This document shows positions 1 through 64,000 of a DNA stretch of 64,000 bases, piece by piece. Every line of letters starts with the position of its first letter. The stretch's first letter is position 1. Origin of the DNA: Enchytraeus crypticus (lineage: Eukaryota; Annelida; Clitellata; Enchytraeida; Enchytraeidae); contig CAJHZI010000278.1 in NCBI GenBank assembly GCA_905160935.1, forward strand, positions 289,001-353,000. Direction: 5' to 3'. The position numbers and the translations under genes were made by a program. The notes under the pieces were generated by a model. That model was not told the DNA's origin. It worked only from the letters and a program-made list of their open reading frames with translations, and searched no databases.

Positions 1-180
1 ACTGGAGGCATGACTGGAGGCATGACTGTAGGTTTGACTGGAGGCATGACTGAATGCATGAAAGGAGGCATGACTGGATGCATGACTGGAGGCATGACTG
101 AATGCATGACTGGAGGTATGACTGTATGTATGACTGGATGTATGACTGAATGCAAGACTGGAGGTATAACTAGATGAATG
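1..180. repeat. 12-bp tandem repeat
   Basis: Units of ATGACTGGAGGC with variants (ATGACTGAATGC). Truncated by the window start. No gene seen. Confidence 0.85.
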
Positions 181-299
181 AGAGCTTGTATATTTGTAGA
201 GAAGGAGAAACAAGAACGTAATTAATTTAGATCTGTCAGTGATGTCTCGTTAAATTGTTGAATAAACATCACAAGCCTGTGGCTGTTACAAGCAGGTTG

Positions 300-1375
300 C
301 TCCTGCCTTCTTTCTCATTCCATCTCTCAATCAATCTCTTTTCATCTCTATATCAATCTCTTTCCATCTCTCAATCAATCTCTTTTCATCTCTATATCAA
401 TCTCTTTCCATCTCTCAATCAATCTCTTTCCATCTCTCAATCGTTCTCTTTCCATCTCTCAATCAATCTCTTTCCATCTCTCAATCAATCTCTTTCCATC
501 TCTGTATCATCTCTTTCCATCTCTCAATCAATCTCTTTCCATCTCTCAATCAATCTCTTTCCATCTCTATATCAATCTCTTTCCATCTCTATATCAATCT
601 CTTTCCATCTCTCCATCAATCTCTTTCCATTTCTATATCAATCTCTTTCCATCTCTCAATCAATCTCTTTCCATCTCTCAATCAATCTCTTTCCATCTCT
701 GTATCAATCTCTTTCCATCACTCAATCAATCTCTTTCCATCTCTCAATCAATCTCTTTCCATCTCTCAATCAATCTCTTTCCATCTCTATCATCAATCTC
801 TCATCTCTCAATCTCTTTCCATCTCTCTATATCAATCTCTTTCCATCTCTCAATCAATCTCTTTCCATCTCTGTATCAATCTCTTTCCATCTACTCAATC
901 AATCTCTTTCCATCTCTCAATCAATCTCTTTCCATCTCTGTATCAATCTCTTTCCATCTCTCAATCTCTTTCCATCTCTCATCAATCTCTTTCCATCTCT
1001 CAATCAATCTCTTTCCATCTCTATATCAATCTCTTTCCATCTCTCCATCAATCTCTTTCCATTTCTATATCAATCTCTTTCCATCTCTCAATCAATCTCT
1101 TTCCATCTCTGTATCAATCTCTTTCCATCTCTCAATCAATCTCTTTCCATCTCTGTATCAATCTCTTTCCATCTCTCAATCAATCTCTTTCCATCTCTAT
1201 ATCAATCTCTTTCCATCTCTCCATCAATCTCTTTCCATTTCTATATCAATCTCTTTCCATCTCTCAATCAATCTCTTTCCATCTCTCAATCAATCTCTTT
1301 CCATCTCTGTATCAATCTCTTTCCATCTCTCCATCAATCTATTTCCCTCTCTAAATCAACCTTCTTTTATCTCTC
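300..1375. repeat. 1.1 kb satellite of about 20-bp units
   Basis: Units of AATCAATCTCTTTCCATCTC with CAATC/TATATC/GTATC variants. The unit lacks stops on the plus strand, so it gives a long spurious Ser/Ile/Leu/Phe frame. Not a gene. Confidence 0.9.
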
Positions 1376-1439
1376 CAGATCTATTTAATACGAATTTCTC
1401 CAGATTTGGTAACGCTGTATAGCATTAACAATTTAAATT

Positions 1440-1890
1440 TAATAGGACATGGTAGAATGAAGGACTTGGTAACACTGTATAGAATGAAGGACTTGGTAAC
1501 ACTGTATAGAATGAAGGACTTGGTAACACTGTAAAGGATTTAACGGGCTTGTTAACGCTGTAACTCAGACAAATGCTGAGCGATCATTGAGATGATGATT
1601 TGTCGTCTTAACCACCAGGGAGTCCGAGAGTCCGGTAGTTCAAGATGAGTCCGGGAGGGGTCTGAGAGTCCGAGAGTCCGTGAGTCCGAGAGTCCGGGAT
1701 GAGTCCGGGATGAGTCCAGGATGAGTCCGTGATGAGTTCGTGATGAGTTCGTGATTAGTCCGGGATGAGTCCGGGAGTCCGGGGTGAGTCCGAGAGTCAG
1801 GGAGTCCGGGAGTCCGGGAGTCCGAGAGTCCGGGAGGAGTCCGAGATGAATCCGAGATGAGTCCGGGAGGAGTCTGACTTCCAAGGAGGC
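1440..1890. repeat. Two adjacent tandem arrays
   Basis: 1440-1545 repeats GAATGAAGGACTTGGTAACA. 1612-1890 repeats an 8-11 bp unit around GAGTCCGGGA. No coding evidence. Confidence 0.8.
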
Positions 1891-2024
1891 AGAAAGGCTC
1901 CTAGAATAGGAGACCAACGGATTGATGTTCTGAAGGGTAGAGTAATCCCACCCCTCACTTATTACTAGTACCCCTACCCCTTAGTACTAGTACCCCACCC
2001 CTGCCTCTCTCATTCCGCCATAAG

Positions 2025-2195
2025 TCTAAATTTTGACAAGCTTGCCTTGGATCTTGGACTTGCACTGTTTTGATCTCGCTTTTTCTTGTGGTCTCTGTGT
2101 ACTCAGTCGTCATCGTGTGGTGCTTTGGTGCCTGCTTGTGAAGAGTCTGCAAGAGACGTCCCTGACATTGCCTTATAGCGAGGAATCGTACGATA
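2025..2195 (+). mobile_element. Dispersed element family D (my label)
   Basis: Shares GCCTTGGATC, TTGCACTGTTTTGATCTCGC and GACGTCCCTGACATTGCC with 26455-26660 and, for the tail, 47878-47945. Those two copies end GGACGTTAAATTCTTATTGA and run into (TTGA)n. Confidence 0.65.
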
Positions 2196-2462
2196 GAGGA
2201 TAGATGAAAGAGTAAGATAAAGGATAGAAGGAAGACGGAGATGGGGTAGATGAAAGAGTATAATATGGGGGGACACTTTCCCCTGACAATTGTAGGGAGC
2301 TGGACTTATCATCACGCCTAGTCTCATGGGAAGAGTTTGTCAAGGATTTGAGCAAGTTATCAGTTCCAGCAGAACGACTTCCTTTCTTCTCCAGACATTA
2401 TTTATCATTACTCGGGATTTCTGTTCCAATGCGTGGATCTAGACTCATCTTGACGGTAACTT

Positions 2463-2698
2463 GAATGTCTTAATAGCGTAGGAGTAACGTCATGAAGTTT
2501 TAAATGACAGATCCTGAGGTGAATTGAACCATCGTGAGTTCGAATCCCAGTCGCGCTGAACTGAGAGTAAAATCTCAGACATTCCCCGGACTGGTTACAC
2601 CGAAAATGGTATAAATTGCCCAACGGTTTAAACATGTGATATTAAAAGTGATAGATATCAACATAGTTGATCGCTTCACTATATTGCTTGTTTACTTT
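2463..2698 (+). mobile_element. tRNA-derived SINE, family A
   Basis: Starts GAATGTCTTAATAGCG, carries a B-box-like GAGTTCGAATCCCAG and ends after TTGATCGCTTCACTATA. Same element at 12658, 12946, 53379 and (truncated) 19146 and 10398. Confidence 0.75.
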
Positions 2699-2764
2699 TA
2701 CTTTAACTGCTTGTATTGTATGTTAACTGCATGCTAATAGATAGGCTAACTCCCTAAATCAAGG

Positions 2765-2930
2765 TCGTCAATTAAAGATCCACTACTAAGTGGACATGAG
2801 GGGAAAAGCGGATGACGGAGGGGAGTGGAGACGTTGTATGCCATGGACCTGCCAGTGAGCAGTGCACTAAGAGTGGGAGAGAGAGACAGAGAGACAGAGA
2901 GAGACAGAGAGAGAAAGAAAGAGAGTTAAT
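2765..2930 (+). mobile_element. Dispersed element ending in (AG)n
   Basis: Shares GAGTGGAGACGTT, CCATGGACCTGCCAGT and GCAGTGCACTAAGAG with 32515-32712 and, inverted, 24815-24985. Ends in a GA-rich tail. Confidence 0.65.
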
Positions 2931-3201
2931 CTAAAGGTCAGTCACATTACTAACTTCCAGTCTCTTTTTTAAATGAAATGATTTAATCAAATCAAAACGA
3001 ATCATTATGTACTTTATATTCAAGTCAAAGAAGCAAAAATATAAAAAAAAAAAAAAAAGGAATTTAAGCAATTCCATATAATATATAATCATAATCAAAG
3101 AATTAGGCGCAAACGCGAAAATTAATTATACATTAAAATATAGGCTGCGCAATTTAATCAAACTAAACTATCGATAACTGGCAAACATTAAACTAATCAA
3201 T

Positions 3202-3481
3202 ATGTACAATCACAATATGTACAATCACAATATGTACAATCACAATATGTACAATCACAATATGTACAATCACAATATGTACAATCACAATATGTACTAT
3301 CACAATATGTACAATCACAATATGTACAATCACAATATGTACAATCACAATATGTACAATCACAATATGTACAATCACAATATGTACTATCACAACATGT
3401 ACAATCACAATATGTACAATCACAATATGTACTATCACAATATGTACAATCACAATATGTACAATCACAATATGTACAATC
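3202..3481. repeat. 15-bp tandem repeat, about 19 copies
   Basis: AATATGTACAATCAC repeated almost perfectly. 15 bp keeps frame, so stop-free shadow frames appear on both strands; not genes. Flanks (3090-3190 and 3500-3650) share AT-rich sequence such as AATATAGGCT and GATCGATAA, a diverged duplication. Confidence 0.9.
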
Positions 3482-3561
3482 GCGCTCACATACATGTACA
3501 TGTCAAAGAAACAAAAATATCCAATAACCGCAAAAACAAACTTAAACAAATCGATATATAA

Positions 3562-4820
3562 TTATAATCAAAGATCTAGGCTAGGTATACGCTTAATTAA
3601 ATGCTGATTAAAATATAGGCTACGTAATTGAATCAAACTAAACGATCGATAATTGGCGTACAATAAACGTTAGGCCGTTTGCAATAAACGATTGCTTCAA
3701 TTTAAATGTTAAAAACAACTCTAGAGTAGGCCTAGTAATCTGTAAATAAACACTAAGGGACACCAGAGGTTAAAGTGGAACAACGCAGGTGATCTCAGTT
3801 CCCATAGCTCTCATTTTTCTGATGCGCATTCCCATGCTAGGGGCCAATATTAGATATAAGTGGTCGGTGAATACATTACAGGGAGCCGAAAAATTATGTT
3901 CGTTCCCCTATCTCTCAATTCCCACTATAACCACTGCTTCACGCTATTATTCCATCTCTTCATTATCCTCCATAGTCCTTGCTCTTTGCTAGTGCTCAGT
4001 CCATTGCGATTGTCTAAGATTTCAGATTAATCTGACATCAACTTAAAGCCTGTTCCAGGCCGCCTGACCTGGACTTGAATTCAGGCCTCAGGAATGAGCG
4101 GTCACGCTGAACCAATGAACTAAATCCTGCTTCTATTCTGATTATTGTCTACAATACAGTCTTGCACGTAGTAAAACAACTTTCACGTCCATACAAATAC
4201 ATGCAAACTACATATAAATACATGCAATACAAACAACAAATACATGCAAAGACGCACAAATACATGCACATACATACAAATGCAAATGCATGCGCCAATC
4301 CGAGCGCAAACAAAATACACGTGCATACAAAGTAGATATGCAGACAAAATACACGTGTACACAAAATACAAGTGCACACAAAATATAAGTGCAAATCAAA
4401 TACACGTGCACAAAAAAGTGAACAAAAAACAAACGTGCACAGCGAGAATGCGTACAAATACAACCGCCTACACAAACACAAGTGCGGAGTCGAGAGCGAG
4501 TAATTTGGCCTAATAGTTTTCCAGCAGAGGAAGCACTTATCTCTGAAGAACTGCTTCAAGCAGTGGAAGGAATTATCTCAGCGAGATATGCATCATCAGA
4601 CTGTTTACACTGTAATCACCGGGTGAAAACACTGAGTAGTAAGTGACGGATGGGTCTGAGCCAACAGCGAGGATTAACCACAGCTTAGGCTCCTGCAAGA
4701 CTAGGGTGAGCTTAGGGTGGGGGGGTTAAACTTCTCCCTAACTTAAGTGCTCATGAAACCCCCAACAATCATTACTATTATTATTATTATTATTATTAAA
4801 ACTATTATTATTATTATTTC

Positions 4821-4859
<39 letters not shown>

Positions 4860-5597
4860 TAATATCAATATGATTAATATTTGCAACACAAACTTCTGTA
4901 ACAGTGTCATGGCCGAAATCGGTCATCGAGACAACTTTACGGAAAGAGTTCAATAATAATAAGAAACCAAAAAAATTAAATTAAATTAAAATTATATCAA
5001 ACTCTTGTACAATTAAACTATATAGGAGGCCAAAATCACCCTCCCCCTATAGCTTCCTCTGTTTCATGACCGTAGTCTCTGCACTGGCACAGGCTCTGTG
5101 TAGAAACATTGAATCAAGGTCGTGGCTACTTGAATAATAATAAAACACTCAAAATATTCTTCTCGATCAGCCGTACCAGTGTGACGTCATCTACTCAAGG
5201 TCGAGCGATAAATACCTATCTGACATGAAGGTCAGTCGGTGCGTGTTTCCAACAACTGCTATATGGCCTACAGGTGGGGAATTTGCAATAAAGAGTAAGA
5301 TAAAGAAAGTACGAAAGAAAGATAGATAGGTAAATAGATAGATGGATAGAAACATTGACAGGTAGATACATGTAGATGGAACTTAACAAATACAGTTAAC
5401 TTTAAATTAATCAATCACCATAACATTATGAAGAAACTTTAACATAAGCATATCACACATTACTAAGCCAGACAATAACACATCTCATAATGTCTCTTTA
5501 AAGCAAAACGTCATATTCATAAAGAAACTTAACTACAACAATTAAATAAGAATACTATAATATAAACCCTGCAATTTAAAAAACATCACACACATCG

Positions 5598-5600
<3 letters not shown>
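3562..5600. other. Intergenic, no gene seen
   Basis: Holds an ATACATGCAAA/TACACGTGCA low-complexity block (4185-4445), (ATT)n/(AAT)n (4773-4860) and otherwise unique AT-rich DNA. Short open frames here lack conserved features. Confidence 0.6.
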
Positions 5601-5601
<1 letters not shown>

Positions 5602-5649
<48 letters not shown>

Positions 5650-5650
5650 G

Positions 5651-5716
<66 letters not shown>

Positions 5717-5722
5717 ATATAT
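5602..5722. repeat. (TA)n with two ACATGT interruptions
   Basis: About 120 bp of alternating TA broken by TACATGTTATA and TACATGTATA. Self-complementary, able to form a cruciform. Confidence 0.9.
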
Positions 5723-5873
5723 ATTTGGCTCCGCATTCGAACAACTTGACAACGTCTCACACGATATTCCTCGTGTTCAAAGTAGGAGTTCTATAATAAT
5801 TCGAAAATTGTATATTTAACAGAGTTGAAAAAGTATTTTAATTTCTATTTTGAAACCATATTTTCGAAGTACT

Positions 5874-5879
5874 TTTATT
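5874..5879 (-). promoter_or_regulatory. Poly(A) signal AATAAA after the Kelch exon
   Basis: The minus strand reads AATAAA 28 bp beyond the Kelch stop codon. It is the nearest canonical signal and fits a short 3' UTR. Confidence 0.4.
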
Positions 5880-5906
5880 AAGTAAATTACGGCATATATT
5901 TAGCAT

Positions 5907-6812
5907 TTAGTCGAGGAGCCTTGATTCCCATTTAGTTTTTATGAGTGGCTTGTCACTGTATGCAGATATACAGGTAGGTATGGGTAGAGTGGCGTGATGT
6001 CTCCACTCAGCTTCATTGTTATCTGATATAAAATCTTCCACTGATAAACTCATCACATCATCTCTGCATGTCCACTCTCCATCACTCAGTGTACCACCTC
6101 CTGAGATGTAGAGTGTGTTGTCATCCAAAGTTAAACCAAAGTAACCAACATTTGTCTTAAATCTCTCTCTCTCCTGCCATGTGTTTGACTCGAGGTCATA
6201 CACGTAGCAAGTATCATCTCCCACAAGTAAAGCCTTGGACCTCCACAGCACAGCTCGCATTAGACAATCTTCTGCAGGCATTGGATTAGAAACGAGTGAG
6301 ACTCCACCTGTCAACGTGTCATAGATCTGAACGTGACTGACAGGCTTATCATCTTTATCACCTCCACCAAACACATACACACAGTGCTTGTAGGTCACAC
6401 AGGCAGCGCCCCTAACAGCGTGAGGAAGTTTACCAGCTTCAGTCCACGTGTTAGAGTTGATATCATAAGAGAGAATATCATCAAGTGTACTCTTATCAGC
6501 TTCAACCCAGCCTCCGAGAACGTAGATCTTGTTCTCTACAGCAGTGACACTGTGACAAAGTCTACTTAACGGCAGGTCCGCACATCTCGTCCACTTGTCT
6601 CTACTAGCTGACCACTTCCACAGCTTGTTATTAGCTCTTCCAATACCCACAACATACAGGTCGTTACTGACCACACAGGCTTCTGACGCTATCCCTACAT
6701 AGGCTGGTGTAGAGTTGATGACTTCAACATCGTCTGGTTTGTCAGGACTGATGTGACAGATTTTCTGCTCAACTGACGATCCCGTATCCAATCCAATGAA
6801 TACAAGCGTCCT
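5907..6812 (-). CDS. Kelch-repeat exon, probable C-terminal exon of a TRIM-Kelch gene
   Basis: This open frame of about 301 codons encodes a beta-propeller of Kelch repeats. Blade signatures are visible in order: a Gly-Gly after a hydrophobic strand (KIYVLGG, VYVFGGG, LYISGGG), then a Tyr/Trp pair such as ILSYDINSNTWTEAGKLP, CYVYDLESNTWQERE and KLWKWSASRDKWTRCADLP. Kelch propellers usually bind protein partners, for example ubiquitin-ligase substrates. The frame has no convincing start codon of its own. It opens just after ACAGAG, which can act as a 3' splice site in phase 0, so it is an internal/terminal exon. The only coding exon upstream on this strand is the TRIM exon, whose possible donors are also phase 0. 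The stop is followed 28 bp later by AATAAA. An independent KLHL gene with unseen BTB exons is the alternative, but I see no BTB. Confidence 0.8.
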   Translation of the reverse strand, partial: RTLVFIGLDTGSSVEQKICHISPDKPDDVEVINSTPAYVGIASEACVVSNDLYVVGIGRANNKLWKWSASRDKWTRCADLPLSRLCHSVTAVENKIYVLGGWVEADKSTLDDILSYDINSNTWTEAGKLPHAVRGAACVTYKHCVYVFGGGDKDDKPVSHVQIYDTLTGGVSLVSNPMPAEDCLMRAVLWRSKALLVGDDTCYVYDLESNTWQERERFKTNVGYFGLTLDDNTLYISGGGTLSDGEWTCRDDVMSLSVEDFISDNNEAEWRHHATLPIPTCISAYSDKPLIKTKWESRLLD

Positions 6813-7938
6813 CTCTGTAGATTGAAAATCAATTAGATTAAAATAATTGATAAAATAATAAATAGTTTCAAATAATCTAGCGTTACAGACTTATTTGTCG
6901 TTATATTACTAATTTATCTAATAATATGAACAGTCGAAGCGTATTTATAAACGTAGCAAATCTAGAAGTAAACTAGATGTACTGAAATATTTCTTTAGTC
7001 GGAAAATTATAACTTATAAATGCTTGGAATAGTCTGCCAAGTGAAACTAAGGAATGCCTTCAAAAACACACAAAATTAACATAAGAACCTCTCAATTTCT
7101 TTGCTAATTGGTCAGTGCTATCAATGCATATGACGTCTTAAATATCCACCAAAGCTTGTAGTCCACATGTCCATATCCACATAGGAATATATTAACACAT
7201 GAGTTTGCTATAATTACATTAAACAAGAACAATGAATTAAACATAAATTTACTGACAGGATTCTGCTTAGCCTACTAAGCACTTGTTGAATTTGTCTTAA
7301 ACTAGATAATTTGTTATTTTGTAAATGGGTCTTAAACAAATATCCTGTAGGCCTACTTTCGCACCCAGTGAGCTTTTATTAATACTATTATTATTATCAT
7401 TATTATTACTAGCATTACTATTATGATTTTAATTATTAGTATTAGTATTATTAGAATTATTTTTATATTTATTAATACTATTATAATTTTATACCAAACC
7501 CTGGTTAAACAGGGATTCTAGCGAAGATAATGAAGATGATGACTATTATAATTATTATTTTTATTCATTCATTTTTTAAATTATTATTAATTTTAGTATT
7601 ATTATTATTACCATTATTATTTATTTATGTTGTCCCAGCTTAATATCAGTCCTACAAATAACATAAACCAGGTAAAAGCATAATTAAACACTTAATCACT
7701 CAAGTATGAACGCGCCTATCGTTCATTACTCGGCCATTAAAAACAATAACAATAATTAACTAAAACAATTATTAACAATAAAATTAAAATAATTAATATA
7801 CAATATTTAACTCATTTCTAATAACTATTCTTAATTTGTATGAATATCAGTAGTACGACAGAAATTGAACATTCATTGCAAAAATACTTAGAGGATAAAT
7901 CAAGAAATTAAATTACTGTTAGTCGTATTTCCAAATAC
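6813..7938 (-). other. Putative TRIM-to-Kelch intron
   Basis: This 1.1 kb AT-rich stretch holds imperfect ATT-rich blocks (7380-7640). It also holds a fragment of a dispersed repeat (about 7495-7540, minus) that recurs in dynein introns. I see no exon in it. If TRIM and Kelch are separate genes this would be intergenic; an AATAAA on the minus strand at 7375-7380 could then end the TRIM gene. Confidence 0.5.
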
Positions 7939-9051
7939 AACTTTTCCAAGCAATCTTCCTGCAATGTCTCTTAATTTCTCTTCACTAGAAATAACAGCTT
8001 CAACACGAGTCATCTTGAGTTGTTCAGTGAGGCAGTCACGACTTGATGTTAACAGCTGTTCAGCTCTCAATGATAACTCCTTCCCACTACAAGCAATGTC
8101 GCAGCTAGAGCCTTTGTCCTTCAACTCCCTTAAGTGTCTTATGAAACTTTCTAATTCCAAATTTTGTAATTCTTTTTCATCTATTCTAGTTCTGAGCTCT
8201 TTTATTCTCTCCTCTCTAAACGTTTTGATTTTATTCAAAAGTTCTTCTTCTAAATCATTCAAAATCTTTCTCAGCTCACTACATCTTTCTCTGATCTTTC
8301 GATCAGCCACTGAAGCTTCATCCACTGCTTGTTTTTCTGCAGCCTTCAGTTCCTTTATAGCGCAGTCAACACGCGACACTGAATCAGTTAAATTGGTCAA
8401 ATTTGATTTAATTTTGTCACAAATTTTGTTGGCTGCATCTTTCATCTCTTCAAATGTGTGTCCGTTGTGCCCAGCCAGCATGCAGCACGTACAGACGCAT
8501 TCCTCACACTTCAGGCAGTACGCTCGCAGCGGCTCACTCCTGTGCAGTTCACACATTCTGATAGAAGAATTTCCTGAAACTTTCCCACGATCTTCCATTG
8601 CATCACTGGGACAAACCAAGGTGTGAGATTTGTGTGCGCTAAACTTATCGTGATATTTCACACACGTCAAGCACATGTTTTTGTTGCAGTCTACGCAAAA
8701 CTTTAAAGCTGCAGGACCATCAGCAATGCCTTCATCCACACACACATCACATTTCAATTCCACTGGCTTTTCCACCGGCTCAGTGCCCGACTTTCTCTCC
8801 AGGTCTATCATGGTCTGCATGAAGAAATTGTTCGGTAGACAGCTCAACCCTTGAGGTGGAATGCGGAACATTTGGCGACAGACGGGACATGGAAGCTCAT
8901 CACCGATGTAATCCTGATCCACATACCCCTGCAGACAGTCCTGACAGAACGTGTGGACACATGGAAGACACTTGGGCTGCTGGAATGTCGACAAACACAA
9001 TGGACATTCTAGCAGAGATTTGACATCTCTAGCACTGACACCTGTCGCCAT
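7939..9051 (-). CDS. TRIM-family RING/B-box/coiled-coil protein, first coding exon
   Basis: The start codon is in good context (gcaATGG). The protein opens with a C3HC4 RING: CPLC near residues 16-19, CLPCVHTFCQDC at 28-39 and CPVC at 55-58. This is the hallmark of an E3 ubiquitin ligase. Two B-boxes follow, CDVCVDEG from about residue 100 and CELHRSEPLRAYCLKC from about 167. A long charged coiled coil (about 205-345, SRVDCAIKELKAAEKQAVDE onward) would mediate dimerisation. Without splicing the frame ends after 383 codons (stop at 7900-7902). Splicing at GTTGTATTT near 7939-7942 (phase 0) would join it to the Kelch exon 1.1 kb downstream and give about 672 aa. No NHL or B30.2 domain follows. 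The precise donor is uncertain. Confidence 0.88.
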
Positions 9052-9109
9052 TGCGATCTTGATTCACTTTATCTGCATCAAATGAATTACACACATGTCA
9101 GCATGCATC

Positions 9110-10335
9110 ATGGTACAACCACTGTACAAACTCTGCACAAACACTGTAAAATTGCTGTATAACCATTGTACAACCACTGTACAACCATCGTACAGTCACT
9201 GTACAATTGCTGTATAATCACTGTACAGTCACTGTACAATTGCTGTATAATCATTGTACAACCACTGTACAATCATTGTACAGTCACTGTACAATTGCTG
9301 TATAATCACTGTACAGTCACTGTACAATTGCTGAATAATCACTGTACAACCATTGTACAGTCACTGTACAATTGCTGCATAATCACTGTACAGTCACTGT
9401 ACAGTCACTGTACAATTGCTGTATAATCACTGATAAGTCACTGTACAATTGTTGTATAATCACTACACAATCATTGCACAGTCACTGTACAATTGCTGTA
9501 TAATCACTGTACAGTCACTGTACAATTGCTGTATATCACTGTAACCATTGTCAGTCACTGTACAATTGCTGCATAATCACTGTACAGTCACTGTACAATT
9601 GCTGTATAAGCACTGTACAGTCACTGTACAATTGCTGTATAATCACTGTACAACCATTTTACAGTCACTGTACAATTGCTGTATAATCACTGTACAGTCA
9701 CTGTACAATTGCTGTATAATCACTGTACAACCACTGTACAGTCACTGTACAATTGCTGTATAATCACTGTACAACCACTGTACAGTCACTGTACAATTGC
9801 TGTATAGTCACTGTACAACCATTGTACAGTCACTGTACAATTGCTGTATAGTCACTGTACAACCATTGTACAGTCACTGTACAATTGCTGTGTAATCATT
9901 GTACAGTCACTGTACAATTGCTGTATAATCACTACACAATCATTGCACAGTCACTGTACAATTGCTGTATAAGCACTGTACAGTCACTGTACAATTGCTG
10001 TATAATCACTGTACAGTTACTGTACAATTGCTGTATAATCACTGTACACCACTGTACAGTCACTGTACAATTGCTGTATAATCACTGTACAATCATTGTA
10101 CAGTCACTGTACAATTGCTGTATAGTCACTGTACAACCATTGTACAGTCACTGTACAATTGCTGTATAATCATTGTACAGTCACTGTACAATTGCTGTAT
10201 AATCACTGTACAACCATTGTACAGTCACTGTACAATTGCTGTATAATCATTGTACAGTCACTGTACAATTGCTGTATAATCATTGTACAGTCACTGTACA
10301 GTCACTGTACATTTGCTGTATAATCACTGTACAAC
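9110..10335. repeat. 1.2 kb palindrome-rich tandem array upstream of the TRIM start
   Basis: Units of about 33-36 bp combine CACTGTACAGTCACTGTACA and ATTGCTGTATAATCA. TGTACA and ACTGTACAGT are palindromes, so the array is dense in self-complementary hexamers. It starts about 60 bp beyond the TRIM ATG, so it occupies its promoter or 5' UTR. Confidence 0.9.
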
Positions 10336-10397
10336 CATGTTACTGTAAAATGTAAACATGCATTAAATTGAAAATATCGACTATCTTAATATATATC

Positions 10398-10500
10398 ACA
10401 TTTAATACCACATGTTTAATCCGTTAGGTCAATTTAGTCCATACCCATATAAACAGTCCAGTGAATGTCCGAGATTTTACTCTCAGATCAGCGCGCTCAT
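10398..10500 (-). mobile_element. SINE family A, truncated inverted copy
   Basis: Matches the 3' half of family A (ACATGTTTAATCC, CCAGTGAATGTCCGAGATTT). Confidence 0.6.
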
Positions 10501-11948
10501 AAAAAAATAAGAATTTTGTTCTGAAAAATTTCATCAACATTTTCAAAATTTTCATAATATAACTTTAATAGAATAATAATAACAATTAATATAATAGTAA
10601 TATATAATTTATATTAATTTTCTATAAATTATAATTAAAATTTTTATATTCAACTTTATACTAATTTTATATTTTATTTCATTTTAATATAATATAACGT
10701 TCTTACAATAATTTCATAATTTTGAAAAATTATGAAGATCAGTGATTATGCAAAATGTAAATGTAAGGAGCGCTTGCAAGGAGAATGAATGCATGAACAT
10801 CGGGAGCATTAATAATAATAATAACAACAATTATTTTTGGTTTTATAGGACTTTGATAGAACTTTCCGATTACTAGTTATGGAAAGGGTCCTTATTGCCT
10901 ACATTAGATAATATTCGCTAGTTGGATTTTATGAACCTCTTACGACTCTCAACTTCAAGTCGGCGCGCTCACTAATAGTTCCTGGGTGGTCCGCGCACGC
11001 GGAATGGAGTTGCGCTCTGCCATTGGCTGCTTTCATCAGCTGACATAATATTCCTGAGAGAATTATCAGTGTTTACAACTGTCGATCATTTTGCTTCACC
11101 ATTGTTTCCCGTACAAGGCAAAAATTAGTGAAATTAATTAATTAATTACCACTATATGAGTTAAGATATTCAATATATAGGAAACAAAAATTGTATTGAT
11201 ATTCTTTTTCAAGTTTAATGAATAGATTTTCAACTAGTATATAATTCATAGCAGCAATAAAATAATGTGTTTAAATTTTATTATATATTTCAATACTGCT
11301 AGTATGAAATAAATCCACGTAAGACCATAATATACCTTAATTATACTGGTTCAGAATGTCTGGAAGACTCGCAACTGCAATATCAACAATGATCTGACCC
11401 GTCATTGGGCCCAATCTAAACTTATGATGATTATGATGGAGCTACTTCTATATACAATATTTTTAGTATTATTTATTTTAGTATTGCATTCTCATTAATG
11501 TTGATTCATTAGAATAAAATTGATTTTACGCAATCGCATATGCTAATAATTTCTGATCATTTCATTTTATTAAGAAATTTAACAATCTCTCCTAATAGTT
11601 GAAAACACATCTCTTTCAGCCTTAGATTTAAATCATCTGCCTGACTGTTTGTTGATCGCTGGACTAGCACCGTTTAGGATCTCTTTTGTTTCTCTTCTAT
11701 TACCGTGGGATTTTTTCCTTCAAAGACTCGGTCTTCCAAGGTGGTCACCCACAAAGTACTAACCGAGGCCGATGTAGCTTAACTTCAAATATGGACTCGC
11801 AATTAAAGCTAGTGAGCTAATTCCCACCGTCATTATTATTATTATTATTATTATTACTATTGTTAGTATTATTGTTATTATTATTTTTATTATTTTCAAC
11901 ATCATCATCATCTTCATCATCATCATCATTAGCCTTATTAATAAATCA

Positions 11949-12043
<95 letters not shown>

Positions 12044-12640
12044 CAATGACGTTGCAGCATTTCACAGAGCCGATAGAGGCTTATCCGGTGAAATCTGCGG
12101 CGATAGTTCAGTCGCTAACATATAGTCGCTAAGCGGACTTTAGCGAGTCAACAAGTGTTCATAAAATCCAAAAGTGACTATCCCTTCGATAAAACCTTCG
12201 ATAGCTTACTATCGGAGTGTCATAAAATTGGCCATTAGAGTGCTACAGTCATCAATGACAACATCGAGCACTACTAAGACAAAATCAAGCTGGCGAGCAA
12301 AAAGAAGGTAAAAAACGGTGCAAAAGTGCCTTATGAAATATACGAAAAAGCTTTGAACATTTTACTCTCCTAATCAGAGTTTAACTACTGATTTAATTAG
12401 AATCAATAAATTTTCCGTTTCATGAGCCTTTAATCTGCGATTTGTCAACGTTTTGTAGCCCATTGGCTAATCATCCAAATTCTCACATATAGGTAGGTTG
12501 TAGTGTGTTTAACGTCAAGGTTCAGAAGCAAAAGGCTTCTCTTCAAGACGACTCGACATACTCGAGCTACCGTCACAAAGATTAATGTAACAGTATGTTA
12601 CTCTGAAGTCAAGTTGACTCAAGAGTTGACTCACAAATAA
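10500..12640. other. Intergenic, AT-rich, no gene seen
   Basis: Contains a GC-richer spot near 10975-11050 (GGTCCGCGCACGCGG and a CCATTGGCT box) that could be a promoter remnant. Also (ATT)n, (TA)n and (GA)n blocks at 11830-12040 and an inverted family E fragment near 12230-12330. Confidence 0.5.
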
Positions 12641-12657
12641 ACTCATAAATTTTATAG

Positions 12658-12892
12658 AATGTCTTAATAGCGTAGGGGTAACGTTATGAAGTTTTAAATG
12701 ACAGATCCTGATGTGAATTGAACCCTCATGGGTTCGAATCCCAGCCGCGCTGATCTGAGAGTAAATTCTCGGACATTCACTGGACTGGTAAACGGCAAAT
12801 GGTCTAAATTGCCTAACGGTTTAAACATGTGGTATTAAAAAGTGATAGACATCAAAGCACACAGTTGATCATTTCACTATAATGCGTGTTTA
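12658..12892 (+). mobile_element. tRNA-derived SINE, family A
   Basis: Copy with CATGGGTTCGAATCCCAGCC and the shared 3' part TTGATCATTTCACTATAATG. The next copy begins about 50 bp downstream. Confidence 0.8.
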
Positions 12893-12945
12893 AATGACAT
12901 AATGCGTGTTTAATTGTAATGCGTGTTTAATTATAATGCGTGTTT

Positions 12946-13190
12946 GAATGTCTCAATAGCGCAATGGTTAGAGGCGTATATAACGTCATGAAGTTTTAAA
13001 TGACAGACCCTGAGGTGAATTGAACCCTCGTGGGTTCGAATCCCAGCCGCGCTGATCTGAGAGTAAAATCTCGGACATTCACTGGACTGGCTACACGGAA
13101 AATGGACTAAATTGCCTAATGGATATAACATGTGGTATTAAAATTGATAGATATCAACGTAGTTGATCATTTCACTACAATGTGTGTTAT
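12946..13190 (+). mobile_element. tRNA-derived SINE, family A, best-preserved head
   Basis: GTCTCAATAGCGCAATGGTT looks like a tRNA 5' end with A box, and GTGGGTTCGAATCCCAGCC gives the B box about 75 bp on, the internal Pol III promoter layout. A unique body and an (ATT)n tail follow. Confidence 0.85.
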
Positions 13191-13194
13191 TATT

Positions 13195-14157
13195 ATTACT
13201 ATTATTATTTACTTTTAAATTCTCACCTATAAACTCTTATTAGGATATTTAAAGCACAGTTGTTAAATGACGATCTCTTCGTAATTCATAATTACATTCA
13301 GCCATCCCTTGTCTTAACTATACACAGTACCCAATTTCCTATCCAAACCGTAAGACCAATAGCATTAAATGTATATGTACTAATATTTTAACAGAAAAAT
13401 TAATTGGTAAACAATTTTTAAATTGATTAGTTTGTATTATTTAATAGGGGAAGATATGGTTATTTAATGAATGCCTATCTGGTTGCTATAGTGAAAAGTT
13501 TGACATAACATTTGAAACTGAAACCAAAACAACATCTCGTGAACTGTGAAAGTCAACATCAGTGGAAGTTTAGAGTGTGAGTGATATTCATATTTTTAAA
13601 AAATATTTATATTCACTAATTAAAAATCAATTCATCATATTTTGAATATTTTATTGTAATGCAACATTATATTACGTGAAAGAAAATAATAATTTTGGTC
13701 AAAGAAATTTTATCGAATTATTATTTGAAAGTGAATATTGCAGGGATTATTATACATAACATCGATTAGAGTGTTATAGTAATCATTGACAACATCGAGC
13801 ACTATAAATTTTTAGTAATTTATAAATTAGTCGTTTCCAGCTAGTAACCTTATTTCAGTCAACCATGTACTTCTTAATTCTTCTTAGGATAACTTTCTTG
13901 AAATTCTTTTAAATTACTTTCTTAAATTTCCTTTTAATGAAACTTTTAAAATAAATATTTCAAATTTATCAGTAATTTTTCTGTCTTTGACTCTGATATA
14001 TGTTAATTATTACCACAGAATAAAGAATTGCTATTCTATAGCTTTGGCTAATGCCACTTTCGATTAATTCATAAATCTTAATTATTACCAACACCGAATT
14101 GCAATCTCTTTAGTCAATGACTAGCTATAGTATTTTACTTATGTAGGTTGATAATTA
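13195..14157. other. AT-rich upstream region of THOC7, no gene seen
   Basis: No repeats of note apart from a family E fragment near 13765-13805 (TGACAACATCGAGCACTA). Confidence 0.5.
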
Positions 14158-14202
14158 CGATGCAATCCAATGATGCGATCCAATGATGCAATCCAATGAT
14201 AC
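14158..14202 (+). promoter_or_regulatory. Triple CCAAT-containing tandem repeat upstream of THOC7
   Basis: Three near-identical 15-bp units each carry ATCCAATGAT, about 80-125 bp upstream of the THOC7 start codon. Clustered CCAAT boxes are typical NF-Y sites of housekeeping promoters. The spacing suits a short 5' UTR. Promoter function is inferred from position and motif only. Confidence 0.4.
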
Positions 14203-14281
14203 AATTCGCAGAGGAATACATATCGAATTGTTGAAAAGAAGAAGCGAATCTTCGTTCTTAAGAATAGGTAATAAGAAAACA

Positions 14282-16422
14282 ATGGCGGTTGTTAACGAAG
14301 GTGTGTTATTTAAGTTCATTTTTTGACTAATTTAATTTGACCAATCACCTAATTCTTCATTTATTTATTTAACTTATTCTGATATATAAATAAGTATTAT
14401 GTAGATCTTTATTGACTGAGTAAATTTCGTAGCTGTTTATATACAGAACAAACATACTATTAATATGAAAATTTTATTTAACCACCTAGCCTTTTTCATA
14501 AAAACCAAACCTTCCATGAACGCATAGCTAAAACTTCACAGGTTTCTTCGTTATCCGTCATCTTCGTCGAATATTTGAATATCCATATTTGTCTCTGCTA
14601 GACCGTTGATATAATTGGTGCAGCTTTTATGCAATCCGTTTTTCATTTGAATCACATCAGCCTTTGCTTTCCTATGAGCAGTTCCATAAGCAGTTGAAGA
14701 CCTATCTTTTCCATCTCTCTTTTCCATCCAGTGTCCATGAGCAGCGACCTGCGCCTAAACCACCTTTTCTCTAACTCCCTTTACTTTGCACTGAATTTCT
14801 GGATTTTGGAATTTGCACTGTTTTTGGACCTTCTTTTTTTGCTCGCCGGCTTGATTTTGTCTCAATAGTGCTCGATGTTGTCATTGATGACTGTAGCACT
14901 CTAATTGTTGTTACTATTATTAATCCAGGTTGGACTATTGTAATTCTCTGAGCATCATTAAATCTTCCTGGCTGTGAGATTGATCGGATGCAGTCTGTTT
15001 AGAATTTTCTTACGCAAGATATAATATATTTTGTAGTTTCTAGTACTCACATGTTACGCCTATTTTAAAGTCTTTGCACTTTCTAAAGATTTAAGAGTGT
15101 ATTATTTAGTATACAAGACCGCTTCGTTTATCTATAAGTCCATCACCACCCCTTGATCAAGTTGTATCACTTGACGAAAGTGATGCCGCCTGCTGTTACT
15201 CGGTCTTCTACATTAAGGCCCATCTTGCCTTCTCACTCTATGCTATCTAATCGTTCTTTCCTCTTTACTTTATCGCAGATCTGAAATTCTTTTCCAACCA
15301 CACTTCTGAAGTTGTCCTTTGAATCATATCGGCCTTTACTTTCCTGTGGGCAGTTCCATAGGCAGTTAAAGACCTCTCTTTTTCAACTGTCTTTCCTGTC
15401 CTGTGCCCATGAGTTGCGACCATCACCAAAACCCCCTTTTCTTTAATTCCCTTTATCTTTGGACTGATTTTATGGATTTTGGTATGTGTACCGTTTGAAC
15501 CTTCTCATTGCTCACCGGCTTGGGTTTGTCTTGATAGTGCTCTATGTTGTCATTGACGACAGTAACACTAATTGTTGCTACTATTTTCATGACTTGTTAG
15601 ATGTGTTGTGCTGATTTATTTGGTTTTTTTCTTTGACCATTTCTTTGGATAATTAGAGGCTATCTTATGGATGATCATTTTCTATAGTTCAGTTTCATCG
15701 GAGATTTATTCATTTTACTTTAATAATAGTCTTATAATAATAATAATAATTACTTTAATAATAGTCTTATAATAATAATAATAATTACTTTAATAATAGA
15801 TTTAGTCATTTTACTCTGAGCTGCTGATTAATATTAATGCTGATGTAACCGGTAGTGATTTATTGGTGATAACTGCTTAATAATAATAATAATAAAGGTT
15901 TAACGTCCGTTTCCTCTTACAAGGATGATGTCAGGGACATTCTCCCATCACATGTCACTACTAATCGATTCACCCCAAATGATATGAAAGAAATATGTGC
16001 TGAAGAGAAAGAAAAAGATCCTAAACGGATAGAGTATAGATATATTAGATAATATTTTATAAATAACGCAATATGAAACAAATTGTCTATAATAATTTTT
16101 GTGGAAACGCTCTAGTGTAAGATTGTTGAGTTGTCGCACTTGTATTTTGTATTCTGCACTATTTCGGTCTTTGTACGACACTTGTTAAATATTTTAGATG
16201 TCTAATTGACGAATAAAAGATCTTCGTAAATGTTTATGTGTAGATATAGTAATCCTCGGTACTCTATTTATTTTCAGAGGAAATAATCAGGTCTAAGTTA
16301 CTGATCGAGGGAGACGGAGGAAATGACGACAGGAGAATCGGTGGTCTTCTGAGAACATTTGTTAAATGGGCGGAGTCACCAGGCTACGATGAGGAGAGGT
16401 ATTTATATCTATACTCTCCCTC

Positions 16423-16481
<59 letters not shown>

Positions 16482-19400
16482 GTCTCTCACATGATTGATT
16501 GATTGATTGATTGACTGATTGATTGATTGACAGTGAGGGCACATATCAGAAGATGTTGTCGATGTTGTCGCAGTGCGAGATGATTGATTGATTGATTGAC
16601 AGTGAGAACACGTATCAGAAGATGCTGTGGATGTTGTCTTAGTGTAAGACGATTGATTGTTTGATTGATTGATTGATTGACAGTGAGAGCACGTATCAGA
16701 AGATGTTGTCGTTGTTGTCTCAGTGTGAGATGATTGATTGATTGACTGATAGATTGATTAATTAATTGATTGACAGTGAGAGCACGTATCAGAAGATGCT
16801 GTCGTTGTTGTCTCAGTGTGAGGTGATTGATTGATTGATTGATTGATAGATTGATTGATTAATTGATTGACAGTGAGAGCACGTATCAGAAGATGCTGTC
16901 GTTGTTGTCTCAGTGTGAGATGGCAGCGCTGAAGAGCTTCAAGGTCTGTCAGATGAATCAGAGAGAACAGCTGAACTACGCCAATCTCAGCAAACAAATA
17001 GGTAGACTACTGCGAATAACATATTCCTCTAGCTCGCAATCTATTAGTCTACTCATCAATAGATTATATAAACACATAAGTAGTCCACTATGAATTATTA
17101 TATTCCTAATAATACGACGTAGGTAAGATACTCAACCGTGGATCAGTATTTGCGGGGTTCAAATCCTGGGCTTGCCTGTCACTGACATTGCTTTCGAGTG
17201 AGGAAACTGACATTAACATTAGCTCTCTCTCTCTTCTCATATTATAAATTCCTCTAGCTCGCAATCTATCAGTCTGCAACAAATCTATGACAGATTTAAA
17301 TAATTTGGCAACTTTTGGTAAGCAGTAATGCTACAAGTCTGCCATCGGCTCATTTCAACCAATTATTGCTTTGTTTTCTGTAATAGATATGATTTGTATT
17401 CTGTATTTAAATTCTAAATATTAATCTGATCTTTCAAATGGCGACAAATTTTAGAGGTGAGAATATCTGACACTCCATCAGTGTTTTGTTACTAGGATTG
17501 TGAATTGAGGAAGAGAATGGAATGAAGTCAATACTAGCTAGAAATGTTTTATTTATTTGTTTTATTTAATTATTGCATATCACTACACTTTATAACATAA
17601 CACAACCATAGTCAATAAACTGAGATAGTGAGCAATGGTAGAAGTAGAGGCAAAGGAGGCGAAGCTACAGATAGGTATTGATTGATTGATTGATTGGTTG
17701 ACTGATTGATTGTGTAGAGGGAGAGACGAAGGAGGCGGAGCTACAGATAGGTATTGATTGATCGATTGATTGATTGGTTGATGGATTGATTGTGTAGAGG
17801 GAGAGACGAAGGAGGCAGAGCTACAGATAGTGGCGTGTAAGAAGGACCTGTTGACGGCCAGGCTGGTGCGTAAGAACAGACAAGGTACGTGGCGGGGCTT
17901 ATGTTGTAGTGTGTTGATTGAGTGATCCAGTGGATCAACTCTTGAGCTGTGGTAAAGTAGTGTATGATCAGCAGCAATATGAACACCATTGAATCGTCTT
18001 AACAGAGTTCAGAGGTCATGTGTCTATGACCAGTTATCAACCCATTGCGTAAAGGAAAGCTAATGTTAACATCAGTTTCCTCACTCGAAAGCCATGTCAG
18101 TGACGGGCGAGCCCAGGATTTGAACCCCGCACATACTGATCTGCGGTCGAATACCTGACCCATATCTCCACTAGCTCCAGCCAGTGTATTACATTATCTC
18201 TAGCTGTCTCTGTGTCTGAGGCCCTACAAATGACTGCATTGAGATTTAAGAGCCTGCCACTCTTAATGTGTCACATCTTTCATAGGTCATGTAATAAAAG
18301 TTCTAACTGCTTCAAACTAACTAACTTGTTGTCATAAACAGTTTGCAATTGATTAGATTATGATTCACTGTGCACGGCGTGCACTAGCAGTGTTATCATG
18401 AGATGTTTTGTGCTTGTAGAGTATGATGCACTGGCACGGGTCATCAAGCAGCATCCAGACAGACAGGAGACGCTCAGGTACGTCTACCTTTCTGTAATCC
18501 ACTTGAGTGGCTAAATCATGTATATAGTACTAATTCATTTATTACTAATAATACTACTATTTAATTGCTAATTCTAATGTTTCCTGTTACGTTAAAGATA
18601 TTAGATCAATATTACTTTAGATTGACTGACTGATTGATTGGCTGACTGATTGACTGATTGATTGACTGACTGATTGATTGACTGACTTGATTGGCTGACT
18701 GATTGTCAGCTTGTCTGACTGATTGTCTGACTGACTGATTGTCTGACTGACTGATTGTCTGACTGACTGATTGTAATGATCATGCTTGTTTTCTACAGAC
18801 AACTGTCTGAGCTCGACTCTCAACTAAACTCTCTCTTGAAAGAGAAAGACTCTCTTCAACAAAAGGTTCTCTCTCTGTCTCTCTCTTTCTCTTTATCTCA
18901 CTCTGCCTGGATCTCTCTCTCACTCTCTCTGACCTGAGCATCTTGTTGTTAGTTGTACCCTAACCCTAGCCCATATGTTGTAAACTGGATTTGATTTGTT
19001 AAATCACACAGAGCTATATATATATATTACATTTGTGTACATGCATGTGTGTGAACGTGTGTGTATTGGAGTAGTATGACGTGTATGTAAATATAAATGC
19101 ATGTACGTGTGTGTATACATACGTGTGTATGTGTGTACGTGTGTGTATGAATCCTCGTGAGTTCGAATCCCAGCCGCACTGATCTGAGAGTAAAAATCTC
19201 GGACATTCACTGGACTGGTTATACGAAAAATGGACAAAATTGCCTAAAGGTTGAACATGTGATATTAAAAGTGATAGATATCAACACAGTTGATCATTTC
19301 ACTATAATGTGTGTTATTATTATTATTATGTGTATGTGTATATGTATATGTGTGTAGCTGGAGTTACGACAGAAGCAGCTTCATCTGCTCAACGTCGCTG

Positions 19401-19749
19401 TACACAACCTGCAGAAAATTCTAGACGGTACTTATCATATCAGTCTATCAATCAGTCAATCAATCAATCAATCAGTTAATCAGTCTATCTATCAGTCTAT
19501 CCATCAATCATTCAATCAATATATCAATCAATCAGCCTATCAATCAACATCTACTAACATCTAATAACTCGTTAAGATACTTGATCGTTCACAAGTTTGA
19601 AGCCCTGCCAGGAAACGTACATTGAACTTAGCGTAGTGCTGAGCCTTGATGTTATGAGTAGTGACTGATTTTACTCAATGTACTGTTGTGTTGTCTGTAT
19701 TGCAGAGGATGAAGATGTTGAAGTCAGTAACAGCATGGATCAGTCGTAG
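14282..19749 (+). CDS. THOC7: THO complex subunit 7 (THOC7), complete, 8 exons
   Basis: The exons are 14282-14300, 16278-16398, 16874-17001, 17798-17884, 18420-18477, 18799-18865, 19358-19427 and 19706-19749, all GT-AG, giving 594 nt and 197 aa (human THOC7 is about 204 aa). Family landmarks are present in order: MAVVNEEEIIRSKLLIEGDG at the N-terminus, GDGGNDDRRI, FVKW, YQKMLSLLSQCE, the highly conserved VRKNRQEYDALARVIKQHPD, then the coiled coil LELRQKQLHLLNV and an acidic tail. In other animals THOC7 is a coiled-coil subunit of the nuclear THO/TREX complex, which couples transcription to mRNA export. The start is supported by context (acaATGG) and by perfect phase with exon 2. Exons 3 and 4 are preceded by extra partial copies of themselves, listed separately. 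The gene converges on the dynein gene, about 1.5 kb from its stop. Confidence 0.95.
14648..14925 (+). mobile_element. Dispersed element family E in THOC7 intron 1
   Basis: About 280 bp matched by a second copy at 15321-15590 (GGCAGTTCCATAGGCAGTT-like, CACCGGCTTG, GTGCTCGATGTTGTCATTGA, ACTCTAATTGTTGTTACTAT). Inverted copies occur at 31492-31609 and 36308-36445. Confidence 0.7.
15321..15590 (+). mobile_element. Dispersed element family E, second copy in THOC7 intron 1
   Basis: Same orientation and extent as 14648-14925, with numerous substitutions, so both are old. Confidence 0.7.
15886..16030 (-). mobile_element. Dispersed element family C
   Basis: Reads on the minus strand to GACGTTAAACCTTTATTATT. 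Shares AATTCACCC-like and GTCAGGGAC segments with 22448-22615. Tail-only copies at 22360-22428, 28010-28078, 47488-47545 and 51570-51790. Confidence 0.6.
16420..16485. repeat. (TC)n in THOC7 intron 2
   Basis: About 30 TC units directly after the exon 2 donor region, followed by (TTGA)n. Confidence 0.9.
16520..16873 (+). repeat. Four extra acceptor-plus-exon copies before THOC7 exon 3
   Basis: Upstream of the functional exon 3 acceptor (TTGACAG|T) are four partial copies, at about 16528, 16596, 16676 and 16770. Each has GACAGTGAG followed by about 50 bp of the exon (ACGTATCAGAAGATG...), and they are separated by (TTGA)n. Each copy keeps the AG and diverges after CAGTGTGAG, where intronic TTGA resumes. 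Only the last runs into a full exon with a donor. Confidence 0.85.
17121..17232 (+). mobile_element. tRNA-derived SINE, family B
   Basis: GGGGTTCAAATCCTGGG B box, then TCACTGACATTGCTTTCGAG and GAGGAAACTGACATTAACAT. Inverted copy at 18052-18190; others at 32200, 38572, 51353 and 53021. Confidence 0.7.
17636..17797 (+). repeat. Two extra copies of the 5' part of THOC7 exon 4
   Basis: Two copies (near 17640-17690 and 17712-17755) carry GTAGAGG or GTAGAAG acceptors and then the start of exon 4, up to CTACAGATAG followed by GTATTG. Each therefore looks like a roughly 35-bp micro-exon with both splice sites. Including one would shift the reading frame. Confidence 0.75.
18052..18190 (-). mobile_element. 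tRNA-derived SINE, family B
   Basis: Inverted relative to 17121-17232; keeps the B-box-like segment. Confidence 0.7.
18630..18777. repeat. (TTGA/CTGA)n in THOC7 intron 5
   Basis: TTGATTGACTGACTGA-type tetramers between exons 5 and 6. Confidence 0.85.
19146..19316 (+). mobile_element. SINE family A, 5' truncated, in THOC7 intron 6
   Basis: Begins at the B box (GTGAGTTCGAATCCCAGCC) and ends in (TTA)n and TG-rich sequence just before exon 7. Confidence 0.75.
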
Positions 19750-20175
19750 CAGCATGTGTCGATGGACTGGAGTAGAAATGTAGTCGTGTATTGCTTCGAA
19801 AATTGAAGATGATGATGATGATGTGGAATTTGATTTAAAAGTCTTGTTGAACTGTAGCGAGTGAGTCGAGTGAGAGATGTACTGGTTACAGAATGTGTCA
19901 GTATTTAGACTCCTGCGTTCTTCTATTAGTACGATATGATGAAACAGGACGTTTTGCTGGATTGTATTGGTTTAATATATATAAAATACTTCAAATATTT
20001 TTCCTTGTTTCCGGTAGTCAGCTGGATAGTAACAGGGAACTGTCCCAATGAGTTTATATAGATCATCAGTGACTGCAGTGCCAGTGAGCTACTGTAGAAT
20101 TCTAACGTTTGTCTGGTTTCAGTGGGTTTATCAAATCTTGAGGTAAAATGGATTAAATGGTAATTAATCCATTTA

Positions 20176-20372
20176 ACTGAGGAAGGTAACGAGAAACCAT
20201 CTCAGAAGCCGTACTTTTCCCAAGCTATAGGCTAGATAAGGTATGGATAAAGCATAGACCTTTGTGATCTAAGGAGTGCTCTTATGGAGCGAGACAGCTG
20301 ACTTTGAGTATGAATATGTACCTTGAACCTGCCCCTTGGCAGTGCACTGAGAGAGAGAGTGAGATATGATAA
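20176..20372 (+). mobile_element. Dispersed element family F between THOC7 and the dynein gene
   Basis: Shares AGGAGTGCTCTTATGGAGCG, GAGTATGAATATGTACCTTG and an AG-rich tail with 54850-55053 and, inverted, 29790-29987. Confidence 0.65.
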
Positions 20373-20700
20373 GCAGATATGATTGATAGCCGCTAAACAA
20401 TAAATAAATAAAGATGTAATCTATAAAAGTTTATACAGTACACATTTCAATGAAATGATTAGTGAATAAATACTCTGTAGTTTATGACACACTACGTAAT
20501 AGGACGAATGAATGTGCATAGATTGTTACGATACAAAACGTCTTTTGGAGGACTAATTATACATTCTTAATACTGTAACTGCAAAACTGTGCATACATTA
20601 TTTGACGTATAAATTTGATTAGATCAGTTGTATTCTTGTAAATGTGCGTTCAGTTTGATTATACTCGTCACCGTTCATACGTGAACGACTCGTAATTGTT

Positions 20701-20706
20701 TTTATT
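20701..20706 (-). promoter_or_regulatory. Poly(A) signal candidate of the dynein gene
   Basis: AATAAA on the minus strand, about 580 bp past the dynein stop codon. Confidence 0.3.
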
Positions 20707-20859
20707 TTCTATGAAGAATTGTACCAATTAATCGTTAGTCGATCAATCGATCATCTAGATTTATATTATTTTATATTATCATGGATGTAATTAATGGCCA
20801 TTAGATCAATCAATCAGATGATTACATCATCTGATTGATGTAATCATTAGATCAATCAA

Positions 20860-21300
20860 TCATCTAGACTAATGTCACCATGTAGCAATCAATCATCTAG
20901 ACTAATGTCACCATGGATCAATCAATCATCTATACTGATGTCATTACAAATCAATCAATCATCTAGACTAATGTCACCATGGATCAATCAATCATCTATA
21001 CTGATGTCACCATGGATCAATCAATCATCTATACTGATGTCTCCATGGATCAATCAATCATCTATACTGATGTCTCCATGGATTAATCAATCATCTATAC
21101 TGATGTCACCACGAATCAATCATCTAGACTAATGTCACCACGTATCAATCAATCTTATGGAGTGATATGATCATGGATCAATCAATCATCTATACCAATG
21201 TCACCACAGATCAATCTATCATCTAGACCACGGATCAATCAATCATCTAGACCACGGATCCATCAATCATCTAGACCACGGATCAATCAATCATCTAGAC
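20860..21300. repeat. 32-bp array containing the dynein stop-codon context
   Basis: About a dozen units of TCAATCAATCATCTAGAC plus a variable 10-14 bp (TAATGTCACCATGGA or CACGGA). The last unit is the end of the dynein CDS itself: GTCTAGATGATTGA carries its last codons and TGA. The array would form the 3' UTR. Confidence 0.85.
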
Positions 21301-21441
21301 TGAGCAGTAGAGCTGCTCCACGTTTGGTCCAATGCTCAGCTGGTTTGTCCCCAGCTCTCAGGTCCACGGATACTATAAAACTAGACCTGCCCTGCTTGCC
21401 CGCTCTGTTGGGATAGTAGAAACACGGGCAGATGTACGAGC
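21287..21441 (-). CDS. DNAH2: DNAH2-like exon 41: C-terminus and stop
   Basis: [20 protein letters not shown] to [14 protein letters not shown], then TGA at 21287-21289. Acceptor TTGTTGCAG|G preceded by (TTG)n. This is the expected end of a DNAH2-type C-terminal domain. Confidence 0.95.
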
Positions 21442-22713
21442 CTGCAACAACAACAACAACAACACCGTGCTATAAACCAGTATTAGTTAATATAATATTA
21501 CTAATTATATTCATCATCATCAACAATATTACTAATTAGAGTGCTACAGTCATCAATGACAACATCGAGCACTATTCAGTCATCATCATCATCCTTCCTT
21601 GAATTCCAGTGTAACCAGGGTCGGGATACGAATATACAGTCTCAAATCATCTCTGTCTTACACCACTAATTATATTAACAATAATAATATTATTAATTAT
21701 TATTATTAATATTAGTATTAATATTATTAGTAAATAATTATAATTAAGTATAATTAGTTATCGTCATCTTCCTCAGAATCACAATTTAGCCAGGGTCCAG
21801 GTTCCATTCCTCTCTGTCCCATTCTACATGTATATCACCAGTCAATCCCCTATTTACTTGAATTATCAATAACCTGTAATTAGCAATAACCTATATATTT
21901 ATTCATAATTGTAGTTATCAACAACCTATAATTATTAATAACTGTAATTATCAATAACCTATATATTTATTCATAATTGTAATTATCAACAACCTATAAT
22001 TATTAATAACTGTAATTAGCAATAACTTACAATTGTTAGAGGCACGATTAGTAAAGACGACTCTTAGTCCATGTTCTATATGGCAGAACACTGTAACTCA
22101 CACCATCCTGTGACTAGGAAACAGACGTCAAACTTTTCTAGATGTTGTCTAGGATGACGCCACACACATGACTGCATTACTGTTCTCGTTATAAACGTTC
22201 TTTAACTTATCTAAAATGCAGCCATTATCAAGTTAGATAATGATGGAGTTGTCGCTTTTAAATTTCTTTTTGGGTTACCTACGTTGGACGGCTCTTAGAA
22301 ATTCTAGGTTTTTAAATGTTTCACTATTGCATAATACATCAATGTTAAGTAACTATCAGATGCAGACGTCCCTGACATCATCCTTGTATGAGGAAACGGA
22401 CGTTAAACCTTTATTATTATTATGTAGCAAGTGAAAAGTAGGCTAATATAAAAATAAATAATAGATGTTTAACGCCCGTTTCGTCATCCGATGATGATGT
22501 CAGAGACGTCCCCACAGCACACATCACTAGAGACCAATTCACCCAGACCAATCCGAAAAGACATGCGTTGAGAAGGAAGATCATAAACGATGCCGGTCCG
22601 GTGAGCAAAGAAATAAAATAGGCCTAAGTACAAGCAAGCAGCCGTCAGCACTAAGTTTTACAAGCACAAGCAAAACTCTAGAATAATATATGAAAGCATG
22701 CTTGAAAAGGTAG

Positions 22714-22783
<70 letters not shown>

Positions 22784-24211
22784 CACTTGCACATGTAGCT
22801 CCTATATACCACTTAAATATATAACCCTTATATCTATGCAACTTATCTCTCTACGTGCATAAAGCTTATCTCTAATACCTTATACCTGTACAGTATACAT
22901 GTACACCTAATTCTAACCCTTATATCTAAAACCCGTATTATATTTATAGCTGATATATTAAAATATATCCAAGTACTTATAGCACTACAGAGCTATAGCG
23001 CTTGTAGACCCAAAGTCTATAATCCTTGCAACATATACCCTTATACTTATCATCTATATTTATAGGAATCATATTTACAGAGCTATCTCAGATATGAAGC
23101 ATTAGCTCATTGCACAGCGTGTAAGCTAATCTACATTTGACCCAGACTCTCTGGGGTCTAATCCAAGTCAGGAGCATTCATTTACTATTAGAGGCGTATG
23201 CAGAGTTAATCAATCAGTCAATTCATCAATCAATCAATCAGTCAAGCCAACAGTTAATCAATCAGTTAATCCATCAGTCAACCAGTCAATCCATCAGTCA
23301 ATCCATCAGTTAAGCCAGCAGTTAATCAATCAGTCAAGCCAGCAGTTAATCAATCAGTTAATCCATCAGTTAGTCAATCCATCAATCAATCAGTCAATTC
23401 ATCAATCAATCAATCAGTCAATCCATCAGTTAATCAATCAGTCAATCTATCAGTTAATCAATCAGTCAATCCATCAGTTAATCAATCAGTCATTCCATCA
23501 GTCAATCAACCAATTAATCAATCAGTTAATTCTATCAGTCAATTAAGCTGGTCAATCACCGATTGAACCACTCTAAAATCAATCAATCAATCAATGGAAG
23601 CAAATATCATATCTTCACCTCGTCACTTTTACCCTATCAAGTTCTAATTATATGAGATTACTCAGGTTCCCAACTTAACTACAAGCGCTTTGTGTACAGG
23701 CTAAAGCCCAGGCTACTGGACCGCTGACCCAGAGGTCTAGAGATCAAGGCTGAGTAGGGCGCCCACAGCACGACGCGTCCAGTGCTCGATGGGTTTATTT
23801 CCAGTCTTCAGATCGAGCGAGATGACGTAGGACTTGGGATGTCCCCGAACAGGATAGTAGTACAGTGGACACTGATAGAAACCTGTCCGTTATCATAGTA
23901 CACATGTAGTACAGTGGACACTGATAGAAACCTGTCCGTTATCATAGTACACGTAGTACAACGTGGGTACAAACTTAAACCCCACAAAGTACTAACCACG
24001 CGCAACGTGGCTTTACTACTTTCAATTGACGGGCAGCTTAACCGACTGCTCCAAATCAATCATTGGATGATGAGAGGACAATGGAGATCTATTTCAGAGA
24101 CAGGTAGGCTGTGATTAGAACCCGTGACTTTCTGCTTATCAGTCACGTTTGTTAATAACACGAGCGTTAAACCAGTAATACTACTATTGTGATAATTAGA
24201 GAGAGATAGAT

Positions 24212-24259
<48 letters not shown>

Positions 24260-24401
24260 GAGAGAGTGAGCGAGAGAGAGAGAGAAAGAAAAATTAACAG
24301 AGAGTGAGATAGATAGTGAGAGAGAAAAACAGAGAGAGAGAGATGGATAGTGAGAGACAGATTGATGAATAGTGAGAGAGAGAGAGAAAGAGATGGATAG
24401 T

Positions 24402-24446
<45 letters not shown>

Positions 24447-24815
24447 CTTCAGTCTGTGTTAGATATGATAAAATAATAGAGCCTCTAAGATTTATAGGAA
24501 TTTAATGTAAACCCCAGAAGTTTACATTAACTTCCTTATGCGATATTTTTATCTAGAAGACAGCAACAACACTGAAAGCCCAATTACATCAATGGCAAAA
24601 TGTAGAAAATAATAACAATATGAAATGTCAAAAATATCTAAACAATGGTAACCTAGAATACAATGTCAAACTGCATAAAATACTAAAAGGAAGAAAATAG
24701 AAAATTTGAAAATATACATGTACACTACTAGAATGTCTAATAAGGAATCCAAAATATGATAAATATTAGAAAAAAGCAAATATCAAAACGATTTGTCGTT
24801 TTATTAGTTAGACAC

Positions 24816-24861
<46 letters not shown>

Positions 24862-27800
24862 TGCACCGCCTAATGGCAGGCCCATGGTATATAAAGCCTC
24901 CACTATTCTCTATCTTCCGTTTTATTTTTCACGTCCACATACAAGTGGATCTTTAAATCATATATAACGTTCCTTTTGATATACCATTATTTTGGGGGGA
25001 TTCTGCTTATAACTAGGTGGACCCCCTATGCCTTCCTCAGCTTTGACTAACATTTGCTGGGCAGGGGCGTCATTCTCTGAGAAAACTTTCCTGTTTACCC
25101 AAATCAATCTACAGTTTACAATTATATTTGATTACAATGTACTTGATTATATATTTACAACACAGTTTATTCTTAAATTACTATTTATATTATTAATATT
25201 ATTAATATATTATTATTTACACTTTATCTACTTGCTAGATGATACTGTTACTATGTAATTCAATTTAATCATTTAATTCAATTTAATCATTTAATTCAAT
25301 TTAACTCATCATTTTAGATAACCCTAACTTCTTAGAGATAGACAACCCTAATTCTGTTGTAGACAACCCTAATTCTGTTGTAGACAACCCTAATTCTGTT
25401 GTAGACACACCTAACCTTACTGTAAACAACCCTAATTCTGTTGTAGCTAACCCTAATCTTACTGTAAACAACCCTAATTCAGTTGTGAACAACTAGGCTG
25501 TCAATCAAACCTCGTTGGGCCCGCCTCCTCGCCTCGACAGGCTTGAAGTGAATGGTGGGCATGTGACAGACAAGTTGCATTGGCTCCGCCTCTACCAAAC
25601 AGGCGTTCTTAACGTCCCACCCCGCTCCCTGTAGATACAACCCCCTCACCAATACACCGTCCTGCAATACAACATAGTGCAATACAGTACAATACAGTTC
25701 AATACAATACAATTAAATGCAATACAATACTACACAGTTAAATACAATACAATGCAATGCAACACAGTTCAATACAGTACAAAGCAATATAGTTCAATAC
25801 AATACAACACAACTCAATACAGTACAATACAATACAATACAATACAATACAATACAATACAATACAATACAATACAATACAATACAACACAGTTCAATAC
25901 AGTACAATATAACACAATTAAATACAATACAATACTACACAGTTGAATACAGTACAATGAAATATAGTTCAATACAATACAACACAGCTCAATACAGTAC
26001 AATTCAATACAATACAACACAGTCCAATACAGTGTATTGTATTGATACAATTGTATTAATACAATACAGTTGAAATAAAACAATGCAATACAAAATAAAG
26101 TATTGCAATTCACTAGAATAAAGATCAGTACAATACAAGAACATGCAATGAAATGCAATGTTCTAAATATGTTATAGAATACGGTACTCAGTATTAGTAT
26201 ACAAACTCAGAAAATTATTCAAATACAACTACATAAACAATATAATATAATGTAAATTGTAATTCCTTTAAAAAACCCAGCCACACCGATTCAACATCTA
26301 CAAATTGAAAGAGATGGGTTACTTTCTCCCACAAGATCTTCGAGTTCCATATTGTCTGCTCCAACAATATGGAACTCTCTGCTACAAAATCTTCGATCTT
26401 GTAATTGTATTGGTACTTTCCTTGGCAAGCTAAAAACCCATCTCTTCCCGCCATAGATCTAAATTTTTACCCGCTTGCCTTGGATCATAGACTTGCACTG
26501 TTTTGATCTCGCTTTCTCTTGTGGTCTCTGTGTACTCAGTCGTCATCGTGTGGTGCTTTGGCGCCAATTTGTGTAGAGTCTGCAAGAGACGTCCCTGACA
26601 TTGCCTTATGGCGAGGAACCGGACGTTAAATTCTTATTGATTGATATTGATTGATTGAACGTGGGCGACATACACTAAACATGTTCACAATAACGTCGTG
26701 TGTTTAACTTTTTAACTATAGAAATCGAACCTTCGGCGCTCCAGTGATGTTGGTGTCGTCCACTGTCATTACTGTGAACTCCCACGACAAGAGATCAATA
26801 GATATCTGCTCATCAAATCAATCAATAGATATGTGCTCATCAAATCAATCAATAGATATCTGCTCATCAAATCAATCAATAGATATCTGTTCATCAAATC
26901 AATTAATAGATATCTGCTCATCAAATCAATCAATAGATATCTGTTCATCAAATCAATCAATAGATATCTGCTCATCAAATCAATCAATAGATATCTGCTC
27001 ATCAAATCAATCGATAGATATCTGCTCATCAAATTAATCAATAGATATCTGCCCATCAAATCTATCAATAGATATCTGCTCATCAAATCAATCAATCAAT
27101 TAATCAGCTCCAAACTGATTCAATTACTTAGCATTAATCATTTCGCTCGGGAAGAAAATTAAATCTGACAGAAATCAGTCGTAATTTCGCAAATGAGCTG
27201 ACTTCCCAGTAACATACTAAATTTGAAATAAAAGATGAATAACTTTAAAATTCTTTGATGAATTAATAGATTAAATGATTGACTGATAAAATGATCGGAC
27301 AACCTTGAAGACAAAAGAGCTGGTGAACCGATTCACTGAATGCGGAACATGATCATTTAAAAATTGAGAAATGATTATTGATTGATTGATTATTTTTGCT
27401 AGACTCACGCTATTCTGCCTGGCCGATGTCTGTAGCACGGCAGTGAGGAACCCGGTGGGGAAGGTGAAGGCAGACAGCCAGAAGGTGGTGGGGGGGTGGG
27501 CAGTGCGGGCCCACCTCTCAAACAGCTCCACCCGCAGCACTAGGTCACGTGTCCATGAGCCTAGGGGCTTCATCGACGGGTAGGCCTACAACGAGCAATA
27601 TTCAATCAATCAATATGTAAATCCTAACATCGACGGGTATGCACTGTTAACATAATTTTAGAATAATTCAATTCATTAGCTTCAATTCACACTGTCAGGC
27701 ATCTCATAGTCGTTCAACCAATCATTTACTATATGCTCCATAATTATTAATTATATCTAATAAATGTCCACATAAAAGAGGTGTTTTAGAAAGAGTTAAA

Positions 27801-30800
27801 TGATAATACTTTTTCCCAGGCTGAAGGCACTCTGGCGTCATAGATACACGTGAAGATCTCCTCGAGGTCCGACGACATGACTACCAGACCCTGTATGCCT
27901 CTCTCCAGGTCAGTCAACTCCTGCCTTATCTGTCCCAACAGCTGATTATACCGCTCTATCTGCAGCAGTCAATCAATCAATCAATCAATCACTCAATTAA
28001 TCAATCAATTAATAATAATAATAATAAAGGTTTAATGCCCGTTTCCTCATCCATGGATGATGTCAGGGGCGTCGATCCGTCAACTCCTGTTGACATAATT
28101 GATCGATCAACCAATTAAACAATCAATCGATCGGTCGGTCATTCAATCAATCAATCATATAATCATTGAATAATTGTAAAAAAGTTAAAGCTAAAAAAAG
28201 CTAAGGTTAACGTCAGTTTCCTAACTCGAAAGCGATGTCAGTGATGGGTATAGAGATTAATGATATGATATAATCAGGGATTATTGAGATTCATGGTATA
28301 GTCATTGATTATAGAGATTAATGATATGATATAATCATTGAATAAGTCATATAACAAAACAAACAAGCGTATGAGAAGCAAATCACAGCAGGTTTTTAAC
28401 TGTTTTGTTTCTTGGCCTCAGTACAAATACCAGCAACCTTCAACTATCGAGAAAATAAAGAAATAAAAGAATGTGAAAGTGTTTAAAACAATAGAGCTTA
28501 AGCTCTCTACAATAAATTATGGTAAGTTAAATCAGAAGAAACATATTTATTGTATAGTAAAGAAGCAGAGAACATAATCGTCACAATACAACAGCAGCAG
28601 CAACAATAACAACAACAACAACAACAACAACAGCAACAACTACGACAGACCTCCTGCAGTAGAACGGTTTTGAGAGGTGAACTATCTGCAGACATGATCT
28701 TGACAGTGTTGTCGTAGTCTATATCATCAGGAATTTGTCTCTTTATGTTCTCCGCCAACTCCAACACCTGAGCACAGATATATAGATTCTATATATATAC
28801 TCTAGCGTGAGAATGTGTGAAAGAAAGAATAAATGAATAAATTCGTGAATCTGTACAGAAATATTAAGAGTCATATTTCCATCATGTGAGAAAGAATGAA
28901 TAAATGAATGAATGAATTAAATAATTCCAATATATAGTGCTCCATGTTGTCATATTGATGACTGTAGCAATCTAACTGTTGTTATTATTATTATTATGGA
29001 TTCAAGAATGTGAATGAACGGCATATTGAATGAGTGAATTAATAAATTAATAAATAAATGAAAGCATGAACGAACGACCTTTTTGAACGAAATTTATATT
29101 TGCGCATTTAATACAGTAGCTAATGTTTAAGTGTTTAATGCAGCAATCGTAGTTACCAAGCAGTGACAATTTCTTAACAATTTAACATTTATAGCTGTGA
29201 CCCGTCGCATAATAAAGGTATTTGGTTGTGGTACAAGTTGCATAATAAAGATATTAAGTTGTGGTACACGTCGCATAATAAAGGTATTAAGTTGTGGTAC
29301 ACGTCGCATAATAAAGGTATTAAGTTGTGGTACACGTCGCATAAAAAGTTATTAAGTTGTGGTATACGTCGCATAAAAAAGGTATTAAGTTGTGGTACAC
29401 GTCGCATAAAAAAGGTATTAAGTTGTGGTACACGTCGCATAAAAAAGGTATTAAGTTGTTTTATTATTTTATAGGACCAGGACGTCCTACCACATCCTCC
29501 CGGCTCTCGCCGGACCCTGAGGACACGGCTGGCTGTAGGGACAGCAGGGTCTCGAACAGTCTCCGGGTCTCCTGGATCTGGGACGTGATGTCCGCATTGG
29601 GATGCTGTCCGAAAGCTTCCGTATGATCCGTGGCAGGAAGTAGACTGATGAACTCCTTGTACGAGGTCAATGACCCGTCCTTAGGTATGTAGTACGTTGG
29701 TAGGGTGGAGAGTCTGTGCGCGAATAATCAACCAATCAATCACTCGATCAATCAATCAATCAATCAACTCATCGATAAATCAATCAATCTCTCTCTCTTC
29801 GGTACACTGCCAAGTGGCAGGTTCAAGGTACATAGTCAGACTCAAAGTCTGTTTCTCGCTCTATAAGAGCACTCCTTAGATCAACAAGTTAATCCTTTCA
29901 CAAAGTCTATGCCCTATCCCTACCTTATGTAGCCTATAGCTTGGGAAAAGTATGGCTTCTGATGTTGTTTTCCAATGCCTTCCTCAGTTAGATAGATTAA
30001 TTACCATATAATCCTGGGGAAAATACTTCATGGTGAGGTGGTCACCTCTTGCCATCCTCAGCTCTTGCCTTTAGTCGTCTATTACGTACACGCAGCAGAT
30101 TGTTTGCGGTTGTAGTATTCTACAGTGGTCCAACCACACCCGAGCACAACACGAGGGTAGAGTTTTTAACACTACAATTAATAAATAGAAAACAAATCTA
30201 TGTAGTAAATGGAGAGACTTGAAGAAGGGAGTGGCCAGGGCTTCCTCGCAGAAATAATCAGCGATGTAGGTCGTCAGGAGTCTTCTGTCCCAGTCGTCCG
30301 TCACGTGACCGCCGTAGTTAATAGTGGCGACGAGAAACTTAAGAGCATCCCACGGCATCTCCTCATAGTCACTCAGGTAGTTGCTCAGTAGATTCTCTGA
30401 TACCTGTTTAAGGCATAGAAATACACCACCAAATGCATCTTGAATACATAGAAATAGATTGATATATGCGATTTACACTCAAATACAATGGAGTACAGAG
30501 TTAATTACAATAGAGTATTATACATCGTCAAATACAAAACTTATAAAAATACAATACAGTACAGAGTTAAGTTTAATACAGTATGTAGTAAGATATAGTA
30601 CATAGACAAATATAATATAAATTCAATTACAAAATTTTAGGGGCGTAGCCACGGGGTTGTTTGCGTGGGTCACTACAGAAAAAGTAATTCATGCAAATCC
30701 GGAGACTTTGTTTTTAGGGAGGAAGAGTCGTGCGCCTATTTTTCACTCAGTGCAGGTGCTATGTAGCTTGTTGATTCGTATTCGACCTGAGTCATAAGCC

Positions 30801-33800
30801 AGAGTAGACTAGTGTGTGCTAGAATGAGATAAAAACATTTTTTTACGAAAAAGGTTCCTTACGAAACCTTTATGTTCTTTGAAGAACCTTTACCGGTTCT
30901 GATATCGATACAGATAGTACCAGCATTATTTATCAAAATTTCTTAAACAACCTCACTTGCTATAGTCTGGTTACGGCCCTGCCAATATATCTTACAAATA
31001 TCTGCAGCTCTTCACAATTGCAATCCATCCAAAGGCTTAAACCAAACTGTTAACCACACAATAACTATGTTCGACGATTACCACTATTTAATGCACAAGT
31101 TTGCGCTAAATTGTGGTGTTAACTGAGTTAAGATTCTAATAACAATAACATCATCATCATCATCATCACCCTCCCTTGAATCCCAGTTTAACCAGGGTCG
31201 GGATACAAATAGACTGTCTCAAATCCTCTCTATCCTACACCACACCACCCGCCAATCCCCTATTTGAGACTTTTCCATCAGTTTAAATGTTTGTAGCCAT
31301 TTTGTAGCAATTTTGTAGCAATTTCTAGAGCCTAGGCGCTCATCAATCGAATGCCCTTTCCGACGTTGGTTTGAATCTTAGTGCTATAGTCGCCTTCTAC
31401 GACACGTGCAGTCACGGGTTGGTCAATTCTTCAAATAACCCGGACACAACATGAGGAATTCTAATAATAATAACAATAATAATGAAAACAATCAGAGTGC
31501 TACAGTCATCAATGACAACATCGAGCACTATTGAGACAAAATAAAGCCGACGAGCAAAAAGAAGGTCCATGCAAATTCCAAAATCCTGATAATCAGTCCA
31601 AAGTTCTACCTCGAAGTCAGAGTCGTTAAAGTCGTAGGCAACGTTCCAGCCTAGCATTAGGAACTTCCTCCTCTCGAGCAGCACAGAGTGGAAGTAGCAG
31701 AGCGAGAACAAGAGCTTCTTGTAGCGCTCGCTCCTGCGACATCTCGTGAACTGAGGCTCGGTCACCTTCTGGTACAGGCGCTTCATGTTAGCCTTCAGGC
31801 CCTATAGCAATCAATCAGCCAATCAATCAATCCATCCATCAATCAATCAATCAATCAATCAGATATAATCATTCAGTCAGCTCTACAAGTACGTTAGCAT
31901 GCATCTCAGTTAAATCCCCATGTTGTGCTCGGGTGTTTTCTCTCATCGTGATCTTTAACTAGATTTCCTTTTTCAGTTGTACTCATCGTCTGCCATCAGG
32001 TGTTTATATCCTCTGTGCAGTAAATATCGCTGCCTAGATTGATTAATTAATGGAGTTCATTGATCACTTTACTTGATTGACTTAGTCTATTGATTTAACG
32101 TTTCTTTTACTAATGGGATAATTTAACTGTTGGATTTAATTGACATAATTGATTGATAGAATTAACCTCCATTTCTGGTGGTCCTGACGTCATTTTGACA
32201 TCTGAGATACTCGACCGCGGATCAGTTGATTCGGGTTCAAATCCTGGGCTCGCCCGTCACTGATATCGCTTTCGAGTGAGGAAACTGACGTTAACCTTAG
32301 CTTTACCAGCTTCTTTTATCTGACTGGAAGTTTATTGATTTAATTGATTGATTTCATTGATTTTAATAATTGATTGATTACATTAAAATACATAACTGAT
32401 ACAGTCTACTAAATGGAAGGCACGGTGGTCCCCTAGTTATTTGTTTTAGTAATTTAATTTACCTGATGGCTTTATTAATTGATTGATACTGTAGATACTG
32501 GACACATCCTAAGGGGAGAAGGTCTACTAAAAGAGGTCATAGAAGGTTGAATAGAAGGAAAAAGAGGCAGGGGCAGGCCGAGATTAGGTATGTTAGATGA
32601 TTTAAAGACCCACTCATATGTGGAAATGAAGAGGAAAGCGGAAGACAGAGGAGAGTGGAGACGTTATATACCATGGACCTGCCAGTAGGCAGTGCACTAA
32701 GAGATAGAGACAGTAGATTTAACTAACCTTGGGAGGCTCGGTGGTCATCTTGATGCCAGACTGGAGGATGGCGATGGGGAACTGGGGGTGGGGGGAGCTG
32801 CTGAGCCACAGCCTGAAGTCAGGGTGGGGGGGCGTGGCCTCTGTCTGCAGCTGCTCGATCATCTTATCCAGCTGTGGCATCCAGCTGAGAGACAGGTGAC
32901 AGTTAGCCAGGAACACCCAGTTACCCTAAAACAGCCAGATGTAGGCATTAAAAATACCCAGTAACCTACAAACAAGCAGATGTAGGCATTAAAAATACCA
33001 AGTTAACCTAAAAGCAATCAGATGTAGGCATTAAAAATACCCAGTTACCCTAAACAACCCCATGTAGGCATTAAAGCCGCAAAATTAAACTAAAATAACA
33101 TATATAGCTTAAAACACTAAGTTACCCCAAGCAAAAAATCATATGTACACAATAAAAACACCTAATTGTCCTAGAAAACCATATCTAAACATGAAAAACA
33201 CCAAAGAAAACTGACCTCTCTTGTACAATCTATGCAACTAGGTCACACTTTCTCTCTTGGTTAATCTATGTAACTAGGTCACACTGATCTCTCTAGTTTG
33301 ATCTATGTAACTAGGTCACACTGATATCATAATCTATGTAACTAGGTCACACTGACCTCTCTTACTCCCTCTCTTATCATGCGAGTAGCGAAGGGAGATT
33401 GACCCTGACCTAACGACAGCGCATAGAACCTGGACTCCATCAGACCCCTAGACTCTGCTATCTGCAGCAAGTCTGCCGTGGGGTCCTGTGCATCAATCAA
33501 TCAATCAATCAATCGATCAATCAATCAATCAATCATTCAATCTTTCAATCGATCGATAAATCAATTCATCAAGCAATCAATCAATCAATCTTTCAATCGA
33601 TCAATCAATCAATCATTCAATCTATCTATCAATAAATAAGTCAGTCAATCAATATATAAATAAATAAATAAATTAATTAATTAATCAATCAATCAATCAA
33701 TCAATTAAAAATCAATATATTTAATAATATAATTATGGCAGATACAGAAAGACAGATACAGACAGGCTGATAGAGACAGACAGATACATGCAGACACACA

Positions 33801-34917
33801 GATAAAGACTGACAGATACACGTAGACAGATACAGACAGCCAGAAGCTGACGTTAAGATTAGCTTGTTTTAGATTATTAAACAGACCACTCCAGGAGAGA
33901 GGACGAAGATCAATGGTGTCCTCGTCGTCGAGTCTTCTACAACCTGCCTTAGGTCTAAGACAGGCGGCTCTATGAACTTTGACCCCAGGTTGTTTACAAT
34001 AAATGAGGTCACGCAGAAAGAAACTCGGTCAGGTCTGAGAGAGCGAACAATCAGCATTCGCTGTAGCTCATTACAAGCGTTGTCCCACTCTCCTGTACAG
34101 TGCAGTACAACATAGTACAATATAGGACAGTATAGTACAACAAAGAACAGTCAGCATTCGCTGTAGCTCATTACAAGCATTGTCCCACTCTCCTGTACAG
34201 TGCAGTACAACATAGTACAATATAGTACAATATTGTACAGTATAGTACAATATACTACAATATACTACAATATAGTACAATATAGTACAGCATAGTAAAA
34301 TATAGAACAGCACAGTACAACATAGTACAGCACAGTACAATATAGTACAACATAGTACAGTATAGTAAAATATAGTACAATATAGTACAATATAGTACAA
34401 CAAAGTAAAGCATAGAACAATCAACATCCGCCGTAGCTCATTACAAGCGTTGTCCCACTCTCCTGTACAGCGCAGTACAACATAGTACAATATTGTACAA
34501 TATAGTACAACAAAGAACAATCAGCATTCGCTGTAGCTCATTACAAGTGTTGTCCCACTCTCCTGTACAGCGCAGTACAACGTAATACAACATAGGACAA
34601 TACAGTACAACAAAGTACAGCACAGTACAATATAGTACAAAAAAGTACAGCACAGTACTATATAGTACAAAAGAGTACAGCACAGTACAATATAGTACAA
34701 CATAGTACAATATAATACAGCACAGTACAATATAGTACACCAGATTACAATAAATATCCTATGCAGGCTGCTATTCCAAATCTTTGCTGATGTTAACCAG
34801 ATGTCTCAATCTCTAATAGATTGATTGATTGATTTATTGATTGATAGCTTGATTGATTGCTTTACTGATCGATTAATTGATTCATTGATAGATCGATCAA
34901 TAGATTGATTGATTGAT

Positions 34918-34951
<34 letters not shown>

Positions 34952-37900
34952 ATCGTTTGATCGATTGATTGATTGATGATCAATAGATTGATTGATTAAT
35001 TGATTGATTGATTGATCGTTTGATAGATTGATTGATTAACCAATATACTGATTGACTGAAGGATCGATCGATTGATTGATTGATTGATAGATCGCCACAG
35101 ACCAGGTAGGCTGGTGTTCTCAGGCTCGGCCGAAGTAAACCATATATTCCAGTCTCTAATAGATTGATTGATTGTTCGATTGATCGATTGATTGACTGAT
35201 TGATTGATTGATTGATCGCTACACACCAGGTAGGCTGGTGTTCTCAGGCTCGGATGAAGTGAACCAGATGTTCCAGTCTCTCGCGTACTGCTCGAATGAC
35301 GTCACGATGCCGTGGAAGTTTGGCAGCTTATCCAGTTCCGTGATGTTGTCCCAAGCCTGGTCAGATAGGAACCCACATGGGTTGTCCATCTGATTCTCTC
35401 TGTCCATTACCTTCGATCAATCAATCAGTCAATGAATCAATCAATCGATCGATTGATTGATTGATCAATCAGGCAATTAATCAATCAATCAATCAATTCA
35501 TAAATCAATAAATCAGTCAATTAATCACATAATCAATTAATCAGTCAATCAAGCCATCACTTATTCCATAAATCAATGAATCAATAAATCAATAAAATCA
35601 ATAATTAATCAATCAATCCATCAATTAGTCAATCAATCAACAATCAGTAAATCAACAAATCAATCAATCAGCCAGTCAGTCATTCAGTTACTCAATCGAT
35701 CAATTAATTGATCATATCGTCAATCCAACAATCGACCAGTAATTATAACTTAATAGTAGATTATTATTGCTGCGTATATGTATCCTTAGTACTTACAAAA
35801 GCACTGGACCCGTAGCACAACAAAACACCTTTATTTTCTAGAAAAAGATGTGTAAAAACACAAATATTCCAAAACAAACTTTAACTCTACTTATAGACAT
35901 TTGCCTGCGATTTGTTATTCAGCTGTTTACTTTGTGAGATGAATGCTGCATTAAACTTTATATTCTTTGTTTTACGGTAGCTCGAGTGTGTTCAAACTTC
36001 TGACCTTGTCGTTAAACCCCATACAAACTCGAGCACTCGCATTTACATGATAACTTTAACCATCACTTAGACTGGTATAACATACTGTATATGACAACAA
36101 CTACATAGACCTCTTCAATCTCTCCATTGAGAAGTCGCAGAGGAGCCCAAAACTGGACGAGCGAATCCTCAACCTTAACGACTATCGCACTTTTGCCGTC
36201 TACAGGTGCGTCTTGAGTTTGACCTAATTTCCAGTTTATATTTTTCGTATAACGAATTTATATTATTATTATAGACCCGTTTACTGCATGAAATCTGAAC
36301 TATAAATCTAACAACTACTGTCATCCATGACAACATCTAGCACTGTTGAGACAAATCTAAGCCGGTGAGCAATAAAAAAGGTCCAAAAAACGAGAAATCC
36401 AAACATTTCCAAAATTCAAGAAATCAGTCCAAAAACAAAGAATAAATAAATTCATCATCATCATCGTCCATTGACCCAATTTAACTTGGGTCGGGATACG
36501 AATAGAAAAGAAGAAAGAAATATTATAAAAAAAGAAAATAAATATGAAATAAATAATAAATATATAGTGAAATAAGATATCTAATAAGATATAATTCTGA
36601 TAATAAAGGGTGCGGCGCTTCTGACACTGACGTTAGGCACAGTAGAAGCACTCACCACTCCACCCCTGAGGAAGAAGCTGTACTCGTCTGTATGCAGCTT
36701 TCCAGCGGCCTCCATGATCTTAGCACACATGTGGAACGAGAAGAGAAGCTTGTGTCGCTCAAACAACCCTCTACATGCGTATCTATATCAATCAATCAAT
36801 CAATCGATCAATCAATCAATCAATCAATCAGTCAATCAATCAATCAATCAATCTGTCAGTCAGTCAGTCAATCAATCAAACATTCAATTAGTAATTCAGT
36901 CAATCACTCAATCAATCAACCAACCAATCACCGATCGATCGAACAATTAGTTAATCAATTTATTTTCTCTAGGACATGCTGTCGAGCAGTAAATTGACGT
37001 TAAACTTGGCCTAAACGTAGGCGTTAGTTCAAAATTCTCGCCGGCAAACCAATATACAAGTAGCAATTCATAAGAATGTTCACTGAGCATGATACTTCAA
37101 TATATCGGTATATATTTTGTCATAAGTTTGTTTTTAAAAAATGTCTACATGTGTTTATTGCTTTTACATTGCTATTTGTATGTGTGTAAGTTTCTGCGAC
37201 CTGTCAGATTTCATGCAGTAAACGAGTCTATAATAATAATAATAATATAAATTCGTTATACGAAAAATATAAACTGGAAATTAGGTAAAACTCAAGACGC
37301 ACCTGTAGACGGCAAAAGTGTGATAGTCGTTAAGGTTGAGGATTCGCTCGTCTAGTTTTGGGCTCCTCTGCGACTTCTCAATGGAGAGATTGAAGAGGTC
37401 TATGTATGAGTCGAGGGAGAACTGATACATGGGGTCAATGGCTCCGAGGTCATTGAGTACAAAGAAGAGAATTGAGGCTCGCTCTGCGCTAGAGTGGTAC
37501 CCCTGATCAATCAATCAATTAATTAATCAATCAATCAATCAGTCAGTGAGTCAATCAATCAATCAATCAGACGATCATTCCATCAATCAATCATTCAATC
37601 AATTAATCAATCGCCCAATCAATCAATTAATCAATCAATCAATCAACCAACCAATCACTCATGCAATCAGGCAATCATTCAACCAACCAACCAGTCAGTC
37701 AGTCTATCAATCAATTAATCAACCAACCAACCAACCAATCTATCAATCAATCAACCAATCAATAAATCAGACAGTCATCTACTATAATAAATGACTAAAT
37801 CGATCAATAAATTTATGATTATTTAATAATATATATTAACATTGTACCGGGAAGCTACCATAACTTAGGTTACCCAACCAGGGTTGAGAACTAAACTAAT

Positions 37901-38912
37901 CAGTAACTTTGTTCCCATGCAGAGACCACTGCCGCTACGTATACAACGGTTTGTTGAAATATTACTAGTTGAACACAGAGAGTATTGTCTCTTGCTTCAG
38001 TGTTCTGCAAAACGACAGGTTCAAGGTTCACGCACAGCTCAAGGTGTAGAATTGTTTATATTCACATGTCTCTTGCTCCAGACCGAGCACTGCATCAATT
38101 GGGGAGAGAGAGAGGGGGGGGGGATAGAGAATAAACTAAAAACTTAATCACCAATCATCAATTAAATCAATTATAAGTTAAATCAACACTTAATTAGGTA
38201 AATGAACCAATCAGATTTAAAGAGAACGAATCAACCAATCAGATTTAACGAGGCTAATGAATCAACCAATTAGATTTAACGAGAGAAATGAATCAGCCAA
38301 TCAGACCTCTCTGGCGTCATCTATCTCAGCCTCAGTCTGCTCAGATGTGATCAGCTGTTCCTTCACCTCCTGCGACGTCGACTTTGATGTCTGCAACGTC
38401 ACCAACAACTCCTCGTCATCTAGTAGTGAGCCCTTGGCCTCGTTCAGCAGTCTGCAAGCAGCGTGTTCAACATCAATGTCAGACGCTCACTGCAGATCTT
38501 CAGTACCACTCGACATGCTCGAACTACCATCACATTTACTAATTCGATACTACAACCTTCATACCAAAAAAAAGCTAAGGTTAACGTCAGTTTCCTCACT
38601 CGAAATCGATGTCAATGACGGGCGAGCCCAAGATTTGAACCCCGCACATATTGATCCGCAATCGAGAATCTTACCGCCATCGCCACTGACTCCAGCGAGT
38701 GACCTGCAAACCATCCGATTAGTTGACCAGACTAAAACACGAAATTTGAGATTTTATTAAAACTCAAAGCGACAATTAATAAGAAATTGAGTAGTAGAGT
38801 TAAACTGTTATCAGAAATGTATGATAATAATCAACAGTAGATGTTTTATTACAAAACCTCAGCACAATAAAAGACAAAACATACAAATTCAAAGTTCAAA
38901 TAAAGTAACGAC

Positions 38913-38957
<45 letters not shown>

Positions 38958-41860
38958 AGAGAGAGAGAGAGAGAGAGAGAGATTGAGCTTACAGAATATA
39001 ATCGAGTATCATGACCTCTACTTGATGTAGATTATAACAGTTACCTCAGTATCATGTCCTCTAGTTGCTGTAGCTTGTTCTTGCCCTCTGCAATCCTCCT
39101 CACAAGTAAATCTTTCTGTTCTTCCAGCTCAGGTCTCTCCTTGCGCACCACTATACCCAAAAGCTGAGCCATCAGTCCTACATATAGGCACACATACATA
39201 CACACACACATACACACACAGATACACTGTCAACTCCTTGCGCACCACTATACCCAATAGCTGAGCCATCAGTCCTACATATAGGCACACATACATACAC
39301 ACACACATACACACACACAGATACACTGTCAACTCCTTGCGCACCACTATACCCAATAGCTGAGCCATCAGTCCTACATATAGGCACACATACATACACA
39401 CACACACATACACACACACAGATACACTGTCAACTCCTTGCGCACCACTATACCCAATAGCTGAGCCATCAGTCCTACAGATATAGGCATATGTACATAC
39501 ACGCTTACATACACATACATACACATACATGTACATGAACATGTGCACACAGTCATATCCATTTATACAAAGGTTTAAAGCTCCACTCATATGCACACAT
39601 GTTTCACCTGTTTAGATATTAATTTAAATGTAATACTTAATCTGATGCTGATGCTGAATTAATGTTGATGCTGAAATAAACACATCTCTCTCTCTCTCTC
39701 TCTCTCTCTTAATCTACAGCTAATTATATTGAAAATAATTAGCCAAACCTTGCTCTTTGACGGCGAAGTTGACGATGGTGGTCTTGGAGGCTACCTCAGG
39801 AGCGTAGTGGGGGTTACCAAGCTTTGTCGTTATGTAGAACCTGAAGTCATAGTTATACTCTATCTCCTTGTCTCCCAGTCTTATCATAGGTGCGCCACCT
39901 GTCGAATATATCATTACATATCACAAAGGCTCCATCTGTCGAATAAATCATCTAATATCACACATTTTAATGCTGCAATTGTTGTAACCTACTTTGACGA
40001 TGAATTTGTTTTTACCTTTTTTCATGACGAATTTGTTATAAACCTAGTTTGATGATGCACTTGTTGTAAACCTATTTTTACGATGCATTTATTGTAAACC
40101 TATTTTGATGATGCATTTATTGTAAACCTATTTTGATGATGGACTTGTTGAGCACGGGGTCGAGGGAAGCCTCTAGTTTCTCTTGTACATTCTGCAGCAG
40201 CACGGGTTTACCAAACTGTATGGCCAGCTCCACGTGTCTCATGTAGTCAGACATCTGAAGGTCTATCACCACTAGGTCCTGTGAGGTGATATACAGATAA
40301 TTTAATTAATTAATTAATTAATTACTGCATTAATTAATTAATTAGCTTAATTAATAAATTAATGTAATGATATCCGTTAAAAAATTGTGTTGCAGCAGGA
40401 ACATAATTTTTTAACGGATATCATTACATTAATTTATTAATTAATCTAATTAATTAATTAATTCAGTAATTAATTAATTAGATTAATTAATAAATTAATG
40501 TAATGACATCCGTTAAAAAATTGTGTTGCAGCAGGAACATAATAATTAAGCAGCATAAAACTTAAACACCGGCAAAAGTAAGAAGTAATTTAAAAATATA
40601 AATAATTATGATAAAATATCTCTCTCTTTCTCATCGCTTCGTAGTTAAATATGTTTTATGTTTCTTTGGACAGAGCCGATGGCTTGTTGACACCTTGTTC
40701 CACAGCGGATCAGTAGGTGCAGGGTTCAAATCCAGAGCTCTCCCCGTCACTGACATGCTATTCGAACAGCAAAAATGACGTTAAACTGGGTTTTTGTTAA
40801 GAAAGAAGAGCCCAAAACCTTAGCGCCCTCCATGTTCTTGATCCACTTGTGGGCCTGCCCCTGTGGGTCTATCATTAGCGGCCACCTGCGCCCCCTAGTG
40901 ACTATAACACCATTCTCTGTGGAAAACCCATCCCCGGGTAATCCCTGGATGTTCCAGTCCCGCACCCTGGTGGGCAGCACCATGAACTTGCTCAACTCAA
41001 ACTCTGGGTCACATGGAATTCCCAGCTTTATCACCTGGTACGATCAATCAATTTATTTATCTATCTATCAATCAATCAATAATGATTTGATCAAACAATC
41101 AATCGATCAAACAATCAATCAATCCATCAAACAATCGATCAATCACTCAATCAGTCAATCAAACAATCGATCAAACAATCGGCAAATAAATGAATCATAT
41201 CATTGGAATCCACTGAGCATTCACTCAATCAATCCTTGACCTCTGGTAGATCAGGCAGATAATATCATCTCTACAGTTGGAAAAAATAATAGTAATAGCA
41301 ACAGCTGCAACACTGGCTAATGTGCGGCAGACAACACAACAACAACATTAACTAACCTGCGGTAGAAAACAACAACAACAACATTAGGGAACCTGAAGTA
41401 GACAAAACAACAACAACATTAGCTAATATGAGGTAGACAACAACAACAACATCAGCTAATATGAGGTAGACAACAACAACAACATTAGCTAATATGAGGT
41501 AGACAACAACAAGAACATTAGCTAATATGAGGTAGACAAAAACAACAACATTAGCTAATATGAGGTAGACAACAACAACAACATTAGCTAATATGAGGTA
41601 GACAACAACAACAACATTAGCTAATATGAGGTAGACAACAGTCATAATATTAGCTAACTCGACTAAAACAACAACAACATTAGCGAACCTGCACTGCAGT
41701 AGACAACAACAACAACAAGATAAGCTAACCTGAGGTAACCAGAGCTTGTAGACGAGATCAGTTCTGTAATTAGACAGGAAGGGTCCCATGTAGGACACGA
41801 ATGCCGCAGCCAATAACACGTCACCTACCAGCAACCCCATTCTAGTCTCTAGGTCCTGTA

Positions 41861-41894
<34 letters not shown>

Positions 41895-44800
41895 ACGTCA
41901 CCCACCAGCAATCCCATTCTAGTCTCTAGGTCCTGCAAATCAATCAATCATTCAATCATTCAACCAGTCAATCACTCAATCAACAAAATTGAGAGATCTC
42001 AAGTGACTCAGCAAGAATACACAACAGTAAGTAGGCTGATTATATTACAACCCTTGCTAATTGTAAACGGGCGTATCTACATACGACAACTTTTATTACC
42101 AATAGAACGAGGAACATGTCTCAGAAAAGACTTCGAATAAATAAACTGTTAAGCAATAAGTCGACTTAAATACTGCGATTTCCTACCCATGTACTAAAAT
42201 AATCTAAGTAGCGATGTTTATACTTTACACTAAATAAAAACAATGGTGTTAAATTTCATAATAATTACTTACGCACAGTTAGAATATCTTTCTGTTTTAT
42301 TAACATTTCATGACGCTATCTTGACGACGATAATTTATGACAGAAACTTTTATCTATTCATCATCATCATCATCCCTTGATTCCCAGTTTAATAGACCGG
42401 GATAAAATCTCAGCGCCCAGGCTCCAGAAATTGCTACAAAAACTTAAAACGAATGAATAAACTTTGAAAGTCTATTCGTATCCCAACCCTGGTTAAACTG
42501 GAATTTAAGTGAAGATAATAATTAATAGATGGTTGATTACTTTATTGATTGATTGACTGATTAATAGATGGTTGATTACTTTATTGATTGATTGAAATAT
42601 CATCATCATCATCATCATCATTATCATCATGATTTTTCTTTAGAACAGAACAGAACCTTGACAGTTTGTAGCCAGCGTTCTCTCTCACTGGCCAGACCAG
42701 ACACAAGCTGGGAGGCTCTATCGAGCATCAGCTCCGTGTGTTCAGCCTTCCTTCTCAACTCCTCCTTCTGATAGAGCTTCTCGTCATAGGCCGTCTTCAA
42801 CTCTGCCATCTTGCGCTCTACCTGAGAGCATATATCAGTCAATCAATCAATCGAGCAATCGAGCAATCAGTCAATCAATCAAATAATAGATCAATCAATC
42901 AGTCAATCAATCAGTCAATCGATCAATCGAGCAATCAATCAATCAATCAGTCAATCGATTAATCGATCAATGAATAAAGCAATGAAGCAATCAGTCAAAC
43001 AATCAATCAAGTAATCAGTCAGTCAATCAATCAAATATTCAATCAGTCAGTCAATCAATCAGTCAATAAAGCAATCAACCATCTATTAATCAATCAATCA
43101 ATCAGTCAATCAATCAATCAGTTATTCAATCAATCAATCAATCAGTCAATCAATCAATCAGCTATTCAATCACTCAATCAATCAGTCAATCAATCAATCA
43201 GCTATTCAATCAATCAATCAATCAGTCAATCAATCAATCAGCTATTCAATCACTCAATCAGTCAGTCGATCAGTCGAACAATCAGTATCAAACATAGTGT
43301 GTAACCTATCTTATCGCATCAAATCTAGTTCATGCTCTACAAATCACTGACACGCTATTCGAACAGGAAACTGATGAAGTCCAAAAAGTCTGCAAGTCAG
43401 ACTTAAGGAATACTTTTCATACGCTCTGCTCAACAGACCTCAGCTAGTTTGTCCTTGGCTTCCTGCAGCTGAGCCTGTTTTTGACGCAGCTGTGACTCAG
43501 CGGCCAGTGCTCGCTGTCTCTTGGGCTCAACGATCCTATACAGGCGCCCGTAGACCTCCATGGCCCTCACCCACAAGCACAGGGACTTAGCTGCCACGGA
43601 CTGGCGTCCCACCAGTTCAGCTTGGAAGTCTGATTGAGCACAGAACTGACTGATCTTCTTCAGCACCCGGTCTGTGATGTTGTCCTTGTCGAAGTTAACC
43701 AGCTGCTTGATAAAGTTAGGATCACCTAATACAATGTAGTACAATGTAGTACAATGATGATGAAGTTAGGATCACCTAGGACAGTGTAGTACAATGTAGG
43801 ACAATGTGGCACAATGTAGTACAATGTAGTACAATGCAATGTAGTACAACGTATTACAGTGATGGTGAAGTTAGGATCACTACGTTGTACTAGTACAACG
43901 TAGTACAATGTAGTACAATATGATGAAGTTATGATCACCTAGTACAATGTAGTACAATGATGAAGAAGTTAGGATCACCTAGTACAATGTAGTACAATGT
44001 AGTACAATGTAGTACAATGTAGTATAATGTAGTACAATAATGATGAAGTTAGTATCAGCTAGTACAATGTAGTACAATATAGTACAATGTAGTCCAATGA
44101 TGATGAAGTTAGGTTCACCTAGTACATACAGTACATGTAGTTAAATAACGAAGAACAGACAAACAGACAGATCGATAGATCGATGGATATACAGATTGAT
44201 TGATTACTCACCCAGCTGTTTCTTGGCCTCTGCCCACGTTGGTTCACTGCCTCTCAGGATCATGACAGCCTCGAGCACTTTCTCGACCAGTGGAGGGGGC
44301 TTCCCGTAGGATCTGATCTCAGTTATGTCGTTCTTGTTCAGCGACCTCAACGCCTGAATCAATCAATCGATCAGTCAATCAATCAATCCATCGATCAATT
44401 AATCAGTGAATCCCTCTATGAATCAATTGATCAATCAATCGCTCAACGATGAATCAATGGATCAGTCGATGAATCTATGAATCAATTGAGCGATCAATCG
44501 ATCAAACAATCAGTCAATCAATCAAGTGAGTTAGAAAGTGAGTTAGAGAGTGAGTGAGTGAGTCAGTCAGTCAGTTAGTCAGTGAGTTTCTCAACGTCAC
44601 TCACTGACTCACTCTCTGACTCGTGAGTCAGAGAGTTATTCTGAGGAACTCTTGGAGTATATATTGGGTGAAACTTGTCATATATGATTTAAGACTGGTT
44701 ACTAATTTATTACTTTTTCATAATCTTGTTTTATTACGCCCTTGCTAATGTTACTAGGAGATACAACAACAAACAAAGCATCGATGGGTGTAGCACATTT

Positions 44801-46027
44801 AATTCGTGTCAAATAGTTCAGAAATGCAGTATTAGTTGCTAAACTCAGCTACATAGCGCAGACTAAACTTTAAATACAAAGCTTAACTACAACATCTCAA
44901 AATACAATTAAACAACTTATAAAATTTTTTTCGTTTAGTATCGTTAATTTGTTCATCACAGCGCAGATTATACAAACAATAGGATCGTGCATGTAGTCAG
45001 ACAAACAAACAACAATACATTGACACAGATTAAGGCAGTCTAACATAGCACTATTTCATATACGTGTACATTTTACTAACATATCAAATCGGAGCAGCAC
45101 GACAACTGATAAAGCACGAATTTACTTGTAAATGCCCAATTCCAATATATTTGTAATGTTATCACAGTATAAAATACATATTATAATTCATATAAAAGAT
45201 ATTATAAAATGATTTACCACAATTTCAGACAGGAAACAGTGTCTCAAAGGCAACATGAGGTGCTAAAATCAAGTTTAATCATCAAACGAAACAGTGTAAA
45301 CTAAATTTAATATACAAGTCTAAAAAGAGGATCTCAGAACACATACAAAATGCTCTTGATACAGTTTAAAGCAGTTTAACAAAGCACTAAATATTATTTA
45401 CATGCATATTTTATCAAACCAACGCGATAGCAAATAAAACACGATTTTACTTTTAAACGATCAATTCAATCAAAGTCAATGTTGCAGTATAAAACAAATG
45501 TTACAGATCATATAAAAAGCATCAGTACAAGTTTCGCAACAGTTCCAGAGTTGCAACACTAGTTGCTTAGATCATCTAAGTAGCATAGACTAAACTTAAA
45601 ATACAAAACTTAACTGCAGCAACTCAAAATACATTTTAAAGAATTATACAATTATACAGATTAAAGTAGTTTAACAAAGCACAAATTTATTGGCATGTAT
45701 ATACTGTCTATTGCACAATAACAGAACATCAATGCCTCTAACTGAGGATAATCTCAATAAAACTGGCAGAAGACCACAATAGGTGACTCTTTCTCTAGAC
45801 CATTCTTGTAGACTCTTCATTGGTACAGGTGTCTTCCTTTCTAGACCATTCTTGGGTACTTTTCACTGGTACAAGCGGCTTCCTCTCTTGATCATTCTTG
45901 TGAGCTCTTCACTGGTGTCGTGGTTTCTTCACCCTACTATCCTTGCCGCTCTTGTCACCTCTCTTCCTCTTACCCTCACCGCAGCAGCTGCTGCTACTGT
46001 TGCTGCTGCTACTGCTGCTGCTGCTAC

Positions 46028-46062
<35 letters not shown>

Positions 46063-49000
46063 CTGGAATGACGTGACCTTACTTCAAGGTCAGCGGTAGA
46101 GGCACCTTCTGAAGAGGTCCATGTATCAAGCGTGGGTCTTGTTATAGTAATAGAGTCACTCATGATCTCCCTGAGTGAGGCACTGGATACCCAGTTGTTA
46201 CGGGCAACAATGGCACTGCTGGTATAGGCACCAGTGGCACTGCTGGTGTAGGCACCAGTGGCATTGCTGGTATAGGCACTGGTTGCTTTGCTAGAGGAGG
46301 CACTGGAGGACTTTCTGGTGGAATCACTCTTGGCCTTGCTGGTATAGTCACCAGTGGCATTGCTGGTATTGGCACCAGTGGCATTGCTGGTGGAAGCACT
46401 GGATGACTTGCTGGTGCAGCCACTGATGGTCTGGCTGGTGGAATCACTCTTGGCCTTGCTGGTGGAATCACTCTTGGCCTTACTGGTGGAATCACACTTG
46501 GCCTATCTGGTGGAATCACTCTTGGCCTTGCTGGTGGAATCACTCTTTGCCTTGCTGGTATAGTCTCCAGTGTCATTGTTGGTGGAAACATTGGAGGAGT
46601 TGCTTGAGGAGGTACTGGAGGACTTGATGGTGGAAGCATTGTAAGCCCTGATACTGGTGACACTGGTGGTCTTGTTGTTATAGCCATTGGTGGTCCTGAT
46701 GCTAGAGCCACTGGTGGCCTGGCTGGTGGAAGCACTGTTAGCACTGATACTGGTGTAGTCACTGGTGGTGTGGCTGGTATAGCCACTGTTGGCTCTGATG
46801 CTGGTGTCACTGGTGGCCTGGCCGGTGGAATCACTGTTGGCCCTGATACTGGTGACACTAGTGGTCGTGCTGCTATAGCCACTGGTGGTGTGGCTGGTGG
46901 GGGAAGGTGCGTCCATCTGTTGAGAAATCTCGAGGTACTCTCGCCAGATGGCCTCCCCCCACTTATCAAAGATCCTCTGCGCCACTCTGCCTGTGGGATC
47001 AGCACAGGCTCTAAACCTGTCCGCGTTGTATCTCAGTCTGCGTGCCACCTACACAATCACACATCACAAAATATACATGTACTTATTATTGACTATAAGG
47101 ATCTCAATAGTTTCCCATTGCCTTCATTATTTATTTGGCTGATAGTGTGCTGGTAGGATGTCTGGGAGTCAATCAGTAGGTGCAGAGTTCAAGTATTAAC
47201 TCAATATGACTAATACACTAAGTTAAAATTTAACGTCAGTTTCCTGTGTAGCAATTGATAAGTAAAATTTAATTTCACTGCAGGAAACTGACGGTAAAAA
47301 CGGTTTTAGTCTATTAGTCATCTTGATTCATTGCTTAGCAACCTCTTAATTCACGTGCATTAAACTGTGGGTCTATTCTGCAGCGAACAGGACTTACAAG
47401 GTCGATCAAGTCTTAGAGTTCCGCTCTGAGTTGATTGAAGTCTAGTTCAACTCTGTTTATTTGCGTCTATTTAGTAATGAAATGATATGGGATGACGTCC
47501 CTGACATCATCCTTGTATGAGGAAATGGTGTTAAAACTTTTAACGCTTCTAGAAGCTAGGCACAGCGACGTGTATCTTATACACACTGCTTGATTGATTA
47601 ACTGATTGATTAACTGATTGATTAACTGATTGATTAACTGATTGATTAACTGATTGATTAACTGATTGATTAACTGATTGATTAACTGATTGATTAACTG
47701 ATTGATTAACTGATTGATTAACTGATTGATTAACCGATTGATTGATTAAAATATTGATTAACCTATATTAACAAATGGCTTGATTGATTGACTACCTGAT
47801 TGATTAATTTACAAATAACTATAAAGCTAAGTTCAACGTCAACGATCTGCATCATAACAATCTATCAGGGACCTTCCTACATTTGACGTCCCTGACATTG
47901 CCATATGGCTAGGAACCGGACGTTAAATTCTTATTGATTGATTGATAGACAGAGACAGTATATACCCTCAATTCACGGGGACTTATCTCCATGGCCTCCA
48001 GTTGTCTCAGCAGATTGCTCACCTGTAAAACATCAAACACATACAAATAACTATCAGCTACTATACGTGTAGTAGAGTATGCAGGCCACGTCAAGTGTTG
48101 TATGGCTAAATTAAACGTCGTTTTCATAGTGAACTGACTACGGATTAACTGATTCAACTAACCACAGATTAATCTAATCATTTATTGATTTATTAACTGA
48201 CTCAAAGAGTCAGGCTTAGGTTAGTATCTCATTTAGCGTCAATTTTCTGTCTCACACAGATGTCAGTGACTGGACGATCACTGGGTTTGAGCCCTGGATC
48301 CACTGATCCTAGGTCACACACAGCGACCAACATGCTAAGTGCTCAGCCCTACCAATTAATTACTGATTGATTGATAATAATTGATAATAACTTCTGATTG
48401 ATTGAATGGTAATCGATAATAACTTCTGATTGATTGCTTGATACTACTTGATAATAAGTAATTGATTGATTGATTGATAATAATTGATAATAATTATTGA
48501 TTGATTGACTGATAATAATTGATAATAACTACTGATTGATTGATAATGAAGAATAATAGCTACTGATTGATTGATAATGAAGGATAATAACTACTGATTG
48601 ATTGATAATGAAGGATAGTAACTACTGATTGATTGATAATGAAGGATAATAACTACTGATTGATTGATAATGAAGGATAGTAACTACTGATTGATTGATA
48701 ATGAAGGATAGTAACTACTGATTGATTGATAATGAAGGATAGTAACTACTGATTGATTGATAATGAAGGATAATAACTACTGATTGATTGATAATGAAGG
48801 ATAGTAACTACTGATTGATTGATAATGAAGGATAATAACTACTGATTGATTGATAATGAAGGATAATAACTACTGATTGATTGATAATGAAGGATAGTAA
48901 CTACTGATTGATTGATAATGAAGGATAATAACTACTGATTGATTGATAATGAAGGATAGTAACTACTGATTGATTGATAATGAAGGATAGTAACTACTGA

Positions 49001-50214
49001 TTGATTGATAATGAAGGATAATAACTACTGATTGATTGATAATGAAGGATAATAACTACTGATTGATTGATAATGAAGGATAGTAACTACTGATTGATTG
49101 ATAATGAAGGATAATAACTACTGATTGATTGATAATGAAGGATAGTAACTACTGATTGATTGATAATGAAGGATAGTAACTACTGATTGATTGATAATGA
49201 AGGATAATAACTACTGATTGATTGATAATGAAGGATAGTAACTACTGATTGATTGATAATGAAGGATAGTAACTACTGATTGATTGATTATAAAGGATAA
49301 TAATTGATAATCATTACTGATTGATTGATTGATTGATTGATTGATACAGATAAATTAAAGCACTTGGCACACACCCTCTCGTTGTCCTGGTACATGGGCT
49401 CCTTGCTGAACTCGTAATCTAGGTATTCCTCGTACTGCCTCAATGTCCTCATGCGCTGCTCCACCTGTTGCTTATTCATTACTGACGACATTCTCACAGC
49501 TCTACGACGACTACAGTAATAGTAACGGCTCTCTAATACACGTACTGAACGATCTCTAGCATATAGTGGGGACTTTCTCCTGAACACAGGGCTTATAGAC
49601 CCCTGAGTGCCTGATGGCAGAACCAATGGGATAGGATTGGACCAATAGGATTGACGTAAACCAGCCAATCAGAAGCTAAATTAGGGTAATTATCAAGTCC
49701 GTTAACTCTCTGCCCAAGTAGTCAACACTGGGAAGAGAGTTAACGGACTCGTGTCAGGGTGTAAACAAGCGAGTGACATCCGGGTGTCTTCAAACAGGCG
49801 CAGGACTCGATTACCTCAACTCTACATAGGATGGAATCCCAGTTAACTGACGACAAGTAGTTATCAGCATCAGCACTGGAGCGGTAGTCATTAACAAGTC
49901 GTGTCTGTCTATAAGCCTAAGTCTTTGATTACTTGCCTCTACTCTACTTAGGATGGAATCCTAGTACAGTAACTGATTAACTATAACTGACGACAAGTAA
50001 TTATCAGCAACAGCAGTGGAGCGGTAGTCATTGAATGTCTTTAAATCTTAACCGCTTTAACTACCCTCTCCCCCACCCCCCGTAACCCTATCTTTAATCA
50101 CATCTTTAAACATGACTTTTATTATTATATTATTATTATTATTCTAATTGTTATTATTATTATTATTATTATTGTTATTATTATTATTATTACTATTAAT
50201 TTTCTTATTAATAC

Positions 50215-50262
<48 letters not shown>

Positions 50263-50284
50263 AAATATAAGAAGACAGAAACAA

Positions 50285-50317
<33 letters not shown>

Positions 50318-50454
50318 CAGACAGAGAGTAAGAGACAGAGAGAGAGACAGACAGAGAGAGAGAGAGTGAGTGACGCAAAGTGAGAGAGAGAGAGAGTGAG
50401 AGACACAAAGAGAGAGAGATTGAGAGAGAGAGAGAGAGAGAGAGTGAGACACAA

Positions 50455-50485
<31 letters not shown>

Positions 50486-51612
50486 GAGAGAGGAACCTGT
50501 ATAGCCTCCTCTAGAGCAGGCATGGCCTCCATGAGATCTGCCAGAGCCATGTCAGCCATCTGTTGACACTTGCTCTCTTCCTCAGCTATACGTGCGCTCT
50601 TCTGTGCTACTGACTGATCAATCAATCAATCAATCATCTGTTGACACTTACTCTCCTCCTCAGCTATCCGTGCACTCTTATGCGCTACTGACTGATCAAT
50701 CAATCAATCAATCATCTGTTGACACTTACTCTCTTCCTCAGCTATACGTGCGCTCTTCTGCGCTACTGACTAATCAACCAATCAATCAATCAATCAAACA
50801 ATCAATCATTCAATAAATCGGCAAATCATTCATTCAAAATAAATAAAACAACAAATCATTCATTCAATAAATAAAACAACAAATCAATCATTCAATCCAT
50901 AAAACAACAAATCAATCATTCAATCAATAAAACAACAAATCAATCAGTCAATCAATAAAACAACAAATCAATCAGTCAATCAATAAAACAAAAGCTATTT
51001 TCAACAAGCGCTAGGTGGAATGTAATACGTCAGAGAGGAGGCATATTCGTATCACAACCCTGGTTAAACTGGCATTCCAGGGCAGATTATAAAACTAAAA
51101 CCTAACTCTCAACCCTAATCTAAAAACCAAAATCCTAACCCAAACTCTAATCCCTAAGTAAATTATTCACCACATTCGAACCCGTGACGTTATGATCGAA
51201 AGTCTGTCGCCATACCACTATCACTACAGTAGTTTATGGTTGTCTAAAGTTTTCTTAATGTTTTTAATAGAACGTTTAAAATGTCTACTAAACTCTGTAA
51301 ATGTAATCCCACTCCGAGGTCGAGTGTCTTAACGACATCGCCACTGTGGAGCCAGTGGCGATGTCGTTAAGACACTCGACCTCGGATCACTATGTGCGGG
51401 GTTCAAATCCTGGGCTCGCCCGTCACTGACATCGCTTTCGAGTGAGGAAACTGACGTTAACATCAGCTTTACCAGCTTTTACTAAAGCCCATCGTGATAC
51501 AAGAACCGATATCCAATACTATATATTATATCCGATATTGATACTACATATCAACCCATACTACATATCAATATGACATCATCCCTGGATGAGGAAAAGG
51601 ACGTTAAACCTT

Positions 51613-51650
<38 letters not shown>

Positions 51651-51718
51651 TAATAATAATAATAACAATAATAATAATGATAATAATAATAGTAACAATA
51701 ATAACAATAATAATAATG

Positions 51719-51783
<65 letters not shown>

Positions 51784-53999
51784 CCTCTTTTCTTTGGCAA
51801 AGGCTTTCCATGACTTTGCAAAGATTTAATGCAGTCTGCTTCAGTAATTCTTTTAAGCCTATTGATGGCCTCGAGTAGCCGGGCGGCGATTCAGCACGTA
51901 TTGCTCGAATCGTTTTTATCAAACCCCAGGTTCTTTACACAGGGGTAAAAAAATAATAATAATAATTATTATTATAATCCCAACCTTCTGTTGTTCATCA
52001 GCCTCTCTCTTCTGCTGTATGATGATCACCAGGAACTCATCGCATTCAGCCTGGAACTGTGTGACCTTCACCTTAGCGTCCTCCAGCTCCTTCGACATAG
52101 ACTGAACCTTGACCCTCGTGTCCTCTATCTTACTCAGTCCATTGCGCAGCTTGTCCGCCGCCGAGCCCATCTCATGTCGCTTCTCCTGTAGCAGTCTAGA
52201 GTCATACACAGTCATACACAGTCATACACAGTCATACACAGTCATACACAGTCATACACAGTCATACACAGTCATACATATCATGTCTCTTCTCCTGCAG
52301 CAGTCTAGAGTCATACACAGTCATACAATCATACAGTCATACACAGTCATACATCTCCTGTTGCTTCTCCTGCAGCCACCGGCAGTCATACAGTCAAACA
52401 CAGTCATACAGTCAAACTGTTTATAAATGGTTAGATACTTTATTAGTCTAACTGTTTATAGATAGTGAGATAGTCTAACTGTTAATAGATAGTGATATAG
52501 TCTAAATGTTTATAGATAGTTAGATAGTCTAAATGTTTATAGACAGTTGGATAGTCTAACTGCTTATAGATAATTATATAGTTAGATAGTCTAACTGTTT
52601 ATAGCCGTCCACTAGCTCTAGATAGTTGGTAGGAGTGACGTAGCTATGACGTCTAAGCTCTTGCAGCATTCGTTTAGAACACTGGGCCACTGATGTGTGC
52701 ATAGTGGCAAACATACGAGCTAGAGAGGGCTTCAGGTTCTTCTAAAACAACAACATCATCATCATCATCATCATCAACATTTTCTTCTTATTTTGCTTCT
52801 TCTTCCTTCAAATCCCAGTTTAACCAGGGTCGGGACACGAATAGACTTTCTCCAGTCCTCCCTATCTCTCACCATATCATCAGTCAATCCCCTATTTGCA
52901 TGTCCTTCTTAATTACCGCATCCCAAGTCAATTGTAGTCTACCACTCTCAAGCTTAACATCCAGCTCCTCCCTCCAAACTCTCTTTACTGCTTCCTTATC
53001 TGCCTTTGATGTCGGTAATATATTCGACCGCGGATCAGTATGTGCGGGTTAAAATCCTAGGCTCGCCCTTCACTGACACTGCTTTCGAGTGACGAAACTA
53101 ACGTTAACATTAGCTTTTTAGCTTTACCTTTCTCACAATGTGATCATACCATCTCAATCTCGACTCGGCCAACCTATCCCTGATCCCCCCAACATTCAAA
53201 CTCATGAGAGAGTGAAATCTCTGCCATATACAGGAATGTCACGTGATCCACTGACAATATGAAAGGATTAACACGATCTTTAGATACTGATAGATATAAT
53301 CATGGATGATCTACAGGCCGGTAAATTGATCCATTGACTATATGACAGGATTTAACACGGTATATACATGTAGATACTGAATGTCTAAATAGCGTAGGGG
53401 TAACGTCGTGAAGTTTTAAATGACAGATCCTGAGGTGAATTGAACCCTCGTGGGTTCGAATCCCTGCCGCGCTGATCTGAGAGTAAATTCTCGGACATTT
53501 ACTGGACTGGTTACACGGAAAGTGGACTAAATTGCCTAACGGTTTAAACATGTGATACTAAAAGTGTGAGATATCAACGTAGTTGATCATTTCACTTTTA
53601 TGCGTGTTTACTTTTACTGCTAGATATCAACATGGATGATCTAGGGATCGGGTGCTAGCAGGTCTTTACCTCCTCATCACTGGACAGGTCCAGTTCATCC
53701 AAGTACCGGTCCGCCACCTCCAGCAGCGCCTCTGTTGGCCACTCCCCAAACCAATCGATAGTCGTGCAGTTAACCAGCGCAGGGTACATCCTAATGCGAT
53801 TCCTATCAATCAATCAACAGTTAAATCAATCAATCAATCAGTCAATCAATCAATCAGTCAATCAATCAATCAATCGACTGGTGTAATATGGAATGAATGG
53901 ATTATTTAATTAATTAAAGGATTTATCAATCAATAGATCATTTAATCAAACAAATCCATTAATCAATAGTTTAAGCAATTGGTAATCAGTCAAGTTCTG

Positions 54000-54039
<40 letters not shown>

Positions 54040-57000
54040 TAAGCCCACATGACTATTTAGTACTACGTTTTGATTAACACTTACTATCTCTCTATTGCAC
54101 GATTGATTAATTGACTGACCGATTGATTGCTTGATTGATTGATTGATTAATTAACCTGAATGTTTCGCCCACAGGGCTCATGCCTAGCACAACATGTAGA
54201 TTGGCCCTCACTCTATCAATGAGGAACTTGAACAAGGCCTGACTCGTGTCCTCTATGCCCTCCTTCTTAGCAGCCTCTGATAGGGCGCTCTTAACCTATC
54301 AATCAATCAATTAAATACCACTAATCAATCAATCAATTAAATACCATTCATCATCATCATCGTCATCATCCTTACTTGAATCCCAGATTAACCAGGGTTA
54401 GGATACAAATAGACTGTCTCAAATCCTCTCTGTTCTACACCACATCATCAGCCAATTCCCTATTTGAGACTTCCATTCTTTTAAATTTTTGTAGCAATTT
54501 CTGGATCCCGGGCGCTCAAATTAAATACCATTAATATATCAATTAAATAACATTAATCAATCAATTAATTAACATCAACTCTATGTCACTTTTTATCCCG
54601 TTTGATCAGGAGCCGAAACTGCAGGACGGTCGAGTTGGTATAGAGTAGCAACACCGACGGGCGACGCGATTCAATTCCGGTTAGTATTCATTCATGTTAG
54701 TATCAATCAATTAATTAACATCAACTTTATGTTAATCAATCAGTCAGTCGTCTTCAGTACAATAATGGTTGCTTTAATTTTCCCTAGCTCTGTCTGGGAC
54801 AATGAAGAGTAAACCAAACGTTAGCTGCAAGTGTCGCAAGAGGCGGCAAAGAAAAAACTGATAAAAGCAACGGGAAACTACATCAGAAGATATTTTTCCG
54901 AACAATAGGCTATATAATGTATGCATAAGTTATAGACCTTTCTGAAAGGATTGTTGATCTAAGGAGTGCTCTTATGGAGCGAGAAAGCGGATTCTGAGTA
55001 TGAATATGTACCTTGGACCTGCCACTTGACAGAACTTAGAGAGAGAGAGAGATTACGTTAATAATCTGTGACATAACATCTCTGACCTTAAAGAAACGGA
55101 CGATAAATCTTCTTTGCATTGCGTGGAATGTGAGAAAATCAATCAACTATACGTCACTGGACCTCTCCACTATTGATGCGCCAACAAAAGGCAACGATTA
55201 CTAATAACTATGAAAAGGAATGGAGGAAATAACGAAAACTACAAAAACAGAAACTTAAGAAAGGAAAACGTTGTAAACACGTGCGGTATGTCATGTGTGT
55301 AACTATACAGAATAATAAAAATAATAAATAAATAATAATAATAACAAAATTATAACGTCGCTCTATTAGTACAGTCAAATCTCTCTATATCGTGTGTATC
55401 GACCTCTTCGAACTCGTCAGGTTTGTAGAGGTTCGAGACCTCTCCACTGCTGAGGATGTTGTTGATGTCTTCCAGGAACGATTCCTCCACAACCTGCGCG
55501 TCCAAGAACAGGAACACTGTCTCCTTGTTCAATACTCCCGTGTTGAAGTATAGCCTCTTCAAGTCTGCAATCAATCAATAAAACCATTGACCTCACGTTA
55601 ACCTAATCAATCAATAACACCAACCGTCAATCTCATCAATCAATAAAACTTTTGACCAATCCCAACCGTAACCCAATCAATCAATGAAACTATTAACTAA
55701 TAAAAAAGTCGATAAATCCATCGTAATTAACTGCATAACTACGATTAATGCTTTAGTTGCATTAATTATGACTAATGCGATTGATTAAGATTGATAATTT
55801 TTGCGACTAATTAAATGCACTAGGATTAGTAATGCCTAAATGTATTAATTGAGAATGATTAACTTACTTAAGGCTAATTAAATTAATTCGACGAGGTAAA
55901 TTAATTCGACTAGGTAAATTAATTCGACGAGGTAAATTAATTCGACGAGGTAAATTAATTCGACGAGGTAAATTAATTCGACTAGGTAAATTAATTCGAC
56001 GAGGTAAATTAATTCGACGAGGTAAATTAATTCCACTAGGTAAATTGGTTACGACTTATTTAATAACTAGGATTAAAAAATTAATGTCATCTTAAAATGT
56101 TTGCAGACTACTATATATTACCCTCAGAAAAGCTGATCACTCCGATTAAACAATTCAACAATAAAAGATAAACAACTCAAAGAAACTAGACTACTATAAT
56201 ACTCTCCATAAATGTTGGCATTCATTTATCGTCTTCCCTTGATTCACAGCTTATCTAGGGTCGAGTAAAATATTGTGTAACTATAATAATTTATACGAAT
56301 CTTGATGAATCAGTCTAATATAGACTAAATTAATCAGTACGCAGATTAGATCACCGCAACAGCCTACCCTCTCTGTACTCCTGCTTCCTGTAGTGTCTGC
56401 TGATCTCCACCTGGAAAACCTCGTAGTCACAGAACATGGCGGCGAGCCTGGTTAGACTTTGTCTTCCACTTCCACCTATCCCTATCAGCAGCATGTTGCC
56501 CAGCGGCTGCCTTATCACCCGCACTATCCGCGACACTGCGATATCAGTCGTCATCAGTCGTCATCAGTCGTCATCAGTCGTCATCAGTCGTCATCAGTCG
56601 TCATCAGTCGTTATCAGTCGTTATCAGTCGTTATCATTCGCTATCAGTCGTTATCTGCGTTACTGATTGACTGATATATTTAATATTATCCTGACTAAAT
56701 AACTGAACGATGGATCTATTGATTGATAGATCTATTGACTTATTGATTGCTTTATTTTGCTGACTGAATGACCGAGTAACTAACTGATTGATCGATCGAT
56801 TGATTAACTAATATATTGGCCTAAATTGCTAAATTTTCTGAATTATGAATGACTGGCTGATAGACAGATATATTGATAGATTGATTGAATGATTGATATA
56901 TAGATAGATTGATTGATTAATTGATTGCTTGATAGATTGATTGATCGATTGATTGATATATTGATTTATTGAATGACTGATTGATTGGTTGATAGACAGA

Positions 57001-60000
57001 TAGCTGGATTGATTGATCTATTGATAGAGAGATAGACAGATAGATAGCTTGATTGATTGATCGATAGATAGATAGATTTACTGATTGATTGATAGATAGA
57101 TAGATAGATTTATTGATTGATAGATCGATTGATTGATCGATTGATTGATAGATGGATTGATAGATAGCTTGATTGACGGACGGACGGATGGACTACCATG
57201 CTCAATGGCGTCACGGAAGAGCACGAGGTCCATGGACACAACTCCTGGAGTGTTGTTGTACTCCATCAACATGCTCGACATGACTCTCTTCAGAGCTCCA
57301 GTGTCCTGTATGTCCTCATAGACATTGTCCCCACCCATGTAATCACCTGCGTCAATCAATCAATCAATCGATTAATCAATCAATCAATTAATCAATTAAT
57401 CAATCAACTCTCTTCAGAGCTCCAGTGTCTTGTTTGACCTCATAGGCATTGTCTACACCCATGTCTTAAATTAGAATTTTAATTAAAGAAAAATCTTAAA
57501 TTAAAATATTAATTCACAATTTTATTACCGAATGTAGGAGGTATTTTGTTAGGACAGATGTTATGGTACGTCTGATCGAATAGTGAGCCCAGTTTATCTG
57601 AGAGAATCTGAACAAAAACCTCCAGATCCTTATCATCAACCAAACGATCTGAGAACACCCTGTATTAATAGATATAATAGAACACCCTGTAGTAATAAAT
57701 AATAGAACACCCTGTAGCAACAGATAATAGAACACCCTGTAGCAACAGATAATAGAACACCCTGTAGCAACAGACAATAGAACACCCTGTAGCAACAGAT
57801 AATAGAACACCCTGTAGCAACAGATAATAGAACACCCTGCAGCAACAGATAATAAAACACCCTCTAGCAACAGATAATAAAACACCCTGTAGCAACAGAT
57901 AATAGAACACCCTGCAGCAGTATTTAATACAACACCTTGTAGTAATAGATACAACAGAACACCCTGTAGAAATAGATAATAGAACACAATAATAGATAGT
58001 AAATAATAATAAATAATAATAGATAATAAATCACAGTGAAATTCAATTAAATTAACTCAATGAAATTACTCAATTAATCACATAAATTAAAATAGTTAAA
58101 TTAATTACTTAATTAGAAATTACATAAATCACTGATCGATTGATTGACAGTGCGGTCGCTTGATTCATAAATTGTCTGATAATCAGGTTTGATTGATTGA
58201 TTAATTTACCTGAAGCACTCGTGAATCCAGAGTCTTATCAGCACAGTCTTGTTATCATGATATTTCTTATCAGCTCTCATTAGGCCTTGAAACACCTGAA
58301 CATACATATACATGTACATACACACACATACACGTACACATATATACACATACACACATCAGTACAGTCTTGTTATCATGACATCTCTTATCAGCTCTCA
58401 TTAGGCCTTGAAATACCTGAACATACATACACATACACATGCACATGTACACATACACGTACATACATATATATACACATACACATACACATATAAACAT
58501 AAACACCTGAGCATACATGTACAGTCATACACGTATAAACATAAACACCTGAGCATACATGTAGACATATAAAAATGGCCAATTAACTGTTACTAGAGAT
58601 ATCTTTAATGACTTACCCTGGAGATGAGGAGACTGAAACTTACCCTGGAGATGAGGAGAAAGAGACTTACCCTAGAGATGAGGAGATAGAAACTTACCCT
58701 GGAGATGAGGAGATATACTTACCCTGGAGATGAGGAGATGTAGACTTACCCTGGAGATAGAGACTTACCCTGGAGATAAGGAGATATAGACTTACCCTGG
58801 AGATAAGGAGATGTAGACTTACCCTGGAGATAGAGACTTACCCTGGAGATAAGGAGATATAGACTTACCCTGGAGATAGAGACTTACCCTGGAGATAGAG
58901 ACTTACCCTGGAGATAAGGAGATATAGACTTAACCTGGAGATAGAGACTTACCCTGGAGATATCTCTGAGATTGAAGAGGTAGTGTATCTTGGTAGGGGT
59001 AGGCAGGAACCTCCCCACCACGGCCCAGTACATGTCGATGGTTGCCTGGGTCATCAGGGACCCCACTGGCTTCAGCTCCTCATCGAAGTCCTGCAGCTTC
59101 TGAGAGATCATTGAGCCAAAGATACGCTTTATCTGAGAGTCCTACGTACATGATAAATCAATCAATCGATCAATCAATTAACCGATCAGTCGATCAACCA
59201 ATCAGTCGATCAATCAATCAATAAAATCAATCGATCAATCAGTCAGTACATCAATCAATCAAACAATCGATAAATAGTTCAATCAATCAATCAACTAATC
59301 ATTTAATCAATCGATCAATCAGACAGTGAATCAATCAATCGATTGTTTTATCAGTCAGTCAACCAATCGAGCGTTTAATCAATCGACTAATCAGTCAGTC
59401 AATCAACCAAACAATATTTCAGTCAATCAATCAATTAATCAATTTACACACGCACATATTTACCTGAGACCTGAGGGAACGTGACGTTACACACGCATAT
59501 GTTTACCTGAGGAAACGTTACACACGCACATGTTTACCTGAGGAAAGGTGAGGTTGATGAGGTTGAATTTACTCTGCAGTCGACGACTGATCGAAGTTCT
59601 GCCGCCACCTGGAGGTCCCATAGCTGTCACTAGCAGCATGTCCTATGATCAATCAATCAATCAAACAATCAATCATTCAATCGATCCATATTTCATCGTG
59701 CTAGTCGCACATGCACACGACGACAGTTCGATTCTCTACCTGACTCCTCTTGGGCACTTGTTTCTGCCTGTCGTATCAGAACCCTCTCTCTCTCTCTCTC
59801 ACTCTCTCTCTTTCTCTCTCTATCTTGTCTAGTCGCCTCTTACTTCACATTCACACAACGACAGTTCGATTCTCTACCTGAATTCTCTTGGTCACTTGTT
59901 TCTGCCTATCGTACCAGAACCCATAGTCCAGCCACAGCTTGATGAGCTCGAGAGGAGGTTGAGAGCCATACTGGTCCCTGGCCGGCATGTTGAAATCATC

Positions 60001-60220
60001 CATGAACGTTACCAGCTTCCTGCCTCCCACAGGCACGTATACACCCTTAGTTCTCTTCTCCACCCTGCTCTCTAGTGTGTCCTGTACGTTGTTAGACGTC
60101 GTCTACCATCAATAAATCAATCAATCAATCGATTAGTTCTATAAATCAATCAATCAATCAATCATCCTCGTTATGTTTATTTCTATTTGTATTTGTCAGT
60201 GATTTGGTGTTGATGCTGAA

Positions 60221-60269
<49 letters not shown>

Positions 60270-62678
60270 GATCAATCAATCAATCCACCAATCGATCAAT
60301 CAATCGATCAATCAATCAATCAATCAATCATTCACTAGCTTCCTGCCTCCCACAGGCACATACACCTCCTTAGTTCTTTTCTCCACCTTACTCTCTAGGG
60401 TGTCATGTACGTTGTTTGACGTCGTCTACCATCAATCAATCAATTAGTTCAATAAATCAATAGAGCTATCAATCAATCAATTAGTTTAATAAATTGATCA
60501 ATCCAGCAATCAATTAATCAATTCATCATTTAGTTCAATAAATCGATCAATCGAACCATCGATCAATCAATTCATCAGTTAGTTCAATAAATCAATCAAT
60601 CGAGCCATCGATCAATCAATTCATCAGTTAGTTCAATAAATCAATCAATCGAGCCATCGATCAATCAATTCATCAGTTAGTTCAATAAATCGATCAATCA
60701 AGCCATCGATCAATCAATTTCAATAGCATATTGAGCGTTGTTAAATGTAGTTCATCAGTCGCATAGATCTAAGTCGATAGATCGATCGATTGATTGATTG
60801 ATTGATTGATTGACTGAGTGATCGTAAGTCGCACAGACCTGAGCCGATAGATTGACGGTGAGAGTGTTATAGACGAGAGGGTCTAGCCTGTCGAGCACGC
60901 CTTGAGCCACAGACGTTTTACCCGTACCCACTGGCCCAACCAGCAGGACGGGACGCTCACACCCGATGAGGCTTTTGGTGAGGTAAGAGTACCGCACTGT
61001 GTCCACTGTGGGTACAATCAGCTTGTAGAACGGTAGACTAGATCAATCAGTCAATCAATCAATCAATCGATCAATCAATCGATCAATCAATCGATCAATC
61101 AATAGATCAATCAGTCAACCAATCATTCAGTCGATCAAACAATCAATCAATCAGTCAATCGATCGATCAATAAATCATCAATCAATAAATCAATCAATCA
61201 CTCAACCAAGCAATCAGTCAATAAATCAATTATACATACATGTGTACAACTTTATAAGTTAATCATTAAGTAAAATGTAACTTAGTAAACAATAACATTT
61301 GGTAAAATTATATAATAGAGAAGAATTTACAATCAGCAGTAGACAAATACTTAAATTATTTACCCGAGGTTCACCAAAAATAGACTAAAATTACTTAGTT
61401 TGGGGTTACAATTAACAAACCTAGGCTTATATTTCATTAACCTCGGGTTATATATTTCATTAACCTACGGTTAATTTGGCTAAACGAAATTTATATTTAA
61501 TTAACCAAGAGTGACTGGAGAAAGTCTATTCGCATCCCGACCCCGGTTAAACAGAGATTTAAGGGAAGATGATGTTGATGATGAACCTAGAGTGAAATGT
61601 AACTAACATGGGGTTATAACTAATAAAACCAGGGTTATATTAAATTAAGCTGGAGTCAAATTTAACAAACCTGTGGCTAAATGTAAGCAAAATGGGGTCA
61701 AATGTTATCAACCTAGGGTTAAATTTAACCAAATTGGGGTGAAATTTAATCAACCTGGCGTAATAATTAACCAACGTTAGGTTAACTTTAACCAACCCGG
61801 GGTTAAATGTAACCAACCTGGGGTTAAATTTGACCAACCTGGGGTTAAATCTAACCAGCCGGGGGTTAAATATAACCAACCTGGGGTTAAATTTAATCTA
61901 CCTGGGGTTAAATTAAAATAATTTAAAATAATTCATGATTTTAATTTAACCAGTCTGTGGTTAAATTTAACCAACCTGGGGTTACATTTAACCAACCTGG
62001 AGTTACATTTAACCAACCTGGGGTTACATTTAACCCCAGGCTGGGATTAAATTTAACCAACCTGGGGTTAAATTTAACCAACCTGGGGTTAAATTTAACC
62101 TACCTGAGGTTAAATGTAACCAATACGGGGTTAAAAGCAACCAACCTGGGGTTATACTTCCAGCCCTGCTTCAGCTTGTCCTCCCAATGAACCCAGGCCC
62201 GGGACTTGGGGTCCACGTAGTATTCATACACAGAATCTTTTGTTGGGAAAGTCCCATCGGCCTCTCTGAGGTAAGAATCGATCTTCTTCCTCCCGTCCTC
62301 ATCTACAGCTGAGCACAGCGACCAGATGAGAGAGAACTGAAACAAGAGCTCCACCATACGTGACCCCGTCTCAGAGTCTGTCAGGTCAACCTAGCAATCA
62401 ATCAATAGATCAATAGATCAATCAAGAGATCAATCAATCAAGAGATCCATCAATCAATCAATCAATCAAGAGATCAATCAGTCAATCAGTCAAGCAATCA
62501 AGAGATTAATCAATCCATCAATCAATCAGGATATCAAGAGATTAATCAATCAATAGATCAATCTATCAATAGATCAATCAGTCAAGAGATCAATAACTCA
62601 GTCAATAGATCAGTCAATCAATTTATCTACCAATCAGTAGATCCATCAAACAGTCAAGAGAGTTTGTGTTGTTGCTCA

Positions 62679-62709
<31 letters not shown>

Positions 62710-63569
62710 GCTGTCACTCACCCCACGCTCAGGACTGGACAGCACATCAGAGAGGGGTACAGAGGATAAACATACTACATGTTGTGGTGGTTAGTTATTG
62801 TTGTTGTTGTTGTTATTGTTGTTCTTACTGCTGTTGTTGTTGTTGTTATTGTTGTTGCTGTTATTGCTGTTGTTGTCACTCACCCCACGCTCAGGACTAG
62901 AGAGCACATCATAAGTGTACACAGTGATGTAAGCATACTACATGTTGTTGTTATTGTTGTTGTTATTATTATTGTTGTTGTTGTTGCTGTTATTTTTGTT
63001 GTTATTGCTGTTGATACTGTTGTTGATATTGTCGTTGTTTTTATTGTTGCTATTGTTGTTGTTGCTCACCCCACGCTCAGGACTAGAGAGCACATCATAC
63101 AGTGTACACAGTGATATAACGGCGTTGAGCTCAGAGACAGGTATCAGCTCCCTACAGTCATTCTGTCTCTTGAACGTCTGGACGCTGTTGATGTACTTGT
63201 GGAAGAGTCTGCGGAGTTCTTCCACTTCCTGTTTGTCCTGTTTCCGCTCCAGCCAGGACTCGACGTAGGGCTTCCAGCCGAGGTCGACGTAGTCGTAGTA
63301 GACCATGCCACAGCGAGACACAGTGGCCGGGGAGGCCACCGAGAGGTCCTCTACCTCAAACAGTAGTGACACCTGGTGAACGAATGTAATAAAGTGTTAA
63401 ATGTGTACTGACACCTGGTGATGAATGTAATAAAGTATTAAATATGTACTGACACCCGATGAATGAAATTTTAAGAAATATTAAATAGTAGTAAACAAGC
63501 CCCTAACAGGATTGACACCTGATTAAAATGTAAATTAGTTTGCGTGATTGATGAACTAATTGATTGACG

Positions 63570-63606
<37 letters not shown>

Positions 63607-63771
63607 CTGACTGATTGATTGATTGATTGATGACCTGTTCAGGCATGGATATCCTCTCTCCATTGATCAGCGTGAGGATCTTGTTGTCATCCATCACAGA
63701 GTTCATGCTCTCTATCCACAGTGTGTCCACAGGTCCATCAAATACTATCCATCTCTCTTCCTTCTTCTCCT
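21287..63771 (-). CDS. DNAH2: Axonemal dynein heavy chain, DNAH2-like (C-terminal half, 41 exons, 5' partial)
   Basis: This is a ciliary inner-arm dynein motor subunit, an ATP-driven minus-end microtubule motor. The 41 phase-consistent exons encode about 2,271 aa: end of AAA2, AAA3 (P-loop GPVGTGKTS, Walker [10 protein letters not shown]), AAA4 (P-loop GIGGSGRQS, Walker B FLFLDAQ), stalk coiled coils around the microtubule-binding domain ([17 protein letters not shown]), AAA5 ([17 protein letters not shown]), AAA6 ([18 protein letters not shown]) and the C-terminal domain ([60 protein letters not shown]). The family assignment rests on [18 protein letters not shown] AAA3 sequence, DSDFEVSENLL and the ending [10 protein letters not shown], all closest to animal DNAH2 (the I1/f 1-beta chain). 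Human DNAH2 is about 4,430 aa, so roughly 2,150 N-terminal residues lie beyond 64000. No frameshift or stop was found, so the gene looks functional. The introns total about 36 kb. Confidence 0.95.
21442..25510 (-). other. Dynein last intron, 4.1 kb, repeat-filled
   Basis: Contains G- and C-family repeat fragments (21590-21870, 22360-22615), (TA)n (22722-22780), a CAATCAGTCAATCCATCAGT array (23205-23560), a 49-bp tandem duplication (23862-23955), (GA)n (24190-24445), (TC)n (24818-24858) and a 21-bp AACCCTAATTCTGTTGTAGAC array (25316-25490). No further exon seen. Confidence 0.75.
25511..25661 (-). CDS. DNAH2: DNAH2-like exon 40
   Basis: 50 codons, [20 protein letters not shown] and [20 protein letters not shown]. 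Acceptor ATTGCAG|GAC, donor CGAG|GTTTGA. The next exon is 4.1 kb away. Confidence 0.94.
25661..26060. repeat. (AATAC)n-like array at the exon 40 acceptor
   Basis: AATACAATACAGTACAATTC-type pentamers begin at the acceptor itself (ATTGTATTGCAG on the gene strand). CTGTATTG recurs throughout, so many AG dinucleotides lie upstream of the functional one. Confidence 0.85.
26455..26660 (+). mobile_element. Dispersed element family D ending in TTGA
   Basis: GCCTTGGATCATAGACTTGC to GGACGTTAAATTCTTATTGA, then TTGATATTGATTGATTG. Shows the junction between element end and TTGA repeat. Confidence 0.65.
26731..26805 (-). CDS. DNAH2: DNAH2-like exon 39 (25-codon micro-exon)
   Basis: [17 protein letters not shown] to GAPK. 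Too short to stand out as an open frame; found by phase and similarity. Acceptor GAGCAG|ATATCT is the unit of the array at 26806-27090. Confidence 0.9.
26806..27090. repeat. Acceptor array of dynein exon 39
   Basis: Ten extra copies of a 22-27 bp unit ATAGATATCTGCTCATCAAA. On the gene strand each reads GATGAGCAGATATCTATTGA, identical to the exon 39 acceptor and its first 12 coding bases. Nine of ten keep AG. Confidence 0.9.
27409..27585 (-). CDS. DNAH2: DNAH2-like exon 38
   Basis: 59 codons, [15 protein letters not shown] and [20 protein letters not shown]. Donor AGC|GTGAGT. Confidence 0.95.
27810..27959 (-). CDS. DNAH2: DNAH2-like exon 37
   Basis: 50 codons, [19 protein letters not shown] and [11 protein letters not shown]. 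The donor AAA|GTATTA is weak. Confidence 0.92.
28651..28767 (-). CDS. DNAH2: DNAH2-like exon 36
   Basis: 39 codons, [20 protein letters not shown]. Donor GAG|GTCTGT, followed by a (GTT)n tract. Confidence 0.92.
29180..29470. repeat. 33-bp tandem array in dynein intron
   Basis: About eight units of GGTATTAAGTTGTGGTACAC plus GTCGCATAATAAA, next to exon 35, but the unit does not contain the exon edge. Confidence 0.85.
29491..29713 (-). CDS. DNAH2: DNAH2-like exon 35
   Basis: 74 codons, [20 protein letters not shown] and [13 protein letters not shown]. Donor GTG|GTAGGA. Confidence 0.93.
29790..29987 (-). mobile_element. Dispersed element family F, inverted
   Basis: CTCGCTCTATAAGAGCACTC and CCTATAGCTTGGGAAAAGTA match 20176-20372 in reverse. 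Confidence 0.65.
30219..30403 (-). CDS. DNAH2: DNAH2-like exon 34: C-terminal domain
   Basis: 61 codons, [20 protein letters not shown]. The donor CAA|GTCTCT is weak but is the only one that keeps phase with exon 35. Confidence 0.93.
30404..31491 (-). other. Dynein intron 33, mostly unique AT-rich sequence
   Basis: Holds a family G repeat (31160-31335: AACCAGGGTCGGGATAC, CTATTTGAGACTT) headed by (CAT)n. Otherwise nothing recognised. Confidence 0.55.
31492..31609 (-). mobile_element. Family E element abutting the exon 33 donor
   Basis: Matches 36308-36445 (TGACAACATCGAGCACTATT, AATCAGTCCAAA). It reaches to within a few bases of the donor GAG|GTAGAA. Confidence 0.65.
31610..31801 (-). CDS. 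DNAH2: DNAH2-like exon 33: C-terminal domain
   Basis: 64 codons, [20 protein letters not shown] and [13 protein letters not shown]. Donor GAG|GTAGAA directly abuts a dispersed repeat. Confidence 0.95.
32200..32310 (+). mobile_element. tRNA-derived SINE, family B
   Basis: GATACTCGACCGCGGATCAG, B box GGGTTCAAATCCTGGG, then GAGGAAACTGACGTTAACCT. Confidence 0.7.
32515..32712 (+). mobile_element. Dispersed element ending in (AG)n
   Basis: Same family as 2765-2930. Ends just before exon 32's donor side. Confidence 0.65.
32728..32925 (-). CDS. DNAH2: DNAH2-like exon 32: AAA6
   Basis: 66 codons, [20 protein letters not shown] and [10 protein letters not shown]. Acceptor TTTTAG|GGTAACTGG. Confidence 0.95.
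32926..33130. repeat. Acceptor array of dynein exon 32
   Basis: About four degenerate units of CCCAGTTACCCTAAAACAGC and ATGTAGGCATTAAAAATA. The first bases equal the exon start GGTAACTGG plus its TTTTAG acceptor. Confidence 0.75.
33215..33357. repeat. Donor array of dynein exon 31
   Basis: Four units of CTATGTAACTAGGTCACACT followed by GACCTCTCT variants; the functional donor GAGAG|GTCAGTGTGACC is the unit edge. Confidence 0.8.
33357..33485 (-). CDS. DNAH2: DNAH2-like exon 31: AAA6
   Basis: 43 codons, [20 protein letters not shown]. Donor GAGAG|GTCAGTG recurs in the intron. Confidence 0.93.
33490..33715. repeat. (TCAA)n tract upstream of dynein exon 31
   Basis: TCAATCAATCAATCGATCAA-type tetramers up to 6 bp from the acceptor. 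Confidence 0.85.
33887..34092 (-). CDS. DNAH2: DNAH2-like exon 30: AAA6
   Basis: 68 codons, [20 protein letters not shown] and [11 protein letters not shown]. Acceptor GTACAG|GAGAG, with three upstream copies. Confidence 0.94.
34093..34745. repeat. Acceptor array of dynein exon 30
   Basis: Three extra copies (34146-34200, 34415-34470, 34513-34570) of about 55 bp. Each keeps acceptor CTGTACAG|GAGAGTGG and the first ~45 exon bases, spaced by TATAGTACAACATAGTACAA pentamer-like filler derived from the acceptor side. Confidence 0.88.
34800..35226. repeat. (TTGA)n with a copy of the exon 29 donor edge
   Basis: TTGATTGATAGATTGA-type repeats. 35096-35160 duplicates the last ~60 bp of exon 29 ([19 protein letters not shown]) with a GT donor. 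Confidence 0.8.
35227..35410 (-). CDS. DNAH2: DNAH2-like exon 29
   Basis: 61 codons, [20 protein letters not shown] and [20 protein letters not shown]. Donor CCTG|GTGTGT; its 3' edge is copied at 35096-35160. Confidence 0.93.
35411..36101 (-). other. Dynein intron 28, part: (TCAA)n then unique sequence
   Basis: 35412-35740 is TCAATCAATTAATCAG-type repeat. 35741-36101 is unique with no exon seen. Confidence 0.6.
36102..36298 (+). pseudogene. Inverted duplicate of dynein exon 27 3' half with donor and intron start
   Basis: On the plus strand this reads [20 protein letters not shown] to YRTFAVYR, then GTGCGTC and about 90 bp of intron. It matches the reverse complement of 37204-37406 with about four substitutions and two fewer ATT units. 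It lies in the intron between exons 28 and 29 in antisense orientation, so it is a non-functional copy. Confidence 0.9.
36308..36445 (-). mobile_element. Dispersed element family E, inverted
   Basis: TGACAACATCTAGCACTGTT and AAATCAGTCCAAAAAC match 31492-31609. Immediately follows the inverted exon copy. Confidence 0.6.
36656..36770 (-). CDS. DNAH2: DNAH2-like exon 28
   Basis: 38 codons, [20 protein letters not shown] and [11 protein letters not shown]. Lies between the arms of the exon 27 inverted repeat. Confidence 0.94.
36785..36960. repeat. (TCAA)n upstream of dynein exon 28
   Basis: TCAATCAATCAGTCAG-type tetramers, 15 bp from the acceptor. Confidence 0.85.
37303..37502 (-). CDS. DNAH2: DNAH2-like exon 27
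   Basis: 66 codons, [20 protein letters not shown] and [17 protein letters not shown]. Its 3' half with donor exists as an inverted copy at 36102-36298. Confidence 0.94.
37503..38306 (-). other. Dynein intron 26 with (TCAA)n
   Basis: 37503-37790 is TCAATCAATCAACCAACC-type repeat reaching the acceptor TTGATCAG. A partial F-type fragment lies near 38020-38110. A 30-bp AACCAATCAGATTTAACGAG repeat (38200-38300) precedes exon 26. Confidence 0.6.
38307..38451 (-). CDS. DNAH2: DNAH2-like exon 26
   Basis: 48 codons, [20 protein letters not shown], helical linker between AAA5 and AAA6. Donor GAG|GTCTGA. Confidence 0.93.
38572..38700 (-). mobile_element. tRNA-derived SINE, family B, inverted
   Basis: CAAGATTTGAACCCCGCA is the inverted B box; same body as 18052-18190. 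Confidence 0.7.
39045..39177 (-). CDS. DNAH2: DNAH2-like exon 25
   Basis: 43 codons, [20 protein letters not shown]. Acceptor TGTAG|GACTGATGG, with three further copies of the acceptor edge upstream. Confidence 0.93.
39178..39490. repeat. Acceptor array of dynein exon 25
   Basis: Three further copies of a roughly 95-bp unit. Each has CTCCTTGCGCACCACTATAC and CTGAGCCATCAGTCCTAC (exon start plus acceptor), then (CA)n-rich filler. Confidence 0.88.
39749..39898 (-). CDS. DNAH2: DNAH2-like exon 24: AAA5
   Basis: 49 codons, [18 protein letters not shown] and [16 protein letters not shown]. Donor CAAG|GTTTGG in phase 1. Confidence 0.94.
39975..40127. repeat. Donor array of dynein exon 23
   Basis: About five units of TTGTAAACCTATTTTGATGA plus TGCATTTA, each equal on the gene strand to the exon end ATCATCAAAATAG|GTTTAC. 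Confidence 0.85.
40128..40278 (-). CDS. DNAH2: DNAH2-like exon 23: AAA5
   Basis: 50 codons, [20 protein letters not shown] and [12 protein letters not shown]. Donor AATAG|GTTTAC (phase 1) recurs several times downstream. Confidence 0.93.
40347..40545. repeat. Foldback: 40-bp inverted repeat plus direct third copy
   Basis: Arms 40347-40386 and 40405-40444 are reverse complements (GTAATGATATCCGTTAAAAA core) around an 18-bp loop GTGTTGCAGCAGGAACAT. Arm plus loop recurs at 40482-40545 with one change in the core. Confidence 0.85.
40690..40785 (+). mobile_element. Divergent family B element
   Basis: GCAGGGTTCAAATCCAGAGC and GTCACTGACATGCTATTCGA. A similar diverged copy is near 47140-47240. Confidence 0.5.
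40819..41034 (-). CDS. DNAH2: DNAH2-like exon 22: AAA5
   Basis: 72 codons, [20 protein letters not shown] and [19 protein letters not shown]. Donor AAG|GTTTTG. Confidence 0.95.
41340..41729. repeat. Donor-derived array of dynein exon 21
   Basis: About ten units of AACATTAGCTAATATGAGGT plus AGACAACAACAAC. On the gene strand TACCTCATATTAGCTAATG mirrors the exon 21 donor TACCTCAG|GTTAGC. Most copies have CAT instead of CAG|GT, so the donor is largely lost. Confidence 0.75.
41730..41855 (-). CDS. DNAH2: DNAH2-like exon 21: AAA5 start
   Basis: 42 codons, [20 protein letters not shown]. Donor CAG|GTTAGC seeds the downstream array; the 5' edge is copied at 41893-41937. Confidence 0.94.
41856..41990. 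repeat. (TCAA)n with a copy of the exon 21 acceptor edge
   Basis: 41893-41937 repeats ACGTCACCCACCAGCAATCC to AGGTCCTGCAAATC: about 40 bp of exon plus acceptor. Confidence 0.85.
42657..42821 (-). CDS. DNAH2: DNAH2-like exon 20: coiled coil 2
   Basis: 55 codons, [20 protein letters not shown] and [17 protein letters not shown]. Acceptor CTCAG|GTA, donor AAG|GTTCTG. Confidence 0.94.
42838..43290. repeat. (TCAA)n with longer-period structure upstream of exon 20
   Basis: TCAATCAGTCAATCAATCAA repeated with a period near 56 bp in 43085-43260. Confidence 0.85.
43439..43725 (-). CDS. DNAH2: DNAH2-like exon 19: microtubule-binding domain and coiled coil 2
   Basis: 95 codons, [40 protein letters not shown], then a Gln/Ala-rich helix. 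Acceptor TATTAG|GT recurs in the upstream intron. Confidence 0.94.
43726..44130. repeat. Acceptor array of dynein exon 19
   Basis: Five or six units of GATGAAGTTAGGATCACCTA followed by GTACAATGTA repeats. AGTTAGGATCAC is the exon start and CTAGTACAATG the acceptor side. Confidence 0.85.
44212..44353 (-). CDS. DNAH2: DNAH2-like exon 18: microtubule-binding domain
   Basis: 47 codons, [20 protein letters not shown] and [18 protein letters not shown], the stalk-tip microtubule-binding domain. Donor CTGG|GTGAGT. Confidence 0.94.
44354..45680 (-). other. 3' part of dynein intron 17
   Basis: (TCAA)n at 44355-44540, GAGT/CAGT repeats to 44640, then about 1 kb of AT-rich DNA with an internal diverged duplication (CAGTTTAACAAAGCACTAAA near 45050, 45370 and 45670). 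No exon seen. Confidence 0.6.
45686..45691 (-). promoter_or_regulatory. Poly(A) signal candidate of the nested gene
   Basis: AATAAA on the minus strand, about 220 bp after the distal stop and about 810 bp after the TAG. Confidence 0.3.
45909..49491 (-). CDS. Nested three-exon gene of unknown function with Ser/Thr repeat tail and in-frame TAG
   Basis: The exons are 49491-49375 (start [20 protein letters not shown], 39 codons), 48022-47966 ([19 protein letters not shown], 19 codons) and from 47048 down. All are in phase 0 with GT-AG sites. The third exon opens with [18 protein letters not shown] and [20 protein letters not shown]. The spacing of Leu-Leu, I-S-P and a closing K-W resembles the small helical TFIIS N-terminal/LW or integrase-binding-type bundles, a weak guess. 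A minisatellite tail of Ser/Thr/Ala-rich 9-13 residue repeats follows. A TAG at 46503-46505 would end the protein at 239 aa. The same frame then stays open through more repeats, poly-Ser and a basic nuclear-localisation-like end ([20 protein letters not shown]) to a stop at 45909, which would give about 437 codons. The gene lies wholly inside dynein intron 17, on the same strand. Confidence 0.7.
45990..46066 (-). repeat. CTG/CAG-type trinucleotide tract encoding poly-Ser
   Basis: About 22 consecutive serine codons (AGC/AGT) near the C-terminal end of the nested frame; GCTGCTGCTACT on the plus strand. Confidence 0.8.
46180..46900 (-). repeat. Coding minisatellite in the nested gene
   Basis: Degenerate units around GGCATTGCTGGTG (plus strand) encode Ser/Thr-rich repeats such as TSNATGAN and DSTSKAK. 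Another frame is also open (Pro-rich, 46160-47005), as expected of a stop-poor repeat. The phase-consistent frame is the Ser/Thr one. Confidence 0.8.
47590..47760. repeat. 12-bp repeat TTGATTAACTGA
   Basis: About 13 near-perfect copies in nested-gene intron 2. Confidence 0.9.
47878..47945 (+). mobile_element. Family D tail running into TTGA repeat
   Basis: GACGTCCCTGACATTGCC, GGACGTTAAATTCTTATTGA, then TTGATTGA. Confidence 0.6.
48200..48345 (-). mobile_element. Divergent family B element
   Basis: TCACTGGGTTTGAGCCCTGG as inverted B box, with GATGTCAGTGACTGG. Confidence 0.5.
48535..49310. repeat. 31-bp satellite, about 24 near-identical units
   Basis: CTACTGATTGATTGATAATG plus AAGGATARTAA. 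One position alternates A/G between otherwise identical units. Lies in nested-gene intron 1 and dynein intron 17. Confidence 0.92.
49622..49669 (-). promoter_or_regulatory. CCAAT x3 plus CRE-like site upstream of the nested gene
   Basis: Within 48 bp there are three CCAAT pentamers (near 49623, 49642 and 49665; ATTGG on the gene strand) and a TGACGTAA ATF/CREB-like octamer at 49652-49659. They lie about 130-180 bp upstream of the chosen start codon, a typical NF-Y/CREB arrangement. This argues that the longer in-frame MAGLRQ extension is promoter/5' UTR, not protein. Confidence 0.5.
49696..49749. repeat. 16-bp perfect inverted repeat
   Basis: AGTCCGTTAACTCTCT (49696-49711) and its reverse complement (49734-49749), 22-bp loop, just upstream of the nested-gene promoter motifs. 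Confidence 0.85.
49835..50035. repeat. Direct duplication of about 80 bp
   Basis: GGATGGAATCC, AACTGACGACAAGTA and GTGGAGCGGTAGTCATT-like segments occur twice, about 125 bp apart. Confidence 0.75.
50107..50490. repeat. (ATT)n followed by (AG)n next to exon 17
   Basis: ATT-rich 50107-50260, AG-rich 50280-50490, ending 6 bp from the exon 17 donor. Confidence 0.9.
50497..50613 (-). CDS. DNAH2: DNAH2-like exon 17: stalk coiled coil 1 end
   Basis: 39 codons, [17 protein letters not shown] and MPALEEAIQ. Acceptor TTGATCAG|TCAGTAGC. The next exon is 6.1 kb away across the nested gene. Confidence 0.92.
50614..51000. repeat. Acceptor copies of exon 17 and (TCAA)n
   Basis: Two copies (to 50700 and 50776) of CTGTTGACACTTACTCTCCT through GCTACTGACTGATCAATC, i.e. 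acceptor plus about 60 exon bases, then TCAA and AATAAAACAACAAATCAATC repeats. Confidence 0.85.
51314..51385. repeat. Perfect 33-bp inverted repeat at a SINE head
   Basis: 51314-51346 and 51353-51385 are exact reverse complements with a 6-bp spacer (core GTGTCTTAACGACATCGCCA). Confidence 0.9.
51353..51480 (+). mobile_element. tRNA-derived SINE, family B, most complete copy
   Basis: A-box-like AGTGGCGATGTCGTTAAGAC, B box GGGGTTCAAATCCTGGG, GAGTGAGGAAACTGACGTTA and CTTTACCAGCTTTT. Head duplicated in inverse orientation. Confidence 0.75.
51570..51790 (+). mobile_element. Family C tail with (AAT)n
   Basis: TGACATCATCCCTGGATGAG, GGACGTTAAACCTTTATAAT, then about 170 bp of AAT/AAC triplets. Confidence 0.65.
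51985..52195 (-). CDS. DNAH2: DNAH2-like exon 16: stalk coiled coil 1
   Basis: 70 codons of heptad-like sequence, [19 protein letters not shown] to [13 protein letters not shown]. Acceptor is CTCTAG|ACTGCTACAG; the phase excludes the alternative AG ten bases further on. Confidence 0.92.
52196..52420. repeat. Acceptor array of dynein exon 16
   Basis: ACAGTCATAC decamers interspersed with two copies of TTCTCCTGCAGCAGTCTAGA or a variant, i.e. exon start plus acceptor. Confidence 0.85.
52421..52595. repeat. Donor array of dynein exon 15
   Basis: About six units of GATAGTCTAACTGTTTATAG; on the gene strand CTATAAACA|GTTAGACTATC is the exon 15 donor edge. Confidence 0.88.
52596..52741 (-). CDS. 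DNAH2: DNAH2-like exon 15: AAA4 end to stalk base
   Basis: 48 codons, [20 protein letters not shown]. Donor TATAAACA|GTTAGA (phase 2) recurs in the intron. Confidence 0.92.
52800..52930 (+). mobile_element. Dispersed family G element
   Basis: AATCCCAGTTTAACCAGGGT, CGAATAGACTTTCTCCAGTC, CCTATTTGC, headed by (CAT)n. Related copies near 21590, 31160, 42360, 54365 and 56230. Confidence 0.6.
53021..53118 (+). mobile_element. tRNA-derived SINE, family B
   Basis: TATTCGACCGCGGATCAGTA to AACTAACGTTAACATTAGC. Confidence 0.65.
53379..53611 (+). mobile_element. tRNA-derived SINE, family A
   Basis: Complete copy in the intron between exons 14 and 15, with CGTGGGTTCGAATCCCTGCC and the standard 3' end. 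Confidence 0.8.
53670..53802 (-). CDS. DNAH2: DNAH2-like exon 14: AAA4
   Basis: 44 codons, [20 protein letters not shown], then acidic LDLSSDEE. Acceptor TTGATAG|G, donor GAG|GTAAAG. Confidence 0.93.
53805..54040. repeat. (TCAA)n and (TA)n
   Basis: TCAATCAATCAGTCAATCAA from the exon 14 acceptor, then (TA)n at 54002-54038. Confidence 0.85.
54156..54295 (-). CDS. DNAH2: DNAH2-like exon 13: AAA4
   Basis: 46 codons, [20 protein letters not shown]. Acceptor TTGATAG|GTT, donor in phase 2. Confidence 0.93.
54355..54520 (+). mobile_element. Dispersed family G element
   Basis: (CAT)n head, GAATCCCAGATTAACCAGGG, TCTCAAATCCTCTCTGTTCT, TATTTGAGACTTCCA. Confidence 0.6.
54850..55053 (+). mobile_element. 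Dispersed element family F
   Basis: AGGAGTGCTCTTATGGAGCG and GAGTATGAATATGTACCTTG with AG-rich tail, as at 20176. Confidence 0.65.
55404..55564 (-). CDS. DNAH2: DNAH2-like exon 12: AAA4 Walker B
   Basis: 53 codons, LKRLYFNTG, Walker B VFLFLDAQ and [20 protein letters not shown]. The donor GAG|GTCGAT is weak. Confidence 0.93.
55880..56050. repeat. 19-bp array TAAATTAATTCGACGAGG
   Basis: About nine near-perfect units between exons 11 and 12; no exon edge in the unit. Confidence 0.9.
56368..56535 (-). CDS. DNAH2: DNAH2-like exon 11: AAA4 P-loop
   Basis: 55 codons with the AAA4 Walker [15 protein letters not shown] and HYRKQEYRE. Acceptor TCGCAG|TG, next to a TGACGACTGA decamer array. Confidence 0.94.
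56536..56655. repeat. Decamer array at the exon 11 acceptor
   Basis: CAGTCGTCAT repeated about ten times directly intronic of TCGCAG. Confidence 0.88.
56700..57180. repeat. (TTGA)n block between exons 10 and 11
   Basis: Degenerate TTGATTGATAGATAGA-type repeats right up to the exon 10 donor region. Confidence 0.85.
57197..57346 (-). CDS. DNAH2: DNAH2-like exon 10: entry to AAA4
   Basis: 49 codons, [12 protein letters not shown] and [14 protein letters not shown]. Donor CATG|GTAGTC in phase 1. An internal part is copied at 57404-57465. Confidence 0.92.
57404..57465. repeat. Partial copy of exon 10
   Basis: CTCTCTTCAGAGCTCCAGTG to CATTGTCTACACCCATG repeats an internal 60 bp of exon 10, preceded by (TCAA)n. 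Confidence 0.8.
57529..57659 (-). CDS. DNAH2: DNAH2-like exon 9
   Basis: 43 codons, [19 protein letters not shown] and [10 protein letters not shown]. Acceptor TACAG|GGTGTTC is the unit of a tandem array upstream. Confidence 0.92.
57660..57970. repeat. Acceptor array of dynein exon 9
   Basis: About eleven units of AACACCCTGTAGCAACAGAT plus AATAG. On the gene strand each is CTACAG|GGTGTT, matching the exon 9 acceptor and first coding bases. Confidence 0.9.
58210..58295 (-). CDS. DNAH2: DNAH2-like exon 8
   Basis: 28 codons, [15 protein letters not shown] and RLWIHECF. Donor in phase 2 (AG|GTAAAT). Its 5' two-thirds plus acceptor is duplicated at 58354-58425. Confidence 0.92.
58296..58600. repeat. 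Exon 8 acceptor copy in (CA/TA)-rich repeat
   Basis: 58354-58425 repeats CAGTCTTGTTATCATGACAT to CCTTGAAATACCTGAACATA: about 55 exon bases plus the acceptor. Flanked by ACATACACATACACG-type repeat. Confidence 0.85.
58608..58952. repeat. Donor array of dynein exon 7 (about 14 copies)
   Basis: Units of 19 or 27 bp, ACTTACCCTGGAGATAAGGA with or without GATATAG. On the gene strand each carries ATCTCCAGG|GTAAGT, the exact exon 7 end and donor. Nearly all keep GTAAG. Confidence 0.95.
58953..59141 (-). CDS. DNAH2: DNAH2-like exon 7: AAA3 lid
   Basis: 63 codons, [20 protein letters not shown] and [20 protein letters not shown]. Donor AGG|GTAAGT, near consensus, followed by about 14 further copies of the same edge. 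Confidence 0.95.
59150..59537. repeat. (TCAA)n and exon 6 donor copies
   Basis: 59150-59450 TCAATCGATCAATCAG-type. 59458-59537 holds two further ACACACGCACATGTTTACCTG units, with the donor CAG|GTAAACA. Confidence 0.85.
59538..59642 (-). CDS. DNAH2: DNAH2-like exon 6: AAA3 sensor segment
   Basis: 35 codons, [20 protein letters not shown] to LINLTFPQ. Donor CAG|GTAAAC, repeated twice more downstream. Confidence 0.94.
59703..59790. repeat. Copy of dynein exon 5 donor edge
   Basis: GACGACAGTTCGATTCTCTA, CCTGACTCCTCTTGGGCACT and TTTCTGCC duplicate 59853-59925, donor included, followed by (TC)n. Confidence 0.85.
59878..60102 (-). CDS. DNAH2: DNAH2-like exon 5: AAA3 Walker B
   Basis: Encodes [20 protein letters not shown], the Walker [10 protein letters not shown], and [20 protein letters not shown], the most DNAH2-like segment in the window. 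Both exon ends have partial copies nearby. Confidence 0.95.
60110..60780. repeat. (TCAA)n, (TA)n and copy of exon 5 acceptor edge
   Basis: 60336-60437 repeats about 100 bp (CTTCCTGCCTCCCACAGGCA to GACGTCGTCTACCATCAATC): the exon 5 start plus acceptor, about 90% identical. A 57-bp-period TCAATCGAGCCATCGATCAA array follows. Confidence 0.85.
60839..61037 (-). CDS. DNAH2: DNAH2-like exon 4: AAA3 P-loop
   Basis: Encodes [19 protein letters not shown] and the AAA3 Walker [10 protein letters not shown]. Acceptor GATCTAG|T drawn from a (TTGA)n tract; donor CAG|GTCTGT. Confidence 0.94.
61420..62145. repeat. Donor array of dynein exon 3 (about two dozen copies)
   Basis: Units of about 19 bp, AACCAACCTGGGGTTAAATT. 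On the gene strand AACCCCAG|GTTGGT equals the exon 3 end and donor. Copies nearest the exon are best conserved; those beyond 500 bp are degenerate. Confidence 0.93.
62146..62390 (-). CDS. DNAH2: DNAH2-like exon 3: AAA2-AAA3 link
   Basis: Encodes [20 protein letters not shown] through [13 protein letters not shown]. Donor AACCCCAG|GTTGGT in phase 2. This donor edge is the unit of the 0.7 kb array downstream. Confidence 0.93.
62391..63069. repeat. (TCAA)n, (TTG)n and two copies of exon 2 donor edge
   Basis: 62705-62765 and 62876-62940 repeat CTCACCCCACGCTCAGGACT through CAGCACATCA: donor plus 45-60 exon bases, embedded in GTTGTTGTT. Confidence 0.88.
63070..63372 (-). CDS. DNAH2: DNAH2-like exon 2: AAA2 C-terminal part
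   Basis: 101 codons with [20 protein letters not shown], the arginine-finger-like segment of AAA2. Acceptor ACCAG|GTG, donor GGG|GTGAGC. Both edges are tandemly copied in the flanking introns. Confidence 0.93.
63373..63640. repeat. Acceptor array of exon 2 and (TTGA)n
   Basis: Three more units of TGACACCTGGTGATGAATGT and AATAAAGTATTAAAT to 63520 (acceptor ACCAG|GTGTCA), then (TTGA)n to the exon 1 donor. Confidence 0.85.
63635..63771 (-). CDS. DNAH2: DNAH2-like exon 1 of window: AAA2
   Basis: Encodes [18 protein letters not shown], the AAA2 Walker-B region, then [14 protein letters not shown]. Acceptor AACAG|AG in phase 1, donor CAG|GTCATC. Partial copies lie upstream in the gene at 63800-63885 and 63930-63985. 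Confidence 0.92.
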
Positions 63772-64000
63772 CTGTTAATCAATCAATCAATAAATCAATC
63801 AATCAAGCACAGAGTTCATGCTCTCTATCCACAGTGTGTCCACAGGTCCATCAAACACTATCCACCTCTCCTCCTTCTTCTCCTCTGTCAATCAATCGAT
63901 CAATCACTCAATCAATCAATCAATCGATCAATCAATCAATCATAGAGTTAATGCTCTCTATCCACAGTGTGTCCACCAGTCAATACTGGACAGGACTCGT
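63772..64000. repeat. Two copies of exon 1 5' part in (TCAA)n
   Basis: 63808-63888 and 63940-63985 repeat GAGTTCATGCTCTCTATCCA and CAGTGTGTCCACAGGTCCAT. The first includes the acceptor CTCTGTCAATC; the second is cut by a rearrangement. Confidence 0.85.

What the first reader, a model, noticed from the sequence alone, without database searches (positions are those of the whole stretch)
20860..63990. Introns built from tandem copies of their own splice junctions
For more than 20 of the 41 dynein exons, and two THOC7 exons, the flanking intron starts or ends with tandem copies whose unit spans the real exon/intron boundary, with 1 to about 25 extra donors or acceptors. Copies are graded, best next to the exon. 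Ordinary microsatellite load does not predict that the unit should contain the junction so often. A duplication across a junction leaves one intact junction, so selection tolerates it. Repeated rounds would make introns grow from their ends. That mechanism is inference; the arrays are read directly from the sequence.
Basis: partly seen in the sequence, partly recalled or inferred. Interest (0 to 1): 0.88.

Follow-up and report, generated by a model that had tools for sequence, protein, structure and literature searches.

The report
Tandem copies across splice junctions
In an annelid worm's genome many introns begin or end with repeated copies of their own exon-intron boundary, an arrangement described in lancelets as "mirages", here dense enough to test how it arises and how the splicing machinery might pick the right copy.

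Summary
The arrays are real. The gene is DNAH2 (41 exons in the window, clean reading frame). K-mer, blastn and TRF tests together find junction copies at 23 of 41 exons (one weak). Junction words searched at other junctions of the gene match 0 of 2828 times. Copies also occur in a DNAH2 paralogue (17/70 junctions), four other dyneins (11/166), three myosin loci (4/48) and THOC7. Mitochondrial gene order shows an annelid. The structure itself is known: lancelet "mirages".

All 54 strict copies lie in the adjoining intron. The paralogue has the same introns but arrays at other junctions, so the arrays are younger than the introns and independent. GT/AG in copies is not purged. A simulation of random local duplication with purifying selection gives about half of the junction-spanning arrays seen (17 expected, 39 seen, of 160). 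That excess rests mainly on the two DNAH2 genes and vanishes under a looser null. Growth from both intron ends is not supported: repeats are enriched at 3' ends, largely as (GATT)n in one orientation. Junction arrays are 12% of intron sequence, so "built from" fits individual introns, not the gene.

Verdict: a new, dense member of a known kind.

The parts
21287..63771 (-). DNAH2-type dynein heavy chain gene, 41 exons from AAA2 to the stop codon
63695..63919 (-). exon 1 acceptor array: GATT tail + acceptor + up to 77-83 nt of exon copied
63363..63487 (-). exon 2 acceptor array (41-bp unit)
62710..62932 (-). exon 2 donor: two copies of the last 47-50 nt of the exon with the donor
61632..62154 (-). 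exon 3 donor array (21/42-bp unit; 6 strict, 23 relaxed copies)
60757..60780 (-). exon 4 donor: one copy
60334..60437 (-). exon 5 acceptor side: copy of the first 92 nt of the exon with its acceptor
59728..59784 (-). exon 5 donor side: copy of the last 45 nt of the exon with its donor
59469..59546 (-). exon 6 donor array (31-bp unit)
58610..58962 (-). exon 7 donor array, ATCTCCAGG|GTAAGTC, 10 strict and 14 relaxed copies, the only clearly graded one
58237..58563 (-). exon 8 acceptor array
57652..58031 (-). exon 9 acceptor array, ACAG|GGTGTTCT, 12 copies by the relaxed test (1 strict), 25-bp unit
57407..57464 (-). exon 10: copy of exon nt 7-64 in the upstream intron
52406..52572 (-). exon 15 donor array, 2 strict and 6 relaxed copies
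52277..52376 (-). exon 16 acceptor side: two copies of the exon start
50557..50991 (-). exon 17 acceptor array: two copies of the first 57 nt separated by GATT
43708..44099 (-). exon 19 acceptor array (40-bp unit)
41811..41963 (-). exon 21 acceptor duplication (77-bp unit, 45 nt of exon)
39964..40150 (-). exon 23 donor array (28-bp unit)
39882..39960 (-). exon 24 acceptor duplication (37-bp unit)
39137..39519 (-). exon 25 acceptor array: 99-bp unit with 41 nt of exon, three extra copies
36102..36298 (+). inverted 203-bp copy (95%) of the exon 27 end, its donor and the start of intron 27, lying in intron 28
35091..35157 (-). exon 29 donor: copy of the last 55 nt of the exon with the donor
34045..34750 (-). 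exon 30 acceptor array: 100-bp unit with 48 nt of exon, three extra copies
32915..33075 (-). exon 32 acceptor array (41-bp unit)
26794..27096 (-). exon 39 acceptor array: 27-bp unit, 10 extra copies, 23-24/24 identical
20826..21300 (-). array spanning the stop codon and the start of the 3' UTR (a constraint boundary that is not a splice junction)
16512..16919 (+). THOC7 exon: acceptor + about 46-49 nt of exon, four upstream copies between GATT runs (counted by eye)
17638..17830 (+). THOC7 next exon: acceptor + exon start, two upstream copies (counted by eye)

Best explanation
These are mirage-type minisatellites. Short segments (about 15-160 bp) are duplicated head to tail within introns and across their edges. 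A duplication lying wholly inside an exon changes the protein and is lost. One that spans a junction leaves the outermost junction intact next to the exon and puts the surplus copy, with its own GT or AG, into the intron, where it is nearly neutral. Further slippage or unequal exchange expands some into arrays that later decay. The exon-side copy is protected by selection, so such arrays stay recognisable longer than intron-only ones. Shown: the copies, their one-sided placement, their independence between paralogues, no loss of GT/AG in the copies beyond that of other positions, and that this model yields about half of the observed number. Inferred: the mutational step (template switching or slippage; one inverted copy argues that not all are simple slippage), and that splicing uses the outermost site. 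Unexplained: a roughly two-fold surplus at junctions of the two DNAH2 genes.
For: Junction copies against cross-junction control: 9/40 and 11/41 against 0/1374 and 0/1454. All 54 strict copies in the adjoining intron. Exon-derived copies found by blastn in introns touch an exon end in 20/22 (window) and 57/59 (paralogue); 80/81 are direct. Across genes the junction rate broadly follows the mid-intron repeat rate (window 0.376, C519 0.340, C440 0.171, C204 0.125, C452 0.092, C328 0.087 against junction rates 20/81, 17/70, 3/44, 4/70, 1/16, 3/36). Paralogue C519: 34 of 35 intron positions within one residue, yet shared array junctions are 1 of 35 donors (1.0 expected) and 2 of 35 acceptors (2.6 expected), Fisher p=1. 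GT/AG identity in the copies is not below that of other positions. In the simulation the junction-spanning count lies within 10% of the two-unit expectation in 5 of 5 settings.
Against: Observed 39 junction-spanning arrays of 160 against 17.0 expected under this model over six dynein genes. Gene-matched simulations: window 17/60, P 3-4e-4 (18/67, P 4-6e-4, with micro-like arrays); C519 14/31, P 7e-4 and 0.0065, but 14/46, P 0.04 and 0.17, when micro-like arrays are counted. Array edges number about 2-7 per kb from 40 bp inside the exon to 20 bp inside the intron (except the last 8 bp of the exon, 0.8-1.6 per kb), against about 1 per kb deeper in the intron, while the simulated densities between those positions agree within about two-fold. 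No transcript data show which copy is spliced.
Confidence: 0.7

Rival explanations
1. Splice junctions are a preferred site: either duplications start there more often (for example breaks or template switching tied to transcription or splicing of these genes), or duplications that carry the whole junction are tolerated better than nearby ones that cut a splice signal.
For: 39 junction-spanning arrays against 17.0; array edges concentrated within about -40 to +20 bp on both donor and acceptor side; significant in the paralogue found by homology alone, if micro-like arrays are left out.
Against: No excess in C204 and C440; no peak in repeat coverage at junctions; uniform placement of whole arrays gives no excess; excess in C519 marginal or absent when micro-like arrays count; array counts cover six dynein genes only, one of them the gene in which the pattern was noticed.
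Confidence: 0.2
2. The arrays record the birth of the introns: a tandem duplication of an AG|GT-containing exon piece made the intron (Rogers-type intron gain).
For: Units contain AG|GT-like junctions; this model has been proposed for lancelet mirages (PMC3087553, passages).
Against: The same introns stand in the paralogue without those arrays (34 of 35 positions; shared arrays no more than chance); the strict donor copies all lie downstream of their donor and the acceptor copies upstream of their acceptor.
Confidence: 0.04
3. Extra junctions serve a function, as decoys or spare splice sites or as regulators of splicing.
For: Copies match the real GT in 88-92% and the real AG in 91-96%; three of the four comparisons with other positions reach p<0.05.
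Against: Other positions of the copies are kept almost as well (0.84-0.90) and the centre of the word is favoured by the search; arrays are not shared between paralogues beyond chance.
Confidence: 0.04
4. Mobile introns (introners) or another dispersed element inserted at many sites.
For: Many introns of one gene carry arrays.
Against: Units are private to each junction: 0/2828 cross-junction matches in the window gene; unit lengths 15-121 bp differ from junction to junction.
Confidence: 0.01
5. Assembly error in repetitive DNA.
For: No reads or second haplotype could be examined.
Against: 802 contigs for 524 Mb; diverged, unevenly spaced copies; the same architecture on several contigs and in more than one gene family.
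Confidence: 0.03

Closest known systems
Lancelet (amphioxus) 'mirages': Adh3, globins BflGb6/BflGb9, TnC, PGBD5
   Same: [quoted passage not shown] splicing reported undisturbed (PMC3087553 and PMC3902484, passages read; the 2002 Adh paper itself is not held).
   Different: Here an annelid, not a chordate; about half the exons of one gene affected; paralogue and neutral-model tests; splicing and instability not testable here.
Internal tandem repeats at exon-intron boundaries of human genes in segmental duplications (PMC2812944, passages)
   Same: Repeat arrays at exon-intron boundaries.
   Different: There, variable repeats form new introns or alternative transcripts in recent paralogues; here introns shared by both paralogues are decorated.
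Dual-specific AGGT splice sites in tandem-repeat genes such as UBC (PMC10809524, abstract and passages)
   Same: Tandem units that each carry a splice site.
   Different: There the array is coding and the site works as both 5' and 3' site; here the extra units lie in introns and are private to one junction.
Intron gain by tandem genomic duplication (potato RdRp, PMC4974935, search listing and start of abstract only)
   Same: Tandem duplication, proposed there as a source of an intron.
   Different: Here the introns predate the arrays.
Introners (PMC9860276, search listing and start of abstract only)
   Same: Repeated intron-associated sequence.
   Different: No junction sequence is shared between introns of the window gene.

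Membership tests
mirage (lancelet boundary-spanning minisatellite) | tandem unit contains the authentic exon-intron boundary | tested here: met
   20/81 junctions by the strict test
mirage (lancelet boundary-spanning minisatellite) | both 5' and 3' boundaries can be affected | tested here: met
   9/40 donors, 11/41 acceptors
mirage (lancelet boundary-spanning minisatellite) | many copies keep AG/GT splice signals | tested here: met
   GT 0.88-0.92, AG 0.91-0.96 identity
mirage (lancelet boundary-spanning minisatellite) | regular splicing is not disturbed (RT-PCR) | not testable with these tools
   no transcripts available; only the intact frame over the outermost sites
mirage (lancelet boundary-spanning minisatellite) | length instability between haplotypes or cells | not tested
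   the search for a second haplotype did not complete
mirage (lancelet boundary-spanning minisatellite) | reported host group: cephalochordates (distribution, not a definition) | tested here: not met
   mitochondrial order nad6/cob after cox3, atp6 between cob and nad5 (contig taken as circular), nad5 before nad4, nad3 between nad1 and nad2, the annelid pattern given in PMC2639372 (passages)
intron gain by tandem duplication | array-bearing intron absent from the closest relative | tested here: not met
   34 of 35 intron positions shared by the paralogue
introner / mobile intron | similar sequence in many introns | tested here: not met
   0/1374 and 0/1454 cross-junction matches

The most novel reading that the evidence does not exclude
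In this annelid, and by convergence in lancelets, tandem duplication is targeted to splice junctions: the boundary itself is a mutational or selective hot spot about two-fold above what random duplication plus purifying selection gives, so introns of some genes are renewed from their own edges.
Probability: 0.2. Interest if true: 0.8.

Novelty: new member of a known kind. Interest (0 to 1): 0.52.

Why it matters
It carries a structure described in lancelets into a distant phylum and at a density that allows statistics. Real and surplus splice sites with similar flanks sit side by side, up to about 20 per junction in the paralogue, which makes two questions directly testable: how the spliceosome chooses among many near-equal sites, and how much of intron turnover is local duplication tolerated at exon edges. 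It also warns gene predictors and assemblers about pseudo-exons in such genomes.

Tried and rejected
Rejected: (1) a junction-specific peak in repeat coverage; none. I first took this as showing no bias at all, but coverage and array counts answer different questions, since the real junction always sits at the edge of its array; the founder test and simulation then showed a surplus of about two-fold. (2) Base pairing across introns between 5' (AATC)n and 3' (GATT)n, by analogy with fish (AC)m/(GT)n introns (Lin et al. 2016, content recalled, seen only as a reference in PMC10809524): introns with both number 4 in the window (5.75 expected from the counts), 3 in C519 (1.5 expected), 1 in C440 (0.2 expected) and none in C204, C328 and C452, in all 8 against 7.6 (counts, expectation by hand). 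(3) GATT tails replacing a T-rich tract: T content at -23..-4 is 0.45 with or without GATT, pyrimidine content 0.52 against 0.58. (4) Lancelet origin, suggested by the literature: excluded by mitochondrial gene order. (5) Inheritance of arrays from before the paralogue split.

Dropped rows: C178 (a nearly intronless dynein, 2 introns in the alignment, 0/2 and 0/2) was left out of the array counts and. The myosin loci entered only the k-mer test. Gene-matched simulations were run for 4 of 6 genes. Loci L012-L013 contain masked stretches and were not used for gene models; of the 5' half of the gene only 15 introns were modelled.

Led nowhere: protein homology database (switched off), kinase survey and haplotype search (server not answering).

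Full report
What was examined. The window is bases 289001-353000 of contig C196 in an unnamed assembly of 524 Mb in 802 contigs. Its 15.2-kb mitochondrial contig carries nad5, nad4, nad1, nad3, nad2, cox1, cox2, cox3, nad6, cob, atp6 on one strand, in that order as read from the open frames (gene names are my reading of the translations; rRNA genes and small genes were not looked for, and the contig is taken as circular, which puts atp6 next to nad5). Three placements in it (atp6 between cob and nad5, nad5 ahead of nad4, nad3 between nad1 and nad2) are those that PMC2639372 (passages) describes as seemingly restricted to annelids and their kin. The organism is therefore an annelid, not a lancelet; the species is unknown.

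Gene model. Forty-one exons on the minus strand (63771 to 21287) give an uninterrupted 2275-residue reading frame with a terminal stop and GT-AG introns throughout. Mammalian DNAH2 is the closest solved relative in every piece searched. A spliced-alignment program written for the purpose returned all 41 exons, differing only at the outer ends of the first and last; it was given the protein of this model, so this checks the program rather than the model.

Noticed in passing
introns of 63771-21287 and other dynein loci: (GATT)n sits at intron 3' ends almost only in the sense orientation (52 against 3 of 173 introns), and (AATC)n is somewhat commoner near donors (18 against 11).
   Followed up: partly
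49540-45900, minus strand: Open frames of another apparent multi-exon gene ([14 protein letters not shown]..., ending in low-complexity S/T and P-rich frames) lie inside intron 17 of the dynein on the same strand; a 122-residue piece has no Pfam match.
   Followed up: partly
23889-23740, minus strand: A second, diverged copy of the terminal dynein exon with its own stop codon lies in intron 40, with a 49-bp repeat at its upstream edge; possible alternative or dead last exon.
   Followed up: no
L026-L027 (G000:C178:620001-640000): A dynein heavy chain with only three long exons over the aligned 2274 residues, no local repeats by the k-mer test and higher G+C; either an intron-poor paralogue or foreign DNA.
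   Followed up: no
L014-L016 (G000:C519:230001-260000): A second DNAH2 (exons 6-41 lie in the fetched stretch) with the same introns, mostly 60-85% identical per exon, and other arrays; a natural control for intron turnover.
   Followed up: yes
36102-36298: Inverted duplicate of the exon 27 donor region inside intron 28, able in principle to pair with exon 27 in the pre-mRNA.
   Followed up: partly
for example 53080-53020, 51480-51400, 40750-40700, 32280-32210: Recurrent dispersed element with a tRNA-like motif (GAGCCCAGGATTTGAACCCC...), probably a SINE, in introns and flanks; seen by eye only.
   Followed up: no
5907-6890 and 7900-9063, minus strand: Neighbouring uninterrupted Kelch-repeat and RING/B-box (TRIM-like) frames; TRF lists no array inside them apart from a short one (6818-6859) at the upstream edge of the Kelch frame.
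   Followed up: no
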